Both the position numbers and the translations under genes were made by a program. Below the pieces are notes generated by a model. That model made no database searches. It was not told the origin of the DNA and saw only the letters and a program-made list of their open reading frames with translations. A DNA stretch of 64,000 nt, from the NCBI GenBank assembly GCA_002118135.1, contig BDIU01000359.1, positions 1 to 64,000 on the forward strand, read 5' to 3'. Source of the DNA: Trebouxia sp. TZW2008. Lineage: Eukaryota; Chlorophyta; Trebouxiophyceae; Trebouxiales; Trebouxiaceae. Below, piece by piece: positions 1 to 64,000 of this stretch (position 1 is the first letter of the stretch; each line of letters starts with the position of its first letter).

Positions 1-115
1 GCGACATTGCGTTGTTGCGCCTCACAGACTTGCTTGAACATGCACATGTACTGGAGTGGTGCAAAAATTTCTGGAGGGACTGTAAGAAGCTTATCAAAAT
101 TGCGACCATTGTTGA

Positions 116-853
116 AGTGCCGAACATCGCATCCCAGCAGTCCACAGGCTGAGAGCAGAGGCAGATGCCTGCGTTTGCATGGGCAAACAGGTGATACATT
201 CTGTGGGAGACTTCTGTGCACCAGAGTACCAGATGCTGAGGTGGGCCACGTTCAGGAAGCGCCAGTCTGCAATGGCAAAATTATGCAATAACATCACTGA
301 CAAGGACAGCAACACCATGGTGGGCTATGGGGATGCAGCTTTCAACAGCAGTGCTCCCACGTCTTCTCTGCGACGCAGACCACGCAGCTTATGTCACTTC
401 TACGACGTGGATGAAAGCAGAACAAGCAGACTATGCTGTGCTTGCCATCAGCCCATGATAGGGATGCCCTCAGCAGTTTCAAGTAAGGCACATAAGTCAC
501 AGCTCAGTGCACAGTGCTTGGTTGCCTGTGCCCACGGCCAAACCCCCTTTCGACGTCCATCTAGCATATGTGTGGCACTTTACTACACAGTGCTCGCCTG
601 TCTGCACCTGTCTACTGTGCGTCTTGTCTTCCTGTCTGACCGGGCTTTTGAAATGCTTGCAGACAATGAGAAACGCAGACGCCAAAGGGACTATGGAGTG
701 CGGCTATGCAACAACACAGAATGTAACCGCATGATATGGAACCGCGACGTCAACGGGTCCATCAATATTCTGAGCCTGCTGCTGTCACGGATGAGAGGCG
801 ACAGCAAACCAGTTGCCTTTCTAAGGGCTGGCAATCTAGATCCCGGGGGCTAG
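116..853 (+). CDS. Fanzor (eukaryotic TnpB-like RNA-guided nuclease), C-terminal part
   Basis: This frame is open from 116 (first ATG 179) to the stop at 851-853. An in-phase intron at 483-662 (donor CAA|GTAAGG, acceptor TTGCAG|AC, 180 nt, no stop) can be removed. Numbering from the ATG, the spliced protein has VGYGD (48-52), then VDESRTSRLCCACH (77-90), then RLCNNTEC (115-122) followed by WNRDVNGSINIL with Asp130. That is the order seen in Fanzor/TnpB RuvC domains: RuvC-II, a zinc ribbon (C86/C89 and C117/C122) and the RuvC-III Asp in RDVN. Removing the intron brings the two Cys pairs to normal spacing. The wedge/REC part and RuvC-I are not visible. A stop at 113-115 closes the frame upstream, so earlier exons lie beyond the left edge or the copy is truncated. 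Known Fanzors are RNA-guided DNA nucleases carried by transposons and giant viruses; activity of this copy is unproven. Confidence 0.7.
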   Translation, partial: SAEHRIPAVHRLRAEADACVCMGKQVIHSVGDFCAPEYQMLRWATFRKRQSAMAKLCNNITDKDSNTMVGYGDAAFNSSAPTSSLRRRPRSLCHFYDVDESRTSRLCCACHQPMIGMPSAVSSKAHKSQLSAQCLVACAHGQTPFRRPSSICVALYYTVLACLHLSTVRLVFLSDRAFEMLADNEKRRRQRDYGVRLCNNTECNRMIWNRDVNGSINILSLLLSRMRGDSKPVAFLRAGNLDPGG

Positions 854-990
854 GCCTACCAAACTTGCGCATGGGCAATTGTATCACCATGTCGTACCCC
901 ATAACTTCTGCTGCCAATTGGCAAATTTGCCTTGTGCTAGGGTTGCCCCGCATGAAGTTTGCCTGAACTCCGAAAGCCGGCCAGAGCGGC

Positions 991-1941
991 ATGACCTGTT
1001 TTGAAGAGGATCACATCGATGCGGGGGCAGTCTTACCAAATCGAGCTGGCGAAATCGCAGCCGGGACACTGGTCCTGAGCGATGTCCCGTCTGAAGAGCA
1101 GGACAGCGCTGCTTGGGACTCAGATGTCATGGCTAGGATCATGGCCGTTGCAGCCCCCAAGGAAGCTGCATCGCTTGCTCAATCATGCAGCCACTTGCGC
1201 CAAAGGCATCAAGAGCTGACAGCAAGCCTGCCGCTTTCTGTGTTACAAGATAGGAGCAGTCGTCACATTTTGGGCGTGAGTCCGGACACAGCTTACATTT
1301 CACTGCAAGTTCCGGATGAACTTATTGACATGGCGCAGCTTTGTATGACAACATTCCAAGTGCAAGCTGTAGCTTTGGCACTCAGGCCCAACATCAGTCG
1401 GACCCATGCCTTTGTGCAGCGGGCATTTCAGGATACAACAAGCCAAATGCTTCTAATCACTCTGCTGGTTCCTGGAGGCTTTGACATGGTTGCAAAAAGG
1501 CAGCATTTGGCACCAGTCCTCTGCGAATTGGTCGAGGTTGTGAAGCGTGACGTCAAAACTGCGTTGAGCAGCTATGCCCTAGCTTTGCAGTGCACATGTA
1601 GCTTGGATGTGTATTACGACCTGAGGGTCAGTATACAAACTTCATGCCGGCAACATCTACATGACCTGTACTTCAAGATCAGGCAGCACTTGGGACCAGT
1701 TGTTTTGGATCAACTGCTAGATAGGGAGGTTGAACAATATGCATTGACAGGCCATGAGTTTGAATACATACAGTGGAAAGAGACAGGTCTTGCTGCCATG
1801 TTTGGGCAGAAGCCTTCTGCAAGGCAGGAGCAGCAAACAGGGCATTTGTCACCAGTAGTGTCTGGTTCAGCTCAGCTATGGCGTTTTACCCCAACACACT
1901 CTCAGATTTTGCCTGCGCACTGCTTTGACGACTTTGACTAG
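991..1941 (+). CDS. Unrecognised 316-residue ORF with F-box-like N-terminal stretch
   Basis: This is an uninterrupted 951-nt frame, long for this window, where stops are frequent outside exons. Residues about 42-76 (WDSDVMARIMAVAAP, then SLAQSCSHLRQRH) have the hydrophobic spacing and the Cys/Leu pattern of an F-box helix bundle, but the match is weak. The rest is mixed alpha-helical with no motif I recognise; the C-terminus is rich in Gln, Ser and Pro. It begins 138 nt after the Fanzor stop on the same strand, so it could be cargo or a neighbour of the same mobile element, or unrelated. No intron is needed. Function unknown. Confidence 0.4.
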   Translation: MTCFEEDHIDAGAVLPNRAGEIAAGTLVLSDVPSEEQDSAAWDSDVMARIMAVAAPKEAASLAQSCSHLRQRHQELTASLPLSVLQDRSSRHILGVSPDTAYISLQVPDELIDMAQLCMTTFQVQAVALALRPNISRTHAFVQRAFQDTTSQMLLITLLVPGGFDMVAKRQHLAPVLCELVEVVKRDVKTALSSYALALQCTCSLDVYYDLRVSIQTSCRQHLHDLYFKIRQHLGPVVLDQLLDREVEQYALTGHEFEYIQWKETGLAAMFGQKPSARQEQQTGHLSPVVSGSAQLWRFTPTHSQILPAHCFDDFD

Positions 1942-2937
1942 ACTCCTAGTGAACAACTGTACAGTTATCACACACAGTTGGCTCTGTGTTAGTGTGACTG
2001 GCATTTGATGCCTGAAGTGCGTTTGCACAAGTGCTCGACAACAAAAAATCCCCCATGTGCATTGACAGAAATGTTCATGAAGCTGCAACACAATGACTAT
2101 GTGTACACAGCTAGTTTGCACTGGCTGGCTAAGCAATGCAAGACCAAGCCTGCCTCAAAGCTGTGGGCGGCCGAATACTGCAACATCACATCGCATTTGA
2201 TCAGACTAGCGCTATCTAGTAGCCAGGCAGTCATGATGTATTGGCATCATAGGCTTGTAGCAGCCAACAATCTGATGCTGTTGATCAAACCTGCTGCTTG
2301 TGAGCTTAAGCTTGTTGCCGTCTGGTCACGTCGTGACACTCTGGTGACTGCCGGAACCTTGAGCAAGACAGTAAGCAGCCACCGGGGTTAGCTTGCTGTC
2401 AGTGATCGATGTTGATCAACAGCGATATCATGCATGGCAGAGACAAACAGGACCACTGTTGAAAAGGAGTTGATTAGCCCATGCCACATTGAGCAAGTCA
2501 TCTTTGTTCTTGAAAGGCTGCAACAGCCCTGTATGTTGATGATGATTAATGTCATACAGCAAGCATGTCACATGCTAAATATCATTGCTAGCGCATGGAA
2601 GGCATCTTCACAACACATCTGTTAAAGCTTCTGTTATCCATGTGTAAGACTGTCTGATGACAAGCACGCTGCCCTGAAGTAGTTGTTCTGAGCTCTGTAC
2701 ATCTAAAGACGAAGAGCGGTTACTCAGGCTGAGCCCCAGCAATGGCCATTTGCTGCATTTGCTGCAAACACAGCAAGGCACCCTCAGATTTTTTGGGAAG
2801 AGACGTATGTTTGCAACTGGCACAAATATGGTACTGGAATGCAACAGTAGAATGCTTCTGACGACTGAGTCAAGCTGATGCAAAATTAGACAAATCACAA
2901 AGTTTGATGAACAAAGTTGCTGGCAAGGGCGACTTCA
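1942..2937. other. No supported gene
   Basis: Several short open frames occur on both strands (for example 2005-2391 plus and 2608-2898 minus), but none has recognisable domains or paired splice sites. The stretch holds the presumed 3' flank of the preceding plus-strand ORF and of the minus-strand gene ending at 2938. Confidence 0.5.
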
Positions 2938-5574
2938 TTAAGCCACCCTCGTGCGACCAGTATGCCTGCACAAAGCATGCCTGACCTCTGCCACTTGATT
3001 CATTTGTGCTAGCTCCCCTTGCATTCCAGCAACAACTGCTGCTCTGATGACAGCTGCTCTGGTTACAAAATGCTCGACACTAAGCGCAGCAGCTGCATCA
3101 TTGGCTGGAGGCCAATGGCTCGGTGGTGCTACTGTCCCAATGTAGTCACGACGGAACTGCACATCAAATGAGAAGATGTATTGACCTGAAGCACAAGTTG
3201 TGCAGCTGCTGCAATTGCATACGGTGATGCGTAGGCATACAAACGTTCCATGTGGACAGAGCGAGTTTACATTGGCATCTTTGAGCATGGTATAAGGCGC
3301 AGCAATGGCTGATGCAGTACAGAAGCTTCAGCATCAAGACACTTCATTGCTTCATCACCATTTCACTTTGCAATCATGCGCAAAGTGGAAAAGAGCTGTA
3401 CATGCAGCAGCAAGCTAGGAAGCTGGGCTGAATGCGCATGTTTTGTACAAGAAGCGTGTCAAGCTGCAGGCGGCAATGACAGCTTTTTCTTTTGTTTTGG
3501 TTGCACATTGCCAGGTTGAACTTTCCAATAACGTTGAAGTCCTGACAGTCAAGACATGCAACTTGGCAACTTGACTCCGGCAGTCCATCACACATGTATT
3601 GCCGATTTATAGAGTCTGATGGCAGGTTGGAAAAGCGCACCTTCTTGTATGAATGCTCCACATCTGATTGTCCATCGTATGTGTTCCAGCGCTCATACAC
3701 AAAATCCAGTGCGTTCTGGTTGCTGGTCACTTTGAAATGTATATCACTCTTGTTGCCATTTTGGTCCAATGCAATCCAAGACCCAAGGTTGACAGCAATT
3801 GTATATACCTACGCTAAATGCCACTTAGCAGCTGCAGGTGATGACTTGATTGCATGTGATGCAAAACAGGCTGCTTTTCATCAAAATGAAATGAAATGAC
3901 TTTGAAAACTGTGACTTGGATCAGAGCAGCAGTGTCAATGCAGTGCACACCTTACCATCATGATTTGGTGCTGTTGGTCAGTGTATTACGCATATACATA
4001 AACAAAGTGTCAGACTGCACAATCAGCATGTGGCGTTTTCCAGCTCACGGAGTACTACAGAGACTACAATTACAACTTGCAGTCAGCAAACTCAATGTCA
4101 GGAAAGTCTTGATGTAACAACAAGACACCTGGGAATTGATCATTGCAATCTACTGCAGTGTTCCCTCTGAGTAAGGACAGTTTGATATAAGGACACCACT
4201 TGGCAAAACAAGCAGCTGGTACGAAGGGAGTCACTGTACATACATCACCTGAAGGTAGGGAAACCTTTCTTTCATGTCCAACATGATGTCCTGATATACC
4301 AGAGGCACAAGCCATGACGGCAACTTGAGGAGCTCCTGAAATGCTCTTGTAGGTACTGGAGGGTCATTCAAAACATACACCACCATGCTTCGCCCCCTGC
4401 CATCATATACAACGCTGCAAAGCCCTGACCGGGTCACCTGATCCAGTGCTGCAGGCTTTGCTAAGTGTCTTGGCTTCCAGGCGTTCCTGTTGGCTGCAAG
4501 CTTTGCAATGCCACGTCTGCAAGTGTTGCTCTGCACCTGGACGCATTTTGCAAGGTTGCCGTAAAGAAGTGTGCATTTTGCAAGGATGTCAGAATGCAAT
4601 TCATGTACAAGTGTGCAGTCAAACACAACACGCCAAGGATGCAGACAATCAAGCAACATGAGCATGCGTTTGCATTCAAGGTCAAAAGAAAATATGCTAT
4701 TTGTGTATACACAGCCTAGAAAGCAATAACAAGCAATTTGAGGCATGTCAGGTCTGTGATGAGCATGCCAGGACGATACGGTACAGATGTGCAGATGTTC
4801 AGAACAGGCTGACACCTCCTGAATAGGGAACTGAAGCCTCCAAGGTCGTGGGCCAGGAGCTACATACTCCATGCGGGGTCCTTCTGACAGTACACCAGAA
4901 TTGTGCACCTGCAAAGTCATAGCAGACTGGCTCTTTAGGGCAGTAAAAATCATCGATCTGCACATGTTTTCTAACAGTGATTACGCACACGTTGCAAGAC
5001 AAACTGGTCAAGCTGCATGACTGAGTGTGCTGTCAAGTGCAAGCATTACTAGTCTAACAGTGATTACGCACACGTTGCAAGACAAACTGGTCAAGCTGCA
5101 TGACTGAGTGTGCTGTCAAGTGCAAGCATTACTAGTCGTTTCTCGGCGCAGGCGAACGTATAAGCATGCAAGCTGCAGCGGTTGTCAGCCCTGCCTGACG
5201 GTGCCGCATACACGTCAAAACCGGCGCTGTACCTGTCGGATCATGGCCTCGTCGGCAGAGCATCCGAATCTGCATGTGTCAGCCGGAAGGGTTGCATCAG
5301 CTGTGTCGACCGGTACACGAAGATCTATGCTGTACCCGTCTGTTCCGAGGCGTTGCATGAAAGTTTGGACGTGCCCACACACAACTTCCCATGATGATGG
5401 TGTCAAAGACGGCAGCGGCGCAAAAAGAAGCCCGTGCGACCCCAAGAACTCCGTATACTCATTCCTCGTCGACCCTCGGTGAGGCTTCAGCGTAAACACG
5501 AATTTGCCTCTGCCATCGTCGCTTTGCCACAGTACGCGACCCTCTGCATTTGCGTCCGCAAGGTTTTGCGCCAT
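2938..5574 (-). CDS. Unidentified multi-exon gene
   Basis: Exons read on the minus strand. Exon 1 is about 5574-5233: it starts MAQNLADANAEGR, a further in-frame start lies at 5727, and it ends IRQ|GTACAG. Exon 2 is 4908-4816 (31 codons, VHNSGVLSEGPRMEY onward, clean CAG and GTGTCA borders). A later exon ends at 4249 (MVVYVLNDPPVPTRAFQELL, then KERFPYLQ|GTGATG). Another starts at 3808 (LGSWIALDQNGNKSDIHF). The last is 3185-2938 (GQYIFSFDVQFRRDYIG to the stop). The junctions around 4250-4810 and 3190-3560 are unresolved, so the chain is incomplete. The central part contains a stretch that reads openly from 4965 to 4231. No family was recognised; mixed beta/alpha composition suggests a soluble globular protein. 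It shares a 307-bp divergent 5' region with the cap methyltransferase gene. Confidence 0.55.
4971..5136. repeat. Perfect 83-bp tandem duplication inside an intron
   Basis: The unit starting CTAACAGTGATTACGCACAC occupies 4971-5053 and is repeated without any mismatch at 5054-5136. It lies in the first intron of the minus-strand gene, between exon 2 (ends upstream at 4908) and exon 1 (5233). Identity of the copies points to a very recent event. Confidence 0.95.
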
Positions 5575-5881
5575 TGAGCCGATCCCTTGTTCCGGAACTG
5601 ACTCGAGTCTAGCTGTGACTGCATTGCTACGAAGGGCGGGCTGACCTCGAGCCCCGTCGAACTCGGAAAGGCACAATTGTTTAATTCTGCAGGCGGCACG
5701 TGGACGCTTTGGATGACCTACGGACATTAAGATTTATTATTTTGGCAGGGAAGTGCGCTTGCGCTTGCACAAGTCTTGGCTTGAGCTCACGAGGCCGCAG
5801 CGCTAATGCGTGCAGGTGTTGTACTTCCAGCCACAGAGTTGTCGCTTCGTCGCTGCACGAGGCAGCGTGTCTGGCGCCAAT
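5575..5881. promoter_or_regulatory. Divergent (bidirectional) promoter region
   Basis: The minus-strand gene starts at 5574 and the cap methyltransferase at 5882, leaving 307 bp between the start codons. The stretch is visibly richer in CG dinucleotides than the surrounding introns. No convincing TATA box was found. Confidence 0.5.
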
Positions 5882-8800
5882 ATGCCGCAAGCGACACCGC
5901 GCAATTTTCTGTCTGAGGAAGCCGTCAAATGCCGAGAGCTCTTGCACGGGCTCCAAGTGCAACTGCAAACCACCTCTTGCAGTATACCGACTGTTGGGGA
6001 TCTGCAAAAAGCGAACGCTCTGTGGAGCGTTGCCGAACTCGTAGGGACCAAAGCAAAGTTGAACGCATGCAAAGACCGCATGGACAACATGGACGCGGGG
6101 TAAAGCTGCAGTCTGTGCGAGCCTGCGGTCAAAATCCGCGTGTACGTCCGTCTGTACTCAGGCTTTCAAGGCTGCTTGTTTGCCTGACTCAGAGCGCTTC
6201 GAAGACACATAAACCTCATGAATAGGGCAGGGGACGTGGTCCGTCATTTGCGCTCCAATTATGAACCAGAAATGTGCACAGTTGCGTGGGCAAAGATGTA
6301 TGAGACCATCAGCTGCTTCAATCTGTTTGGTACTGCCAAGCTGCTGCCTCATGACTCCGTAATTGCAACAGCACATCTATGTGAAGCACCAGGTGAAGCA
6401 ACGGCTTGCAGCAAACAGCTGCAACATATGCAGCACAGTGTTCAGCTGCACAAAGTCGATTGGTCAAATGACGTGTCACTATTGTTATGCAGGTGCTTTC
6501 ATTTGTGCGACAAACCATTACCTTAAGTTGTCCCACCCTCCGATGTCCTGGGACTGGCGCGCAATCACACTCAACCCTTATCATGAGGGGAATGACTACA
6601 AAGAGATGATTGCTGATGACGCCCTCATTGCAGTGAGCTTTCTGACATGCTTGTGCCGACCTGCAATTTGCCTGCTTGTAATCAAAGCTGCTGTCTTCTG
6701 ATGTGCTTTTTAGGGGTGCATGAGATCCAAATTTGTTGACACCTCCACAACATCGCGCTGAAACTGACTGTCTGTCTAAGCTTTGCAAGGTCACCATCTT
6801 TACAGAGCATTTTTGATCTGCACATGCGGTTGGGTTGAAATACGGTCACAGAACTTTTGCTTGAACACATGCTTCAGTATGCATTTCAGATCTATCCCTG
6901 GTCAAGGGTTGCTGCAGATGGCTGTTACTAGCATGCTCAAGCCCAAAACGTACCACTGTCTATCAGTGGCTGCTTCGATACATTCAGCAGAATCGTGATG
7001 AAAGCATGAGCTCAGCTGTAAAGTGTTTAGCGTAGTTGTAGACAAGCATTGTTGTTCACATGTCAGACTGGACCCACTCAAGTGCCAGTTCAACAAATGA
7101 CGCGCCCTGCACTGCCTGCAAATCTTACTCAAGTAATGCTGACAGGTGTACGCCCTTGTGTAATAGTGACTGAAGAGTAAAGTAGTTTGCCTCTCGTGCA
7201 ACAGCGTCCTTTACCAGGAAAGTTGTCCTTGTAATGAGTCATCCTTACTCAGAAACAGCACTGCAATCAGATTGCAGTCATTGAGTCCCTGTTGCCATGT
7301 CCTTACATCAAAAAGTCTCCTTGCATCAAGTGTCCTTATAAGGCGTCCACTGATATCAAATTGCATGACATTGCTGCTGCAGGCTACCATGCCCCACTGG
7401 TGCTTTGGCTCAGACAACAGTGGTGACATAAGGCAAGCAGGCAATGTACAGGCCATGTGGCAGGAAGCTGTCCAGATGTGCCGACCAACAGCATCACGCC
7501 CTGCTGCAAAGCTTGTGTTGGTCACAGCTGACGGTGCAATTGACTCTTCAGCCAACCCCAATGAGCAAGAAGAGGCCACAGCTGCTCTGCACATGTGTGA
7601 GATGGTCACAGCTTTGGGGCTTCTCAGTTTAGGGGGCGCTTTTGTGATCAAGGTGATGTTGCTTCCTTTGTCTGTCTGTGTTGGTTTTGTGCTGCTGCGC
7701 TGCACCCCTCTGATTGATCGCAAACAGATGGGGGCATGAAGAAGAAGATGCCAAAGTCAGTAGTGTTGTTTCCTCTCTCGTCTGCTGCGTCCTTGCTGAC
7801 GCGCTGCGCTGCACTGCTCTGCATGCAAGCTGGAGGGTGCAAAAGCGAGAACCTGGGCACAACTCAAGCGTACTGGCGTGTGGTCTTCATGCATGTGGTT
7901 GCTGTATTGCTTGCTGCTTTGTTTTGCTCGTTGCTCGCGCTAGTGCTGAGTTGAGTAGCTGAGCAAGTATGACAGCATGGTATTGTTGCCATCTGCTGCC
8001 TGTTCAGGATGCTGTTAGGACTTTGCACACAGTGTGCACATAAGTATTCTTGCTTTTGCACATGCTTGCTCAGCAAAGCTGTCTGCAACTATGTATGGCA
8101 GATGTAGCTGTGTCGCTCAATGATAGCTGTGCTGCAGATCTTCACAATGTTTGAGCACTCGACGTTGTGCATCATGTACCTCCTTGGAGCCTGTTTTGAA
8201 GAGCTGCATGCTTTCAAGCCTGCCACTAGCAAGCCAGCCAACTCTGAAGTGTATCTGGTTGCCATGGGCTTCAAGGTTTGTCAATGCCTGCTCATTCTTC
8301 CTTGCGCAGCTGCAATGATATATGTCTGTAGGAACTGCAGTTCGCTGTTTTTCTTGTCGGCATCGGCTTGCAAATTGGTTGTGACTACGGTGAAAAACAC
8401 TGTAAACTTAGTCTGATGCTGCACACTCGATCATGATCTTTTCCAACCAATACCTTCCTGCTGCAGTACATGGTGCATTCTTCAGCTGCATGAATGCATG
8501 CTTAGGGACCAACAAGACATTGCCTGACAAAGCACCAATCCCACATTGATTGCTTTAAAAGTCAACTCATGTGTACCACCAGGTGCAGTACATGGTGTGG
8601 GGCCAAGGCAGAAAACCTTTCCTAGCCACATTTGTGAGTCAGCCTGCTTCAATGTATAAACACAGCCACCATCCTCCATTCAAAGCTTGATATGTGCAGG
8701 GCATTGATCATGCTGTGCTTGATCAGCTGGTGAGCATGGTCGACCCGGATCTTGGTGCTAAGGTCCCTCTGTTCCCTTTGCAAAGGCTGCAAGGGGGCAG

Positions 8801-11800
8801 TTTCCTGCAGTCCGCCATAGACTGCGCCAAACTGTTCGCCAACCAGCAAGTTGACGTCCTAGAGGCAAGTCACAGCCAGTCAGCCTTGATTGCCAGCTAA
8901 GCCATTCAAACCATGTACTACAGCCGCATGGCTGTCTAGCTCAAGTTTCCCCCTGATAGTGCCAAAAGCCGTGTGTCGCATAGCATTGTCTGCTGTCGAC
9001 ATCACAGAGGACACTTGACCAGTTGGTATGCTGTGATTGACTGCTCCATGCTTGGTCATGGCGTATTTGTCTTCAGCAACAAGTGCAACAGACAATGTCA
9101 CTGCTGACTACAGGAGATGCTGGCCACCGAACAGTTCATGCCACCACAACAGCGCAATGCTATCAAAGAAGCCAAGGTCATATTTGCCAGAGAGTGGGCT
9201 GCCAAGCATGGCATTGCAGCTGTGCATAGGAGTCACTACCTTGCGTCATCTGTGACTTTGAGGGGCGACGTCAACAGCACCAATGTGGAGCGTGCCAGGA
9301 AGTTTGAGCAGGGCAGCTTAGCTGATCGCCAGGCTGATTTGAAACGGCGCAGGTCAGCTGTGTATCACATCAGTCATACACTGCAGGGATTCACAGCCAC
9401 CACTCTCCCTGGCCGGGGGAGCCACCCAACCACCCACACAAAACTGACTCATCATTTGCACATCACTACTGTAGCCTACACAGATTGGCCTGCACACCCC
9501 AACCCCCCTCCTCCCCCCAAAATTTCAAACATCATTGCAGCCCCAATTGTTGAGGCCCCTGAAGAGCTCTGCGCACTCTGCATGCTCATTCCTTTTTGCC
9601 ATGCCATTGCAGCTTTTGTGTCACCATTCAAACTACGCATTCAGTTGCATGGGTGTCTGTGTGTTGCCTGCTGTGCTTTCAAGCCTTGCTGCATATGCAG
9701 CTGCATGCATTGAATTTGTGCTAGCAAAGGGTCAACACTGGGTATACCCAATGAGTTTGGTGGCCAGATTTCAGACTTCACGACAACTGCTGATGTCAAC
9801 TGCCTGCTGTCACTCCAGGGTTGCTTTTGGTGCTGCCATGCCAGAGCCAGCTAGAGTTGCAAGAGCTGAGGCACCACAAAGGCCAGTCTTTTCAGGCGTT
9901 AGTGCTAAGCTGATGTCGCGCATGGGCTACAAAGAAGGTGCAGCACATACTATGTCTGCCTGCTAGAGTTGGTGTCCATTCACAAGTGTGCATATGTGTC
10001 TTTCACCTACCCACTGACGCATGAGCAACCTCAATCAACGCACCTATCTACCTAGTTATGAGCAACACAGCCGGTTTCTGATGAAGCCTGGCCTAGTCCT
10101 TGTTGTCCCCTTGTGGTGCATGTCTCCCAGGATATTCTGAAATTGGCACTGCTCAACATCTTGCTACATCTTGCACTGACTCACTGCTAAACAAGCTCTG
10201 GGTTCAAGGCCGCTTCCTTGAATGCCATGAGTACTTGAGCGACCTACTCCACCTGCTCGTGCATGCAGCGCAGCATGCCTGTTGATTGCTGATGAAGTGC
10301 TACATGTGATTTGACAGCGTGTTCCGTTGTGATGTAGTCTGTGAGGCCCACCCACCAATCGGGTTTGAATGTATCTAACACGTCCTGAAGACGTAAGCTA
10401 GAGGGTTGCAGCTTGAGGGTTGAAGTTTTATTGGTCAATGTACAGGGCTGCATTTTGACTGTTGACCAAGTGTTGGTTTTGAGTTCACAGTATTGCAGCT
10501 TGCGAGTTGATGCAGTGTTGCGCATTACTTTACAGGGCAGGGCTTAGGGGCAAGTGGGCAGGGCATGTCCAGTGCCCTAGAGGGGTCAGGACAGAAGAGC
10601 AGAGCTGGACTAGGGTTTGCATCTACTGATGCCTCAGTTGCAGCTCCACCAGAGTCTTATGCACCAGCACCAGATGCACAGCTGTATATCAATGACACTG
10701 TTCCCATCACCGCTGCAGAGGCTCAGGCATGGGATATTGTGCAACAGGTCAGTGTCAAAAACTGATATTTGCACAGGCAGTGCCCCTTTGCGGTGCAACA
10801 ATTCAGGACTACAATGGAGTGTGATGCTCCTGCCTGTGCTGGTGGGCACATCTCAAGCGGACTCTGACTGATGAAGTTTTGTTGTTCTTCTTTTGTTTGC
10901 CTGAACCAGCGCACTTGCATGTTTCCTTGCTATGGCCCGGCCCTGCCCTGCCCTGCCCTGCCCTGCCCTGCCCTGCCCTGCCCTGCCCAATCTTCTTCCA
11001 TACCTGTTGCAGGAGACGCCTCTCCAGATGCGACAGTCCAAGATGCTGCCATCTGAGACGCTTTTTGCTGACCTGTGCTTGGTTCGCCAAAATGCCGACA
11101 CTGCTGAGCCAGGCAGCAGCAGCAGCTCACCTCAGCCTGCTATACAGTGCTCACACAACAGCCCCTGTCTAGCGCCAGAGGGCAAGCACTCTGCAGGCTA
11201 TTGGTTACTGGCTGCAATCGATCAGGCATGCAGTATCCTGCCAACCGCCAGATCTGAGTACCATTTGCTGGAGCTGTCTAGAACCGACTGTGGAGCGCTG
11301 GAGTATGCTATGGCTCCAAGGCCTGGTCAGCACAGCTTGGCCCAAGTCACTGCCATCGACAGCACGCCAGCAAGAGCGCTCAAGGACAATGGTACACATC
11401 TGAAGCTTTGGAATCCTTGGAAGGCTGACAGGGCTGTGCCCTTTTCCACTGGGGCCTCAAGCTGGCAGTTACGCATGCCTGAAGAGGCTCTGGTGGATCT
11501 GGTGGTGGGTTTGACTGTTCATACAGACACAGGGGCTACAGCGCATGTTGGACTGCCTGCTGCTCAAGAACACAGCACTTCATACAGGAATGAACTGCTG
11601 TGGAGGTGTATGGCCTCCTTGACGTCTTTGGCAGCCGGTAAGGCGCTTGTCCACTCCACACTTCCACTCTGCATGCCAGAAAAGTGCCTGTGCCTGCTGT
11701 ACACCATGATACATGTCTGCTGTATAAGCCTGTATCATGCCTGTATATGGCTGTATAGGCATTACACATGGGGTCTGCACTGATCACTGTTGAGTCCACA

Positions 11801-14022
11801 AATTCACAGTCCACACTGATGCATAGTGACTGAGATTGTGAAGGCTCTTTGCATCCGCTTGCAACTTTAGACATCCTGCAGTGGCATGGTGGCATTTGGC
11901 GCTCATGCCAGCTCGTGCTTGCAAAGGGAGCAAATAGAGCTGATGCCTGCTCTCTGTGCAGTTTGCATGCATAACTGCGCTTGCGTCACTCGCCCAACAT
12001 CATCAAGCTCACAAAATTGAGGCGCAGTTGCCAATGTTTTGACAACAGCATAAGCTGAAGCCGCTGGCATGACTTTGCCATGGGTTGCTATATGGACAAA
12101 TGGTTTGCTGGTCAGCAAAATCATCTGGCAGTTGCTTCTGTGCCCTTACACACAGAGCCAGCATGCTGTCTCAATGTGAACTTCGAACTGTGCCATAAGT
12201 CAGTATCGTCTCCTGCTATCACCATGACTTAGCTGACTCACCCAGCATAGCTGCATTTCAGTCAGCAAAACTTGACATTTATCGTGATACTCAAGCTCAA
12301 TGCAGTGCTCTCTTTGACGTGGGAAAGAGAAACTTGTGTCTGTGTCACTTGCAGCTGAACACCAACCAGTGGCATCATGACCGTCAATGTGCTTGCAGGT
12401 GGTAGTCTGGTGCTGCAGCTGAGTGATTGCATGACCATGTTCACTGCTGATCTGGTGTATTTGATGACACGGTGTTTCGACAGCAGCATCATATTGAAGC
12501 CATTCACATCTTGCATCTGCTCATCAGCGAGGTTCCTGATCTGTCGAGGCAAGTCTGGAGAATGCATCAGCACTGTTTCCCACCTGCATAAGGTACGCAC
12601 CCCGACAGGCACTGATCCTCCCCATTCAGATCACTGACCATAGGTCTGTTTGCATGTGTCATTTCCTACAAGGCGCTGTTGCAAGATGACTATACAGTCT
12701 GACATTGTCTGTATGAGCGCCAGTTGGGTCTCCAAGATTGTAATCGTAATTGATTGGTTGACACTTTCAATCCAAGGCTCTTGCAAGCTACGTCATGCAT
12801 TACGCCGGAGGCAATGCTGTTGAGTACACGTGTCACACCACGCTGCAAAGTACAGTAGCATGTGTATCATTTTGCACTGTCACAAATTCAACAAAAGATG
12901 CGCCTCAACTGGCCTCAGATACAACTGCTGATTGCTTTGCAGTAACGTTTGCATTCATTGTGGCATTGATGCTTCACAGGTGTTACGTGCCAGCGAGGCA
13001 CTTGGGTCTGCCAGCCAATGCATAGGCGCCTTTGTGGCCCCTGCCAGCCTTTTTGCCAGTGGCGTATACAAATACATGTCAGAACGCAATGCTGCCCTTG
13101 CAACAAGAGAGATCAAGGTATACATACTATCAGAAACAAGAGTCTTTCTGGACTGCTTGGTTGCATACCTCATACATGCATGGACGCAACAGTAGCAGCT
13201 GCTTTTGTGCTGAAAACATGCATGCACCGTCATGACATCAGCAGGCATTGCATTGCAGCACAAGCTTCATTGGAGCTAGCAGCAGTTACCAGCAGTTGCC
13301 ACCGCTTGAGGGCGCCTGTCATCATGCATGTTGCCTGCAGGCTAGAAAGCACATAGCAGCCAACCCAGCGCAGGCAAAGGAGCCAGGAAAGAATGCTGCA
13401 GTAGCTGAGCAGAAGCTGTGTGGCCCATCAGCAAGGCCTGGCGTGAGTCATTGGACAGGCACTTTGTCAGTGAAGTCACACAAAGGCATTGAAGCTGTGG
13501 GGGCGCTTGTTTGTGACGACTGGCCAGACCATGTTTCACAGTAAGTCACTGTGCATTGACAACCCATGAGCATCAATTTGGTCCAATACTGCCCTTTACA
13601 GAGGTATCTGTCACAACACATTGCAGTTGCTCCCAACACTTTGTGTGTTGAGGCATGCTTGCCTTATGCTCACCGTGTGACGTCAGCTGACCAAATCGGG
13701 CAGCAACACTCATCTGAAAGCAGATTGCTAAGCCGAATGCGCATGCAGGGACTCCAATCTGGTGGTGGTGGAGTACGTGCCAAAGAATCAGCTGCAAGCA
13801 TCAGTGACATGGACAAGCACAATGCAGGCAGTCACAAGTGCTGTGAAACCTGTGTCAGACTTTTTGGGTTATCTGCGGGGCTTCAGAGGCACACATGTAT
13901 CACATTCAGCTGAGAAGGTGGGGATTGTTGTGCTGAAGCAGCACGGTGTGGTCATCTTGTCTGCACTGTCCCATGAGGACACCAGAATTAGGTGTCAATT
14001 TGCGCCTAGCTATAGTTCTTGA
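5882..14022 (+). CDS. CMTR2-like mRNA cap 2'-O-ribose methyltransferase with G-patch and SPOC-like domain
   Basis: Exons: 5882-6099, 6226-6392, 6493-6632, 7383-7652, 8138-8275, 8700-8864, 9114-9352, 9819-9937, 10536-10747, 11013-11637, 12399-12592, 12980-13117, 13341-13540, 13749-14022; 3,099 nt, 1,032 residues, all phases consistent. Residues 74-311 form an FtsJ/RrmJ-type (RFM) domain: the SAM loop HLCEAPGAFI (123-132), [28 protein letters not shown] and [12 protein letters not shown]96-D225-K265-E302 tetrad fits the known K-D-K-E catalytic set, so the enzyme should methylate the first transcribed nucleotides of capped mRNA. A G-patch follows (about 470-514: [15 protein letters not shown], then [10 protein letters not shown]). 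A second RFM domain (about 640-829) has Gln where the third catalytic Lys sits (SLVLQLSD), so it is probably inactive. Residues 911-1020 resemble a SPOC domain. Intron 6 uses a GC donor (GAG|GCAAGT). Confidence 0.88.
10941..10985. repeat. (CCCTG)9 microsatellite
   Basis: Nine perfect CCCTG units lie in intron 9 of the cap methyltransferase gene, ending 27 bp before the acceptor of exon 11013-11637. The run gives the intron a strong pyrimidine bias near its 3' end. Confidence 0.95.
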
Positions 14023-14111
14023 CTTTAGAGTGGTTGTGGTGACAATGTTAGCTTGACAAGGTGCGTTGCATGATTGTGAAGGCAATCAAATTATCAGCGA
14101 CAGCCTCACGA

Positions 14112-14116
14112 TGTAA
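14112..14116 (+). terminator. Candidate TGTAA polyadenylation signal
   Basis: TGTAA is the common polyadenylation signal of chlorophyte algae. This copy lies 90 nt after the cap methyltransferase stop codon (14020-14022) on the same strand. A second TGTAA at 12739-12743 falls in an intron of the same gene and could allow premature polyadenylation. Confidence 0.4.
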
Positions 14117-14159
14117 GGCTCACGGCGGCTTCAGCATATGCTTGTACTGTAGTGGTACC

Positions 14160-14740
14160 CAGCCTGATGCATGGCCACCACGTATGCTATTCTCGGAGTC
14201 TTTCGGCCTGGCGTGCAACATCGGGATCTGCAGCGCGCAACGGGCAACGAGCTTAGTTGCAGTCAGTCGAAAGCACCTAACGAAATATGGCGAACGCACA
14301 TAACTGCAAGATCTGTGGCAAACTCGTCACGCGAGTTGACATTGCAAGCCGACAGCAAATCCGCTTGCTGTGCAATCGCTAGTGCATGCAATGCGATGCA
14401 GTGCAAGCATTGAAGCAGATACTGGCCCGCTTCTGCTGTCGTTGCCTCACCGCGGAACCATCCAAAAGCCATCGCTGCACGTATGTGCGAGCTTGCTGCA
14501 GGTAGCAGCGATAAAGATCTGAACAAATGCGTAGACCGATTTGTGCGCGGTCTTGTCGTTTCAGACGCGCAAGCGTTGCAATGTTTCGACTGCGCAAAAG
14601 CCTAGGCAAGACCAGCCTTTTGAAGACCCAGTTTCATGTCGAGCTGTGCCATCTGACAAATACCAGGTCATCGCCACAGGAAGCGCGCGGTCCGGCAGTG
14701 ATCACAATGGCAGTCAAAGTTTGACTGAAGTTTGATGGCC
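14160..14740 (+). other. CG-rich stretch with fragments of a possible small zinc-binding protein gene
   Basis: CG dinucleotides are dense here, as at other gene starts in the window. On the plus strand an ATG at 14287 begins MANAHNCKICGKLVTR with a CxxC pair and stops after 30 codons. A second frame (about 14417-14603) reads MCELAAGSSDKDLNKC and ends QCFDCAKA, again with CxxC. A third frame reads FEDPVSCRAVPSDKYQVIATG up to 14735. The three lie in successive frames and I could not find introns joining them. It may be a real small gene with introns I missed, or a decayed one. Confidence 0.25.
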
Positions 14741-14757
14741 AAGTGTCGGACTGTAAA

Positions 14758-14777
14758 TTCTATTCTATTCTATTCTA
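14758..14777. repeat. (TTCTA)4 microsatellite
   Basis: Four perfect pentanucleotide units with a partial fifth, just beyond the CG-rich stretch. Confidence 0.9.
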
Positions 14778-15663
14778 TCTACCTGATGCCACCAGGGTAA
14801 TTGATGTACTCTATGTACTACTGGCAAAACAAAGTCCAAGTGATTGACACCAACACTGCTAGCGGCTGCCTTGATGCTCCTCTCTCGCTAGCGTTTCTAC
14901 AGCACTACTAGCGACAAATTTAACAACTTGCTTCAAGGAGCTTCAATAATTATTAATAAGCAAGCTTGGCAGCAATCATTGTCCAGCTCAGCAAGCGGCT
15001 TGTTTGGACCATGCAACTCATGATGCTTGTCAGAGCAAGTCTTAGAATGGCCAGCTAGCAAGAGCGCTCTTGCAGTGCCTGTCACGGCTGTTGTGTCACA
15101 ACGGGTTTTTGCCGACTGCAAGCTCAAGCAGATCGGTCGATTCTGGCTCTTGCTTAATCGTGACAACTATTGATCCAGGAATCAGATGGTTGTGTCCCAC
15201 CAGGTGCTGGTTGCAGACACGGAAGCTTCGAAGAAGCTGATCACAATAAATATGTTTAGGTTTCAAACACCCAAAAGGATGAGTAAGGTTGGCTTGCCCA
15301 ACACCTTGTCAGTCAATGCACGGCCTGGCCAATCCAAGACTTGCTTTGATCAGCAGCATCCATCAAATGGTGCAAGGCTGCAGCTGGGCAACTTGTTGCT
15401 GTCAAAGCTTCTAGAGCAAAACTTCACATTTGTCATTCAATAACCAAGTTGTTACCAAGATAGCGCGACAGAGATGGGGCATTAGACATTGCTACCAAGA
15501 TGTTACCATGTCATGGCCATGTCCATGGAATGAGCTCATGACTAAATGCACCCTAACAATTGCTGGCCGCTTGGAATGCCGAAGCGTTGCCATTCCCGAA
15601 GCGTGACAGACTGTTATCGACGCACAGTGTCGGCAGTCCTGACGCTGTTTGGGTATCATCAAC
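14778..15663. other. No supported gene
   Basis: Short frames only. The longest, 15186-15443 on the plus strand (MVVSHQVLVADTEASKKL onward), has no recognisable domain or clear splice partners. Downstream exons of the minus-strand ORF at 15664-15818 could lie here but were not identified. Confidence 0.4.
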
Positions 15664-15818
15664 CTGGCCACGAGGACGTCGCGGCTGACTTTGTCGGCGA
15701 TGTTTGCTGATAGCTTCTCTATCAGCTGTAACAACTGCTCAATCCTTGCCTCCTCCGCGATGACCTTACTGCAAATGTGACTGAACTGCGGCGGAGCGAC
15801 ACCTATTGCAGTAGACAT
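15664..15818 (-). CDS. Probable first exon of an unidentified gene
   Basis: The ATG at 15818 opens MSTAIGVAPPQFSHICSK followed by an alpha-helical, Leu/Ile-spaced stretch (EEARIEQLLQLIEKL). A donor GCCAG|GTTGAT at 15663 would end it in phase 2 after 51 codons; unspliced, the frame runs on to 15492. It stands head-to-head with the surface-protein gene at 16041 in a CG-rich patch, as expected for a gene start. The helical stretch suggests a short coiled coil. Product unknown. Confidence 0.35.
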
Positions 15819-16040
15819 CCTATATTCTGCATGCTTTGACAGTGTGCTCCGCCCTTTTGGCGTCTCGACCTACGTGCTGCCTTGTTAACATACCTCCTTC
15901 ACAGCGCTTGCATCACAAGACTAACGACCGCAAGCGCAAGCACGCTTACTCCACCAAACTCAAGGCATGCTTCTGAAGCTACCAAAGTCACAAGAGCGCT
16001 TATCAGCTACAAGTAGCTTCTCAGACAGCATCATCATCTC
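15819..16040. promoter_or_regulatory. Divergent promoter region of the surface-protein gene
   Basis: There are 222 bp between the minus-strand start at 15818 and the plus-strand start at 16041. No clear TATA element was seen. Confidence 0.35.
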
Positions 16041-19000
16041 ATGGCAAGATTGCAGCCAGAAGCAGAAGAATTGGACATTTCAGCGCCACAGTCATCACCC
16101 CTGCTATCACAAGTCAGCAGCCTGATCAGGCAACCAACTCTCCTCAAGTTCAACAGCGTTGTGCCCTTGCAACCTCAAAGCCCTGATGTCACAGCACTGC
16201 CTGGTCTCTGGAGACGCGGCTCGCTTCCATCTCAAACCTCACTCCCACAGCAAGACTTTTCTTGGACAGGACCAGAATTGCCGCAAAGGCAAGCTTGGGC
16301 ACAGCCTTCAAGGCAGCTGGGCAGTTTGGACAGTCCCAGAGAAGAGTCACAGTTCAGAAGTCAGCTGTCCAGAGAGGCGTCTGGCACATCAGTGGATCAG
16401 CGCATATTTGGAGGTATAGCAAGCATCCCCGGCCACCTTGATGTGCCCTCCTCACCTAGACCTGCAGGTCCGACATCATGTCTGAATGTGAACTTGATGT
16501 GATGGAAATGGGCCTGCGCAGCGTCGTGCCATTCATGTGCTTTGGCATCCATGCAAGCAGAGTTTGAAGATGTCGAGCACAGCAAACATGAAGACTGCTG
16601 CATTCAGGACTGAAAGGTGTTGTTGCATGTTGGGCTGCGCTACATGAAGCTATGCAAAGATGGCTGTTTCGCAGCACAACATACCACTTGTCTCTTGCAT
16701 GGCAAGTTCATGCTGATGCACCGCATGCGTGTACACCCAACACGTCAGCCTTCATGCTCTGTCCAAACTAAGGTCTGGCTTACATAGCACATAAAATTTC
16801 TGTTGTTCAGGGTCCTTGCTCCAGTCACAGTCATCAGTCAACAGACCTGCAGTAGCCAGCCCCCAGTCTCCACGCCAAACCCCCCTGCAACCCTCCGCCT
16901 CTGGCATAACCCTCCAACCCCCCCAGCCTCTGAATTCCCAACCCTCTCTCATCCCCTCTTCAAGAGACAGGGCAGCCGCGCTGAGGAAAACCCGTGTAGA
17001 CCCTGAAGAAGAAGAACGCAATCTCGGCAACCCCAGCACCAGTGCTAATGCGCGCAACAGTAAGCGTAGCAGCACACGAAGCAGCACAAGGCGGGATGGC
17101 GGTGGTGCAAGCACCACAGCTGGGGCTGACTCTGCTGGCGGTGGTGGGAAGAATCATAGCAGAGCGTATAGGACTTCAAGTGATGTGTCCAACTACCTGA
17201 GCTACGACTGGAAGGCGCTGACAGGGGTGAAGAGGCCTAACAAGCGATCGCGCAGGCTGCTCATGGTAAGACTTCTTGGGTCAAGGTCATATGCAAACTT
17301 TTCAAAGGTATTGATAATGACGGTGTTTCAAGCAGCTTGATCAGCAGTAGCCACCTGCAAAGACAAGACCGCAGTCAGCACTCATGGCATCTGATATTCA
17401 AACTGCATGTGATGTGGACGGGCCCAAATCATGTACAGCTTCACCAGAACATGCAAAGCAGATCAATCTGTAAGGTGAGAGTCTCTTATACCATAGTGAC
17501 ATTGCATTTCTGTCAGGAAGCTGTCGCATGACTGAAGCACATGGGCGCCATTTACAGGTGGCTGCCATACTGCTGATTGTCCTAGCACATGATGCTGTGC
17601 TGGCGTGGGGTGCCTTTACGCTGGCAAACAAATACTTTCCTCAGAAGGTGGCGTTGAAAGATGCTGTCTCCAGTCCCTTGAATCTTCTTCCGGGAGGAGG
17701 CAAGGTCAATATTGGTTCTAGTGAGTCAATTTACAGTCACTTAGTGGCTAACCATGACTTTGTTGCGATGCATGATTAGCAACCAGCAATACCTGTGCAG
17801 CATGCCGACCGAATATGTCTATGCTTGTTTAGGTAGCTGTAATCATGGTTGCTGTGAGCCTGAATCTGTTTGCTTCTTGCTGTTCTGTGTGCTATGAACT
17901 GCAACATTGTTGTCATGCGTGAATGCGTTGTATGCAGATGTCAGTCGTTTGCCTTGTCAAAACGCCTAGGAGTGCCACTTCTGAGATGTAAGGTTGACCT
18001 GACAATGCATCAAAATGTGTCTCTATCATCATGCAGACTCTACTTGATGCGGTCGTTGTTGTGGTGACTGCTTCTGAAGGCACTTTTGGCTGTGCTGCAG
18101 CGGGGCATGAAGCTGACCTGATGGTGTATGGCAATGTGTACGTCATGCAGCAGGGCACCACCGCTGCCAGCCGACGTCTCAGTGAACAGACAGGTACGAA
18201 AAAGAGCCACTGTCGCGTCATATTATTCTCTCGAGAGATCATAGTGATCGGTGTCAAATCCATTCAGCATTCATAACATGTCCATGCACCACTAATCCCA
18301 TATGTTTAGCCTGTTGCTGCCTATATCAAGTGACATGTGACATGTGACATGTGACATGTGACATGTGACATGTGACATGATTGCAGAATGTTTTCAATGC
18401 AGTGCATCATGATTGAACTCAAGTGCTGACTATGGTCACCTTTCCTCTTCTGCACCCTCTCTGGCATCACATAGACGAACACAAGTTGTTTCACTGATGC
18501 GAATGACACCAGCAAAGCCTGCCTGAAGGGGTTTTGAGAGTGTGCATCCATTTGTAGCCAACATCAGCTGTGCCAGCCCTTCAGTACTTGAAAGCCGGAT
18601 GTTACATCTGCAGACCATGGTGATGTGGCCCCTGATGGGCTGACTGGGCAGCCTGCTACACAGGCTAGCAACAGCACTGCAGAGTGGGATGACAGCACAA
18701 ATAGTCAGTGTGTGCACTGCCTTTTCGTGATGTAGCATGCAGGTCTGTCCAAGCAATCAAAAGCGCTGCAGAATCAGGTGACAGCACACTCATGCTATGC
18801 ACTGAACTGTGGTCATGCGTCATGCAGACCATGGTGGTGTGGGTCCTGATGGTACGACTGGGCGCAGTCTGTTGCAGTCTACTGTACAGGCAAGCAATGG
18901 CACTGCAACATGGAATGACAGCACAACTGCTGCTGGGTTGCAAGTCATGGGCGGGAATGGGCCTACAGAGCTCGTGGTGGACAGCGGCAGTCTGCAGGTA

Positions 19001-22000
19001 CATGTTCTTGCAAAGAATGCCGCTTCAGTCATAGCCTTCAGCATTGTTGAACATCATTGATGCTTGTTGCTTTCCCAGGTCCGGCATAGTGCTAGGTGTA
19101 TGTGGCACAAAGTGTCTTGTCCACATTGTATGGTGTAGCCACTGGGTGGTGTAAATGGCACAATCACTGCACCCTTTGCAAGCTCAGGCACTGTGTATGT
19201 GGCACGATGACAAGACAATGTTACTGGGCAGCACAGCACTGTACTTTCAAGATGAACAATGGCCTGTTGCACTGCAGTATGGCAGTGGGTTGAGGCTGGG
19301 CCCTGTGAACAGCACAACTACCACACGCCTGGCAAGCTTAGGCACCGGCCAGCCCTTGCTGTTGACCTACGGGCAGAAGCCAGTGCTGCTGGTTAATGAG
19401 ACCCACACAGTGCTGTACGGCGTCAATGGAAGCTCAAGCATTAGCCTGTATGCTGACTCTCAAGGCAATGGGTCAGTCAGCATTCAGGCAGCCAACACAC
19501 AGCTGCAGTCAGCACAGGTCAACTTGGGTGATTCTTCATTCAATGAGACTGTCATTGCTTTGATTGAGGCTGCAAGGGGGGTAGCCCCAGGCACCCCTCA
19601 GGGGTCAGTGAGCCCAAATTGCCCTGTGCCTACAGAGGGGCCAGGGGTTGCAAGTGCCCCTGTGGCTGCCCCTTCTGAAGGTCCTGTCGCAGCAGCCCCT
19701 GCCTCTGCCTATTCTGGAGGGCTGGTGCCAGCAGCCCCACAGCCTCAATCAACCCCTCCTGGAACCCCCTCTGCACCCCTTCAGGGTGGTGTGCCCCCAT
19801 CAACCCCTTCATCTTCTTCTAACGAACAGACTACTGTACAACCTGCTGAATTTCCCTTGCCAACCCCAGGGGGTGCTTCCCGAGTGTCTGAGTCACCACC
19901 ACCACTGTCACAGTGGCCCCCGCCACCGCTGGCTGCTGCTGCTGGTCCAGCATCTTCTGCTGAGCCACCGGCACAGGTTTTGCCGGCCACAGCTAGCCCT
20001 CAGATGCCACCACCCGAGCCTCCTGCCTCTTTGCCACAGCCGCCACAGAGCATGCCCTCCAGCAGTGGAAGCCCGCCGCCACCATCAGTGCAACCTGCAC
20101 CACCACCACCTGAAAGCCTCTCACCTCCTCAGCAGCCTGTACCACTGCCAGCTGGAAGCCAACAACCACTGTCACAGCCTGCACCGCCACCACCACCTGC
20201 AAGCCTCCCACCTCCTCAGCAGCCTGCACCACCGCCAGCTGAAAGCCAACCACCACTATCACAGCCTGCACCACCACCATCTGAAAGTAGCACACCATTG
20301 CTGCAGCCTGCACAACCATCTCTGTCACAGCCTGAACCACCGCCACCAGGAAGCCTGCCACCACTGCCAGCGTCTTCACCACTGCCACCTGACAGCACGC
20401 CACCAATGCTGCAGCCTGAGCCTGCTGCCAGCTCTCAGGCAGAAGCACCCGCCTCCTTCACCCCCTTGCCTTCTAGTGCACCCGCCTTGCCAATTCAGCC
20501 CCCTGCCCTCTCCCAAGAGCCCCTACCAGCACCCTTGATGACATCTGCTGGCCCTGATGCAGCTATGGGCCATGCTGCACTCCACCCGCCAGAGCCCCCT
20601 TTGACCCCTGCTGCATCCCAGATGCCTCCGCCAGCACCTTCAGTGCCCTTTATCAACCCTCCTGGAGCTGTGGGCCAGACTGAACCACCCCCAACAGATC
20701 CACCAGTCCCATCACCGCCACCAGCAATGCTGCCACAGTCTACATCAAGTCTGACACCAGCAGCACCTGCACCAGCTGGTCAAACACCTGCTGTGCCGTC
20801 GCAGCCACCTGTACCTTCTCTTGCTGGACCACTACCCTCATCATCTGAGACGCCTCCTGCCACAGCTGAACCACCAACGGCAGGAGCCCCACTAGCATCA
20901 CCACTGTCGCCACCATCGCCTGCTGCTGCATCAGAGCCACCACCGCTGTCGCCGCCGCCAGCACCACCACCGGCCACACCACCAGGCACAAGGGCTGTGG
21001 CCGCCCCTGCTTCAGCACCACCACCCCTGGCTGCACAGTTGCCACCATCAACATCAGCACCCGCTCCTTCATCACCCGGCCCTGCAACAGTGACACCAGT
21101 CACACCATCAGGCACAGCAGCTGCGACCACTGCTGCATCAGAGGCACCACAACCATCCGCATCAGCACTCACACCTTCAGCAGTGAGCCCTTCGATGCCA
21201 ACAGCAGTCACACCACCAGGCACAGCAACTGTGGCCGCCCCTGTTGCAACAAGTTTGCCACCAATTGAGCCTCCACCAAGCAACCCTCCCTCTTCCGTGC
21301 CTCTTCTAGCCCCTGCAGTTGGGCCCATACCTCCTCCTCCTCCCTCACCACCTTCTTTCCCTCTTTCTGCTGGCCTGCAGCCCAACCCAGCCACCTCTTC
21401 ACCTCCAGCGACCAATCCTTCATCCCCAGCAAGCCCCCCTCCCAGCCCAGTAAATCCCCCTGCCACCCCAGCAACCCCCCCTCCACCCCCAGCAACCTTC
21501 TTGGTGACCCCAACCTCAACCCCTATGCCTGTGGTTTTGGAGCCGCCACCAGCGTATCTGATGCCGCCCAGCAGCTTAGCCCCATCCCCCCTGGCTCCAC
21601 CGCTTCTGACACCACCAAGCCCTGTTTGGCCTGAGCTTCCAGCTGCAGTGCCGTTTGATGGCATCATCTCTGGGGAGCTGGCGTTTACATTCCTGGGCAA
21701 CAACAGCATAGCGGGAACAAGCACTCAGGTTTGTGCTACCTCAAGGATATATATCTAAACAACTGTAGAAGAATAAGCTGTATCAAGCCATCTCCCCTTC
21801 TTCTGTGCCTTGAGTACTTGTCCCATCACATCACAATTGTCTGTTGAGTTCATGGTACAGCTCAGATTGCACTCCCTGCATTGCAATGTCACGGAAAACA
21901 ACCAGACATCTTCAATGCTACTGTATTGTATGCAGTTGCTGATAGACAGCCCATCCCAGAACAATATCTTCTACTTGCCAGATGCAAGCGGCATTGTGTC

Positions 22001-25000
22001 AGTCATTGCTCAGTCTCCTGCCCTGCTTTCATATTTTGCATTGCAATGCCGTGGAGCACAGCAAAATGACTACAGAGTTGATGGATTGTATGCAGTTGCT
22101 GATAGATGGTCCATCCCGAAGAACATCATCTACCTGCCAGATGCAAGCGGCACTGTGGCAGTCAATGCTGAGCCTCCTTCGTACGTGGACACTGCTTGCA
22201 TAGCCTGCATTGCAATGTCATGGAGCCCAAAAAAGCACTTTCAGAGTTGATGGGTTGTATGCAGTTGCTGATAGATGGTCCATCCCAGAACAACATCATC
22301 TATCTGCCAGATGCAAGCGGCACTGTGGTTGTGAATGCCGAGCCTCCTTTGCATTTGGACCCTGATGGCACTGTGTATCTGGAGCAAGGGGCGATCAGGC
22401 AGGTTGGGCAGCTGACAGCTGGCAGCCTTGGAGCAGGCTTTGGTGAGTATTCAGCTCTGTTTATGCAAAAGTGTTGTCTGTTTGAGTCTTCTGACACTGT
22501 ACGTCTTGAGCAAAGAGGCATCAGGCTGGTTGGGCAGCTGACAGCTGGCAGCCTAGGAGCAGGCCTTCGTCAGATTTTGAGCTCTGTTCATGCAAAAGTG
22601 TTGTTCTCACGTGTTTTCTGGCAGTGTATGTCTGGAGCAAGGGGAGATCCGGCAGGTTGGGCAATTGACCGGTGCAGTCTTAAAGCAGGCTTTGGTGAGT
22701 GTTCAGCTCTGTATATGCAGAATTGTTGTCGCTGTGAGTCTTCTGGCAGTGTATGTCTGGAACAAGGGGGGTTCCAGCAGGTTGAGCAATTGACCGCTGG
22801 CAGTCCTGGACCCAGGCTTTGGTGAGAAATTCAGCTCTATCTCCTGGTTTTCTGGTCAAATGAATAAGCTCTGTGTCTGCAAAGGTGCCATTGCCTTGCA
22901 ACGCAGAAGATTGTTTCGTATAGTTCTGTCATGATAAGCAAATGCAACACTGTGCAAAGGTGTGCTTCAGCTCCTGCATGTTCATGTCACATCTGTTGCA
23001 ATGGCATCATGGGACAGATCTCACCGCAGATAGTTTTGCATATATACTGTGAACCTGTTAGACTGATGCGGCAAAAGCATCATGCTCTGACTTGCTGTTT
23101 TCAGCAACCGAGGTGCATGTGCAGATATGTTGTTAGCTCTTTCCACCGTTGGAAGCCTCCTTTGCATCATGCTGTCTGTGGCCGCTGTGAAGAGCTTGAG
23201 TTCAAGCATGTACTTCTGCCTTTCAAAGACAAGTCCAGTCAGCTGTTCTGACCCCGTTTGCAGCACTGCACCACATGCTGACCAGCTTGCGCAATCTCAC
23301 ACCTGTGCATGTTGCAGGTGACCTATCTATACCCAACAGCAGCTTGACCATTGGCTCTTTGACGGTGACTGACACAGCTACCTTCACTTCTTCAGCGCCC
23401 ATCATAGCCAATGCAGCGGTGACAGCCTAAGGGAATGTCACACTGGGAATGGGTGCCAGTCAAGCTCTCCCATTTTTTTGCCCTGAGTCTCGTTTGCTCT
23501 CGTTGCAGGTGATCTGTACATCTCCAACAGCAGCTTGACTGTTGGCCAGATGACCGTGACTGACGCAGCTACCTTCTCTTCTTGAGCGCCTATCATAGCC
23601 GATGCAGCACTGACAGCCTACAGCAATGTCACATTGAGAATGGATGCCAGTCAAGCTCTCCCAATTTTTGCCCTGAGTCTCATTTGCTCTCATTGCAGGT
23701 GATCTGTACATCCCCAACAGCAGCTTGACTGTTGGCCAGATGACCGTGACTGATGCCGCAACCTTCACTTCTTCAGCGCTTGTTACAGCAAATGCAGCCC
23801 TGACAGCCCATGGGAATGTCACCCTGGGGACAGATGCCAGTCAAGCTCTGCTAGTGCAAGCCATCTCAACATTCAATGCTCCTGTCACTGCTGCTAGTAA
23901 CATGACCGTCGGCAGCAGCAGCAGCAGCAGCAACAGCTCGCTTCTTGTGCTAGCAGACGCAGTGTTCACAGCACCAGTGAATGCCCAAGCTGATTTCACA
24001 ATTGGCAGTAGCAGCAGCAATCGCCTCAGTGTTCTGGCAGCATCAAATTTTGCAGCACCAGTCAATGCACAGAATGATGTCACGCTTGGCAGTAGTAGCA
24101 GCAACCGCCTCAGTGTTCTGGCAGCAGCAACATTGACAGCACCAGTCAAAGCACAGGATGATGTCACGCTTGGCACCGACAGCAGCAATCGCCTCAGTGT
24201 TCTGGCAGCAGCAACATTCACAGCGCCATTTCATGCGCAGGCTGATGTCACGCTTGGCACTGACAGCAACAACAGCCTCAGTATTATGTCAGCAGCAGCG
24301 TTTGCAGCGTCATTGACGGCTCAGAACAATGTTGTGCTTGGTAACAGCAGCAGCCAGACGCTCAGTGTGTTGGCAGTCTCTACTTTTGGGGCGCCATTGA
24401 CAGCACAGAACAATGTTGTGCTTGGCAACAGCAGCAGCCAAACGCTTTTGGTGCAGGCTTCATCAACGCTTACTGCACCCCTTGTGGTTCAGGCAAACGC
24501 TGTCATTGGCAACAGCAGCAGCCAAACGCTCAGTGTGCTAGCAATTGCTACCTTTGCAGCACCGTTGACAGCTCAAAGCAATGTAGTCCTTGGCAGCAGC
24601 AGCAGCCAAGCGTTGTTAGTCCAAGCGTCTTCAACATTCGCTGCTCCAGTTATTGCCAATGCTGCAGTCACAGTCAGTCCCAGCAACACTTTCAATGCGC
24701 TAGGAGACATTGTACTAGGCAGCAGCAGCAGCAACAGACTCACTGTGAATGCAAACGCCACATTTGCATCAGCAGTTACGCTCAATGGCCTGCTGACAGT
24801 GAATGGCAGCATGTTTCTAGGAGGCAGCAATGTGACAGTTGCTGCTGCCTGCGTCTTCACAGCTGCAGCGCCTATCACTGCTAACGCCTCAGCAGTGTTC
24901 AACGCTCCAGTCAGCTTCAGCCCGACAGCGCCAGTAATTGTTGGTGCTGCAGCAGTGTTCAATGCCCCTGTGAGCACCAGTCCAACAGCTCCACTCACTG

Positions 25001-28000
25001 CTCATGCCTCAGCAGTGTTCAATGCTCCTGTATCAGCTAACGCAGCAGTCACACTGAGCGCCCCAGTTGCCTTTAGTGCAGCAGCGCCTATCACTGCTAA
25101 CGCCTCAGCCGTCTTCAATGCTCCAGTCAGCTTCACTTCAACAGCACCACTGGCTGTTGGTGCTGCAGCAGTCTTCAACAGCCCAGTCAGCTTCAGCCCG
25201 ACAGCCCCTATCACTGCTAATGCCTCAGCAGTGTTCAATGCTCCAACAGCTTTCAGCTCAACAGCTCCCGCCACTTTCAATGCCACAGCGGCTTTCAACA
25301 GCGCTATTGTTTTCAGCTCCACAGCGCCCATCAGTGCCAATGGAGCAGTGACAATGACTGCCCCTCTTACTCTCAGCACAACAGCCCCAGTGACTGCTAA
25401 TGCTGCAGCAGTGTTCAATGCTCCAACAGCTTTCAGTGCAACAGCCCCAGCTATTTTCAACGCCACTGCAGCTTTCAACAGCCCTGTTGTTTTCAGCTCC
25501 ACAGCGCCCATCAGTGCCAATGGAGCAGTGATATTGAATGCCCCTCTTACTCTCAGCACAACAGCGCCAGTGACTGCTAATGCTGCATCAGTGTTTAACG
25601 CCCCCACAGCTTTCAGTGCAACAGCTCCAGCTACTTTGAATGCCACTGCAACGTTCAATGCCCCTGTCACCTTCAGCACAGCTGCTCCAGTCACAGCTAA
25701 TGCAGCAGTGACACTGACTGCCCCTCTTACTCTCAGCACAGCAGCACCGCTTACTGTTAATGCTGCAGCAGTATTCACTGCTCCAGTCACCTTCAGTTCA
25801 ATAGCTCCAGTTACTGCTAATGCAGCAGTGACACTGAATGCTCCTGTTGCATTCAGCTCAACAGCACCTCTTACTGCTAATGCTGCAGCGACATTCAGTG
25901 CTCCTGTCAGCTTCAGCACAACAGCACCCATCACTGCTAACGCAACGTTCACAGCCAACAGCAATGTTACAGTTGGTAGCAACAGCACTCAGCAGCTGTC
26001 AGTGCTAGCTACATCCAACTTTGCAGCGCCAGTGACTGCAACTGCAGCTGTTAGCATCACAGCAGGCAATGCATTGTCGGCTTTAGGCAACACAGTCATT
26101 GGCACCAATGCGGCAAACAGTTTGACAGTCAATGCAGCAACCACTGTTGCAGCGCCAGTGACTGCCAACGCAGCTGTCAGTATCACTGCAGGCAATGCGT
26201 TTTCAGCTCTGGGCAACACAGTCATTGGCACTAATGCGGCAAACAGTTTGACAGTAAATGCAGCGTCCACTGTTGCAGCGCCAGTGACTGCCAACGCAGC
26301 TGTCAGCATCACAGCAGGCAACCCTTTCTCAGCGCTAGGCAACACAGTCGTGGGCACAAATGCAGCAAATAGCCTGACAGTCAATGCAGTGTCTACATTT
26401 GCAGCAGCAGTGGCAGTCAATGGCAATGTGGTCTTGGGTTCAAGCAGTGCTCAAAGCTTGACAGTCAACGCAGCAACCTCTATCGCAGCGCCAGTGACTT
26501 CAAATGCAGCTGTCAGCATCACCTCAGGCAATACGTTTTCAGCGCTAGGCAACACAGTCGTTGGCACCAGCGCAGCAAACAGCTTGATAGTCAACGCAGC
26601 AACCACTGTTGCAGCGCCAGTGACTGCCAATGCAGCTGTCAGCATCACAGCAGGCAATCCTTTCTCAGCGCTAGGCAACACAGTCATTGGCACAAACGCA
26701 GCAAACAGTTTGACAATCAATGCAGCGACCACAGTTGCAGCGCCAGTCGTTGTTAATGCAGCTGTTACTGTCTCTCCTGGTAACTCGCTTTCAGCTCTGG
26801 GTAACACAGTCATTGGCACAAGTCCAGCAAATAGCTTGACAGTGAATGCAACGGCCACATTTGCAGCAGCAGTCACAGCTACCGGCAATGTGGTGCTGGG
26901 TTCAAGCAGTGCCCAGAGTCTGACAGTGAATGCAATGGCTACACTTGCTGCAGCATTGACAGCAAATGGGAATGTGGTCCTGGGTTCAAGCAGTGCTCAG
27001 AGCTTGGCAGTGCAGGCGGCAGCTTCGTTTGCAGCGCCAGTGGTGGCCACCTCCACTGTCAGCGTCAGTGGCCTGACAACATTGTCAGGTATCTTCACTA
27101 GCTTTTGCATCCGTATGTGTATCTGCATCTGCCCAACATTGTGATATCGGCTTTGCATGAAGTCCCTGCAAGGCTGCCTGCCTTTTGTGTCTTCCTTGTG
27201 CCTTAGTATGTTACTGCTTCTCTCACACGCCTCCTGTCAAGTGTTTGTTTGAGCCCTGTGATGTAAATCGCGAGCAAATGTACGCTTCAGCTGGTGAGTT
27301 TAGTGGATCTGAGGGTGTCTGCAACTGAGATTGTAGTGAAGCTGTCTGTGCTGTCTGTTGCGCTGCCGCTGTCGGTCACAAGCGATAATGCACAGGCAGT
27401 AATCCAGGTGATGTTATGAGCGTCTACCTGAAAAAGACACCAGTCAAGTGTTTCAAGTGTACAGACGTAGTGGCCAGATCCTTGTTTGTTTTCTGACTTT
27501 GTTGTGACACCTTTGGCATGTATGCAGGTGGAGTGGCTTTGAGCACTCCAGTCACTGTAAACGGCGTAAATCTCGCCAAAGTCGCCACCACAGCCAACTA
27601 CACAGACTTGATGGCCAGACCCAAGTTCTATGTTGGCTCTAGCAGCATCACCACAGCACAAAGCGGAGCACCGACACAGCCCATTAATATAGCCCACTGG
27701 CATGGCACAGTCTCAACAGGCAGTAACGGCGTGGCCTACATTTACCCTACAGTGGACGGCACATCAACTGGCGCTGCTATCTTCAACAGCATTCTGTCAG
27801 TCAATGTGGTGGGGTACAATAGCTCACCCAGTAATGGTAATGACGGAGTGTTTGCGACTGTTACCAGTGTTGCTGCAAATCTGAAGAGTGTGAAGCTGTT
27901 GGCGAGCACAGGCGCTACCAGTCTTGTAGCAGGGAGTGGGTTGACTTATGCACCGTCTAACACACTGCTGATCTGTACTGTGGTTGGTACATACAGCAGC

Positions 28001-28003
28001 TGA
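16041..28003 (+). CDS. Giant type II membrane surface protein: Pro-rich stalk plus beta-type repeats
   Basis: Exons: 16041-16413, 16811-17265, 17558-17720, 18101-18193, 18828-18997, 19188-21728, 22265-22442, 23699-27088, 27528-28003; 7,839 nt, 2,612 residues, every phase matching. Residues 1-276 are Ser/Pro/Gln-rich and end in a basic run (KRPNKRSRRLLM). One membrane segment follows at 277-299 (VAAILLIVLAHDAVLAWG), so the rest should face outward. Residues about 331-560 look like beta-structure (DLMVYGNVYVMQQG). Residues about 562-1230 are a Pro/Ser/Ala tract (PPPP, SPPP) like hydroxyproline-rich algal wall proteins. The 3,390-nt exon holds repeats of 28, 20 and 42 residues that suggest a beta-helix or fibre. 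The last 158 residues form a separate globular end (AYIYPTVDGTSTGAAIF). N-glycosylation sequons are frequent. Role inferred: cell wall, adhesion or sensing. A candidate TGTAA lies at 28349-28353. Confidence 0.8.
18331..18379. repeat. (TGACATG)7 heptanucleotide repeat
   Basis: Seven perfect units lie in the intron 18194-18827 of the surface-protein gene. Confidence 0.95.
18614..18710 (+). repeat. Decayed upstream copy of exon 18828-18997
   Basis: The sequence after CTGCAG at 18613 reads DHGDVAPDGLTG, then QASNSTAEWDDST, a clear relative of DHGGVGPDGTTG, then QASNGTATWNDST in the real exon 214 bp downstream. It has an acceptor-like TCTGCAG but no donor at the matching place. Surrounding intron sequence (from about 18430) is also duplicated. 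Confidence 0.8.
21936..22442 (+). repeat. Three tandem copies of an exon start; the third is the working exon
   Basis: GTATGCAG|TTGCTGATAGA occurs with starts at 21936, 22096 and 22265 (spacing 160 and 169 bp). Each is followed by a version of PSQNNIIYLPDASGT. Copy 1 is in frame but has no donor; copy 2 has lost one base and is frameshifted; copy 3 continues into EPPLHLDPDGTVYLEQG and a donor at 22443. Confidence 0.9.
22351..22825 (+). repeat. Four tandem copies of the 3' half of exon 22265-22442
   Basis: The segment encoding LEQGAIRQVGQLTAGSLGAGF with its GTGAGT donor recurs at about 22497-22570, 22623-22693 and 22751-22825, spaced roughly 125-145 bp. Donor-like GGTGAG is kept in some copies. 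The copies sit in the intron before exon 23699-27088. Confidence 0.85.
23318..23698 (+). repeat. Two pseudo-exon copies of the start of exon 23699-27088
   Basis: GTTGCAG|GT followed by a version of DLYIPNSSLTVGQMTVTDA begins at 23318, 23509 and 23699 (191 and 190 bp apart). The first copy stops at a TAA after TANAAVTA; the second at a TGA after TFSS. Only the third is open. All keep a good acceptor. Confidence 0.92.
23900..26870 (+). repeat. Three coding repeat families of 84, 60 and 126 bp
   Basis: Within one exon: about 23900-24660, 28-residue units such as LGSSSSNRLSVLAASNFAAP plus VNAQNDVT; about 24850-25960, 20-residue units such as FSSTAPLTANAAATFSAPVS; about 26035-26870, 42-residue units built on ITAGNAFSALGNTVIGTNAA plus NSLTVNA. 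All share an APVTAN-like motif, so the three probably grew from one ancestral unit. Confidence 0.9.
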
Positions 28004-28974
28004 GAGCTAATGCCAGCTGTTGTGGCTTGGTTTATGTGCTGTCAGGGATCTTGCTCATAATTGTTGCAGGACGAACAACGCCTTTTGAAAAAGGAGAGGC
28101 ATTTGCAGTGGAGAGTCTAAGTCAATTTACTTGCCAAGATGCTTAGTGACTTGTTGAATATTGGTTTGCTCATGCAGCAATTGAGTCATGATGCTGTTGC
28201 ACTGTCTGCCAAGAAGTACAGTTTTACCTGCTTATAGCATAGTTGCTCTTTCTCCTTGTGGGCGTTTCAAGTTTTGATGCCTGTTCCTTTGATGTATCTA
28301 CTGCTTATGTTTGCGCTTGAAGATTCTGCAACTATAGTTAGCTAATATTGTAAGCACTGATTACCTTTGCTTGCCAGTGAGCTGCTTGATTATTTGTCGC
28401 CTATCATGATTGCCTTTTTCCTGCCCCTTGACCAACTTTGCTAGTCCTTAGCACTGCTATTTAGATTTTATGCTTAACAGTATTGCCCTAGTCTCTTGTA
28501 CTGATGCACATTAGCAGCACAAAGCCATTGGCATAACGATAGCAGCAGTTAACCCAGTTCAGAGCTCAGCTCCATTAGAGCTGGGTTAGCATGGCACAAA
28601 ACCAGCTGCACAGCTAGCTATAGCACCAGACTGCCTGACTCGATCGTGGTTCCTGAGTTCCAGCATGACATGTGTCACGTCTTGAAAGATCTGTCAGATG
28701 CATTGTCCCAGTCAAGGAAGCAGCTGCAAGACCAGCTGAAAATAAGAAAGCCTGGCCGTGGCGGATTGAAGTAGAAAAATAACGACGACTCAAATTTGCA
28801 AGAACTGCAGCTACAGGTCTGGACAATCCTTGGATACAGGCTTGTTATATTCAGCACATTGACAGAGCTGAAAGATATTGCAGCAGTGTTGACCTTGTTG
28901 CAGCATTGATATAACAGAAAAACTCCTCAACACATCAACTCTTGCACTCGCTAGGCACTGGCAGTGTTGCTTGT
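28004..28974. other. No supported gene; 3' flanks of two convergent genes
   Basis: The stretch is AT-richer than the genes and has only short frames. It holds the surface protein's 3' flank with TGTAA at 28349-28353, and the downstream side of the minus-strand F-box/LRR gene. Confidence 0.55.
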
Positions 28975-30502
28975 TCACCACTCCGATTCTGGCATTTGTT
29001 GAAGCATGCCATCTTTGACAGCAGCTTTTAAACCTGCAGCCGTGAGACCGTTATAAAACGTGGACATACTGTCCCATTCACCCTTCCGGCTAAGCTCAAA
29101 TTCCTTGAGGTTGGAGAAAGTGGTCAAAAATGTCAATGGCGCCTGTACTTGCATGCTTTCAGAACACTGAAGCATTGAGAGCACACGCAGGTGAGTCATG
29201 TGGGACAGCACATCTGGAAACATTGTCAGCTCATTGTCAGACAGATCCAATGTCTCAAGGCAACTGAGACACAAAGGCATCAGGGAGAGTTGTCAACTCA
29301 TTGCTTTCCAAATCCAATTGACGCAAGCCAGTCATGCTACATACGCTCTGTGGCAGACTGTCCAGATACAGGCAAGTCAGCTGCAGTTCTGACACTTGTG
29401 TAGCACCCTCAAGGGCTTCTGACAGCCAATTCAAATACGTAAACCCACACTGCCGGAGTTCAAGGAATTTCAGATTTGGCAGACAACACAGAGGAGTTGG
29501 CTGAGAGAATAGTTCGCAAGATTCCAGGGTTAGTCTGCACAATGAAGTAAATGGCTGGGGCATGTATAAAGAAAGAGGCCTCAACATATCAAGCTGGCTG
29601 CACTCCTCCACAGTAAGGCCTTCTAGAGTCGAAACCCTCATGCGTCCCAGGCTGCTTGTGCCTTGCAAGTAATGCGGAAATACAAGGCGAGTGAGACTGG
29701 GAAGCATGCCCAAAGCAGCCAGCACAGGCCCTTGTAAGTTGCGTCCCTGGAAGCTGAAGCTTTCCAGTGAGGTGAGCAACGTGAGTTGGCCCTTGGACAC
29801 CCAGGTTGATGACTTCTTGGATGAGGCATGGATCTGCAGCTTTTTCAACTTGTGCATGCCGCTGAGACAGTCAAGGTCAATGCTGTGGGAGCTAGTGACG
29901 TAATTGAGGTTCTCACAAACACTCAATGCCGCCAGACAGTGGCTGATACAGCTTGCTAGGACTGGTGTACGGAGCAACGGACTGGTCATGATCTCAGCAT
30001 CTGCAGCAGAGCTTCACACTTCAGCTCTGTGTGCTGCCAGCAGGGAAGAGCGTGAGCTTCAACTGTGCACATACCAGTTGTCAAAGACAAGTCGAAGTAG
30101 GTACTCTGAAGATGCATGAGCCCCAACAGATATGGCAACTGCTGCTGAATGAAAAAGTGAAGTTTTGTTTCTCCTTCTGGGATGGGCATATCATAAGATC
30201 TGATCAGACACGCTATCTCGGCTGTCGAAATGCCCCTAGCTCGACTGGCCAACCAATTTGTGGAAAGCTGGACACGCTCCCGTATGTGTATGCTTGGGTT
30301 GATATCGTGGTCCAAACTGTAGCAAGGGACAGCTCCCCACAAGCCAGCATGGATGCTTCAAGGCATGACTCCATTGAGCGCAGACGCTTTGGCATTGAAG
30401 CTTGTCCTCGAACGAAAGGTGCGCAAACACTTTGCACAACAATTCATCTGGCAAACTTGCGATCCCAATATGTCTAACTCCGTTGCGGTCAGACGAAGTC
30501 AT
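28975..30502 (-). pseudogene. F-box / leucine-rich-repeat protein gene with three frameshifts
   Basis: The ATG at 30502 opens MTSSDRNGVRHIGIASLPDE and a good F-box (LPDELLCKVFAHLSFEDKLQ, then VCAQW). The reading frame then changes three times with no room for an intron: near 30335-30348, near 29995-30010 and near 29262-29285. The pieces in order are: F-box; WLASRARGISTAEI to LLQML; leucine-rich repeats (LTRLVFPHYLQG, then LRQLDLESNELTTLPDA); and LETLDLSDNELTMFPDVLSH to a stop at 28975. At the last shift the LRR register is off by one residue, which shows an indel. F-box/LRR proteins are substrate receptors of SCF ubiquitin ligases. This is either a recent pseudogene or a spot with assembly indels. 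Confidence 0.65.
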
Positions 30503-31234
30503 AAGAGCACGGCACAAAGCGCGACACGAAAATGTGGACCGCGCGTGGTCAACGATCTTAGCTCGACGTGCTGTATTGCAGTCTGGCGCGAGGAGCAGGC
30601 CTGATGAGGCTTGAATGTGAAAGATGTCTGTGTTGATGACTGTGATCGACATCATGAATTCAGTAGCGGTCTGTCCCATCAGCAACGCGTCAGCGTTCCA
30701 TCAATTTTGTGACACATTGTCCGCACATGGCGTTTGTGGTAGCCTGCGCAATGCTTTGCATTCGATTTTCAAGCTGAGCAAGACACCTTGTGCCTCGTGA
30801 AACTGGTTAGCAAAGTTGTTTTTCTTGTTTGCGCATGACACATGTTCCACTTGAACCTCGGTGACATCACCACGATGAATTAAGTTTATTGTTTGCCTGT
30901 GCGGTAGTGTTTTGAGCAGCAGGGCTCACACGGATTGGCAGTGTCTGTCTGCAAGCTGATGGCACAGTCTATGCAGCAGCGCTTTCTTAGCATGGAATCA
31001 CAATTATCAATTACTGTCATTATTCACAGTACGGTGCCCAACATACAATCTCTCAGTCACCCTACAGTGCAATTGTCAAACATCTTGCCAAAGGTGTTCT
31101 TTATTGTCCGATAGCAAGGCCAGTCACAAACAAGGTGGAGTCATGGAACAAAGAGGTCTTGCGCCAATTGATCAACACAGATATCTATCAATGTCATGTT
31201 CATTTGTTGCATCACTGCACAAGCAGTGAGGCCA
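30503..31234. other. No supported gene; upstream region of the F-box/LRR gene and 3' flank of AP-2 alpha
   Basis: Only short frames. CG dinucleotides are denser near 30360-30600, at the F-box gene start, than further right. No clear polyadenylation signal for AP-2 alpha was found. Confidence 0.45.
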
Positions 31235-34200
31235 TCAGATCCTAGCCAACAGCTGAGCAATCAGGTCCTTTAGAGCTGCTGATGTGTTGACATCGTTTGA
31301 GCCTACTGTGACCTGAAACATCAGGCGCTGTGCCTTCTCCACTTCTATGCGCACCATGCATGCTACCTGTAGCAGCACAACACAGTGACTTGTCAGCTTG
31401 TTGGCAAGTGTTTTGCCTCAATGCAGTGCACGTCATTGCAAAGTAATGTGGGCTGCCAGGCACAAGCTCCACAGCAAGGCAGCAAGCAACTGAGTACAAT
31501 GCAGGCTCTAGCTTTGCAACGTTTGCGTCTGTTCATGAAAGGTCTACAGCTCTAACCCTCAGCTCATCAGCTTGTGCTTTGGCTTGCAGTGACAGTCAGG
31601 AGTGATCTCATGCCTAAGACCCAGACTTCCCATTGCAGCAACATCTGCTTTGACCCTGTTACAATGCAACACATTGGGCCTATGAGATGACCCCACCTGC
31701 TGGGGGGGCTGGCCAGGGGGTGTGCTGGTGAAGGTGCCAACAGCCACAATATTCTCAGGCTCAGGGTCCAGGCCTTGCTGGGGCCCCAGGTTGAGGCTGG
31801 CCAGCAGGGCCTCCACAGGGCCCTTGGCCACAGGGGTCACCCTTGTTACCCTCTCTCCTACCTTCTGGGGTGGGCCTGCAGTCAGGCAGTCAACAGCATT
31901 CAAGAACAAATGTACGTTGCCACTTCCTGAGACAGAGGAGCCCCTTCAGCAAGGTGTCCACAGGACTCTTGGCTATGGGGGTTACCCTTGTTCCCCTGCC
32001 CCCCACCTTCTGGGGTGGGCCTGCAGTCAGGCAGTAAGCAGCAGTCAAGAACAAATGTATGTTGCCAATTCCTGGGATAGAGGTGGCTGTTCAGCAGGGC
32101 CTCCACAGGACTCTTGGCTATGGGGGTCACCCTTGTTACCCTGCCCCCCACCTTCTGGGGTGGGCCTGCAGTCAGGCAGTCAACAGCAGTCAAGAACAAA
32201 TGTATGTTGCCAATTCCTGAGACAAAGGGGGCCCTTCAGCAGGGTTTCCACAGGACCCTTGGCCACAGGGGTCACCCTTGTCACCCTCGCTCCTGGGGTG
32301 GGCCTGCAGCAAGGCAGCAAGCAGAACTCAGATCAAACAGCATTACATTGAGAGCCATTCACAACTGTCTACACTACTGTCTGCAACAACTGTCTGCACA
32401 ACTGCACACAGCATAGATTGTAAGCATGCAAGTTGGGTGTTTTGCATCAGAGCACCATGTCCAGTATGGCGTGACACACAGCCAAAAGCTTGAAAACCCA
32501 CAAACTGTCAGAATATCAGAGAGTGCACGTAGTGCAGCAGCTGACCTGCAATGGCCCTCCAGCGGCTGAAGAAGACATCCTTGGGCACAGCGTTGTCAGG
32601 CGGGGTGCAGAACTTGGAGACCACGATGGGCAGCATGAGGTTCTGAGCCACCTGCTGCCCTTGCAGGCTGTAGCTCAGCTGCAGGTGGGGCACATCAGGG
32701 AATGAAGACACACATGTCACCCGCAACGCCACCTGCATCCAAGGCAAAATGTTCTTGAGCCTGTTGTTCTGCTGTGTATCACCAAGAATCAGGCATATGT
32801 TTGCTAGATGAGTAAGCAGTTGGCAGTGTTGCCATACAATTTTGGATTCTCGACAATGCAGTAGGTCACTGACTGAATTTGATTTCAATGTGGTCTCATG
32901 AAGATGGAATAGCCACGCAGGCTCATGGGAAGCCTGTCTCTGAGAAGGGCAAGCGCTGCAGCATGAACAATGATGATACAGTTGACAACACATGGCATCT
33001 GACGGCATGCACAACACACACTCTGAGCCTATTGTGGCGTGGGCAAGCCCTCATCAGATGGTCATGAGCACTATGCACAGAAGGCACACATGCACTTGCT
33101 GCTTGGGGGCCAGCCTCTGAGGCACCTGAGCCTTATGCTTGAAGACACATGGTGTGCATGACACAAATTGCAAGCCTAGCATGGCATGGCTAAGATCCAA
33201 CAGATGTTCAGTCGCGCTGGGCACAGAAGGCGCACCTGCACTTGCTGCTGGGGATCCAGCCTGTCAGGCACCTGTGCAGTATGCTTGAGGTCGTGTGGCA
33301 TTGCAAGGCATGCAAAGCACAGACTTCAGGCCTAGCATGGCAGGGCCAATGTCAAATAGTCGCTCAAAAGCAAAGGCAGTAGGCAAACCTGCACTTGCTG
33401 CTTAGGGTCCAGCCTCTGAGGAACCTGAGCCAGCTGGAACTGGAACTGAGGCTGTGGGGGCACCACAAAGATGAGCCTCTCCAGCGGAGCTGTGGCCTTG
33501 TTGCCCAGGAAGAACATCACCTGACCCTGGCTGCCCTGATACTGCGTCTTCAGTCCCACCTGCGCCACGCAAATCGCAGTCAGACAAAAGCTGCAAGCAA
33601 CCACCAATCAATGGCTGCCCTGATACTGCGTCGCCAGTCCCACCTGTGCCACACACACACTGAGTGGCACACTCATGTTTTGATCAAAACCAACACAAGC
33701 AATGTCGTGTCATCAATTGATCCTATGCCACACTAGTCACAGTCAATAGCAAGCTGTAAACAAGCACCACATTATGTCTGCCCTGATACTGCGTCTTCAG
33801 TCCCACCTGCGCCACGCAAATCGCAGTCAGACAAAAGCTGCAAGCAACCACCAATCAGTGGCTGCCCTGATACTGCGTCGTCAGTCCCACCTGTGCCACA
33901 CACACTCATGTTTTGATCAAAAACAACCCAAGCAATGTCGTGTCATCAATCGATCCTATGCCACACTAGTCACAGTCAATAGCAAGCTGTAAACAAGCAC
34001 CACATTATGTCTGCCCTGATACTGTGTCTTCAGTCCAACCTGTGCCACACACACTGTTGCTTTGCCCCAAGTCAGACCAAGCAAAGTTGTGACATCAATA
34101 GCGCCTGTGCCACACAAGTCACAGTCAACAGCAAGCTGTAAGCAAGCACCACAGAATGGCTGCCCTGAAACTGCACTTTCAGTCCCACCTGTGCCACACA

Positions 34201-37200
34201 CAAACACAATTTCAAAAGCAGTACTGCACCTTCACTTGCCTGTACCACACACACCTACATGTGTTACGATTGGAGCCACGCTGCAAGGAGGCGCGATGTA
34301 ATCTGCAGTGCTGGCTGAGGGGCAGTTGACAGCATCAGCTCGCATTGCACAGGACAGCACTGCATGGCCCGGCCCAGCACAGTGCAGGGCAGCATAGTGG
34401 AGGACAGGACAGCACTGCTCCGCATTGCACAGCGCAATACCGCACAGTAAAAGACAATACAGCACACTATGTGAAGCGCATCATTGGCAAGAGGTTCATC
34501 TGAAGGCATCAGTCCTCATGCAGCACAGGACAGGACAGCACAGCACAACACCTCAGCACGTCATGTGAAACACAACAACGAGCAGGAGGGGACCGGAAAA
34601 GGCTTTGCCTGTAGGTATTGGTCCTCATATAGCACTCCAGAGGGGCTCTGGCACAGCTTGCGGAACCAGTCATTGATGTCTCCAATGGGTCGCACAGGCT
34701 CTGACTCACCAGCAGCTGCAGGGGAGGTTGGGGCTCCTTGAGGGGGCCCTGCCCTTGTGGCAAATGGATCCGCCACACCTGCAAAACAAAGCTCATTGAT
34801 CAGTGTTTAGCATCCATTGATGAAACCAATGGGTTGCACAGGCTCTGATTCACCAGAAGCTGCAGTGGAGGTGGGGGTTCCTTGAGGAGGCCCTGCCCTT
34901 GTGGCAAATGGATCCACCACACCTGCAAAGGCAACCTTGCAGCTCAGTGATGCCCGCGTGTTTACGGCACCAGGGCACCAGGATGAAGTGTCAAGACTTT
35001 AAACAACCTGGCATAGCTGCTGTATGTCAACTGCCTTTCAAGATGTATGGTGACATCTAGCATTGCCGATGAGTTGGCGCAGACATGGTGCGGAAGCAAG
35101 TGCATTGCATGAGTAGCATAGGGAGTTGTGGTAACTTTACTTGGCATTGTGCTTCATCAGCGAGCCATGAGCAGCTTGGGCCTCAGGCCACTTGTCATAC
35201 ACCAGAGTGACATTGTGTATAACAGGTCAGCTATGGAGACCAAATAGTCATACATCGCAAGGCAAATCTAAACCACTGAATATACAATGAGGATGCTGTC
35301 AGGATGCTTTGTGGCCGAGACAGAGTGAAAACAACATCACACCAGCACAAAGGTGCATGTGCACATTTGCCTAAGATACATCAACGACGATCATCAAGAG
35401 GGATAGCCTTACTTGGCTGTGCTGGTTCTGGGCTGCCATACAGCTCCTCCAGTGGGTTGCGGGAGGCTGGTGGGGGCGGCGAGGGGGCTGCTGCAGTAGT
35501 GTTGCCATTGGACTCTGCACATGCAACATATGTGCACCTCAGCATGCATTGCACAATCATGACAGGTGCTGACAAGGCTGCCATACTGCTCCTCCACTAG
35601 ACTGCGGGAGGGTGGTGGGGGCGGCGAGAGGGCAGCAGCACCAGTGTTGCTATTATGCTCTGCACATGCATCACATGTGCCTCTTAGCATACAATGCAAC
35701 AAGCATGACAGATGCTGGCAAGGCCCTTGAGGAATTTGCTCAAGGAAACGTTTCTTTTTGCTGGAGTTCAGGACATGCCAGCTAGCCTTTGATCCTGCAG
35801 GCTCAGAAAAGCTGTCTGATGCCTTGAGCGAAGCATGGGACGTCATTGAGATGCTGTAAGAGTTTGATCGTCCTGACAGCGTACTGATGACCTACCATGA
35901 TATGCATGAGACAGCCAGGAAGGATCTGACAGAGTTCATGACAACAGCCATTCACTCAAAAGATGCAACCCACATGCACAGATTGCAGCCCTGTAGACGC
36001 AAGAGCTGATGCCAGGCATGACAACAGAATGATTGCTTGCTCACAAGCACGTGTGCAATGCAAATGCTTGCTGTGGCTGTTTGCAGACTTGTTGTGCAAG
36101 AGCCAGCAATTTCAGCTGTGCAGGGTGCATATCGGGACAGTGCTTTGTTGCGACATGTTCATAGAGCCATGGAGGAGGAAGAGATTTGTATATGCTTCAG
36201 CCAGACAACAAGTCTGATTGCATGTGCCATAGCATGGCACCAAAATTTTGTTTATCATATTCAAAGCCAAAGCTGCCCTGCAGGAGGCAGACCTGGGGCG
36301 TCATCATCAAGGCCAATGAAGTCTGCAGCCCCCTGGGGGTCCATGGGCTGGGTGGGAGTGGGCCCCTCCAGATGCAGCTGACCCGCATTGGCTGCAGTAG
36401 GCGACCCCACCTCCTGCCCGTCCTCTTGTAGCCACACTGGCTTCTGTTGTGTCTCCTCTTCTTCACCCTGCACAGAGACAAGAGATATGACCATTGAGCA
36501 CAAGCACCTTGGACGACCGCGCAAATGCCGGGCTAAGACAAGGCAGCATGTACGCACTTGTTGCTGGGGTGAGGTGAGGGGCTGTTTCTGTTTGACGGGT
36601 GCAGCTTGACCTGTTGCAGCGAAGCTTCGTTTTGCAATTTGACATCAGTACGGTATAGCTCACGCATGACACAGAAATTATGGCAGAGATGTCACGTATG
36701 ATTCTAGGGGTGATAATCAAACCTGTCTGATAGAGCTAGCTGTCCCAGCAAAACATCCAGTAGCTCTGACTGCAGAGCGACGAGTGCGTGTGACTGACAC
36801 ACAAGGATCCCTGCATCTGCTAAGTTCGACTGTGGATAGCCAGGATTGTAACATAATGACAGCATGTCCAAGCAGCCAGCACCACAGTGTATCTGATCCC
36901 ATGCTGGTGCATGGCATGGCATGGCATTGTCTTACACAGTGGGACTGACCTCTTTTTTAGCCATGCGCCCCAGCCATAGAGACTTCTGCTTTTCCCACTT
37001 AGACATAGCAGTCACAAACACAGTGACTCAGAGGCACTGACCTCTTTCTCAGCCATGCGATGCAACAACAGAGACTTCCAATTTACCCACTTGGGCATAG
37101 CAGTCTCAAACACAGTGAGATAGTGGCACTGACCTCTTTCTCAGCCATGCGACGCAGCAACAGGGACTTCCTCTTTTCCCACTTGGGCATAGCAGTCACA

Positions 37201-40200
37201 TTACGGCTTGCGACGTCTGGGTGCTTGAGCAGGCCTTGGTACTCCACAGCACGCTGCTGCAGGTCTGCATCCATGAAGTGGGAGTAGCGCTCGTACACTG
37301 CGCCCACCTGCTGGCGCAGCTGTGCATCGTTGGGGTCTGCCAGAAGCATCTTCAGGTACGCTGACAGCAGCAGTCCCTGCAAGCAAACATGTTGTATACA
37401 TCAGGCAAATCAGACGAAGCATCAGGTGAAGGGGTATCAGGTCCCAGCAATGACCCAATGCAGGCATCTGTCAGGAGCATATGCAGGTATACGGACAGCA
37501 ACAGTCACTTCAAGTGCACGCGTCATCTGATCAACTTTCATGCTGATGAGACTTCACGACCCTGGAAGGTGCATGCAGAAGCAGTATGCAAGGTTCAGCA
37601 TGCAGCTCTCAGAAACACCTTTGTAGGTGCAAGCAGCAGCCACAATCTGACCAGCAAGCAGCAAGTACAACTACTGAGGTGGTTGTGCCTTCTGACAATC
37701 ACTTGTGATTGGCAGTCTGTTGTGTGGACTCAGACACGATTCTGCCAGAACTGGCCTCTGACAAGAACACCAAAGCGCTGTGTGGCATGTAGAACAATAC
37801 AACTCCAAGCACCTGGACCTCTGGCAATACAGCAAGAACAACTTGCAATTTGTTTCATGCAAACGGCACAAAGTTCAGTCACCTTGGCCTCTGATGAGAC
37901 AGTCACAAAGCGCTCCTGGAGCAGGGTAAATTGATCCCTGAGAGGAACCTGCTGCACCTGCCTGCCATACTCACCCAGCAGGTAGGCAGCACAGCACACC
38001 AATGACTCATGTGCAGCACCCCTCTGTAGAGCCTCAAGTACCTGCATAGCACACCGCACTGGTCTGGCATGCAAGTGCGCATGGCTTGTTGTGGAGGGCA
38101 ATCAGGCTTACAGCAGCAGCAGCAGCAGGAGGAGCCATTGAAGCATCAACGCACAAAGAATTGTCCTGAAGGGAATTTTGAGACAGTTCATGACTCTGTC
38201 GTGGCATGGATGCAACGGTGGTCGTATCACAAGCAAGGATTTGAAGGAGGCTGAAGCACAGTTAATGCAGGCATGCAATTTCAGCTGAATCCCTCGCAGC
38301 ACCTTTACTATGCTGCAGCTTTGATGTGGATCAGTAGTATGCACATTGTCACTTAGCTGCTGAAGACTCACTGCTGGAGATGCACAAAACAAGCATAGAG
38401 CCACGCTAGCCAGACAACAGGGATGAGGCAATACACAGAGAGTGACAAGGCACAGTGGAAGTGACACAACTCACTGCACACAAGGTGATGTCAGCATAAT
38501 CAACGGACCTTGGTGGCTGCGTAGGTGTGCAGGTCATCATTGTTGGTGATGAGCTGCACTGTAGAGTGCCAGATGTCCTTTGTAGAGAACTCCCCGGCTC
38601 TCTCTATCAAGGTGATCATGACATCTGTGTACCACTCCAGGTCTGGGAAGAACCTACATCATATTGAGCATGTTGGCAACATTGGTGCTGTTCCAACACA
38701 GAACCTAATGCTTGCATGCGTCACTCCCAGCACAGATAAGTGTGAGCAGCGGCGCATTGGCAAGAATGTTGGGAACCTCTTAAATCCTCTGCATCCTTAT
38801 CAGACCCTCCTGGTGCATACAAAGTTTATCAAAAATAGTCTCACTTCTCGGCTCACCAAATGGTAGCTTCAGGAAGCAAAGGATGAGGCTCATATTTGAT
38901 GAGGTATGCATGAAGATAGAGTCTGAGTCAGGCCTGCAGAGAGGCGGCTGGCTTTCTGAGGCGTACTGTCACAGCCTAAGCCCTTACAGCCTGTCCTTGA
39001 CATGACTAGAGCTGCTGCAGCTGCAGCAGGGCTGCAAAAGGCAGCCCATGCACCATGACAGGAGTATGACAACTGCATCCATCCTTCAGAACAGGCAGCC
39101 AGCTGGCTTGTCTGTTTGGCGTAGTTGTACAAGACAAAACCGCATGCCAGCAGGTATCCGTCAAATGCTCAGGATCTCAGACTTCAGCGCTACACGGCAC
39201 CGCTGACTGATGTATGCATGCACAAGTCTCAGCAGCGGTTGAAGTGTTCAGGACGTTGCACAGTCAGCAGTGCCGTGGAATACTGAAACCACATTTGCCC
39301 AGCCATAATATTGCCTGCAGATGATTGAGTGGGTTGCAACGCTTGCATGAATAGAGTCTGGCCCTTGCAGTACGTGATTGAGTGCTTAATCAATTTTACA
39401 AGTTGTACTTGCGTGAATGCAACATAGATGATAAGTATAACCCAGGTGACTTCTTGATCTGCACAGCAGGGTCAGGACCCACACGGGGTTCCGCGATTTT
39501 GAAAGCGCCTTGCAGCCATGCACAGATGACTGACTGAGTGGATTGATGATTGCACAGAGGGCTGGATGTAAGTACGATGGCTCAATGGAAAGATGGGCAC
39601 ATGAAGGAATGAACGAATGCATGGAAGGCTGGCTGGAAGGAAGGGCCTGTTTTGCTTGCCTTTCAGCAAGGACAGCAGTCTTGAGGACCAGCTCATCCCG
39701 CATGGTGAAGTCTGCAATCTCCAGGTACTTGAGCAGTTCATCCACAATGTCGCGCACATTCTGGCTGTTACACATGGTGAACAGCAGGTCCAGACCACGC
39801 CGCCTGATACTGATGTCAGAATCCTTCAGTGTGGCAACAATGCTTTTTTGATGCCTGCACAGTTGCCCCCGCACAATGTCTGGGTACAGTCTTACTTGCC
39901 AGGAGGCAGATGCAAATGCTATGCATTGTTCATCAATCACGTATTTTCAGGCAATCTTAATAGTATAGAACAGCTTTGCTGCCCTGCTAATCATTTGCTG
40001 CATGACTTGCATGCGGCTACATGGCTGCACAGCCGTCGCCTACTGCATTTCTGACAAACCAGGAGTTACAAGCTGTCAACGCAGTCGTGCACGTCATAAG
40101 CGTGCTGTATCAGCCACAAGGGCCTCACACAGTGAAACAAAGATTGTGCAAGGAATACGCTACAACATGAAACGCCTTGCAGATGCTCAGTCTCACATGC

Positions 40201-43200
40201 TATCTTGCTCACAGCCCAACACATGGCTTGTAACAGTCAACAGCATGATGATCAGCCCCCATCAATGTGGCCTTTGTCGCAGTGCGCCTACTGTGTCTGA
40301 CACTAGTGCGGCTCTCACCTGTGAATGGTGTCAATGACAGCTGGCACCTCAGCCAAGCGCACCATGTTCTCCAAGCCCAGATACTTGATGTTGGGCTCCC
40401 TGACGCTGATGAACTTGCCCAGCAGGCTCACGCTGGCTTGCAGCAGTTCAGTATCTGCTTCCACGGCTAGAGCCAGAGCCACTGCCTCAAATACAATGGC
40501 ATGCTGGGCATTGTTCTTGTTGATGTTCTTGGCGACCTCATTGCCTGGGCAACAGGAAAGCACACTTCTGAGCCAGTGATAGATGGGCTTATGACATTTG
40601 CTCATGCGGGAACATGTGGGCAGCTGACCCTGCTGCTGGCAGAAAATTGCAGGTCAGGCAGCATAGCAACAGCAGACGTGTTTGTGTCAACACTTTGCCA
40701 ATTGCCTCAGCATCGAGAACCAAAAGCACTATGTTGCACATGCAGGAAAACTTGCATTGCTCTGCATACAATACATTGTGCACGTCAGCACTGATTGTAC
40801 TGCTGCCAGCAAGCATCCAGTCCAGCATCACTGTAGCTTGTCAGCCACTGGCGACTTGCTCATCAGACCCTTGGGATTTGAGCAATCAATGAGCAGGAGT
40901 CTGAACCACATGGCTAAAAAGTCACCTGTGATAATGCGCTTGAGCACATTCTCTAGGCCCTTGTTCACAGCTGGGTCATCTGGCACTGGGAAGTATTGCA
41001 GCACCCTCAAGCACTTGACCTGCAACCATGCAGATCTTGTCAATTGCTGGACATACATGCCTCAAGCAGCCATGACCAGCACACGTCTGAGAGCAGTATC
41101 CGCAAGACCCCACAATGGTGGCTTGGAGTCAAAAGTTTTGCCGCTCACACATACATTGTGCCTGACACAGATGCACAGAACTGACATGACATGACATGTC
41201 AACAGGCGCCACACCAGATGCGCAGGTGCATTAAGGCGCAGCAGAGAGCTGTGTGTTGTAGCTTGACTGTGCACAGGAGGTGAGCTTTGCACCTGAAGCC
41301 AGGGGGATGCAATGCCATAGTAGGTGTAGTCAGGGGACACCTCCCTGTTCTTGAGTCGCTCTAGCAACTTGACTAGCTTGCCAGTCAAGCCTTCATAGCC
41401 TGCGCACCAAAGGCAGTGCATTGTCAAATGCTCATGACCTGACATGCAATGCAACACAACAACCGCAAACCGCAACAAGACTTGGGATACCCCGCACAAG
41501 GATCCTGTGATCATTCTGACGCAAACATGCACCTGTTGTTGTTGAAAGAAGTCTGCATGACAAGGCAGTTGAACTGCCAATTTGACAAGCTTGTACCAGT
41601 CTGTGAGACGTCTAGTGACTTCGAAGGTGTTGTTGCATACCTTCATAATTTCTTGAGACAATGCCCAACAACAGGGTGACAACTGCCATCAGCACTCCCA
41701 AATCCCTCTCCTCCAGTAGGCCTCCCTGAGACATGCAGCTCAATGAGTCCATGGCTAGACAAGGCATTGCTTCAACAGCAGGCTTCTATGCAGGGAACAG
41801 CTTTGACGTCGTATAAGGCTAGATGGATTGAATTATGCTGTTCTTTTGCAATGTCTATGCAATTCATTTTACAATCATGTTCTGCATTGTGTGTATGCCA
41901 TGCAGATGAAAGCGTGGGACGATTTTGCACATTTGCATGTTTGAAGACACACACTTTTCAAGAGAGCAGTGTCACACAGCATTTCCCCAGGCAACAGGGT
42001 GTTTGCTTTGAGTCTTAGATCACTGGCTCACCAGCTTGACTGACCACTGGTCCGGTGCTAGCATGTCAGCATCTGGGCCTGCCTTTCTCAGCAGCCTCAG
42101 CAGACACAGAGCTGCCTTCTTGCGAATGATTGGGCGCACTGCTCCGTTGGTCTGAAACACTCACCACACACACATCAAAATATGATCTGACAGCGCACAC
42201 TGGGCACAGAAAAGTTGATGTCTCATCAACTCACATTACAGAACATGTTTTGTGAATGACATGTGCAGCAGCGGCGCACATTTACTTTGCCTTCCCAGAG
42301 ATGCGTCAAGACACCAGTTGTTAACAGACTATGTCTGATGAGCCACAGATATCCACAGATATCAAGTGACGAAAGGTGAAGAACAGAAGCATAGGCTGCA
42401 TGCAGATGGGTGTCTTACCACAAGTGCCATGACATCCACAGCCAGCAGGGATGCCATCTCCTGGCCACCAACTGCATCACCACAAAGCAGAAATGATTTG
42501 AGTGTGGCTTGGGCATCCATGTATGCATGCATCCTGACAAGTGTTGGAGGTAGCGATGTACAAAGTGGATCTGGTGGATGCATGGGAGCAAGCCTTACCA
42601 TTGCCAATAAATGACAAAGCTAAGCATTGGAACGCCTCATTTCTAGATATGAGGTCATTTCTGATTGAGTTGATGATGAGTCGCAAAAACTCATCTTTCT
42701 GCAGCAGGTGCAAAAAACTCAGCAGCAGCTGATCAGGTGCGCCATTGCTTGTGCTGTATGCCAATTTGATGACACATCTTACAGATCTGTGTCATACCTC
42801 TGTCAATAGAACTGAACAAGCCATATACCCCACTTGCTTCTCTGCATACCTGCATACATACAATGACAGTGGTTCACAATGTGCATCAAGGCATTGAGCA
42901 TGACTTGATCTTGTTTAGCATGTGCAAACTCACTTGTTCACAGGTATGAGGTCAGCTGCCTGTTTGTGTCCAAACTCCACGTCGTATCCCAGCATGTAAA
43001 TGTACAGCAGCTTCCAGACATACTTCTTTTTGTCATACTCTGCAAGTTGCAATGTTGTGTGAGTATACCCGACAGCAAAGGCTTGCTGAGCACGCCCAAT
43101 CAGTAAGGCCAGGTTTGCACCTGACAAGACGTTGCCGGAGGCAAACTTTTTCCGTATCTTGCCGAGCTCCTTGTCAACTCTCAGCTGCTCTTGTTCTTTG

Positions 43201-43338
43201 TTCGAGCAGTTCCTGATATCAGAAATGAAGACCTGCGCGTTTGTGACGAGCGTCAAAAAAGCATCAAAGGTGGGTTTGACTTCACGCACAAGCACGCTAG
43301 GTCACCTGCAGACCACGCATATTTACGAGTTTCGCCAT
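31235..43338 (-). CDS. AP2A: AP-2 complex subunit alpha (alpha-adaptin)
   Basis: Exons on the minus strand: 43338-43306, 43232-43121, 43039-42934, 42849-42798, 42698-42599, 42471-42419, 42151-42032, 41725-41641, 41399-41293, 41019-40926, 40544-40319, 39854-39660, 38653-38509, 38041-37883, 37376-37134, 36467-36293, 35514-35413, 34778-34609, 33559-33389, 32732-32546, 31875-31697, 31366-31235; 2,946 nt, 981 residues, all phases agree and the length is normal for the family. The trunk (1-610) starts MAKLVNMRGLQVFISDIRNC and keeps KKKYVWKLLYIYMLGYDVEF, YTYYGIASPWLQ, GKFISVREPNIKYLGLENM and QRAVEY. The hinge is about 611-702. The appendage follows (DWFRKLCQ, GVLYEDQYLQVGLKTQYQG, FFSRWRAIAGPP). The protein builds the AP-2 adaptor for clathrin endocytosis at the plasma membrane. 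Two introns appear to use GC donors (after 39660 and after 34609). Confidence 0.95.
31875..32330 (-). repeat. Three extra copies of the start of an AP-2 alpha exon
   Basis: The real exon begins at 31875 (GACTGCAG|GC, encoding GPPQKVGERVTRVTPVAKGP). Copies with the same acceptor start at 32020, 32165 and 32303, spaced 145, 145 and 138 bp, all inside the preceding intron. The copy at 32020 reads GPPQKVGGRGTRVTPIAKSP and then reaches a stop, with no donor. Confidence 0.93.
33060..33420 (-). repeat. Tandem copies of the 3' end of AP-2 alpha exon 33559-33389
   Basis: The exon end (QRLDPKQQVQ, then GTTTGC) is repeated downstream in the intron at about 33236-33275 and 33092-33130, with the flanking intron sequence (AGGCCTAGCATGGCA) also repeated. 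The spacing is about 150 bp. Confidence 0.85.
33533..34200 (-). repeat. Six copies of the acceptor and first codons of AP-2 alpha exon 33559-33389
   Basis: The motif (C)GCAG|GTGGGACTGAAGACGC, or a close variant, begins exons or pseudo-exons at 33559 (real), 33643, 33806, 33890, 34039 and 34188. A larger unit of 247 bp contains two of them (33559 and 33643 against 33806 and 33890). The extra copies are cut off after about nine codons; the one at 33643 then meets a stop. Confidence 0.93.
34822..34922 (-). repeat. Pseudo-exon copy of AP-2 alpha exon 34778-34609
   Basis: The copy starts at 34922 after CTTTGCAG, 144 bp upstream of the real acceptor. It reads SVVDPFATRAGPPQGTPTST, then SEPVQPIG, and ends in TAA. 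The real exon reads SVADPFATRAGPPQGAPTSP, then SEPVRPIG. Confidence 0.9.
35581..35659 (-). repeat. Pseudo-exon or alternative copy of AP-2 alpha hinge exon 35514-35413
   Basis: The copy starts at 35659 after TGTGCAG, 145 bp upstream of the real acceptor, and encodes EHNSNTGAAALSPPPPPSRS (real exon: ESNGNTTAAAPSPPPPASRN). It is open, but the only nearby GT (GTCAGC) is in the wrong phase to join the next exon, so inclusion would need another donor. Confidence 0.8.
36930..37145 (-). repeat. Three 92-bp tandem copies of an AP-2 alpha exon end
   Basis: The real exon ends at 37134 (RRMAEKE, then GTCAGT). The same exon end and donor recur at 37042 and 36950, exactly 92 bp apart each time, within the following intron. 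The copies are diverged but readable. Confidence 0.92.
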
Positions 43339-43740
43339 GATGGCGAACTTGTTTCGCTTTCACAGTGGTGTGGGATCCAAAGTCGCAGCGCAAGCTGCAC
43401 TGTCCGAGGTTCCCTCACGCACTCAAAGAATTGTGTCATTGAGTCTCAAACGCCCTGGTCTGCTTGAAACACTCGCCCTCACCAATCGCCCTGTTAGTCA
43501 TCCACGCCCAGTTGCTTGCAAGTAGACAGCCTTGTTAACAGGCAATGCTTTCACAGCAAAGGGACTTGCGCTCGGGGCATGCCCCGACGGCACTATGTGA
43601 TGCTGCATGACACCCTTATCACGTGTTGCGAGCATCGTTCCCGTCGGCGCAGCAAGCGGAAAGCACTTGTTGGGTGACGGGGTTCGGTCAAACAGCGAGT
43701 TCATAGCAGCGATACCGCAGCTTTTCAGATTCTGTCAAGC
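43339..43740. promoter_or_regulatory. Divergent promoter between AP-2 alpha and the giant coiled-coil gene
   Basis: There are 402 bp between the AP-2 alpha start (43338) and the coiled-coil start (43741). The region is CG-dense compared with nearby introns. The plus-strand frame 43337-43525 (MMANLFRFHSG) falls here and is more likely 5' untranslated sequence of AP-2 alpha read backwards. Confidence 0.5.
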
Positions 43741-46700
43741 ATGTCCGCCACATACAATCTCAAGCTCATCAAGACAGGCTTTGCTGCAATTGATTGCGTG
43801 GGCAAAGTAAGCAATACTCTCAGCAATGTCTGTTCGGCAACTAGATCGGCATGCAGCGTGAAATTCGCACATGTTGCGATCCAACACTGACTGCATTTGG
43901 CACTGCATCGTTGCAGCTGATCAAAACGAAGTGCCAATTTTCACAAGTCATTGTGATTCAAACGAGCAGGCAGGCGTACGAGTCTTGCTTGTTGTGGCAA
44001 CTCTTGTTGCAACTTGTAGGTCACCCCAGACACGCTTGTTCTGAGCAGAAAAGGAGGAGAGGTGATCTTCAAGCTGCCGTTGGACTGTTTGCTGACAGCT
44101 GCACAGCCAAGCCCTGCTGTGATAGATGTTCAGGTACTGTGTTACACAGAGCTGCAGCCAGCACTTTTGTGAAGCACTTTGGTGTGCGTGACTTGTGCGG
44201 CAACCTGACTGATCTGCATCATCAATGCACGCAGAGTATGACATTCTATGCTCCCCTGACCTTGAGCCAACCCTTGACCAAACACCAGTCAAAGCAGAAG
44301 GCAAAGTTGCAGTCATCCACAAAAAGCTGCTTTGCAGGTCTTGCTGCCAGACAAGAGGGCTGGCAAGCTCAAGCTGCAAGCTGCTGGAGTTGGGCGACCC
44401 ATCTCTGAGCTGTATGGCCGCCTCACAAAGGTGTGTCAAAGTGGCAGCACGTCGCTGACTGCTACCACTAGCTATGGGCTTACACTTCTCACTCATGGCA
44501 AACGCCACACTCAAGCACCTTGATGCCAATGCATGCTAGCACTGGTAGCATCTGTGAGCTTCCAGACAATGACACTCTCCTTCAGCCGCATGACTGACAC
44601 CCTTTTGCTGCAGCTTTGCTTATCACCCACGCTTTGATCAAACTCTAGTCTACCAAACTGTTTTGTTGTCACGACGCCTGCATTGGCGTCCACCCAGGTT
44701 CCCTGACATTGAACATTCCTTACTCAAAACTCCCGCTGCAGTAACAATGCAGTGAGAGCGGCTAGTTGCATTGTCCTTGCAACCAGGATGTTCTTATGTT
44801 GAGCGTCTCTATGGCCAAAAGTCACTGTACGTGCATGAACAAAGGCACCTGTACCTTGCAGTTGATTGAGGGCACAAAGGGCAAAAGGCACAGGCTAGTC
44901 AGCATTGTAAACAACATGCAAACAGCCGAGTCCCTGAAGATGCAGTCAGTCATGCTGGGAGGGGAGGCTGACCCCTCAGCCTTTATGACTGAGGTTGGGC
45001 CCTTTCCATATGACGCTTTCAGGGTGCAAGAGGCAAATGCACCAGGCCGTAGGGCCTCCAAGGAGCTGCTGCCTCAGCTGTCTCTGCCACAGGTGAGCCA
45101 TGCACTTGGCTTTACTATAAGACATTGCCTCTGTGTGATGTCATACTTTCGCCAGCAGATTTTGTGCCATGTACAACAAGCTCCTTTGAGTTTTCAGATT
45201 GAAGGAATGGCTGAGTGGCTGAAGCCATTGGTTTGCTAAATCAACATACAACGTTGCTGTACCATGGGAGTGATTGTGAAGTGCAGTACATTATCCAGCG
45301 TTCCCACACGCGAAGCTGTATGCCCTTTGCTTGAGTCAATGCCCAATCCTGACTCGAAGAAACACAGTCATCAGACAAGCTCCTTTTGGTGTGGCAGGGA
45401 ACACAGTACTTGGCGCCCACTCAGTCTTCCCTTGCCAAGCAGCGCACCCTTGACGAGCTGCCCTCACCCACAAAGGCCCCACCCCCCTTCTCCCCGTCAG
45501 CAGTACCCACCTCCCCCATGGGGGTTCCCTATGAGCCTATGCTACAGAGGGGACCATCTTTTGCTGAGTCCCTAAGGTAAGTTCAGTGGGTTCTTGCTCT
45601 GACAACAAAGTGTGTTATCAAGAAGTCATCCTTTCAACAAAAACCATTTTCTCCAGAAGTATCAGTGCAGTGTGCAGAGATGCAAGCATCAGCTCCAAAT
45701 TGCGCATTCCTCCTGACAAGCCTGTGCTTATGTCAAGCATGCCTGTAGCAAGTGATGACTTTGGCTGCACCTGCATAAGGGCGCAGTACACACACTAGAC
45801 ATGCATGCCACACATCAGCATAAACATGTTTTCATGACAGGCTTGACTGCTGCAAGAATCCTGACACTACAATCCCGTCTCAAGTCTGTGGTGTATGTGC
45901 AACTTATTGCAGTCCCTTTTGTGCAAGCAATTACTGTGCATGCACCTGGCAGGGTCATGAAAGCTCGTTAGCAAGCATTTAAACGATGATTGTGACGTCT
46001 GAATGTGCATCAGGACAAGCCAGGATGGGAGCTGGTCAGGACTACAATCCAACCCAAGCTCCCCTGACAAGACTCGCCGCTTGCAGCTTGGGATGACCAG
46101 ATCTAATAGCCAAGGGGTAGGCTCAACTACCTGTTGCTGCTGTGTGTTGTTGTGCTCACATGGCACACGCATCTGGATGCACAGATTTGGCTGAAAGTTG
46201 ACCTTGCAAGGCTACCAGACTTCCGAAAGCCAATGTTGAATCAGAGCCGTGTCACACATGTTTCAGGCATATTATGCATGAAATGGCCTGTTAAACGAAC
46301 AATTCAAATTGAAGCATCAGCTGCCAATATGATTGGCCAGCTGTACTCATGCTTGCTGTTAGCTGCATGCAAAATCCTCCAGCGAGGGTAGCAGTTCAAA
46401 GCAGTCCTGATGATGTCTCTACAACCCTCACTGCACCCCTGTGCCACCATGATCAGTTGATTAATACTGTCATCATGATCAGTGTTGTCAGTGTCACTGT
46501 CATTCGTATTCTTTTTGTTGTCATCACACCTACACCCCCTGGGTTTTGCAGACAAGGGGCCCACTCATGCCAGCCAGTGACCTGCAGTCCCAGCTGAACG
46601 ACATGCTGGACGACTCAGCCTCTGACACCAGCTCCCTGCAAGCCTCCCCCGCCCCCAAACCCCTGCTGCGCCCCAGCCCCAGCCCCCCAGGACCCCCCCT

Positions 46701-49700
46701 GGGACTCCTTCAGCAGCCCTCTGCCTCGCCCTTTGCAGCAGCCCCTCAGCAGCGCGGCATAGTGCCAGAACTAGCTGGCAGTGGGTCAAGCTTGCAGCGT
46801 ATGGTGATGGCTTCTGATGATGTGGAACTGGAAGGGCTTCGGGTGCAGGGGCCAGGGCAGAATCAAGGGCAACAGCAGCAGATTACTGTGCTTGAGGGCC
46901 AACTGCAGGTATGTAGGTGCATGACCATCTTGATGTCAGTTGACAGTGTCACACAACAGACTAACTTGGTCTGGGCACGATGCCGTGGTTTGCTGATTAG
47001 GTTCAACGAGCCATACAAACATGTACGCAAAGCAGTGCTGTAGCATAAACCTGAAGGCATGAAGAGTGTGAGACTGTGATTCAACTGCATTTTGTCTGCG
47101 ACCTGGCACAAGCCAGGCCGTGTTTAGGTGCCTGACTTGTTCCCACAGATCTTGAACTCACACTGGCGACAGAGCAGAAGGCATGCTTACTTCATTGTGA
47201 TGTGGTCTGTTGTGCTCCTGAGTTGTAGCCTCAGCTCATGTGTATAGTGGCCATATTGGTATGGATGATTGCAGGTGGCCCTCAGCCAGCTGCAGGAGCA
47301 AGAGTCTGCTAATGCCAAGCTGCAGGCAACAGCCCAGCAAGCAAATCAGGTGTGAGATTGCTCACGTTACTGATGCAATCACAGCATGCGGTCAGAATTG
47401 TGACCCTGCATCGCGCCCGCATGTGATAGCATGCCACTGCTTCAGTAATCTTTGCATTGCTCACAAGCGCAGCTGGAAGGCTCATCCACCGTTCATCAAG
47501 CTATTTTGTCTTGAAGATTGTGATTGTTGTGTGGCCTTATCAAACAGCAGAAAATCCACCTTGTCGTACATCATCAATGCATTTCATGTGCACAAGCATG
47601 GTGCAGCACAGCTGTCATGTGCCAGCCTGACCACTGCCAGAAACTCATGCACATGACATATGGCAAGCATGTGACACACTTTGCTCTGAAAGCATTGTAT
47701 GTGGCTATGCAGGCTCAGGCAGCAAGCCAAGCAGAGCTGCAGGCAGTCCAAGCGGAGCTACAGCGTGCACGCAGCGAATGATAAATGTGTGACATCTCAT
47801 GTGTCTGAAAGCAACTTCTTACGGCTGTGCAGGCTCAAGCAGCAAGCCAAGCAGAGCTGAAGGCAGTGCAAGCTGAGCTACAGGGGGCAACTGAGATGCT
47901 GGACACCATGCAGCAGATGGCCAGCAGCAGCATGCAAGGTCAAGAGGATGCTCAGAAGCAGATGGACGCCCTGACCGCTCAACTACAAGCTGCCATTCAG
48001 GTAGCCATGATGATTAGACTCTGTGTGTCAGCCAAGTCAGATGAATTCACATGGCCCTCATCTTCATCATGTGCTGTCACAGCACATGTGAACAAGCAAT
48101 GAGTCGAATTCATGTTGTAAATTTGCATGACCTTTGCGTCATCAGGGTATTGTGAGGCATCATGCCTTTGCGTGACGCAAGTGTAGCTTAGCGGTAAGGT
48201 CAGTATCTGTAATGATCTGTCACGTCGTGTGCCACCCCACTTGCCACATCAGCTGCCATGTCAGCTGCCATGCTTGCACTAAGCTTGCTTCAGCTGCTGT
48301 CTGCCGTTAACCATGAGAGCATGACAGTTCAGTAAAGTCATTGTCCTACGACAGCATGGCTGGCTGGCAAGGCACATGACACTTAGTCAAGCAGGAAAAG
48401 TGCACATGCTCAATGTTTTATGCTGCAACACAGGAGCGCCAGAAGATGAAACAGCGTCTTGAAGCCAGTGTCAGTTCTGAGGACAACCTCCAGCAGCAGC
48501 TTGATGCCCAGCAGCGGCAGGTTGATGATGCAAATCAGCATTGTGAGGCGCTACAGAAAGCCAGACAAGAAGCAGAAGATGAGCTTCAAGAGGCCATGCA
48601 GATGGCCCAGGACAGCATGGAGTCCAGCGGGCTTGCCCTCCGCAATGCTGAAGCTCGGATCAGCGAGCTCGAGCGGCTGCTGGCCGAAGCTCGGCGGCAG
48701 CTAGCGGTCGTGCAGATTCAGCTGGCCGACACTCAAAAGGAGCTCGAAGCCGCCAAAACGCAGCTGCGGGATAGTCAGCAGGGGCTGAGCAGCTCGGAAG
48801 AAATGCTGGCGGAGATCCAGCGGCAGCTGAGCGCAGCACAGAAGCAGTTTGCTGGCAGTCAGAAAGAGCTGAGTGCCTCCCAACGCCAATGGGCAGAAGC
48901 CCAAAAGGAAGGGACCATCCTCAAAGGGCAGCTTGAGGCCTGTCAAAGGGAACTTGCCGATGGCCAAAGGGAGCTTGGGTCCACTGCAAGCAGCCTCGCT
49001 GTAAGCCAAAGGGAACTGGCCTCAAAAACCAGCCAGCTTGCCGAGAGTCAGGCAGATCTGACAAGCACCAAGCAACAGCTTTCAGAGTCCCAGGCAGAAG
49101 CAGCCAGCAGTAAGCAGCAGTTGGCAGACAAGCAGAAGGCTCTCAGCACAGCCGAAAGGCAGCTTGCTGACACAAAAAGGGAAGCCAGCAATGCTCAAGG
49201 GCAGCTTGCAGAGCACCAGCAGCAGCTGACCAGCACAAAGGGTCAGGTTGGTGACAGCCAAAGGGAGGTTGCTTCCCTCAGAAGGCAGCTTGCTGACAGT
49301 CAGAGGGAACTGACCACAGCCCAAGATCAGCTTGCCGACAGTGAAAGAGAGACCAATGCCTTGCAAAGCCATCTCAAGGAGAGTCGAGATGGCTTGAGCA
49401 CTGCCAAGGGGCAACTGGCAGACAGTCAAAGGGCAACAGGCACTCTCGAAGGGCAGCTGGCAGACCTGCAAAGGGAGCTGAGCACTGCCAAGGAGCAGCT
49501 TGACGCCAGTCAGCATGTGGCTACCACCGCTTCACAGCAGCTAGCAGATCAGCGCAGGGACCACAGCACTGCCAAAGTCCAGCTTGCAGATGCTCAGAGG
49601 GACCTCAAACACACGCAGGAGCAGCTAACAGACCGAGAGCAGAAGCTCAGCCAGTGCCAAACTCAGCTTACCCAGTCTCAGAAGGACCACAGCAGTGCCA

Positions 49701-52700
49701 AAGGGGTTCTGTCAGACAGCCAAAGGAAGCTTGCCTCAGCTGAAAGGCAGCTCTCAGAGGCTCAACAAGAGCTGAGTTCTGCCAAAAGGCACCTGGCAGA
49801 TGCTGAAGGGCATAACTCATCTGCTAAAGGGCAGCTATCTGCTGGGCAGAAGAAGCTGGCTGCCCTTCAGGGGCAGGTTTCTGAAAGGCAGCAGGAGGTG
49901 GGTGTCCTCAAAGAGCAGCTGGCGGCTAGTCAGCATGAAGCGTCCAGTATGCAGAATCAGCTGCATGACTCCAAGCAGCGCAGCGGGAGCCTCTTCAACA
50001 GCTTGAAAGAAGCAGAGGATCAGGTGAGATGTTGCTGTCGCAAGCCTGATGCAACTGGCATCATCAGTGGCTGCTCCATTGATATTGACTTGCATGTACG
50101 CTCAGAAAAGTCGCAGCCTTGCCTATGGCATGTTTTCCAGGCACTTCTGCTTGTCCTTTGCATCTCACCAATCACGTGCTCTTTATGCCTGTTGTACTCG
50201 CAAGATCTTGTAGCCACTAGGTCATAGCAATGCAATGGCGAGCTCACCTGCTTTTCTTTGCAAAGCTGCAAATCCAATGCTGCACAGGCACTAAGTATTG
50301 AACTAGTCATCAACAGGATTGCAAGCCCTATAGCAAATGGTGTCTTCAGCTTCTGCTTGCCTCATACAGGTGCGGTCGCTGCAAGAGCAGCTGAGTGCTG
50401 CTGCTACAACCAAGCAGCAGCAACAACAAGAGCTGCATGACATGCACGCACGTGCCAAGCAAGTCCAGTCAGATGGCGCTGAGAAGGACTCAGCTCTGCT
50501 GAAGCTGCAGCAGCAGCTCAAAGCTCAGGCTGATGAGATCCACAAGCTGCAGGAGCAGTTGCTAGATGTGCAGCAAGAAGCTGGCATAGCAGCTGCAGCT
50601 CTGGATGAGTCACAGCAGCATGCAGCTCAGCTGCAAGAGCAGCTCAGCTCAACCAAACAGGCTTCTGAGCTTCAGCACAAACAGGATCAACAGCTAACTC
50701 AACAGCTGCAGCTCAGCCTGACCGCAGCCAGGAATGAGCTCGCCACCTCTGAGGCCAGCTGTGAGCAGCTCAAAGCTGAGCTGAGCAAGCTCACTGCCAA
50801 GCTTCAGAGCACAGACCGCTTGCTTGCTGAGTCGCACTCAAAGTTGCACTCAAAGTCTGATGAGCTGAAGGCGAGCCTGCAAGGCAGTGAGCGACAGCTG
50901 GCGGAGTCACGCAGAGAGCTGACTACACAGAGTTCTGCCTCCAAGGCAGAACTGCAGACAACAGAGCACAAACTGGCTGACGCCCATAAGCAGCTGCAGA
51001 AGCAGACTACTGCTTCCCAGGCAGAACTGCAGTCACTAGAAGACAAGCTGGTGAAGTCTCAAGGCCAGCTTGCTGATCAGGTTGCTGCCCTGAACGCAGA
51101 CTTGGTGACCACTAAACAGAAGTTGACAGACACAGAGCAGCAGCTAGCTTCCCAGAAGCTGGTGTCACAGTGTGCACAGCAGCAAGCAGCTGACTTGAAT
51201 GCTCAGCTGTCTGCAGCTCAGAAGAAGCACTCAGCTTCTGAGTCTGCTCTGCACGCTCAGCTGTCTGATGCTCAGCAGCACCTCACCACAGCTGAGCAGG
51301 GTCTTGCTGCTAGTGAGGCCACTGCTGCCACTGCCAAGCAGGAGGTGGCCAAGCTGGCAGCCGAAGTACACCAACTTCACCAGCAGCTTGCAAGTACTGT
51401 GAAAGAAGAGGAGCAGCAAAGAGGCATGGTCTCAGAGCTGCAGAAGCAGTTGAGTGCTGAACAAGACAGGCTCAAGGATGCATTGCAGTCCATCCAGCAT
51501 CAGAAGAGCTTGCTGCAGCAAAGTCAGCGTGAAGCGTTGTCACATCAGGAGAGTGTTACAGGTGACAGACCTGAAGTCATTTTGAATTGCCGTGCTGTGG
51601 GAGGCCTTGCTGTACATGCTGGCATCTTTGCTGCAACAGGAACCTGTTGCATCAGGAGAACCTTAAAGGTGACAGACCTGCAGTCATTCTAGTCTGTTGT
51701 GCTATGGGAGGCCTTGCTATACATGCTGGCATCTTTGCAGCAATGGGAACCTGTCATATCAGGAGAATGATGCCGTTGACAGGGCTACATGCACTCTGGT
51801 GTGTCATGTTCCCGGGTGCCTTTGCAGTACATGCTTGCATTTCTGCAGCAGCAGGAACTTGTCACATCAGGAGAAATTTATGGGTGAGACACCTGCATTC
51901 ATTTTGGTCTGTCGTGCTATGGAAGGCCAAAAGGAAAAAGCAGCAAGAAACGAAAAGAAGAAGGCCAAGAAGACAGAGCTACATGCACTTTGGTGTGTCA
52001 TGTCTAGGGGTGTCTTTGCATTACATGCTTGCATCTCTGCAGCAGCAAATATCTGACAGACGGCTGCATCAGAATCGCATCTCATCTGATCAGCTGGACT
52101 CTGATGCAGCTGTCTGTCAGTTGCTCTGATGCTGTCCAGAATGACAAAAGCATTTATGGCAAGTATTCGCTGCCCAGAAAGGCTGCATGTCAAATGCAGC
52201 AAACTCTAGTCTTGAGCACCACCAAGCTGCTTGTGTACATGGAACAGGCAACTCATGCCTGCATCAGACCCATCTGGCATGCAATGTGATAGACTGCAAG
52301 TATGCTTGCTGAAAGCAACTCCTGCCTGTGAGCTCCCTCCACTCTGTTCCCATTCCCTGTTTCCCTGACCCCTGCAGCGCATCACAAACCCGTGCGTGCA
52401 ATGCTTGATGCCAGCATGTGCTGAGGCCATCAATTCGTGATGCACGAGACAATTGAGCTATGCATCCCAGAAGTTTGTGTGCAGTATGTACCACATATTG
52501 ATGATATGTACGATAGCTTCTCTCTGTAAGGACACTCAATGTAAGCACATTCTTGATGTAAGGACAGCGCAATTGGGAACCGACCTTTGAAGCCAGTGGT
52601 GCCTCTGAGTGAAGATCATTCGATGCAAGGACAACTTTCCATTTGACCAAAGCAGTCGTTACAATGAGAAGTCATTTGTACTGAATCAAATGTGATGTGT

Positions 52701-55700
52701 AATGCAGTTGCAGAGCGGCAAACTGCACGGCTGCAGAGAACCAACAAGGAACAGCAGCAAGATATCTCAGACCTGACAGCAGAGTTGCAGCAGGCCAGGT
52801 CTCAACTGGCCAGTGCACAGCAGGCGCGTGACACAGAATGGTCTGATGCTCAGCAGCAACATGAAGCAGGCAGAGTAGAACTGGCAGCCACTAAGAAAGC
52901 GCTGCTGGCTGCACAGCATGAAGAGAGTCAGATCAGGCTCAACTGGAAAGCTGCAGAGCGCAAGTTGGAGGCGGAAAAGGATGAGTTACAGGTCAGATTC
53001 CAAAAATGATCCTAATAAATAAGCAAAATCGTAATATCATCCTGATGCATGGCAGATCACATGTCCATGCACTGCTAGGTGTGTGTGTGGCTATGTGCTA
53101 GGTGTGTGTGGCCCAAAGCATTTTCCACCAGGTCCGATAGCATCATCAGATCGCCTCTCCTCAAACCTCATACACTAGCACTGCATCTGACAATCAATGG
53201 TGTCCAGAGTCCTGCACTGCAACTAACAGTGCAATCGTATGCAAATGTCTGCATGTCAATCAGCTGCTGTTCAGTTCTGGCTGGCAAGAGTCAAGCTTGC
53301 CTGTGCCAGTGAAAGCCACAGAGCCTTTGTTGACCATGCTTCACATATAGTTTCCTGATTACTGAATACGTGTTTTGTGATGCAGACGGTGGCAAGAGAT
53401 CTGGCTGCCGCTCAAGACAGGCTGACAGCAGCTGGCAGTGAGCTCAAGCAGATAGCCTCACAAGCTGAGCAAGACTCACGACAGCTGAAGCAGGCTCGTG
53501 CACTGATAGCTCAATTGCAAGCAGACGACTGCGCAAATGCAGACCACAAAGCACAGCTTCAGCTAGCTCAGAAGGAGTTGACTCAGGCTCAGCGTGACTT
53601 ACAGAAGGCACAGCATGAGCTGAGTTCAGTGCAAGCACAGCTGAGTGCCAGTCAGAAAGCAGAGAAGGTCGCACAGGTTTGTTAGGCAGGCTTGATGTTG
53701 TACTGCAGCAAAGCTCTCACATGATGATCATGCATGATTCAGTCGCAGCACATGTTTGCCAAGCAAATGGCGCTGGTCTCATCAGTCTTGAAACTAGCGT
53801 GTACAAATCTGCATTGCTAAGGGCAAGCTTTGAGTGTTTAAGCTCGCTGTGTTTCTTCACAAGCTCAATGCCAGTCAGAAGGTACAGAAGGTAGCAGAGG
53901 TTTGTTACGCAGGCTTGCTACCATGATGTGCAACTTGTCTCATGTGATCATTATGCACTGTTCATTGCAGCACATGTTCTGCCAGGCAGATAGCGCCAAT
54001 TTCATCAGCCATGAAATCAGCGTGTAAAGCTTCATATTGCTAGGCGCATGCTTTTAGAACATGTGCTACGTGTGCTTTTGCCGACTTGACCTGTCATGTC
54101 GGCAATTTCATGTTATGATGTGCTGGGTGCTGAGCAGTCAATGGCCTGCTGATCTGCTTGATTGCAGTATGTGTGGTTTCCATTCAAGCAATACTGTGAA
54201 CAGACGATTGCTAAATCACCAGGTGCGTCCTGGTGTGCCTTCGCTGTGGGAACACTGCAATCATTGAAACTTTGCAGTTGCACAGCCAACTTTCACGCAG
54301 ACAAGCACAATACATGTTTATCCCGCAGGAGCACTCACAGAGTCAGTCTCGGCATGGGGCACCATGCTACTTATGCGTTGTGTTTGCAGCATCAGCAAGG
54401 ACAAGCATGGCACTCATGCATGGTGTTTGGACATTTGCAGAGGCAATTTCTGCCAGAGCAAACATGATACTTGATCACTGCCATTGATGTAGGAGCAGCA
54501 AGCGGCCCTGCAGCAAGAACTGCAAGATGATTTGGAAGCCGCAAAGGGCAAGGCTGCAGCGCTGGCAGCAACTGTTGAGGAATGTGATGAGCTGAAGGAG
54601 CGGCTGTCAGCTGCCAGATCAGCTGCTGCAGCAGCCAAGCAAGCAGCTCAGACAGAAGCAATCCAGCTGCAGGCGCAGGTGTGCTGTTTCTGCTGCAAGT
54701 ATTGATTGAGGCAGCCTGATATCTTGAGACTCTGACCCTTGCCGACAAGTGGGCGCTGCAGATGCTGGCAGCACTGATGCTGAGCATATGCATCGCATAA
54801 ATCACATGGCTGTATTCTGCCCCACAGGTATGCTGGCAGTAGCTTTGCGGGCTATCATCTGTGATGTTGCAAGTTTCCTGTCCTTTGCCCTGGGCCTCTG
54901 GCTTTTCCTGTATTAGATGCTGTAATCACAGATTTTTTTTCCTGTTGTAGGCAAGAGCTGCAAGAAGTGCTGCAGACAAGGCTGAAGCCTCACTAGAGAC
55001 CAACCAAGCAGAGGTGCTAACCCTCAAGCACCATCTGGCCGCAAGCAATGATGCAACAGCTTCATGGAAGCAGAAAGCAGAAGCTGCACAGCGTCAGATC
55101 ACAGCCCTTCAGCATGAGCTGGACTCTGAATGTGCTGAGCATCATCAGCTGCGGGCTGACCACCAGGCAGCAGTGGCCACCGCCAGCGATCATCACCAAG
55201 CAGCCGTGTCCAAGCTGCGAATTGAAGCACGCACGCTGCGTTCAAATTTGAAGCAAGCGCAAGAAGCTCAGGCTGCCTCAGCAGCTGCCCACGCTGAAGC
55301 AGAGCAACGGGAGCAGCAGCTGCAGTTGAAGCTGGACTCAGCCAATCAGCAGGCAGCATCTCACAAGGCAAAGGTGGATTTAGCACAGACCCACAGCTGC
55401 GGTTTGGACAGCCAAATCAGCTCACTGCAGCAGCAGCTTGAGGGTGTACAAGCATCAGATGAAGTGCAGAAGTCTGCCTTAGCAGGCACACAACAGGAGG
55501 TCAGCTCTCTACAAAGGCAGCTTCATGCTGCTAAGACGGCCGCCCAGGCTGCCATAGCTGTGGCCGAGGAGGCGCAGCAGCAGGCTGCAGCTCTGAGAGG
55601 GGAGCTTGACAGTGCCACTGATCTCAGCTCATCTCCCCTCAAAGTCAAGGCAGACGCTGCTGAGCATCACGTACGCAGCCTGCAGGGTCAACTGCGCAGC

Positions 55701-58700
55701 GCTCAGCAGCAGGTGTCAACCTTGGAGGCAGAGAATGCTGAACTGCAGCAGCAGTTTGATGCACAGAAAAGCGCTAGCAAGAGTCCTGACCCTGCCTCTC
55801 TGCAAAGGCAGCTTCAAGTTGCAAGGGCAAACGCCAGGGAGGCTCAGGAGTTTGCTAGCAGCTTGCAGATGGAGCTAGACGCTGCCCAGGAGACAAGTGC
55901 GAAGCAAAAAACAAAAGCAGAGGCAGCACAGCGGCAGCTGCGTAGCATGCAGATCCAGCTGCAATCAAGAAAGGAGCACACAGCAGCTCTTGAAGCACAG
56001 CTGGACCAGATCGAAAGCCAGACTGATGGTGATTCAGCTCTTAGACTAGCCCCTGGGCGGCATGCTGGGCACGCTGTGCTTCAAACGGCCAGGTCATTGA
56101 CATCTCAGGCTCAGCACTCAACCAGCGAGTTGCGCTCTGAGCTGGACTCAGCCCAGCGGCTGTGCTCAACATACAAGGCCCGTGCAGATGCAGCGCAGAA
56201 GAATGCTCGCAGCCTGCAGATTCAACTCGCCACAGCTCAGCAGCAGCTGGCCACTGCTGAGGACTCTGTTGATCAGCACCAACAGAGCTTGCGCAAGGCA
56301 GAGCTGCAGCTGCAACGTCTGCAATGGCACACAGAGGGGGCTGATGACAAGTGTCCAGATCCTGCAGCTCATGACAAGCAGGTATGCAGCTGACTTTACG
56401 TGTAAAAGCATGTCTGCTTTTGCTCCAGGAAGATCTGCCTTTTCCAGCTGCCATACTATCCTTCAATTGCATCCCTGCTTGTCGATCTTGCCTGTACAAT
56501 TCATCAACTATCTTTTTCCATCTCATCAATGCACTTGTATGCCTTTTAGGGATTGCGTTATACCTCTCACTCAGACATCCATCTACTAGTACCAGCTGTG
56601 ATGTGCTGCAACATCATGCACAGCACATGATGCCTTCACAATTTTGTGTGTATCCTGCAGACTCACCTTGCATCGTCCAGAGGCTAAGCTAGCCGTTCAT
56701 GCAGCACCTGGCTGCTCTGATATTCAGTGTGTGACTGTCTTCCTGCAGATCCAGAACACATCATCAGAGGCCAAGCTGACCCATGCTGAGCGGCAGCTGT
56801 CAGCGCTCAGGACACAGCTAGCAGTCGCCTTGGAGTCTGCTGACGCAGCTTCAGAGGCAGCAGACAGGATTCCTGCCCTCGAGAGTCAGCTCAGGAGGTC
56901 AGACGCTAGACTGGCAGCCACCAACTCACAGCTGTCATCTCTACAGCACTGCCTAGCCCATGCCAATGGCCAGCTGGCAGAAAGTCAGCAGGCTGCAATC
57001 AGCTTGCAGTCATCGTTGGATGAGGCTTTAGATGAGGCGTTGGTGGCACAGGAAATGGCGCAGAACCCGTGTTTGGCTCTGCCAGCTACAGCACAGCAGG
57101 GTGGAGTGAAAAGGAAGCAGGCTTGTGACTCAGCTGAGCAGGCTGAGTGGAGAAGGTGATGCGCACCTGATGCTCAGTTGGTCGTATGCCATTTGTTGGC
57201 TACTACGCATCAAGGGCCTCCCTGCATCAATATACCAATGTTGATGGCAAGGATGTAAGAGTGTCTGCTTAGTCAGATTCCAGCATCTTAGTTTGTCAAG
57301 TTTGAACAACCATGAAAGTAGCCGTACAGCTTGACGGGTAACGGTGTCTCTGGCACTGTATGAGTCACAGCATCTGCAACTAGACTTTGAAGAGTTGCCA
57401 AAGAATCTCTTGTGAACAGCATGCAGTGTCTGATTCCTTTTGCTGTTGTACAGGCAGTTGCGTGAGGTCAAAGCTTCACAGCCCAGCCACAGCAAGGGCA
57501 GAACTGGCATTCCAGCACAGAGTGGTGGTGAGACTTTGCGCGTCGCCATCCTCAAGCAATTGAACGCAAAGCAGAAGCGCATAGAAGCTTTGGAGCAAGG
57601 TGCTAGAGCTGCTCAAGCTCAGCATAAGACAGACCTTGCTGAGCAGCATCAGCTTGTATGGCAGCTGCAGCAGCAAGTGGCAGATCTTCAAAAGCAAGAA
57701 GCAGCTGATCCAACTGGCAGAAGCAGCTCAGGCAAAGCATTAGCCTGGCAAGAGAGGTCTTTGCAGCTGCAGGATACAGCTCAGCTGTCCACCAGCCCAT
57801 TTCAAGAGCTGCTGTTTGCTTCTCGGCTCCAGCTGGCTGAGCAGGCGGAGCATATCGTCAGGCTTCAGCAGGACGCTCTAGCAGCGGACGAGCAGCTGGA
57901 GAAGCTGAACAATCTCTTACAGGCGCACGAGGCGCACACGCAGCGTCTCGAAGTCCAGCTTGAGAGCAAAGCCGATGCCGCCAAATCTCGTTTCGCCAAG
58001 GTCAGCCAGCATCTGGAGGCCGAACGGCGGACCGTCAAGGCGTTGAGAACGGAGCTCCGATCATTGTCGGCGGCGACCGGATCGCATGTCAGCCGGCTTG
58101 CGACAGAGCTGGAGGCCAAGCAAGGCCTGCTTAGGGGCTTGCAGTCCACTGTCTTCACCGCCAAAGCAGATGCGGAATCCTCAAGGAGCCAGGCTGAGGC
58201 CGCCAGCACAGCCTTGGCCTGTCTAAGGGATGCTGGCTTGGACCTTGAGCGAGTCTCAGCACAGCTGAATAGGGAGCGCCAGGTACAAAGCAGTCTCTAG
58301 CATCTTGCATTTGGTTTGCTAGCACATGTCAGCATTGAATGATGCATGACACATCACACAGGCGGATGCAGCTGCAGTCAATGTCCCGAGCTCAGACAAG
58401 AGCTGCTTTCCCGAAGCAGAATTTGCTCATGTATCTGACGTGCTTGACGTCCTCTGCATCATGTCATCAGCTATTTTCAGATGCTGTTGATCAAGCTGCA
58501 TCTTGCCAGGTATCTCTCATGTCAAGAATGACATGCTTTCTGTTTGCAAGAAAAGCATATGTAAGTATATGAGCATCAGCTGCAGCTTGCCTCTCAAGCA
58601 ATCAAGTCCACTGCATCAAGTTGACATCTTTTACAGTGGTTTCTTGACGTAACGTCTGTGTTTTTACCCAACACATGTGTCACTAGATTGAGTTGTCACA

Positions 58701-60903
58701 ACTCAGAAGTACCATTGCAGTTGGAATGCAGTGCTTGGTTCCCACTTGCAATGTTGCTACATCAAGATTGTCATTATATTGAGTGTCACTACGCCATGAA
58801 ATCACTGTACTGATCATGTCCATGTCACAATGCTGATGAAAATTCATCGTGCTGCTGCAGACTTCTGCAAATCTGAAGTGCAGGCTGCAGAAAGCGGAAG
58901 CAGAACTGGAGATTGGGCTCAGTTGTCAACAGCGCCTGCAGCTTCAGCTCAACTCAGCTGCTGCCGAGACAAGCAGCCTGAGTCAAGAGCTTGAGGCTGA
59001 GGTGCATATCAATGCTGACCTGGCTGCTGAATGCAAAGCACAGCAGGCTGAGTGCTCTCAGGTGACATGCCAAACCTGTTGTGGCAGTGGTGTGACATGT
59101 GAACTGTGCACATGGTGCTTGAATCACATGAGGTCATGCCAACCTATGTAGTTGCTAGATATGCAGCTTTGAAACAAGGTCAGAGTGGCACATGGTCGTG
59201 ACTTGTAGACACAGAAAGCATATGGTTTGTGCATGCATGGAGTCATGAAATGGTCAGTCAGCAAGCGTCAGCCAAACAAAGGTTACGTGAATGCATAATG
59301 CGACTGCAGGCTGCTGTTCTTGTTCTTGCCATTCACATGCACTGCACTGTTGCCCTACTATCATCCTCAAGATCATACACAAGCTTTGCATCTTTAGGGC
59401 AACTCACATCAAAAACTCTGTCACCAGCTCGGTATCTGCTACATGTATTGTGTTTCATGTGTGGAGATTCTGGACTGCAGGCACAGTCAGACGTTCTGCA
59501 CTTGCACACTGAGTTGGCTGCTGCACTATCACAGCAGGAGGCACTGCAGAGTGCCCTCCAAGAGATGCAGGCCACCATAGCTGTGCTGCAAACCCAGATC
59601 CAGAATGAAGCACACGCCCCTTCCGCCTCTGATGCTAGTCACCAGCATCGTCACTCTGGCTTGCACAGAGGAGGGGGTGCTAACCTGGACCACGATAGCA
59701 CCAGTGACTTGGTCCAGGCTTTGCAGCAACAGGTCACTGATCTGAAGACGCTTTCTTTCCTCTTAGATCAGCACCAACAGCAGCCAGATCAGAACGCTAT
59801 TTGCAGCTCAGCCCAGACTGCTTCACCAGCAGGACAACAGTTCAGTCAAGGAGACCGCAACAGTGTGCTAGCTTCAGACCAGCCTGTACAGTATCCCTCA
59901 GCAAAACAGCCTTATCAGAAGCATGATTGCCTCATGCCGCCTCCGCCTGTTAGGTCCTTACCCGGTCGAAGGTTGCCCATGTCAGCTTATGCCAGTCCGG
60001 TGTCAAGTCCACAGGTGCAACAGGCTGGGGTCATCAAAGCTCATCACCCTACACAGCAAGCAGCTGCCTCCTCCGCTGCTGGTGCAGCTGCTAGCCTAGG
60101 TGCTGATGACAGGTGCTGGTGCGGTAGGCCAAAGATGATAAGCAAGTCTGTGATGAACACACCATTGAGGAGCAGCATTGCCATTGCGCAACAGCTTCAT
60201 AGTCTGCAGAAGCAGGACAAAGCTGCATGCACTTCAGCGACCACTTCTACTGTAGTTACAGCAAATGCAAGGTATGTGAAGGGTCTGATATCGCTTGTGC
60301 TGAGTTAAACTTCTGCTGATTCACATGGCTTGCAGCAGTCTGCAAGGCTGTGATGCTGTGTTATGGCGCATTGCATGCATTAGCAATTAAAATTACGTCT
60401 ACTGTGATGCATTTCTTGCTGAGCCTGCCTGGCATACATCTAGTGTGAATGAATGAATGAATGAAATTTTGCTGCTTGGAATCATTTAGGTGATGCCCTG
60501 TGCAAATCTGACTCTTGCTTTGTGTATGTCTGTGTCCAATGATCACTGTGCACAGGCAAGCGCCTGTGTTTGCTGAACGTCCAGGCTCAGCATGCTTTTG
60601 TCAGCTTAAGCAGGTCATTGCTTCCTGACTTTGCAACACAGAGTCTCATACACAGCTGCACTATTGGTGGTGACACTGGCTTGACACGTCTCGGCCAGCA
60701 AGCCCAAGGAGAGATTGCTGTGCAGGCAACACAAGGTGCAGATAGACCGCACGGCCTTGCAGCATGCGCCACAACAGCAGGAAGAAGAGGAATTGGACAA
60801 GTACAGCATGTATCAGAGCAAAGCACTACAAGCAGAGCTGCAGCGCCTAGATGCACAGGACCATGCATTTCAAATCAAACGTGTTTCTAGCAATACTCAA
60901 TGA
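43741..60903 (+). CDS. Giant coiled-coil scaffold protein (possible NT-C2 domain at the N-terminus)
   Basis: Exons: 43741-43806, 44020-44133, 44338-44430, 44862-45092, 45398-45576, 46014-46116, 46552-46908, 47275-47349, 47833-48000, 48434-50023, 50370-51561, 52708-52991, 53386-53676, 54493-54678, 54951-56381, 56749-57155, 57454-58282, 58861-59061, 59481-60271, 60726-60903; 8,766 nt, about 2,921 residues, all phases agree. Residues 1-170 (MSATYNLKLIKTGFAAIDCV onward) look like a beta-rich domain; by position and pattern it may be an NT-C2 (EEIG1/EHBP1-type) domain, as in plant myosin-heavy-chain-related coiled-coil proteins, but that is a guess. Residues 171-381 are Ser/Pro-rich. From about 382 to 2,600 the chain is almost pure coiled coil, Gln/Ala/Leu/Ser-rich, with exact 14-residue repeats in exon 48434-50023. 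The tail is Ser/Gln/Pro-rich and ends in a short helix. Likely role: organelle or cytoskeletal tether. An extra small exon near 44230-44330 cannot be excluded. Confidence 0.8.
44511..44705 (-). other. Antisense open segment with protein-like reading inside an intron
   Basis: On the minus strand, after an acceptor-like TGTCAG at about 44710, the frame reads GTWVDANAGVVTTKQFGRLE, then RVSVMRLKESVIVWKLTDA. It looks more protein-like than any plus-strand frame here, but lies within the 44431-44861 intron of the plus-strand coiled-coil gene. No partner exons were found. Confidence 0.25.
47713..47785 (+). repeat. Pseudo-exon copy of coiled-coil exon 47833-48000
   Basis: ATGCAG|GCTCAGGCAGCAAGCC at 47713 duplicates TGTGCAG|GCTCAAGCAGCAAGCC at 47833, exactly 120 bp upstream. 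The copy reads AQAASQAELQAVQAELQRAR and then a TGA; the real exon reads AQAASQAELKAVQAELQGAT and goes on. Confidence 0.93.
48690..50010 (+). repeat. 42-bp coding repeat (14-residue, two-heptad unit), about 31 copies
   Basis: Units such as LADSQRELTTAQDQ, LADSERETNALQSH, LADLQRELSTAKEQ and LSEAQQELSSAKRH follow one another with no change of register for about 430 residues. Consensus LADSQRELSTAKGQ. The first and eighth positions are the hydrophobic seam. Confidence 0.9.
51561..52060. repeat. Degenerate intronic tandem repeat of about 125 bp, four units
   Basis: The motif GTGACAGACCTG...GGAGGCCTTGCTGTACATGC...GCAGCAGGAACCTG...CATCAGGAGAA recurs from 51561, about 51666, 51780 and 51970. The first unit begins at the donor of exon 50370-51561, so the array grew from the exon-intron junction. 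Confidence 0.8.
53640..54060 (+). repeat. Duplicated exon end plus intron (two units, about 225 bp)
   Basis: The end of exon 53386-53676 (LSASQKAEKVAQ, then GTTTGT) and about 180 bp of following intron are repeated from about 53862. The copy reads LNASQKVQKVAE, then GTTTGT. Both copies keep GCTTGCTA/GCTTGATG and GCAGCACATGTT landmarks. Confidence 0.85.
60447..60466. repeat. (GAAT)4 microsatellite
   Basis: Four GAAT units followed by GAAA, in the last intron of the coiled-coil gene. Confidence 0.85.
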
Positions 60904-61567
60904 CCGCGTCTTTCGTGACCAGGCTTGACTGTCTTTGACAAGTGTTGCACCAGAATTTCCCGATCTTGATGCTGTTTGAGATCTGTTTTTGCTGATGATA
61001 GTCCAGTATGATTACTGTTTCTGTGATTGTGTCCACAAGTGGATTATACATTCAAGACACTTACACCCCTAATTTGGTTCTCGTTCATGTTTTAGCTATG
61101 CATGATATACAGCAAACATTGCTTGTGACGCCCATCACTACAAAGCCTCTGTTGAGGGTGCTGCTACCCTACAAGTTGGTGTCTATTCCTCAATTTGCAG
61201 GTCCTGTGGCTGAGATTCTGCCACGTACTGATGGTACTGAGGTGACTTTGGCTGCATCTGATACACAGCTTGTTCTGCAGGGTGGCAGTATATGTTGCAT
61301 GGCTTGCTGATAGCATTTGGACTAGCATCTCCCACCTGTATTGCATGTGAAAAGTCAGCTTCAGAGCTATGGCATGCTCGGCTGCACAATGCTACATTGC
61401 TGCTTGCAGAAACCTTTTGACTTTGTGTCAAGATGTGAGTAGGAGTGCAATGGCTGTGCAGACCCTCCAGCGCCTTGGCAAAAGGGCTTGCACCTTTTCT
61501 GTCTATGACACTGACTGTAACAGGCAGACTGGATTTGCCAGAGTTTTCGACCGACTGTGAGGATTAC
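60904..61567. other. 3' flanks of two convergent genes; possible last exon of the minus-strand gene
   Basis: Convergent 3' ends. On the minus strand, 61299-61183 can be read as a final exon (QMQPKSPQYHQYVAESQPQD, stop at 61183) after a CCCTGCAG acceptor, but its phase does not match the preceding donor without an unusual site. The plus-strand frame 61008-61310 has no recognised domain. Confidence 0.35.
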
Positions 61568-62179
61568 CTGCTTGGCAAAAGGCGCTGCAAGCATTCCATG
61601 GAGTTGCAGAGTAGACCTGCCAGCCGTTGAAGTGCTGGGCAGCATTGCCAGGTCAGCATGCTTTGCAGGACTTTTGACAGGTGTGCGCACAGCTCTGAAA
61701 GGAAGGACGCCGCTTGCAGCCACAGGACTGTAAGCAGAGGCGGAAGGGACAGGCAGGTTGCAGTGCATGATAGGCTGGGATCTGTACAGCGTTGCTGGAT
61801 GCGGAGTCTGGTCCAGTTGCAAGCTGTGTCCTGCAAAAGGAGCTCTGAAGGAAGAGACTGCTTCATCCAGGTCATCATCATCATCGTCAGCAGTTGCTGA
61901 ACACTGCACTGATGTGAGAGCAGTATACTCAGGGTAGCCAGGCACTCTGTAGTTTGAATGACAGCGGCTGGCTGTGATCAAAGATTGCGTCTGTCTTGAG
62001 CCTGAGAGGGTAGACCCGCAGGGCCTTTTGTTTGAGGTTGCAAAGGTCGAAAGGCTGCTAGTGGTGCCTGCTGGACTGGAAGGTCGCTTGTGCCTGGACG
62101 GCCCCTGCTCATTTCGACTTGGAGAGCTGCAGCTCGCGCTGTAAGTCATAGAGTCATCTCTTCTTGATGGCGCAGGCAT
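61568..62179 (-). CDS. Ser/Pro-rich protein with basic and acidic patches, partial model
   Basis: The first ATG is at 62179 (MPAPSRRDDSMTYSASCSSP). The frame is open further up to 62221, where TTGCAG could be an acceptor, so an earlier exon may exist. The exon ends APFAKQ|GTAATC at 61568. Visible features: basic clusters with Pro (RHKRPSSP, NKRPCGS) that could serve nuclear import, a run of six Asp (DDDDDDLDEAV), and many SP/TP pairs (RTPVKSPAKH), typical of CDK-phosphorylated nuclear proteins. No family recognised. It is convergent with the coiled-coil gene. Confidence 0.45.
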
Positions 62180-62221
62180 CCTGAGCGGTTCTGTAGAGTC
62201 GGCAGCTGGACAATTTTTCAA

Positions 62222-63213
62222 AGCCTCTCTGCAAGGCCGCTGCCTGGGACTGCTCAGTCTAGCTTAACAAAGTCAAACCGACGTGCGTCAGCGCAAAATA
62301 TGGACCACAATCAGCAGTAACAGGTTTATTGGCCGGTTATGCCTGACGCTGCGCTTCTCGACAGCGAGCTGCTCAGGCCAGAAGCGTCAAGCCTGCCTGT
62401 CTGTCGGTGGCACAGCATCGGCAGCACAGCATGGCGCAGCATGATACTGAAGTCGTCACGTGTCTGAATGCAATTCCTACCTCACCTCAATGCTTGGATG
62501 CAGCTTGCTGTTTTGACCAGAATCAAGTGCATGTTCTAGCCTGGCTACTGAGTGCTGGCAAGCACAGTTTGCTTTGCCTGTCGTACAGTGAGTGAACTTC
62601 AAGCCTGCATGCCTGTCATCTCCAGATTAAACTTCTGCACTCACCCTTCAACAAAAGAGCACGCCTTGATGACAATTGAGCCTGTTACAATCTGCTTGTG
62701 ACAGCATGCGCACGAGCAACACCACAGAAAGACCTACAACTGACTTGAGGTTCAGAATTCGAATCTTTGCACATGCACACTGCGCAGGACCAAATCGACC
62801 AGGCAAAAACGGGGCTCAATCAGCGCTTGTCAGCGACCCCAATTGCTCTCAATGCCCTGTGCAGCAGACCCCTGTCTTGCAATGTGACCCTAAACAGTTC
62901 GCTGCACAGCAGCAACCAGGAAGATCTGACTCACGATCATGCTGTCGACGTAGCCCAGTTACTTCCGGCGTCTCTGCTCTAGTTGCGACATGCTGAGATG
63001 CATATTACATGAGCAATCTCTAGCATGTCAGCCCCAGTCATTTGGTGTCATCTTGCTCATGCTGTGTCCAGTACCAGCAAACTGACAAAGACTTACTACA
63101 CCATTCTGACCTTACTGCACCATTCAGACCTTGCTGCAAGCAGTGATCACAGACTGGCATATTACACTGACCATGCTGCAAAGAAGTGACAGCAGAATGG
63201 CCGTACAGCTTCA
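62222..63213. other. No supported gene
   Basis: Only short frames (for example 62676-62996 plus). The left part is the presumed upstream region of the minus-strand Ser/Pro-rich gene; the right part is the 3' flank of the glutathione S-transferase. TTACTGCACCATTCAGACCTTGC-like segments recur around 63090-63180. Confidence 0.4.
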
Positions 63214-64000
63214 TCACTTGTGGCTGCCCATCATATTCTTAGCCCAGGCAATCATTTCCTCCTTTTTCTTGGGGTCTCTTGCCATCTGCTTCTTGACATT
63301 TTCCTCTGGCACGTCAAGGCCCTTCTGCACAGCTGGCCGCTCCTCAATGCGCTGTAGCCATGCCTTCAAGTTTGGCAGATCATCAATCTCAACACCTGTT
63401 TCAAACAGCCTCAAAGGAATGTCTTGGAGTCAAGCGTATATGCAGGCTAGCATGTTCACACAGCCTCAAGGAATGTCTCAGAGTCATGCGTATGTGCAGG
63501 CTCGCATGATCACACAACCTCAAGGAACGTCTCAGAGTCATGCGTATATGCAGCTTCACGAGCTCCCTGATGTAATAGCTGCATGATGAGAATACTCTGC
63601 TGCCTTGACTGGTGGCTAAGCAGCATGCCTTATGTTATCCATGACATGCACTCTGCAAGCCAGGACGCAACACAAGGCTGACTCTCAAACGCATGCTGCC
63701 AATTTTGTTTTTCAATGCAAAACGCAACATGACAGCTCTTACCTTCTCAGTACCATCAGGGGATTGAGCATGAACATGCAGCTGGCATACCTGTTACCTC
63801 ACATTTGCGCGGGCACAGGTGTCACTTAATTAATGGTCCAATCAAGTCATTTGGTGCTCAATGATCTAACAGGTACTTGACCTAGCCACACAGCGAGGGC
63901 ACTCAATCACATTGCTACGACGCATACAGTGAACTGCGGCTGTCATTAGTGCTGTTGCAGAGGCTCTTGACCCTCTGCCTTCTCCTTACCAGCCCATAGA
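63214..64000 (-). CDS. Glutathione S-transferase, C-terminal end (gene continues past the window)
   Basis: The last exon is 63409-63214 on the minus strand (acceptor TTTGAG|G, phase 2). It reads LFETGVEIDDLPNLKAWLQR, then IEERPAVQKGLDVPEE and ends KKKEEMIAWAKNMMGSHK. The pattern DDLPNLKAWLQRIEERPAVQKGL is typical of the C-terminal helical domain of Ure2-like or beta/nu-type glutathione S-transferases (family knowledge), in which this helix packs near the hydrophobic substrate site. A possible upstream exon end lies at about 63740 (SPDGTEK|GTAAGA), and another donor near 63990. The N-terminal thioredoxin fold with the catalytic residue is outside the window or in small exons I could not place. 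Substrate unknown. Confidence 0.7.
63400..63560 (-). repeat. Three tandem copies (about 53 bp) of the GST last-exon acceptor
   Basis: CAGCCTCAAAGGAATGTCTTGGAGTCAAGCGTATATGCAGG and two near copies (about 63460 and 63513 onward) repeat the acceptor plus first bases of the last exon and its upstream intron. Only the copy adjoining 63409 leads into the conserved exon. Confidence 0.88.

Follow-up and report, generated by a model that had tools for sequence, protein, structure and literature searches.

Recurrent short tandem duplications at exon–intron borders in the green alga Trebouxia sp. TZW2008

Duplicated exon edges in the window

The window, the whole stretch of 64,000 nucleotides analysed here, carries a series of direct-repeat arrays, which were located with TRF, self-BLAST and alignment of the copies and set against gene models predicted by a gene finder from the sequence alone. 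The features are given below, with a slash marking the splice site.

4970..5137, no strand assigned: 83 bp x 2, 100% identical, within a weakly predicted intron and clear of any junction; absent from the first-pass annotation
18609..18926, plus strand: two copies 214 bp apart, acceptor edge TGCAG/ACCATGG; both predicted as exons (18614-18703 and 18828-18997); below threshold in the corrected search
21877..22838, plus strand: acceptor-edge array (TATGCAG/TTGCTGATAG) with a unit of about 160-169 bp; exon 22265-22442 is the working one
23312..23849, plus strand: 190 bp x 2.8, acceptor edge TTGCAG/GTGACC
31235..42995, minus strand: AP-2 complex alpha subunit gene, 27 predicted exons
31802..32337, minus strand: acceptor-edge array (CTGCAG/GCCCACCCC), 145 bp x 3.4; 3' part of the AP-2 alpha gene
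32993..33450, minus strand: donor-edge copy about 303 bp downstream of AP-2 alpha exon 33389-33559 (GTGCAG/GTTTGCC)
33528..34219, minus strand: 247-bp duplication (92%) over 84/149-bp repeats; donor GGCACAG/GT with only about 7 exon bases
34690..34975, minus strand: 69-bp exon of the AP-2 alpha hinge present twice at a spacing of 144 bp (34710-34778 and 34854-34922)
35431..35724, minus strand: acceptor edge of AP-2 alpha exon 35413-35514, 145 bp x 2
36934..37200, minus strand: donor edge of AP-2 alpha exon 37134-37376, 92 bp x 2.9, each of the three copies retaining GAG/GTCAGT
47670..47889, plus strand: acceptor edge of exon 47833-48102 (TGCAG/GCTCAAGC), 118 bp x 2
51538..52047, plus strand: 107/214-bp array at the donor edge of exon 50370-51561; absent from the first-pass annotation
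53639..54057, plus strand: donor edge of exon 53386-53676 (CACAG/GTTTGTTA), 223 bp x 2
63400..63553, minus strand: 54 bp x 2.8, adjoining exon 63214-63395; intron repeated only, exon not

The AP-2 alpha gene, which houses six of the arrays listed above, is the sole array-bearing gene of the window that is named by homology. It matches Adaptin_N (1.4e-91) and Alpha_adaptinC2 (1.3e-7), and its match to Alpha_adaptin_C (6.4e-5) falls under the family cut-off. The duplications at 33060, 33533 and 34822 are neighbours within this one gene. In the pair of 69-bp hinge exons (34710-34922), each copy has both an acceptor and a donor and comprises 23 codons in frame; judged from its sequence, the pair is a plausible candidate for exon gain and has the splice sites and open frame that mutually exclusive or alternative exons would need.

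The first-pass annotation had described arrays of a splice site plus part of the adjoining exon at 13 positions in at least five genes. An array is present at all 13, and at 12 of them the direct repeats take in a splice site together with exon sequence, placing them among junction-spanning tandem duplications; the exception is 63400, where the repeat is confined to the intron. Four to five predicted gene models are involved. The positions 21936 and 22351 belong to one array (21877-22838) in self-BLAST and to two adjacent arrays in the corrected search described below. The measured units (214, about 160-169, 190, 145, about 303, 247 (84, 149), 144, 145, 92, 118 and 223 bp) are close to those annotated and, as had been proposed, there is usually one working exon per array and the copies are decayed. 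The decay is graded, with identities mostly of about 60-93%, and the youngest duplication seen is that at 4970..5137. No Rfam family was found above threshold within the window.

Spread and geometry of the arrays

Of 23 pieces taken at arbitrary positions in the 68.5-Mb genome, 21 contain local tandem arrays according to the corrected search. The 223 kb of sampled pieces contain 85 arrays, amounting to 3.8 per 10 kb and 12.6% of the sequence, a density that bears out the earlier suggestion of a high rate of short tandem duplication throughout this lineage. Chance is excluded because five Markov-4 simulations of the sampled pieces yielded 0 matches. Pieces and window together hold 107 arrays, of which 55 touch a predicted junction, 19 lie in introns, 21 are intergenic, 11 are confined to exons and 1 lies at a gene end. 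Half of the periods fall between about 100 and 210 bp, and there is no bias towards multiples of three, the three classes containing 35, 38 and 34 arrays. The set does not consist of coding tandem repeats, that is, arrays within one exon with a period that is a multiple of three, given that only the 11 are exon-only. Such exon-only arrays are not rarer than expected at random (6.1 ± 2.2), and seven of them are those of the window's coding-repeat genes; this counts against the explanation preferred below.

These counts supersede a first set of 68 arrays obtained by gapped self-BLAST, in which extension back to the main diagonal had lost short-period and near-identical arrays. An ungapped search added 25 arrays to this first set, eight intron-only and six at junctions, the array at 4970-5137 being among those missed earlier. 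The settings of the corrected search drop some gappy arrays, such as that at 18609. The pair statistics presented below (identities, dinucleotides and dN/dS) and the cross-locus similarity test were computed from the first set.

In a flanking intron of 37 of the 220 well-scored exons, roughly one in six, a copy of that exon's edge can still be recognised. Counted by exon side and independently of the array search, with L010 and 19-27.3 kb of the window left out (the latter also outside the coding training), 43 of 394 sides are copied in the flanking intron, compared with 0 of 788 controls using unrelated introns. The 5' edge of the exon is present, to within 12 bp, in 20 of the 24 upstream copies, and the 3' edge, to the same tolerance, in 16 of the 19 downstream copies; this is the geometry demanded by tandem duplication across a junction. 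Acceptor and donor edges are copied about equally often (24 and 19). The unit takes in anything from about 20 bp to more than 100 bp of exon, and there is therefore no fixed breakpoint near the splice site. In the first array set, the expected geometry is seen in 70 of 108 edge matches; the other 38 were left out of the identity, dinucleotide and dN/dS statistics, and the identities also leave out 23-27.2 kb of the window.

Homology comparisons made without the gene finder revealed two partial copies, covering profile positions 131-168 and 132-167, upstream of an HSP70 exon (profile 131-205), an upstream copy carrying two stops at another exon, and donor-edge copies in a second HSP70 gene. The 67 HSP70 matches overlap in 3 of 11 contig-strand groups, two of which have clear edge copies; the 77 CCT/Cpn60 matches show small overlaps in 4 of 12 contig-strand groups and a clear edge copy in none. 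The kinase and HSP70 loci contain seven arrays, three of them at predicted junctions and one further (L033) that is a junction array by HSP70 homology. In a VTC-family gene, edge copies accompany 6 of 13 predicted exons.

Placement, decay and constraint of the copies

That splice junctions favour duplication had been put forward in the first-pass annotation as one of two alternatives, and the junction excess would be mutational if junctions or exons were hot spots, for instance of transcription- or splicing-coupled DNA breaks. Strong junction targeting seemed to emerge from the first array set, with 48 junction and 5 intron-only arrays among the 68 (38 of 43 in the pieces) and nulls of 37.3 ± 3.4 by circular shift and shares of 56-58%; owing to the search flaw this claim was withdrawn, and the corrected search and a matching simulation took the place of these nulls. 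In the corrected set, circular shifts put 48.0 ± 4.5 arrays at a junction, and the observed 55 is reached by 147 shifts out of 2000. Junction arrays make up 42 of the 60 cases in the pieces that are either at junctions or intron-only, and 55 of 74 with the window included. Uniform placement with equal decay simulates a share of 49%, significantly below the 42 of 60 observed (P 0.001), and 21 of 33 TRF arrays lie at junctions compared with 10.1 ± 2.5 for size-matched placement, a null that has no term for persistence or for the gene finder and from which one of 22 TRF junction arrays (period 462) was dropped. Both results favour hot spots. However, intron decay two to three times faster than that of spare exon, a factor from a rough fit of identities rather than a measured rate, gives shares of 57-73%, and the observed 42 of 60 lies inside this range (P 0.03 and 0.75). 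L010 was left out of the size-matched null, the null shares of the first set and the matching simulation, as, apart from one calculation of the first-set shares, were exon-only and gene-end placements. Young arrays, moreover, lack a junction excess: by TRF, 3 of 8 are at junctions against 1.7 expected, and the corrected search places one at a junction, two in introns and two between genes. The balance of acceptor and donor edges and the want of a fixed breakpoint also argue against hot spots, which we regard as unlikely. The same judgement applies to exon–intron borders as preferred duplication sites, with splicing or transcription marking the DNA and introns growing mainly from their own exon edges; such copying would be a self-reinforcing source of intron length and spare splice sites. 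Random placement nearly accounts for the overlap with junctions once persistence is allowed for. The corrected search and simulation therefore lower the odds of targeting and raise a little those of the explanation preferred below.

Near the junction, identity between copies is 84-86% on the exon side and 73%, falling to 60%, on the intron side. The 39 pairs with an identity of 80% or more give a pooled dN/dS of 0.37 and seven other pairs give 0.50, exons scoring <8 or sharing <30 bp having been dropped; by our estimate these values are near those expected if the spare evolves neutrally and the working copy under constraint. Both copies look constrained in some pairs (dN/dS 0.0-0.25), several of them from the VTC gene, and stops occur at only 3 of 965 spare codons, fewer than we expect of dead copies. 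These observations, together with the duplicated in-frame AP-2 alpha exon and the retention of AG or GT in 40 of 53 spares, favour the view that the spares are functional alternative exon edges under selection and that the arrays serve alternative splicing. We consider this improbable. The dinucleotide retention is not clearly above the neutral level (34.3 expected, exons scoring <5 dropped), one alignment shows stops in 8 of 53 spare exon parts, with further stops in other alignments, and the periods are, as noted, unbiased with respect to multiples of three. In addition, alignments inspected by eye suggest that most donor-edge spares have no acceptor and most acceptor-edge spares no donor.

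An assembly artefact, which the first-pass annotation had itself raised, could take the form of overlapping contig ends or of two diverged haplotypes or strains merged in the consensus, and some two-copy cases do match in exons and not in introns, as two haplotypes would. Single introns nevertheless hold three or more copies of graded age, and on account of these multi-copy arrays the haplotype-chimera reading was abandoned. Several arrays have intron halves that clearly resemble each other (at 53 of 59 bases in an HSP70 array), CCT/Cpn60 occupies about as many contig-strand groups as we expect of single-copy genes, there is one rbcL, whose matches point to a green plant or alga, and near-identical copies are rare, namely 4970-5137 and a stretch in L010. 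Assembly error is accordingly very improbable. If the arrays came from an introner, or from another transposable element carrying splice sites, the copies would bear splice sites and sit in introns, as these do. However, each array has units of its own length and sequence, which derive from the adjacent exon, and similar sequence occurs at another sampled locus for only 5 of the 68 first-set arrays. Such an origin is hardly credible, in keeping with the first-pass view that units so varied and without fixed ends are not a transposon.

Origin of the arrays and relation to known systems

Overall, we think it probable that the arrays reflect a high background of short tandem duplication, roughly regardless of splice sites, in which junction copies are tolerated by splicing and stay recognisable longest. 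This explanation starts from what is observed, namely the arrays, their genome-wide spread, their geometry and their decay. Short tandem duplication would be frequent at many places, in genes and between genes, and may arise via ordinary break repair or slippage. Across an exon–intron border it would be tolerated, since both splice sites are present only on the copy that remains attached to the remainder of the exon; this working copy would be the last one for an acceptor edge and the first for a donor edge. The remaining copies would sit in the intron and normally be removed with it by splicing, so that the intron would lengthen by one unit per event. Spare copies would then decay through base change, with repeated rounds giving several copies of differing age. 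Duplications within exons would presumably be lost unless the frame is kept. The constrained exon half would keep junction arrays recognisable for longer than intron-only arrays, and this persistence may create the modest junction excess.

The mechanism is already known, and it is the scale that is unusual. Judged by titles and opening lines of abstracts, open-licence PMC papers on the subject comprised single cases, reviews and unrelated work. In the potato RdRp gene, tandem duplication over an intron–exon boundary created a new intron (PMC4974935). As described there, this was one event in one gene, whereas in Trebouxia the duplications are genome-wide, repeated, mostly decayed and at both kinds of edge, and mainly lengthen existing introns. 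The tandem-duplication model reviewed in PMC3443670 has in common with our case short genic tandem duplication with duplicated splice signals; as outlined in that review, it starts from an exon segment and one unit is spliced out, whereas the Trebouxia units cross an existing junction, with no new intron identified among them. Internal gene duplication is said to be common in eukaryotes (Gao and Lynch 2009, as cited in PMC3443670 and PMC4974935). Duplication within genes is the shared feature, and the evidence in Trebouxia consists of decayed partial exon copies in introns. Pol alpha-primase fill-in at DNA breaks, which gives small tandem duplications of <100 bp in mammalian cells (PMC8355091), is a possible homology-independent source of the Trebouxia duplications.

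Among green algae with compact genomes, the core-Reinhardtinia have long introns, with medians of 198-343 bp, compared with a predicted median of about 375 bp in Trebouxia; in its treatment of these introns, PMC8226300 leaves the driving mechanism open and does not name duplication. The copying of exon edges is a visible, concrete and datable route of intron growth, with the working copy as the reference for dating each duplication. Duplication, spare splice sites, decay and perhaps exon gain are stages visible in one genome, and gene prediction in the Trebouxia lineage will be confronted with numerous spare splice sites and pseudo-exons.

Tandem arrays in the window and the wider genome

Examination of the window (positions 1–64000 of contig C337 in a genome of 68.5 Mb and 527 contigs) using TRF and self-BLAST confirmed the tandem arrays listed in the first-pass annotation, and repeated splice sites are visible in the aligned copies. 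An exon edge is indeed repeated at 12 of the 13 coordinates for which this had been claimed; the array at 63400 consists of intron sequence only, and in that at 33533 the exon supplies only about 7 bases of the repeated edge.

A corrected search for local direct repeats with copies 40–500 bp apart identified 22 arrays in the window. In 23 pieces of the genome (223 kb), picked by contig number and position with content ignored, it found 85 arrays distributed over 21 pieces (3.80 per 10 kb; 12.6% of the sequence), and five Markov-4 simulations of chance repeats gave zero matches. We conclude that the window is not special. Across all 107 arrays, the period has a median of 145 bp and quartiles of 98 and 209 bp. 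One sampled locus (L019, 600–7300) holds dense arrays with periods of 128–485 bp at a GC content of 47.6% and no gene model; it is either intergenic or an uncalled gene. Another (L010), a contig end of 42% GC, contains numerous short repeats that code for a TPIPLYP-like peptide, and differs from the other arrays.

Geometry and decay of the copies

Gene models, all of them predicted, came from a small gene finder trained on long open frames and on exons with homology support. Its exons and introns have medians of 143 and 375 bp, respectively, with the consensus AG|GTRAG at donors and TGCAG|G at acceptors. Independently of the array search, 220 well-scored exons were aligned directly to their own flanking introns. 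At a score of at least 22, copies were found for 43 of 394 exon sides, compared with 0 of 788 unrelated introns of the same length, and 37 of the 220 exons have one. Copies in the upstream intron begin at the 5′ edge of the exon in 20 of 24 cases, and those downstream finish at its 3′ edge in 16 of 19. This pattern is required by tandem duplication across a junction; retro-insertion or random copying would not require it. The data show many short tandem duplications, a junction-crossing geometry and decay of the copies.

In an array at an acceptor edge, only the last copy would be connected to the remaining exon and its donor; at a donor edge, only the first copy would be connected to the remaining exon. 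With a single copy connected in this way, the product should be unchanged and the intron one unit longer. Introns holding a copy are longer (575 versus 375 bp), although long introns also offer more room to find one. A candidate molecular source is fill-in at breaks, as in PMC8355091.

Comparisons of the working copy with the spare, intronic copies use the initial array set, which was incomplete. Identity is 84–86% over the first 40 bp of the exon side and drops from 73% to 60% on the intron side. On the intron side little similarity is left in many cases, since identity there is about 68%, close to the 61% or so given by unrelated sequence aligned in the same way. In acceptor-edge pairs, the mismatch rate at the three successive codon positions is 0.15, 0.17 and 0.23. 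Pooled dN/dS comes to 0.37 in the 39 pairs whose identity is 80% or more (965 codons, 3 stops), and to 0.50 in 7 others (269 codons, 1 stop). By our own estimate, a neutral spare paired with a constrained working copy gives roughly 0.4–0.55; the pooled values are near this range, and most spares therefore look dead, although this leaves the few stops and the low values in a VTC-family gene only partly accounted for. Of 53 spares, 40 keep their splice dinucleotides, against 34.3 expected under neutrality.

Placement of arrays relative to splice junctions

The first set of 68 arrays suggested a strong junction excess (48 at junctions, 5 intron-only), which fell with the corrected search. The early self-BLAST had extended back to the main diagonal, losing short or near-identical arrays, and an ungapped search recovered 25 more, including 8 intron-only and 6 at junctions. 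The 107 arrays of the corrected set comprise 55 at predicted junctions, 19 intron-only, 21 intergenic, 11 exon-only and 1 at the end of a gene. Circular shifts gave 48.0 ± 4.5 junction cases, with 147 of 2000 shifts reaching 55, and 23.6 ± 3.8 intron-only arrays. Of 33 TRF arrays, 21 lie at junctions, against 10.1 ± 2.5 expected from simple size-matched placement; among those with at least 88% matches, 3 of 8 do, against 1.7 expected. Overall, the excess is modest at most.

This excess can be accounted for by the longer survival of the constrained exon half. The 23 pieces are the fair sample, since the window had been picked for the feature, and 42 of their 60 junction-or-intron cases are at junctions. 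Forward simulation of random placement and decay, analysed with the corrected search and the gene finder used for the real sequence, gave a junction share of 49% (81/166) when introns and spare exon decay equally, 57% (62/108) when introns decay twice as fast and 73% (73/100) when three times as fast; a factor of about 2–3 matches the identities observed. The observed share lies within the 57–73% of the faster-decay simulations, so that the earlier suggestion that splice junctions might favour duplication is not supported; targeting to them is not demonstrated and has a low probability.

Individual genes, precedents and other repeats

Some families reveal edge copies by homology, with no gene finder needed. 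An HSP70 gene on contig C150 has two acceptor-started partial copies (profile 131–168 and 132–167) ahead of the exon spanning 131–205, the nearer identical at 105/115 exon and 53/59 intron positions and the farther at 98/116 in the exon part; a copy of 243–294 with two internal stops precedes exon 251–330. In a second HSP70 gene, on C165, donor-edge copies lie behind two exons. CCT/Cpn60 matches in 12 contig-strand groups gave no clear edge copy, with profiles that miss short copies. The most striking case is a VTC-family gene (locus L011, 350–3200; PF09359 matches), in which 6 of the 13 predicted exons have edge copies and alignments judged by eye show 2–5 copies per intron, from fresh to barely recognisable. 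Some of its pairs have dN/dS near 0.1, which is not expected of dead copies.

Six of the window's arrays are housed in one gene recovered by the gene finder:

31235–42995, minus strand: AP-2 alpha gene, 27 predicted exons

Its product matches Adaptin_N (1.4e-91) and Alpha_adaptinC2 (1.3e-7), with Alpha_adaptin_C below its cut-off. Two predicted 69-bp exons in the hinge (34710–34778 and 34854–34922), each with acceptor and donor, make this one array a possible exon gain by duplication.

Tandem genomic duplication is an accepted route of intron gain (PMC3443670). PMC4974935 describes a single potato gene in which duplication over an intron–exon boundary made a new intron, whereas in the alga exon-edge copies occur genome-wide and would mainly lengthen existing introns. 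We found no genome with such copies as a visible share of its introns in the portions of open-licence literature searched, and rate the kind of duplication as already known, its scale and effect on intron length as new.

Other features of the window include a perfect 83-bp tandem duplication in a weakly supported intron (4970–5137), the youngest event seen; a dispersed repeat in both orientations, about 65–71% identical (4065–4239, 7177–7338 and 52509–52681), possibly an old mobile element; and an imperfect 147-bp palindrome, 73% self-complementary (52016–52162). A long exon at 23902–27144, perhaps coding for a cell-surface repeat protein, is filled by 84-, 126- and 180-bp coding repeats (TANAAVxFNAPV-like) and preceded by a proline-rich exon with strong GC skew (19278–21728); the gene at 48413–58300 is very long, Q/A/L-rich and coiled-coil-like, and its internal coding repeats have diverged. 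The one rbcL match in the genome, which points to a green alga or plant, is at most 94% identical to any protein listed, the nearest being an ENA entry; in the PDB it comes closest to chain 8q04_A, a green algal Rubisco.
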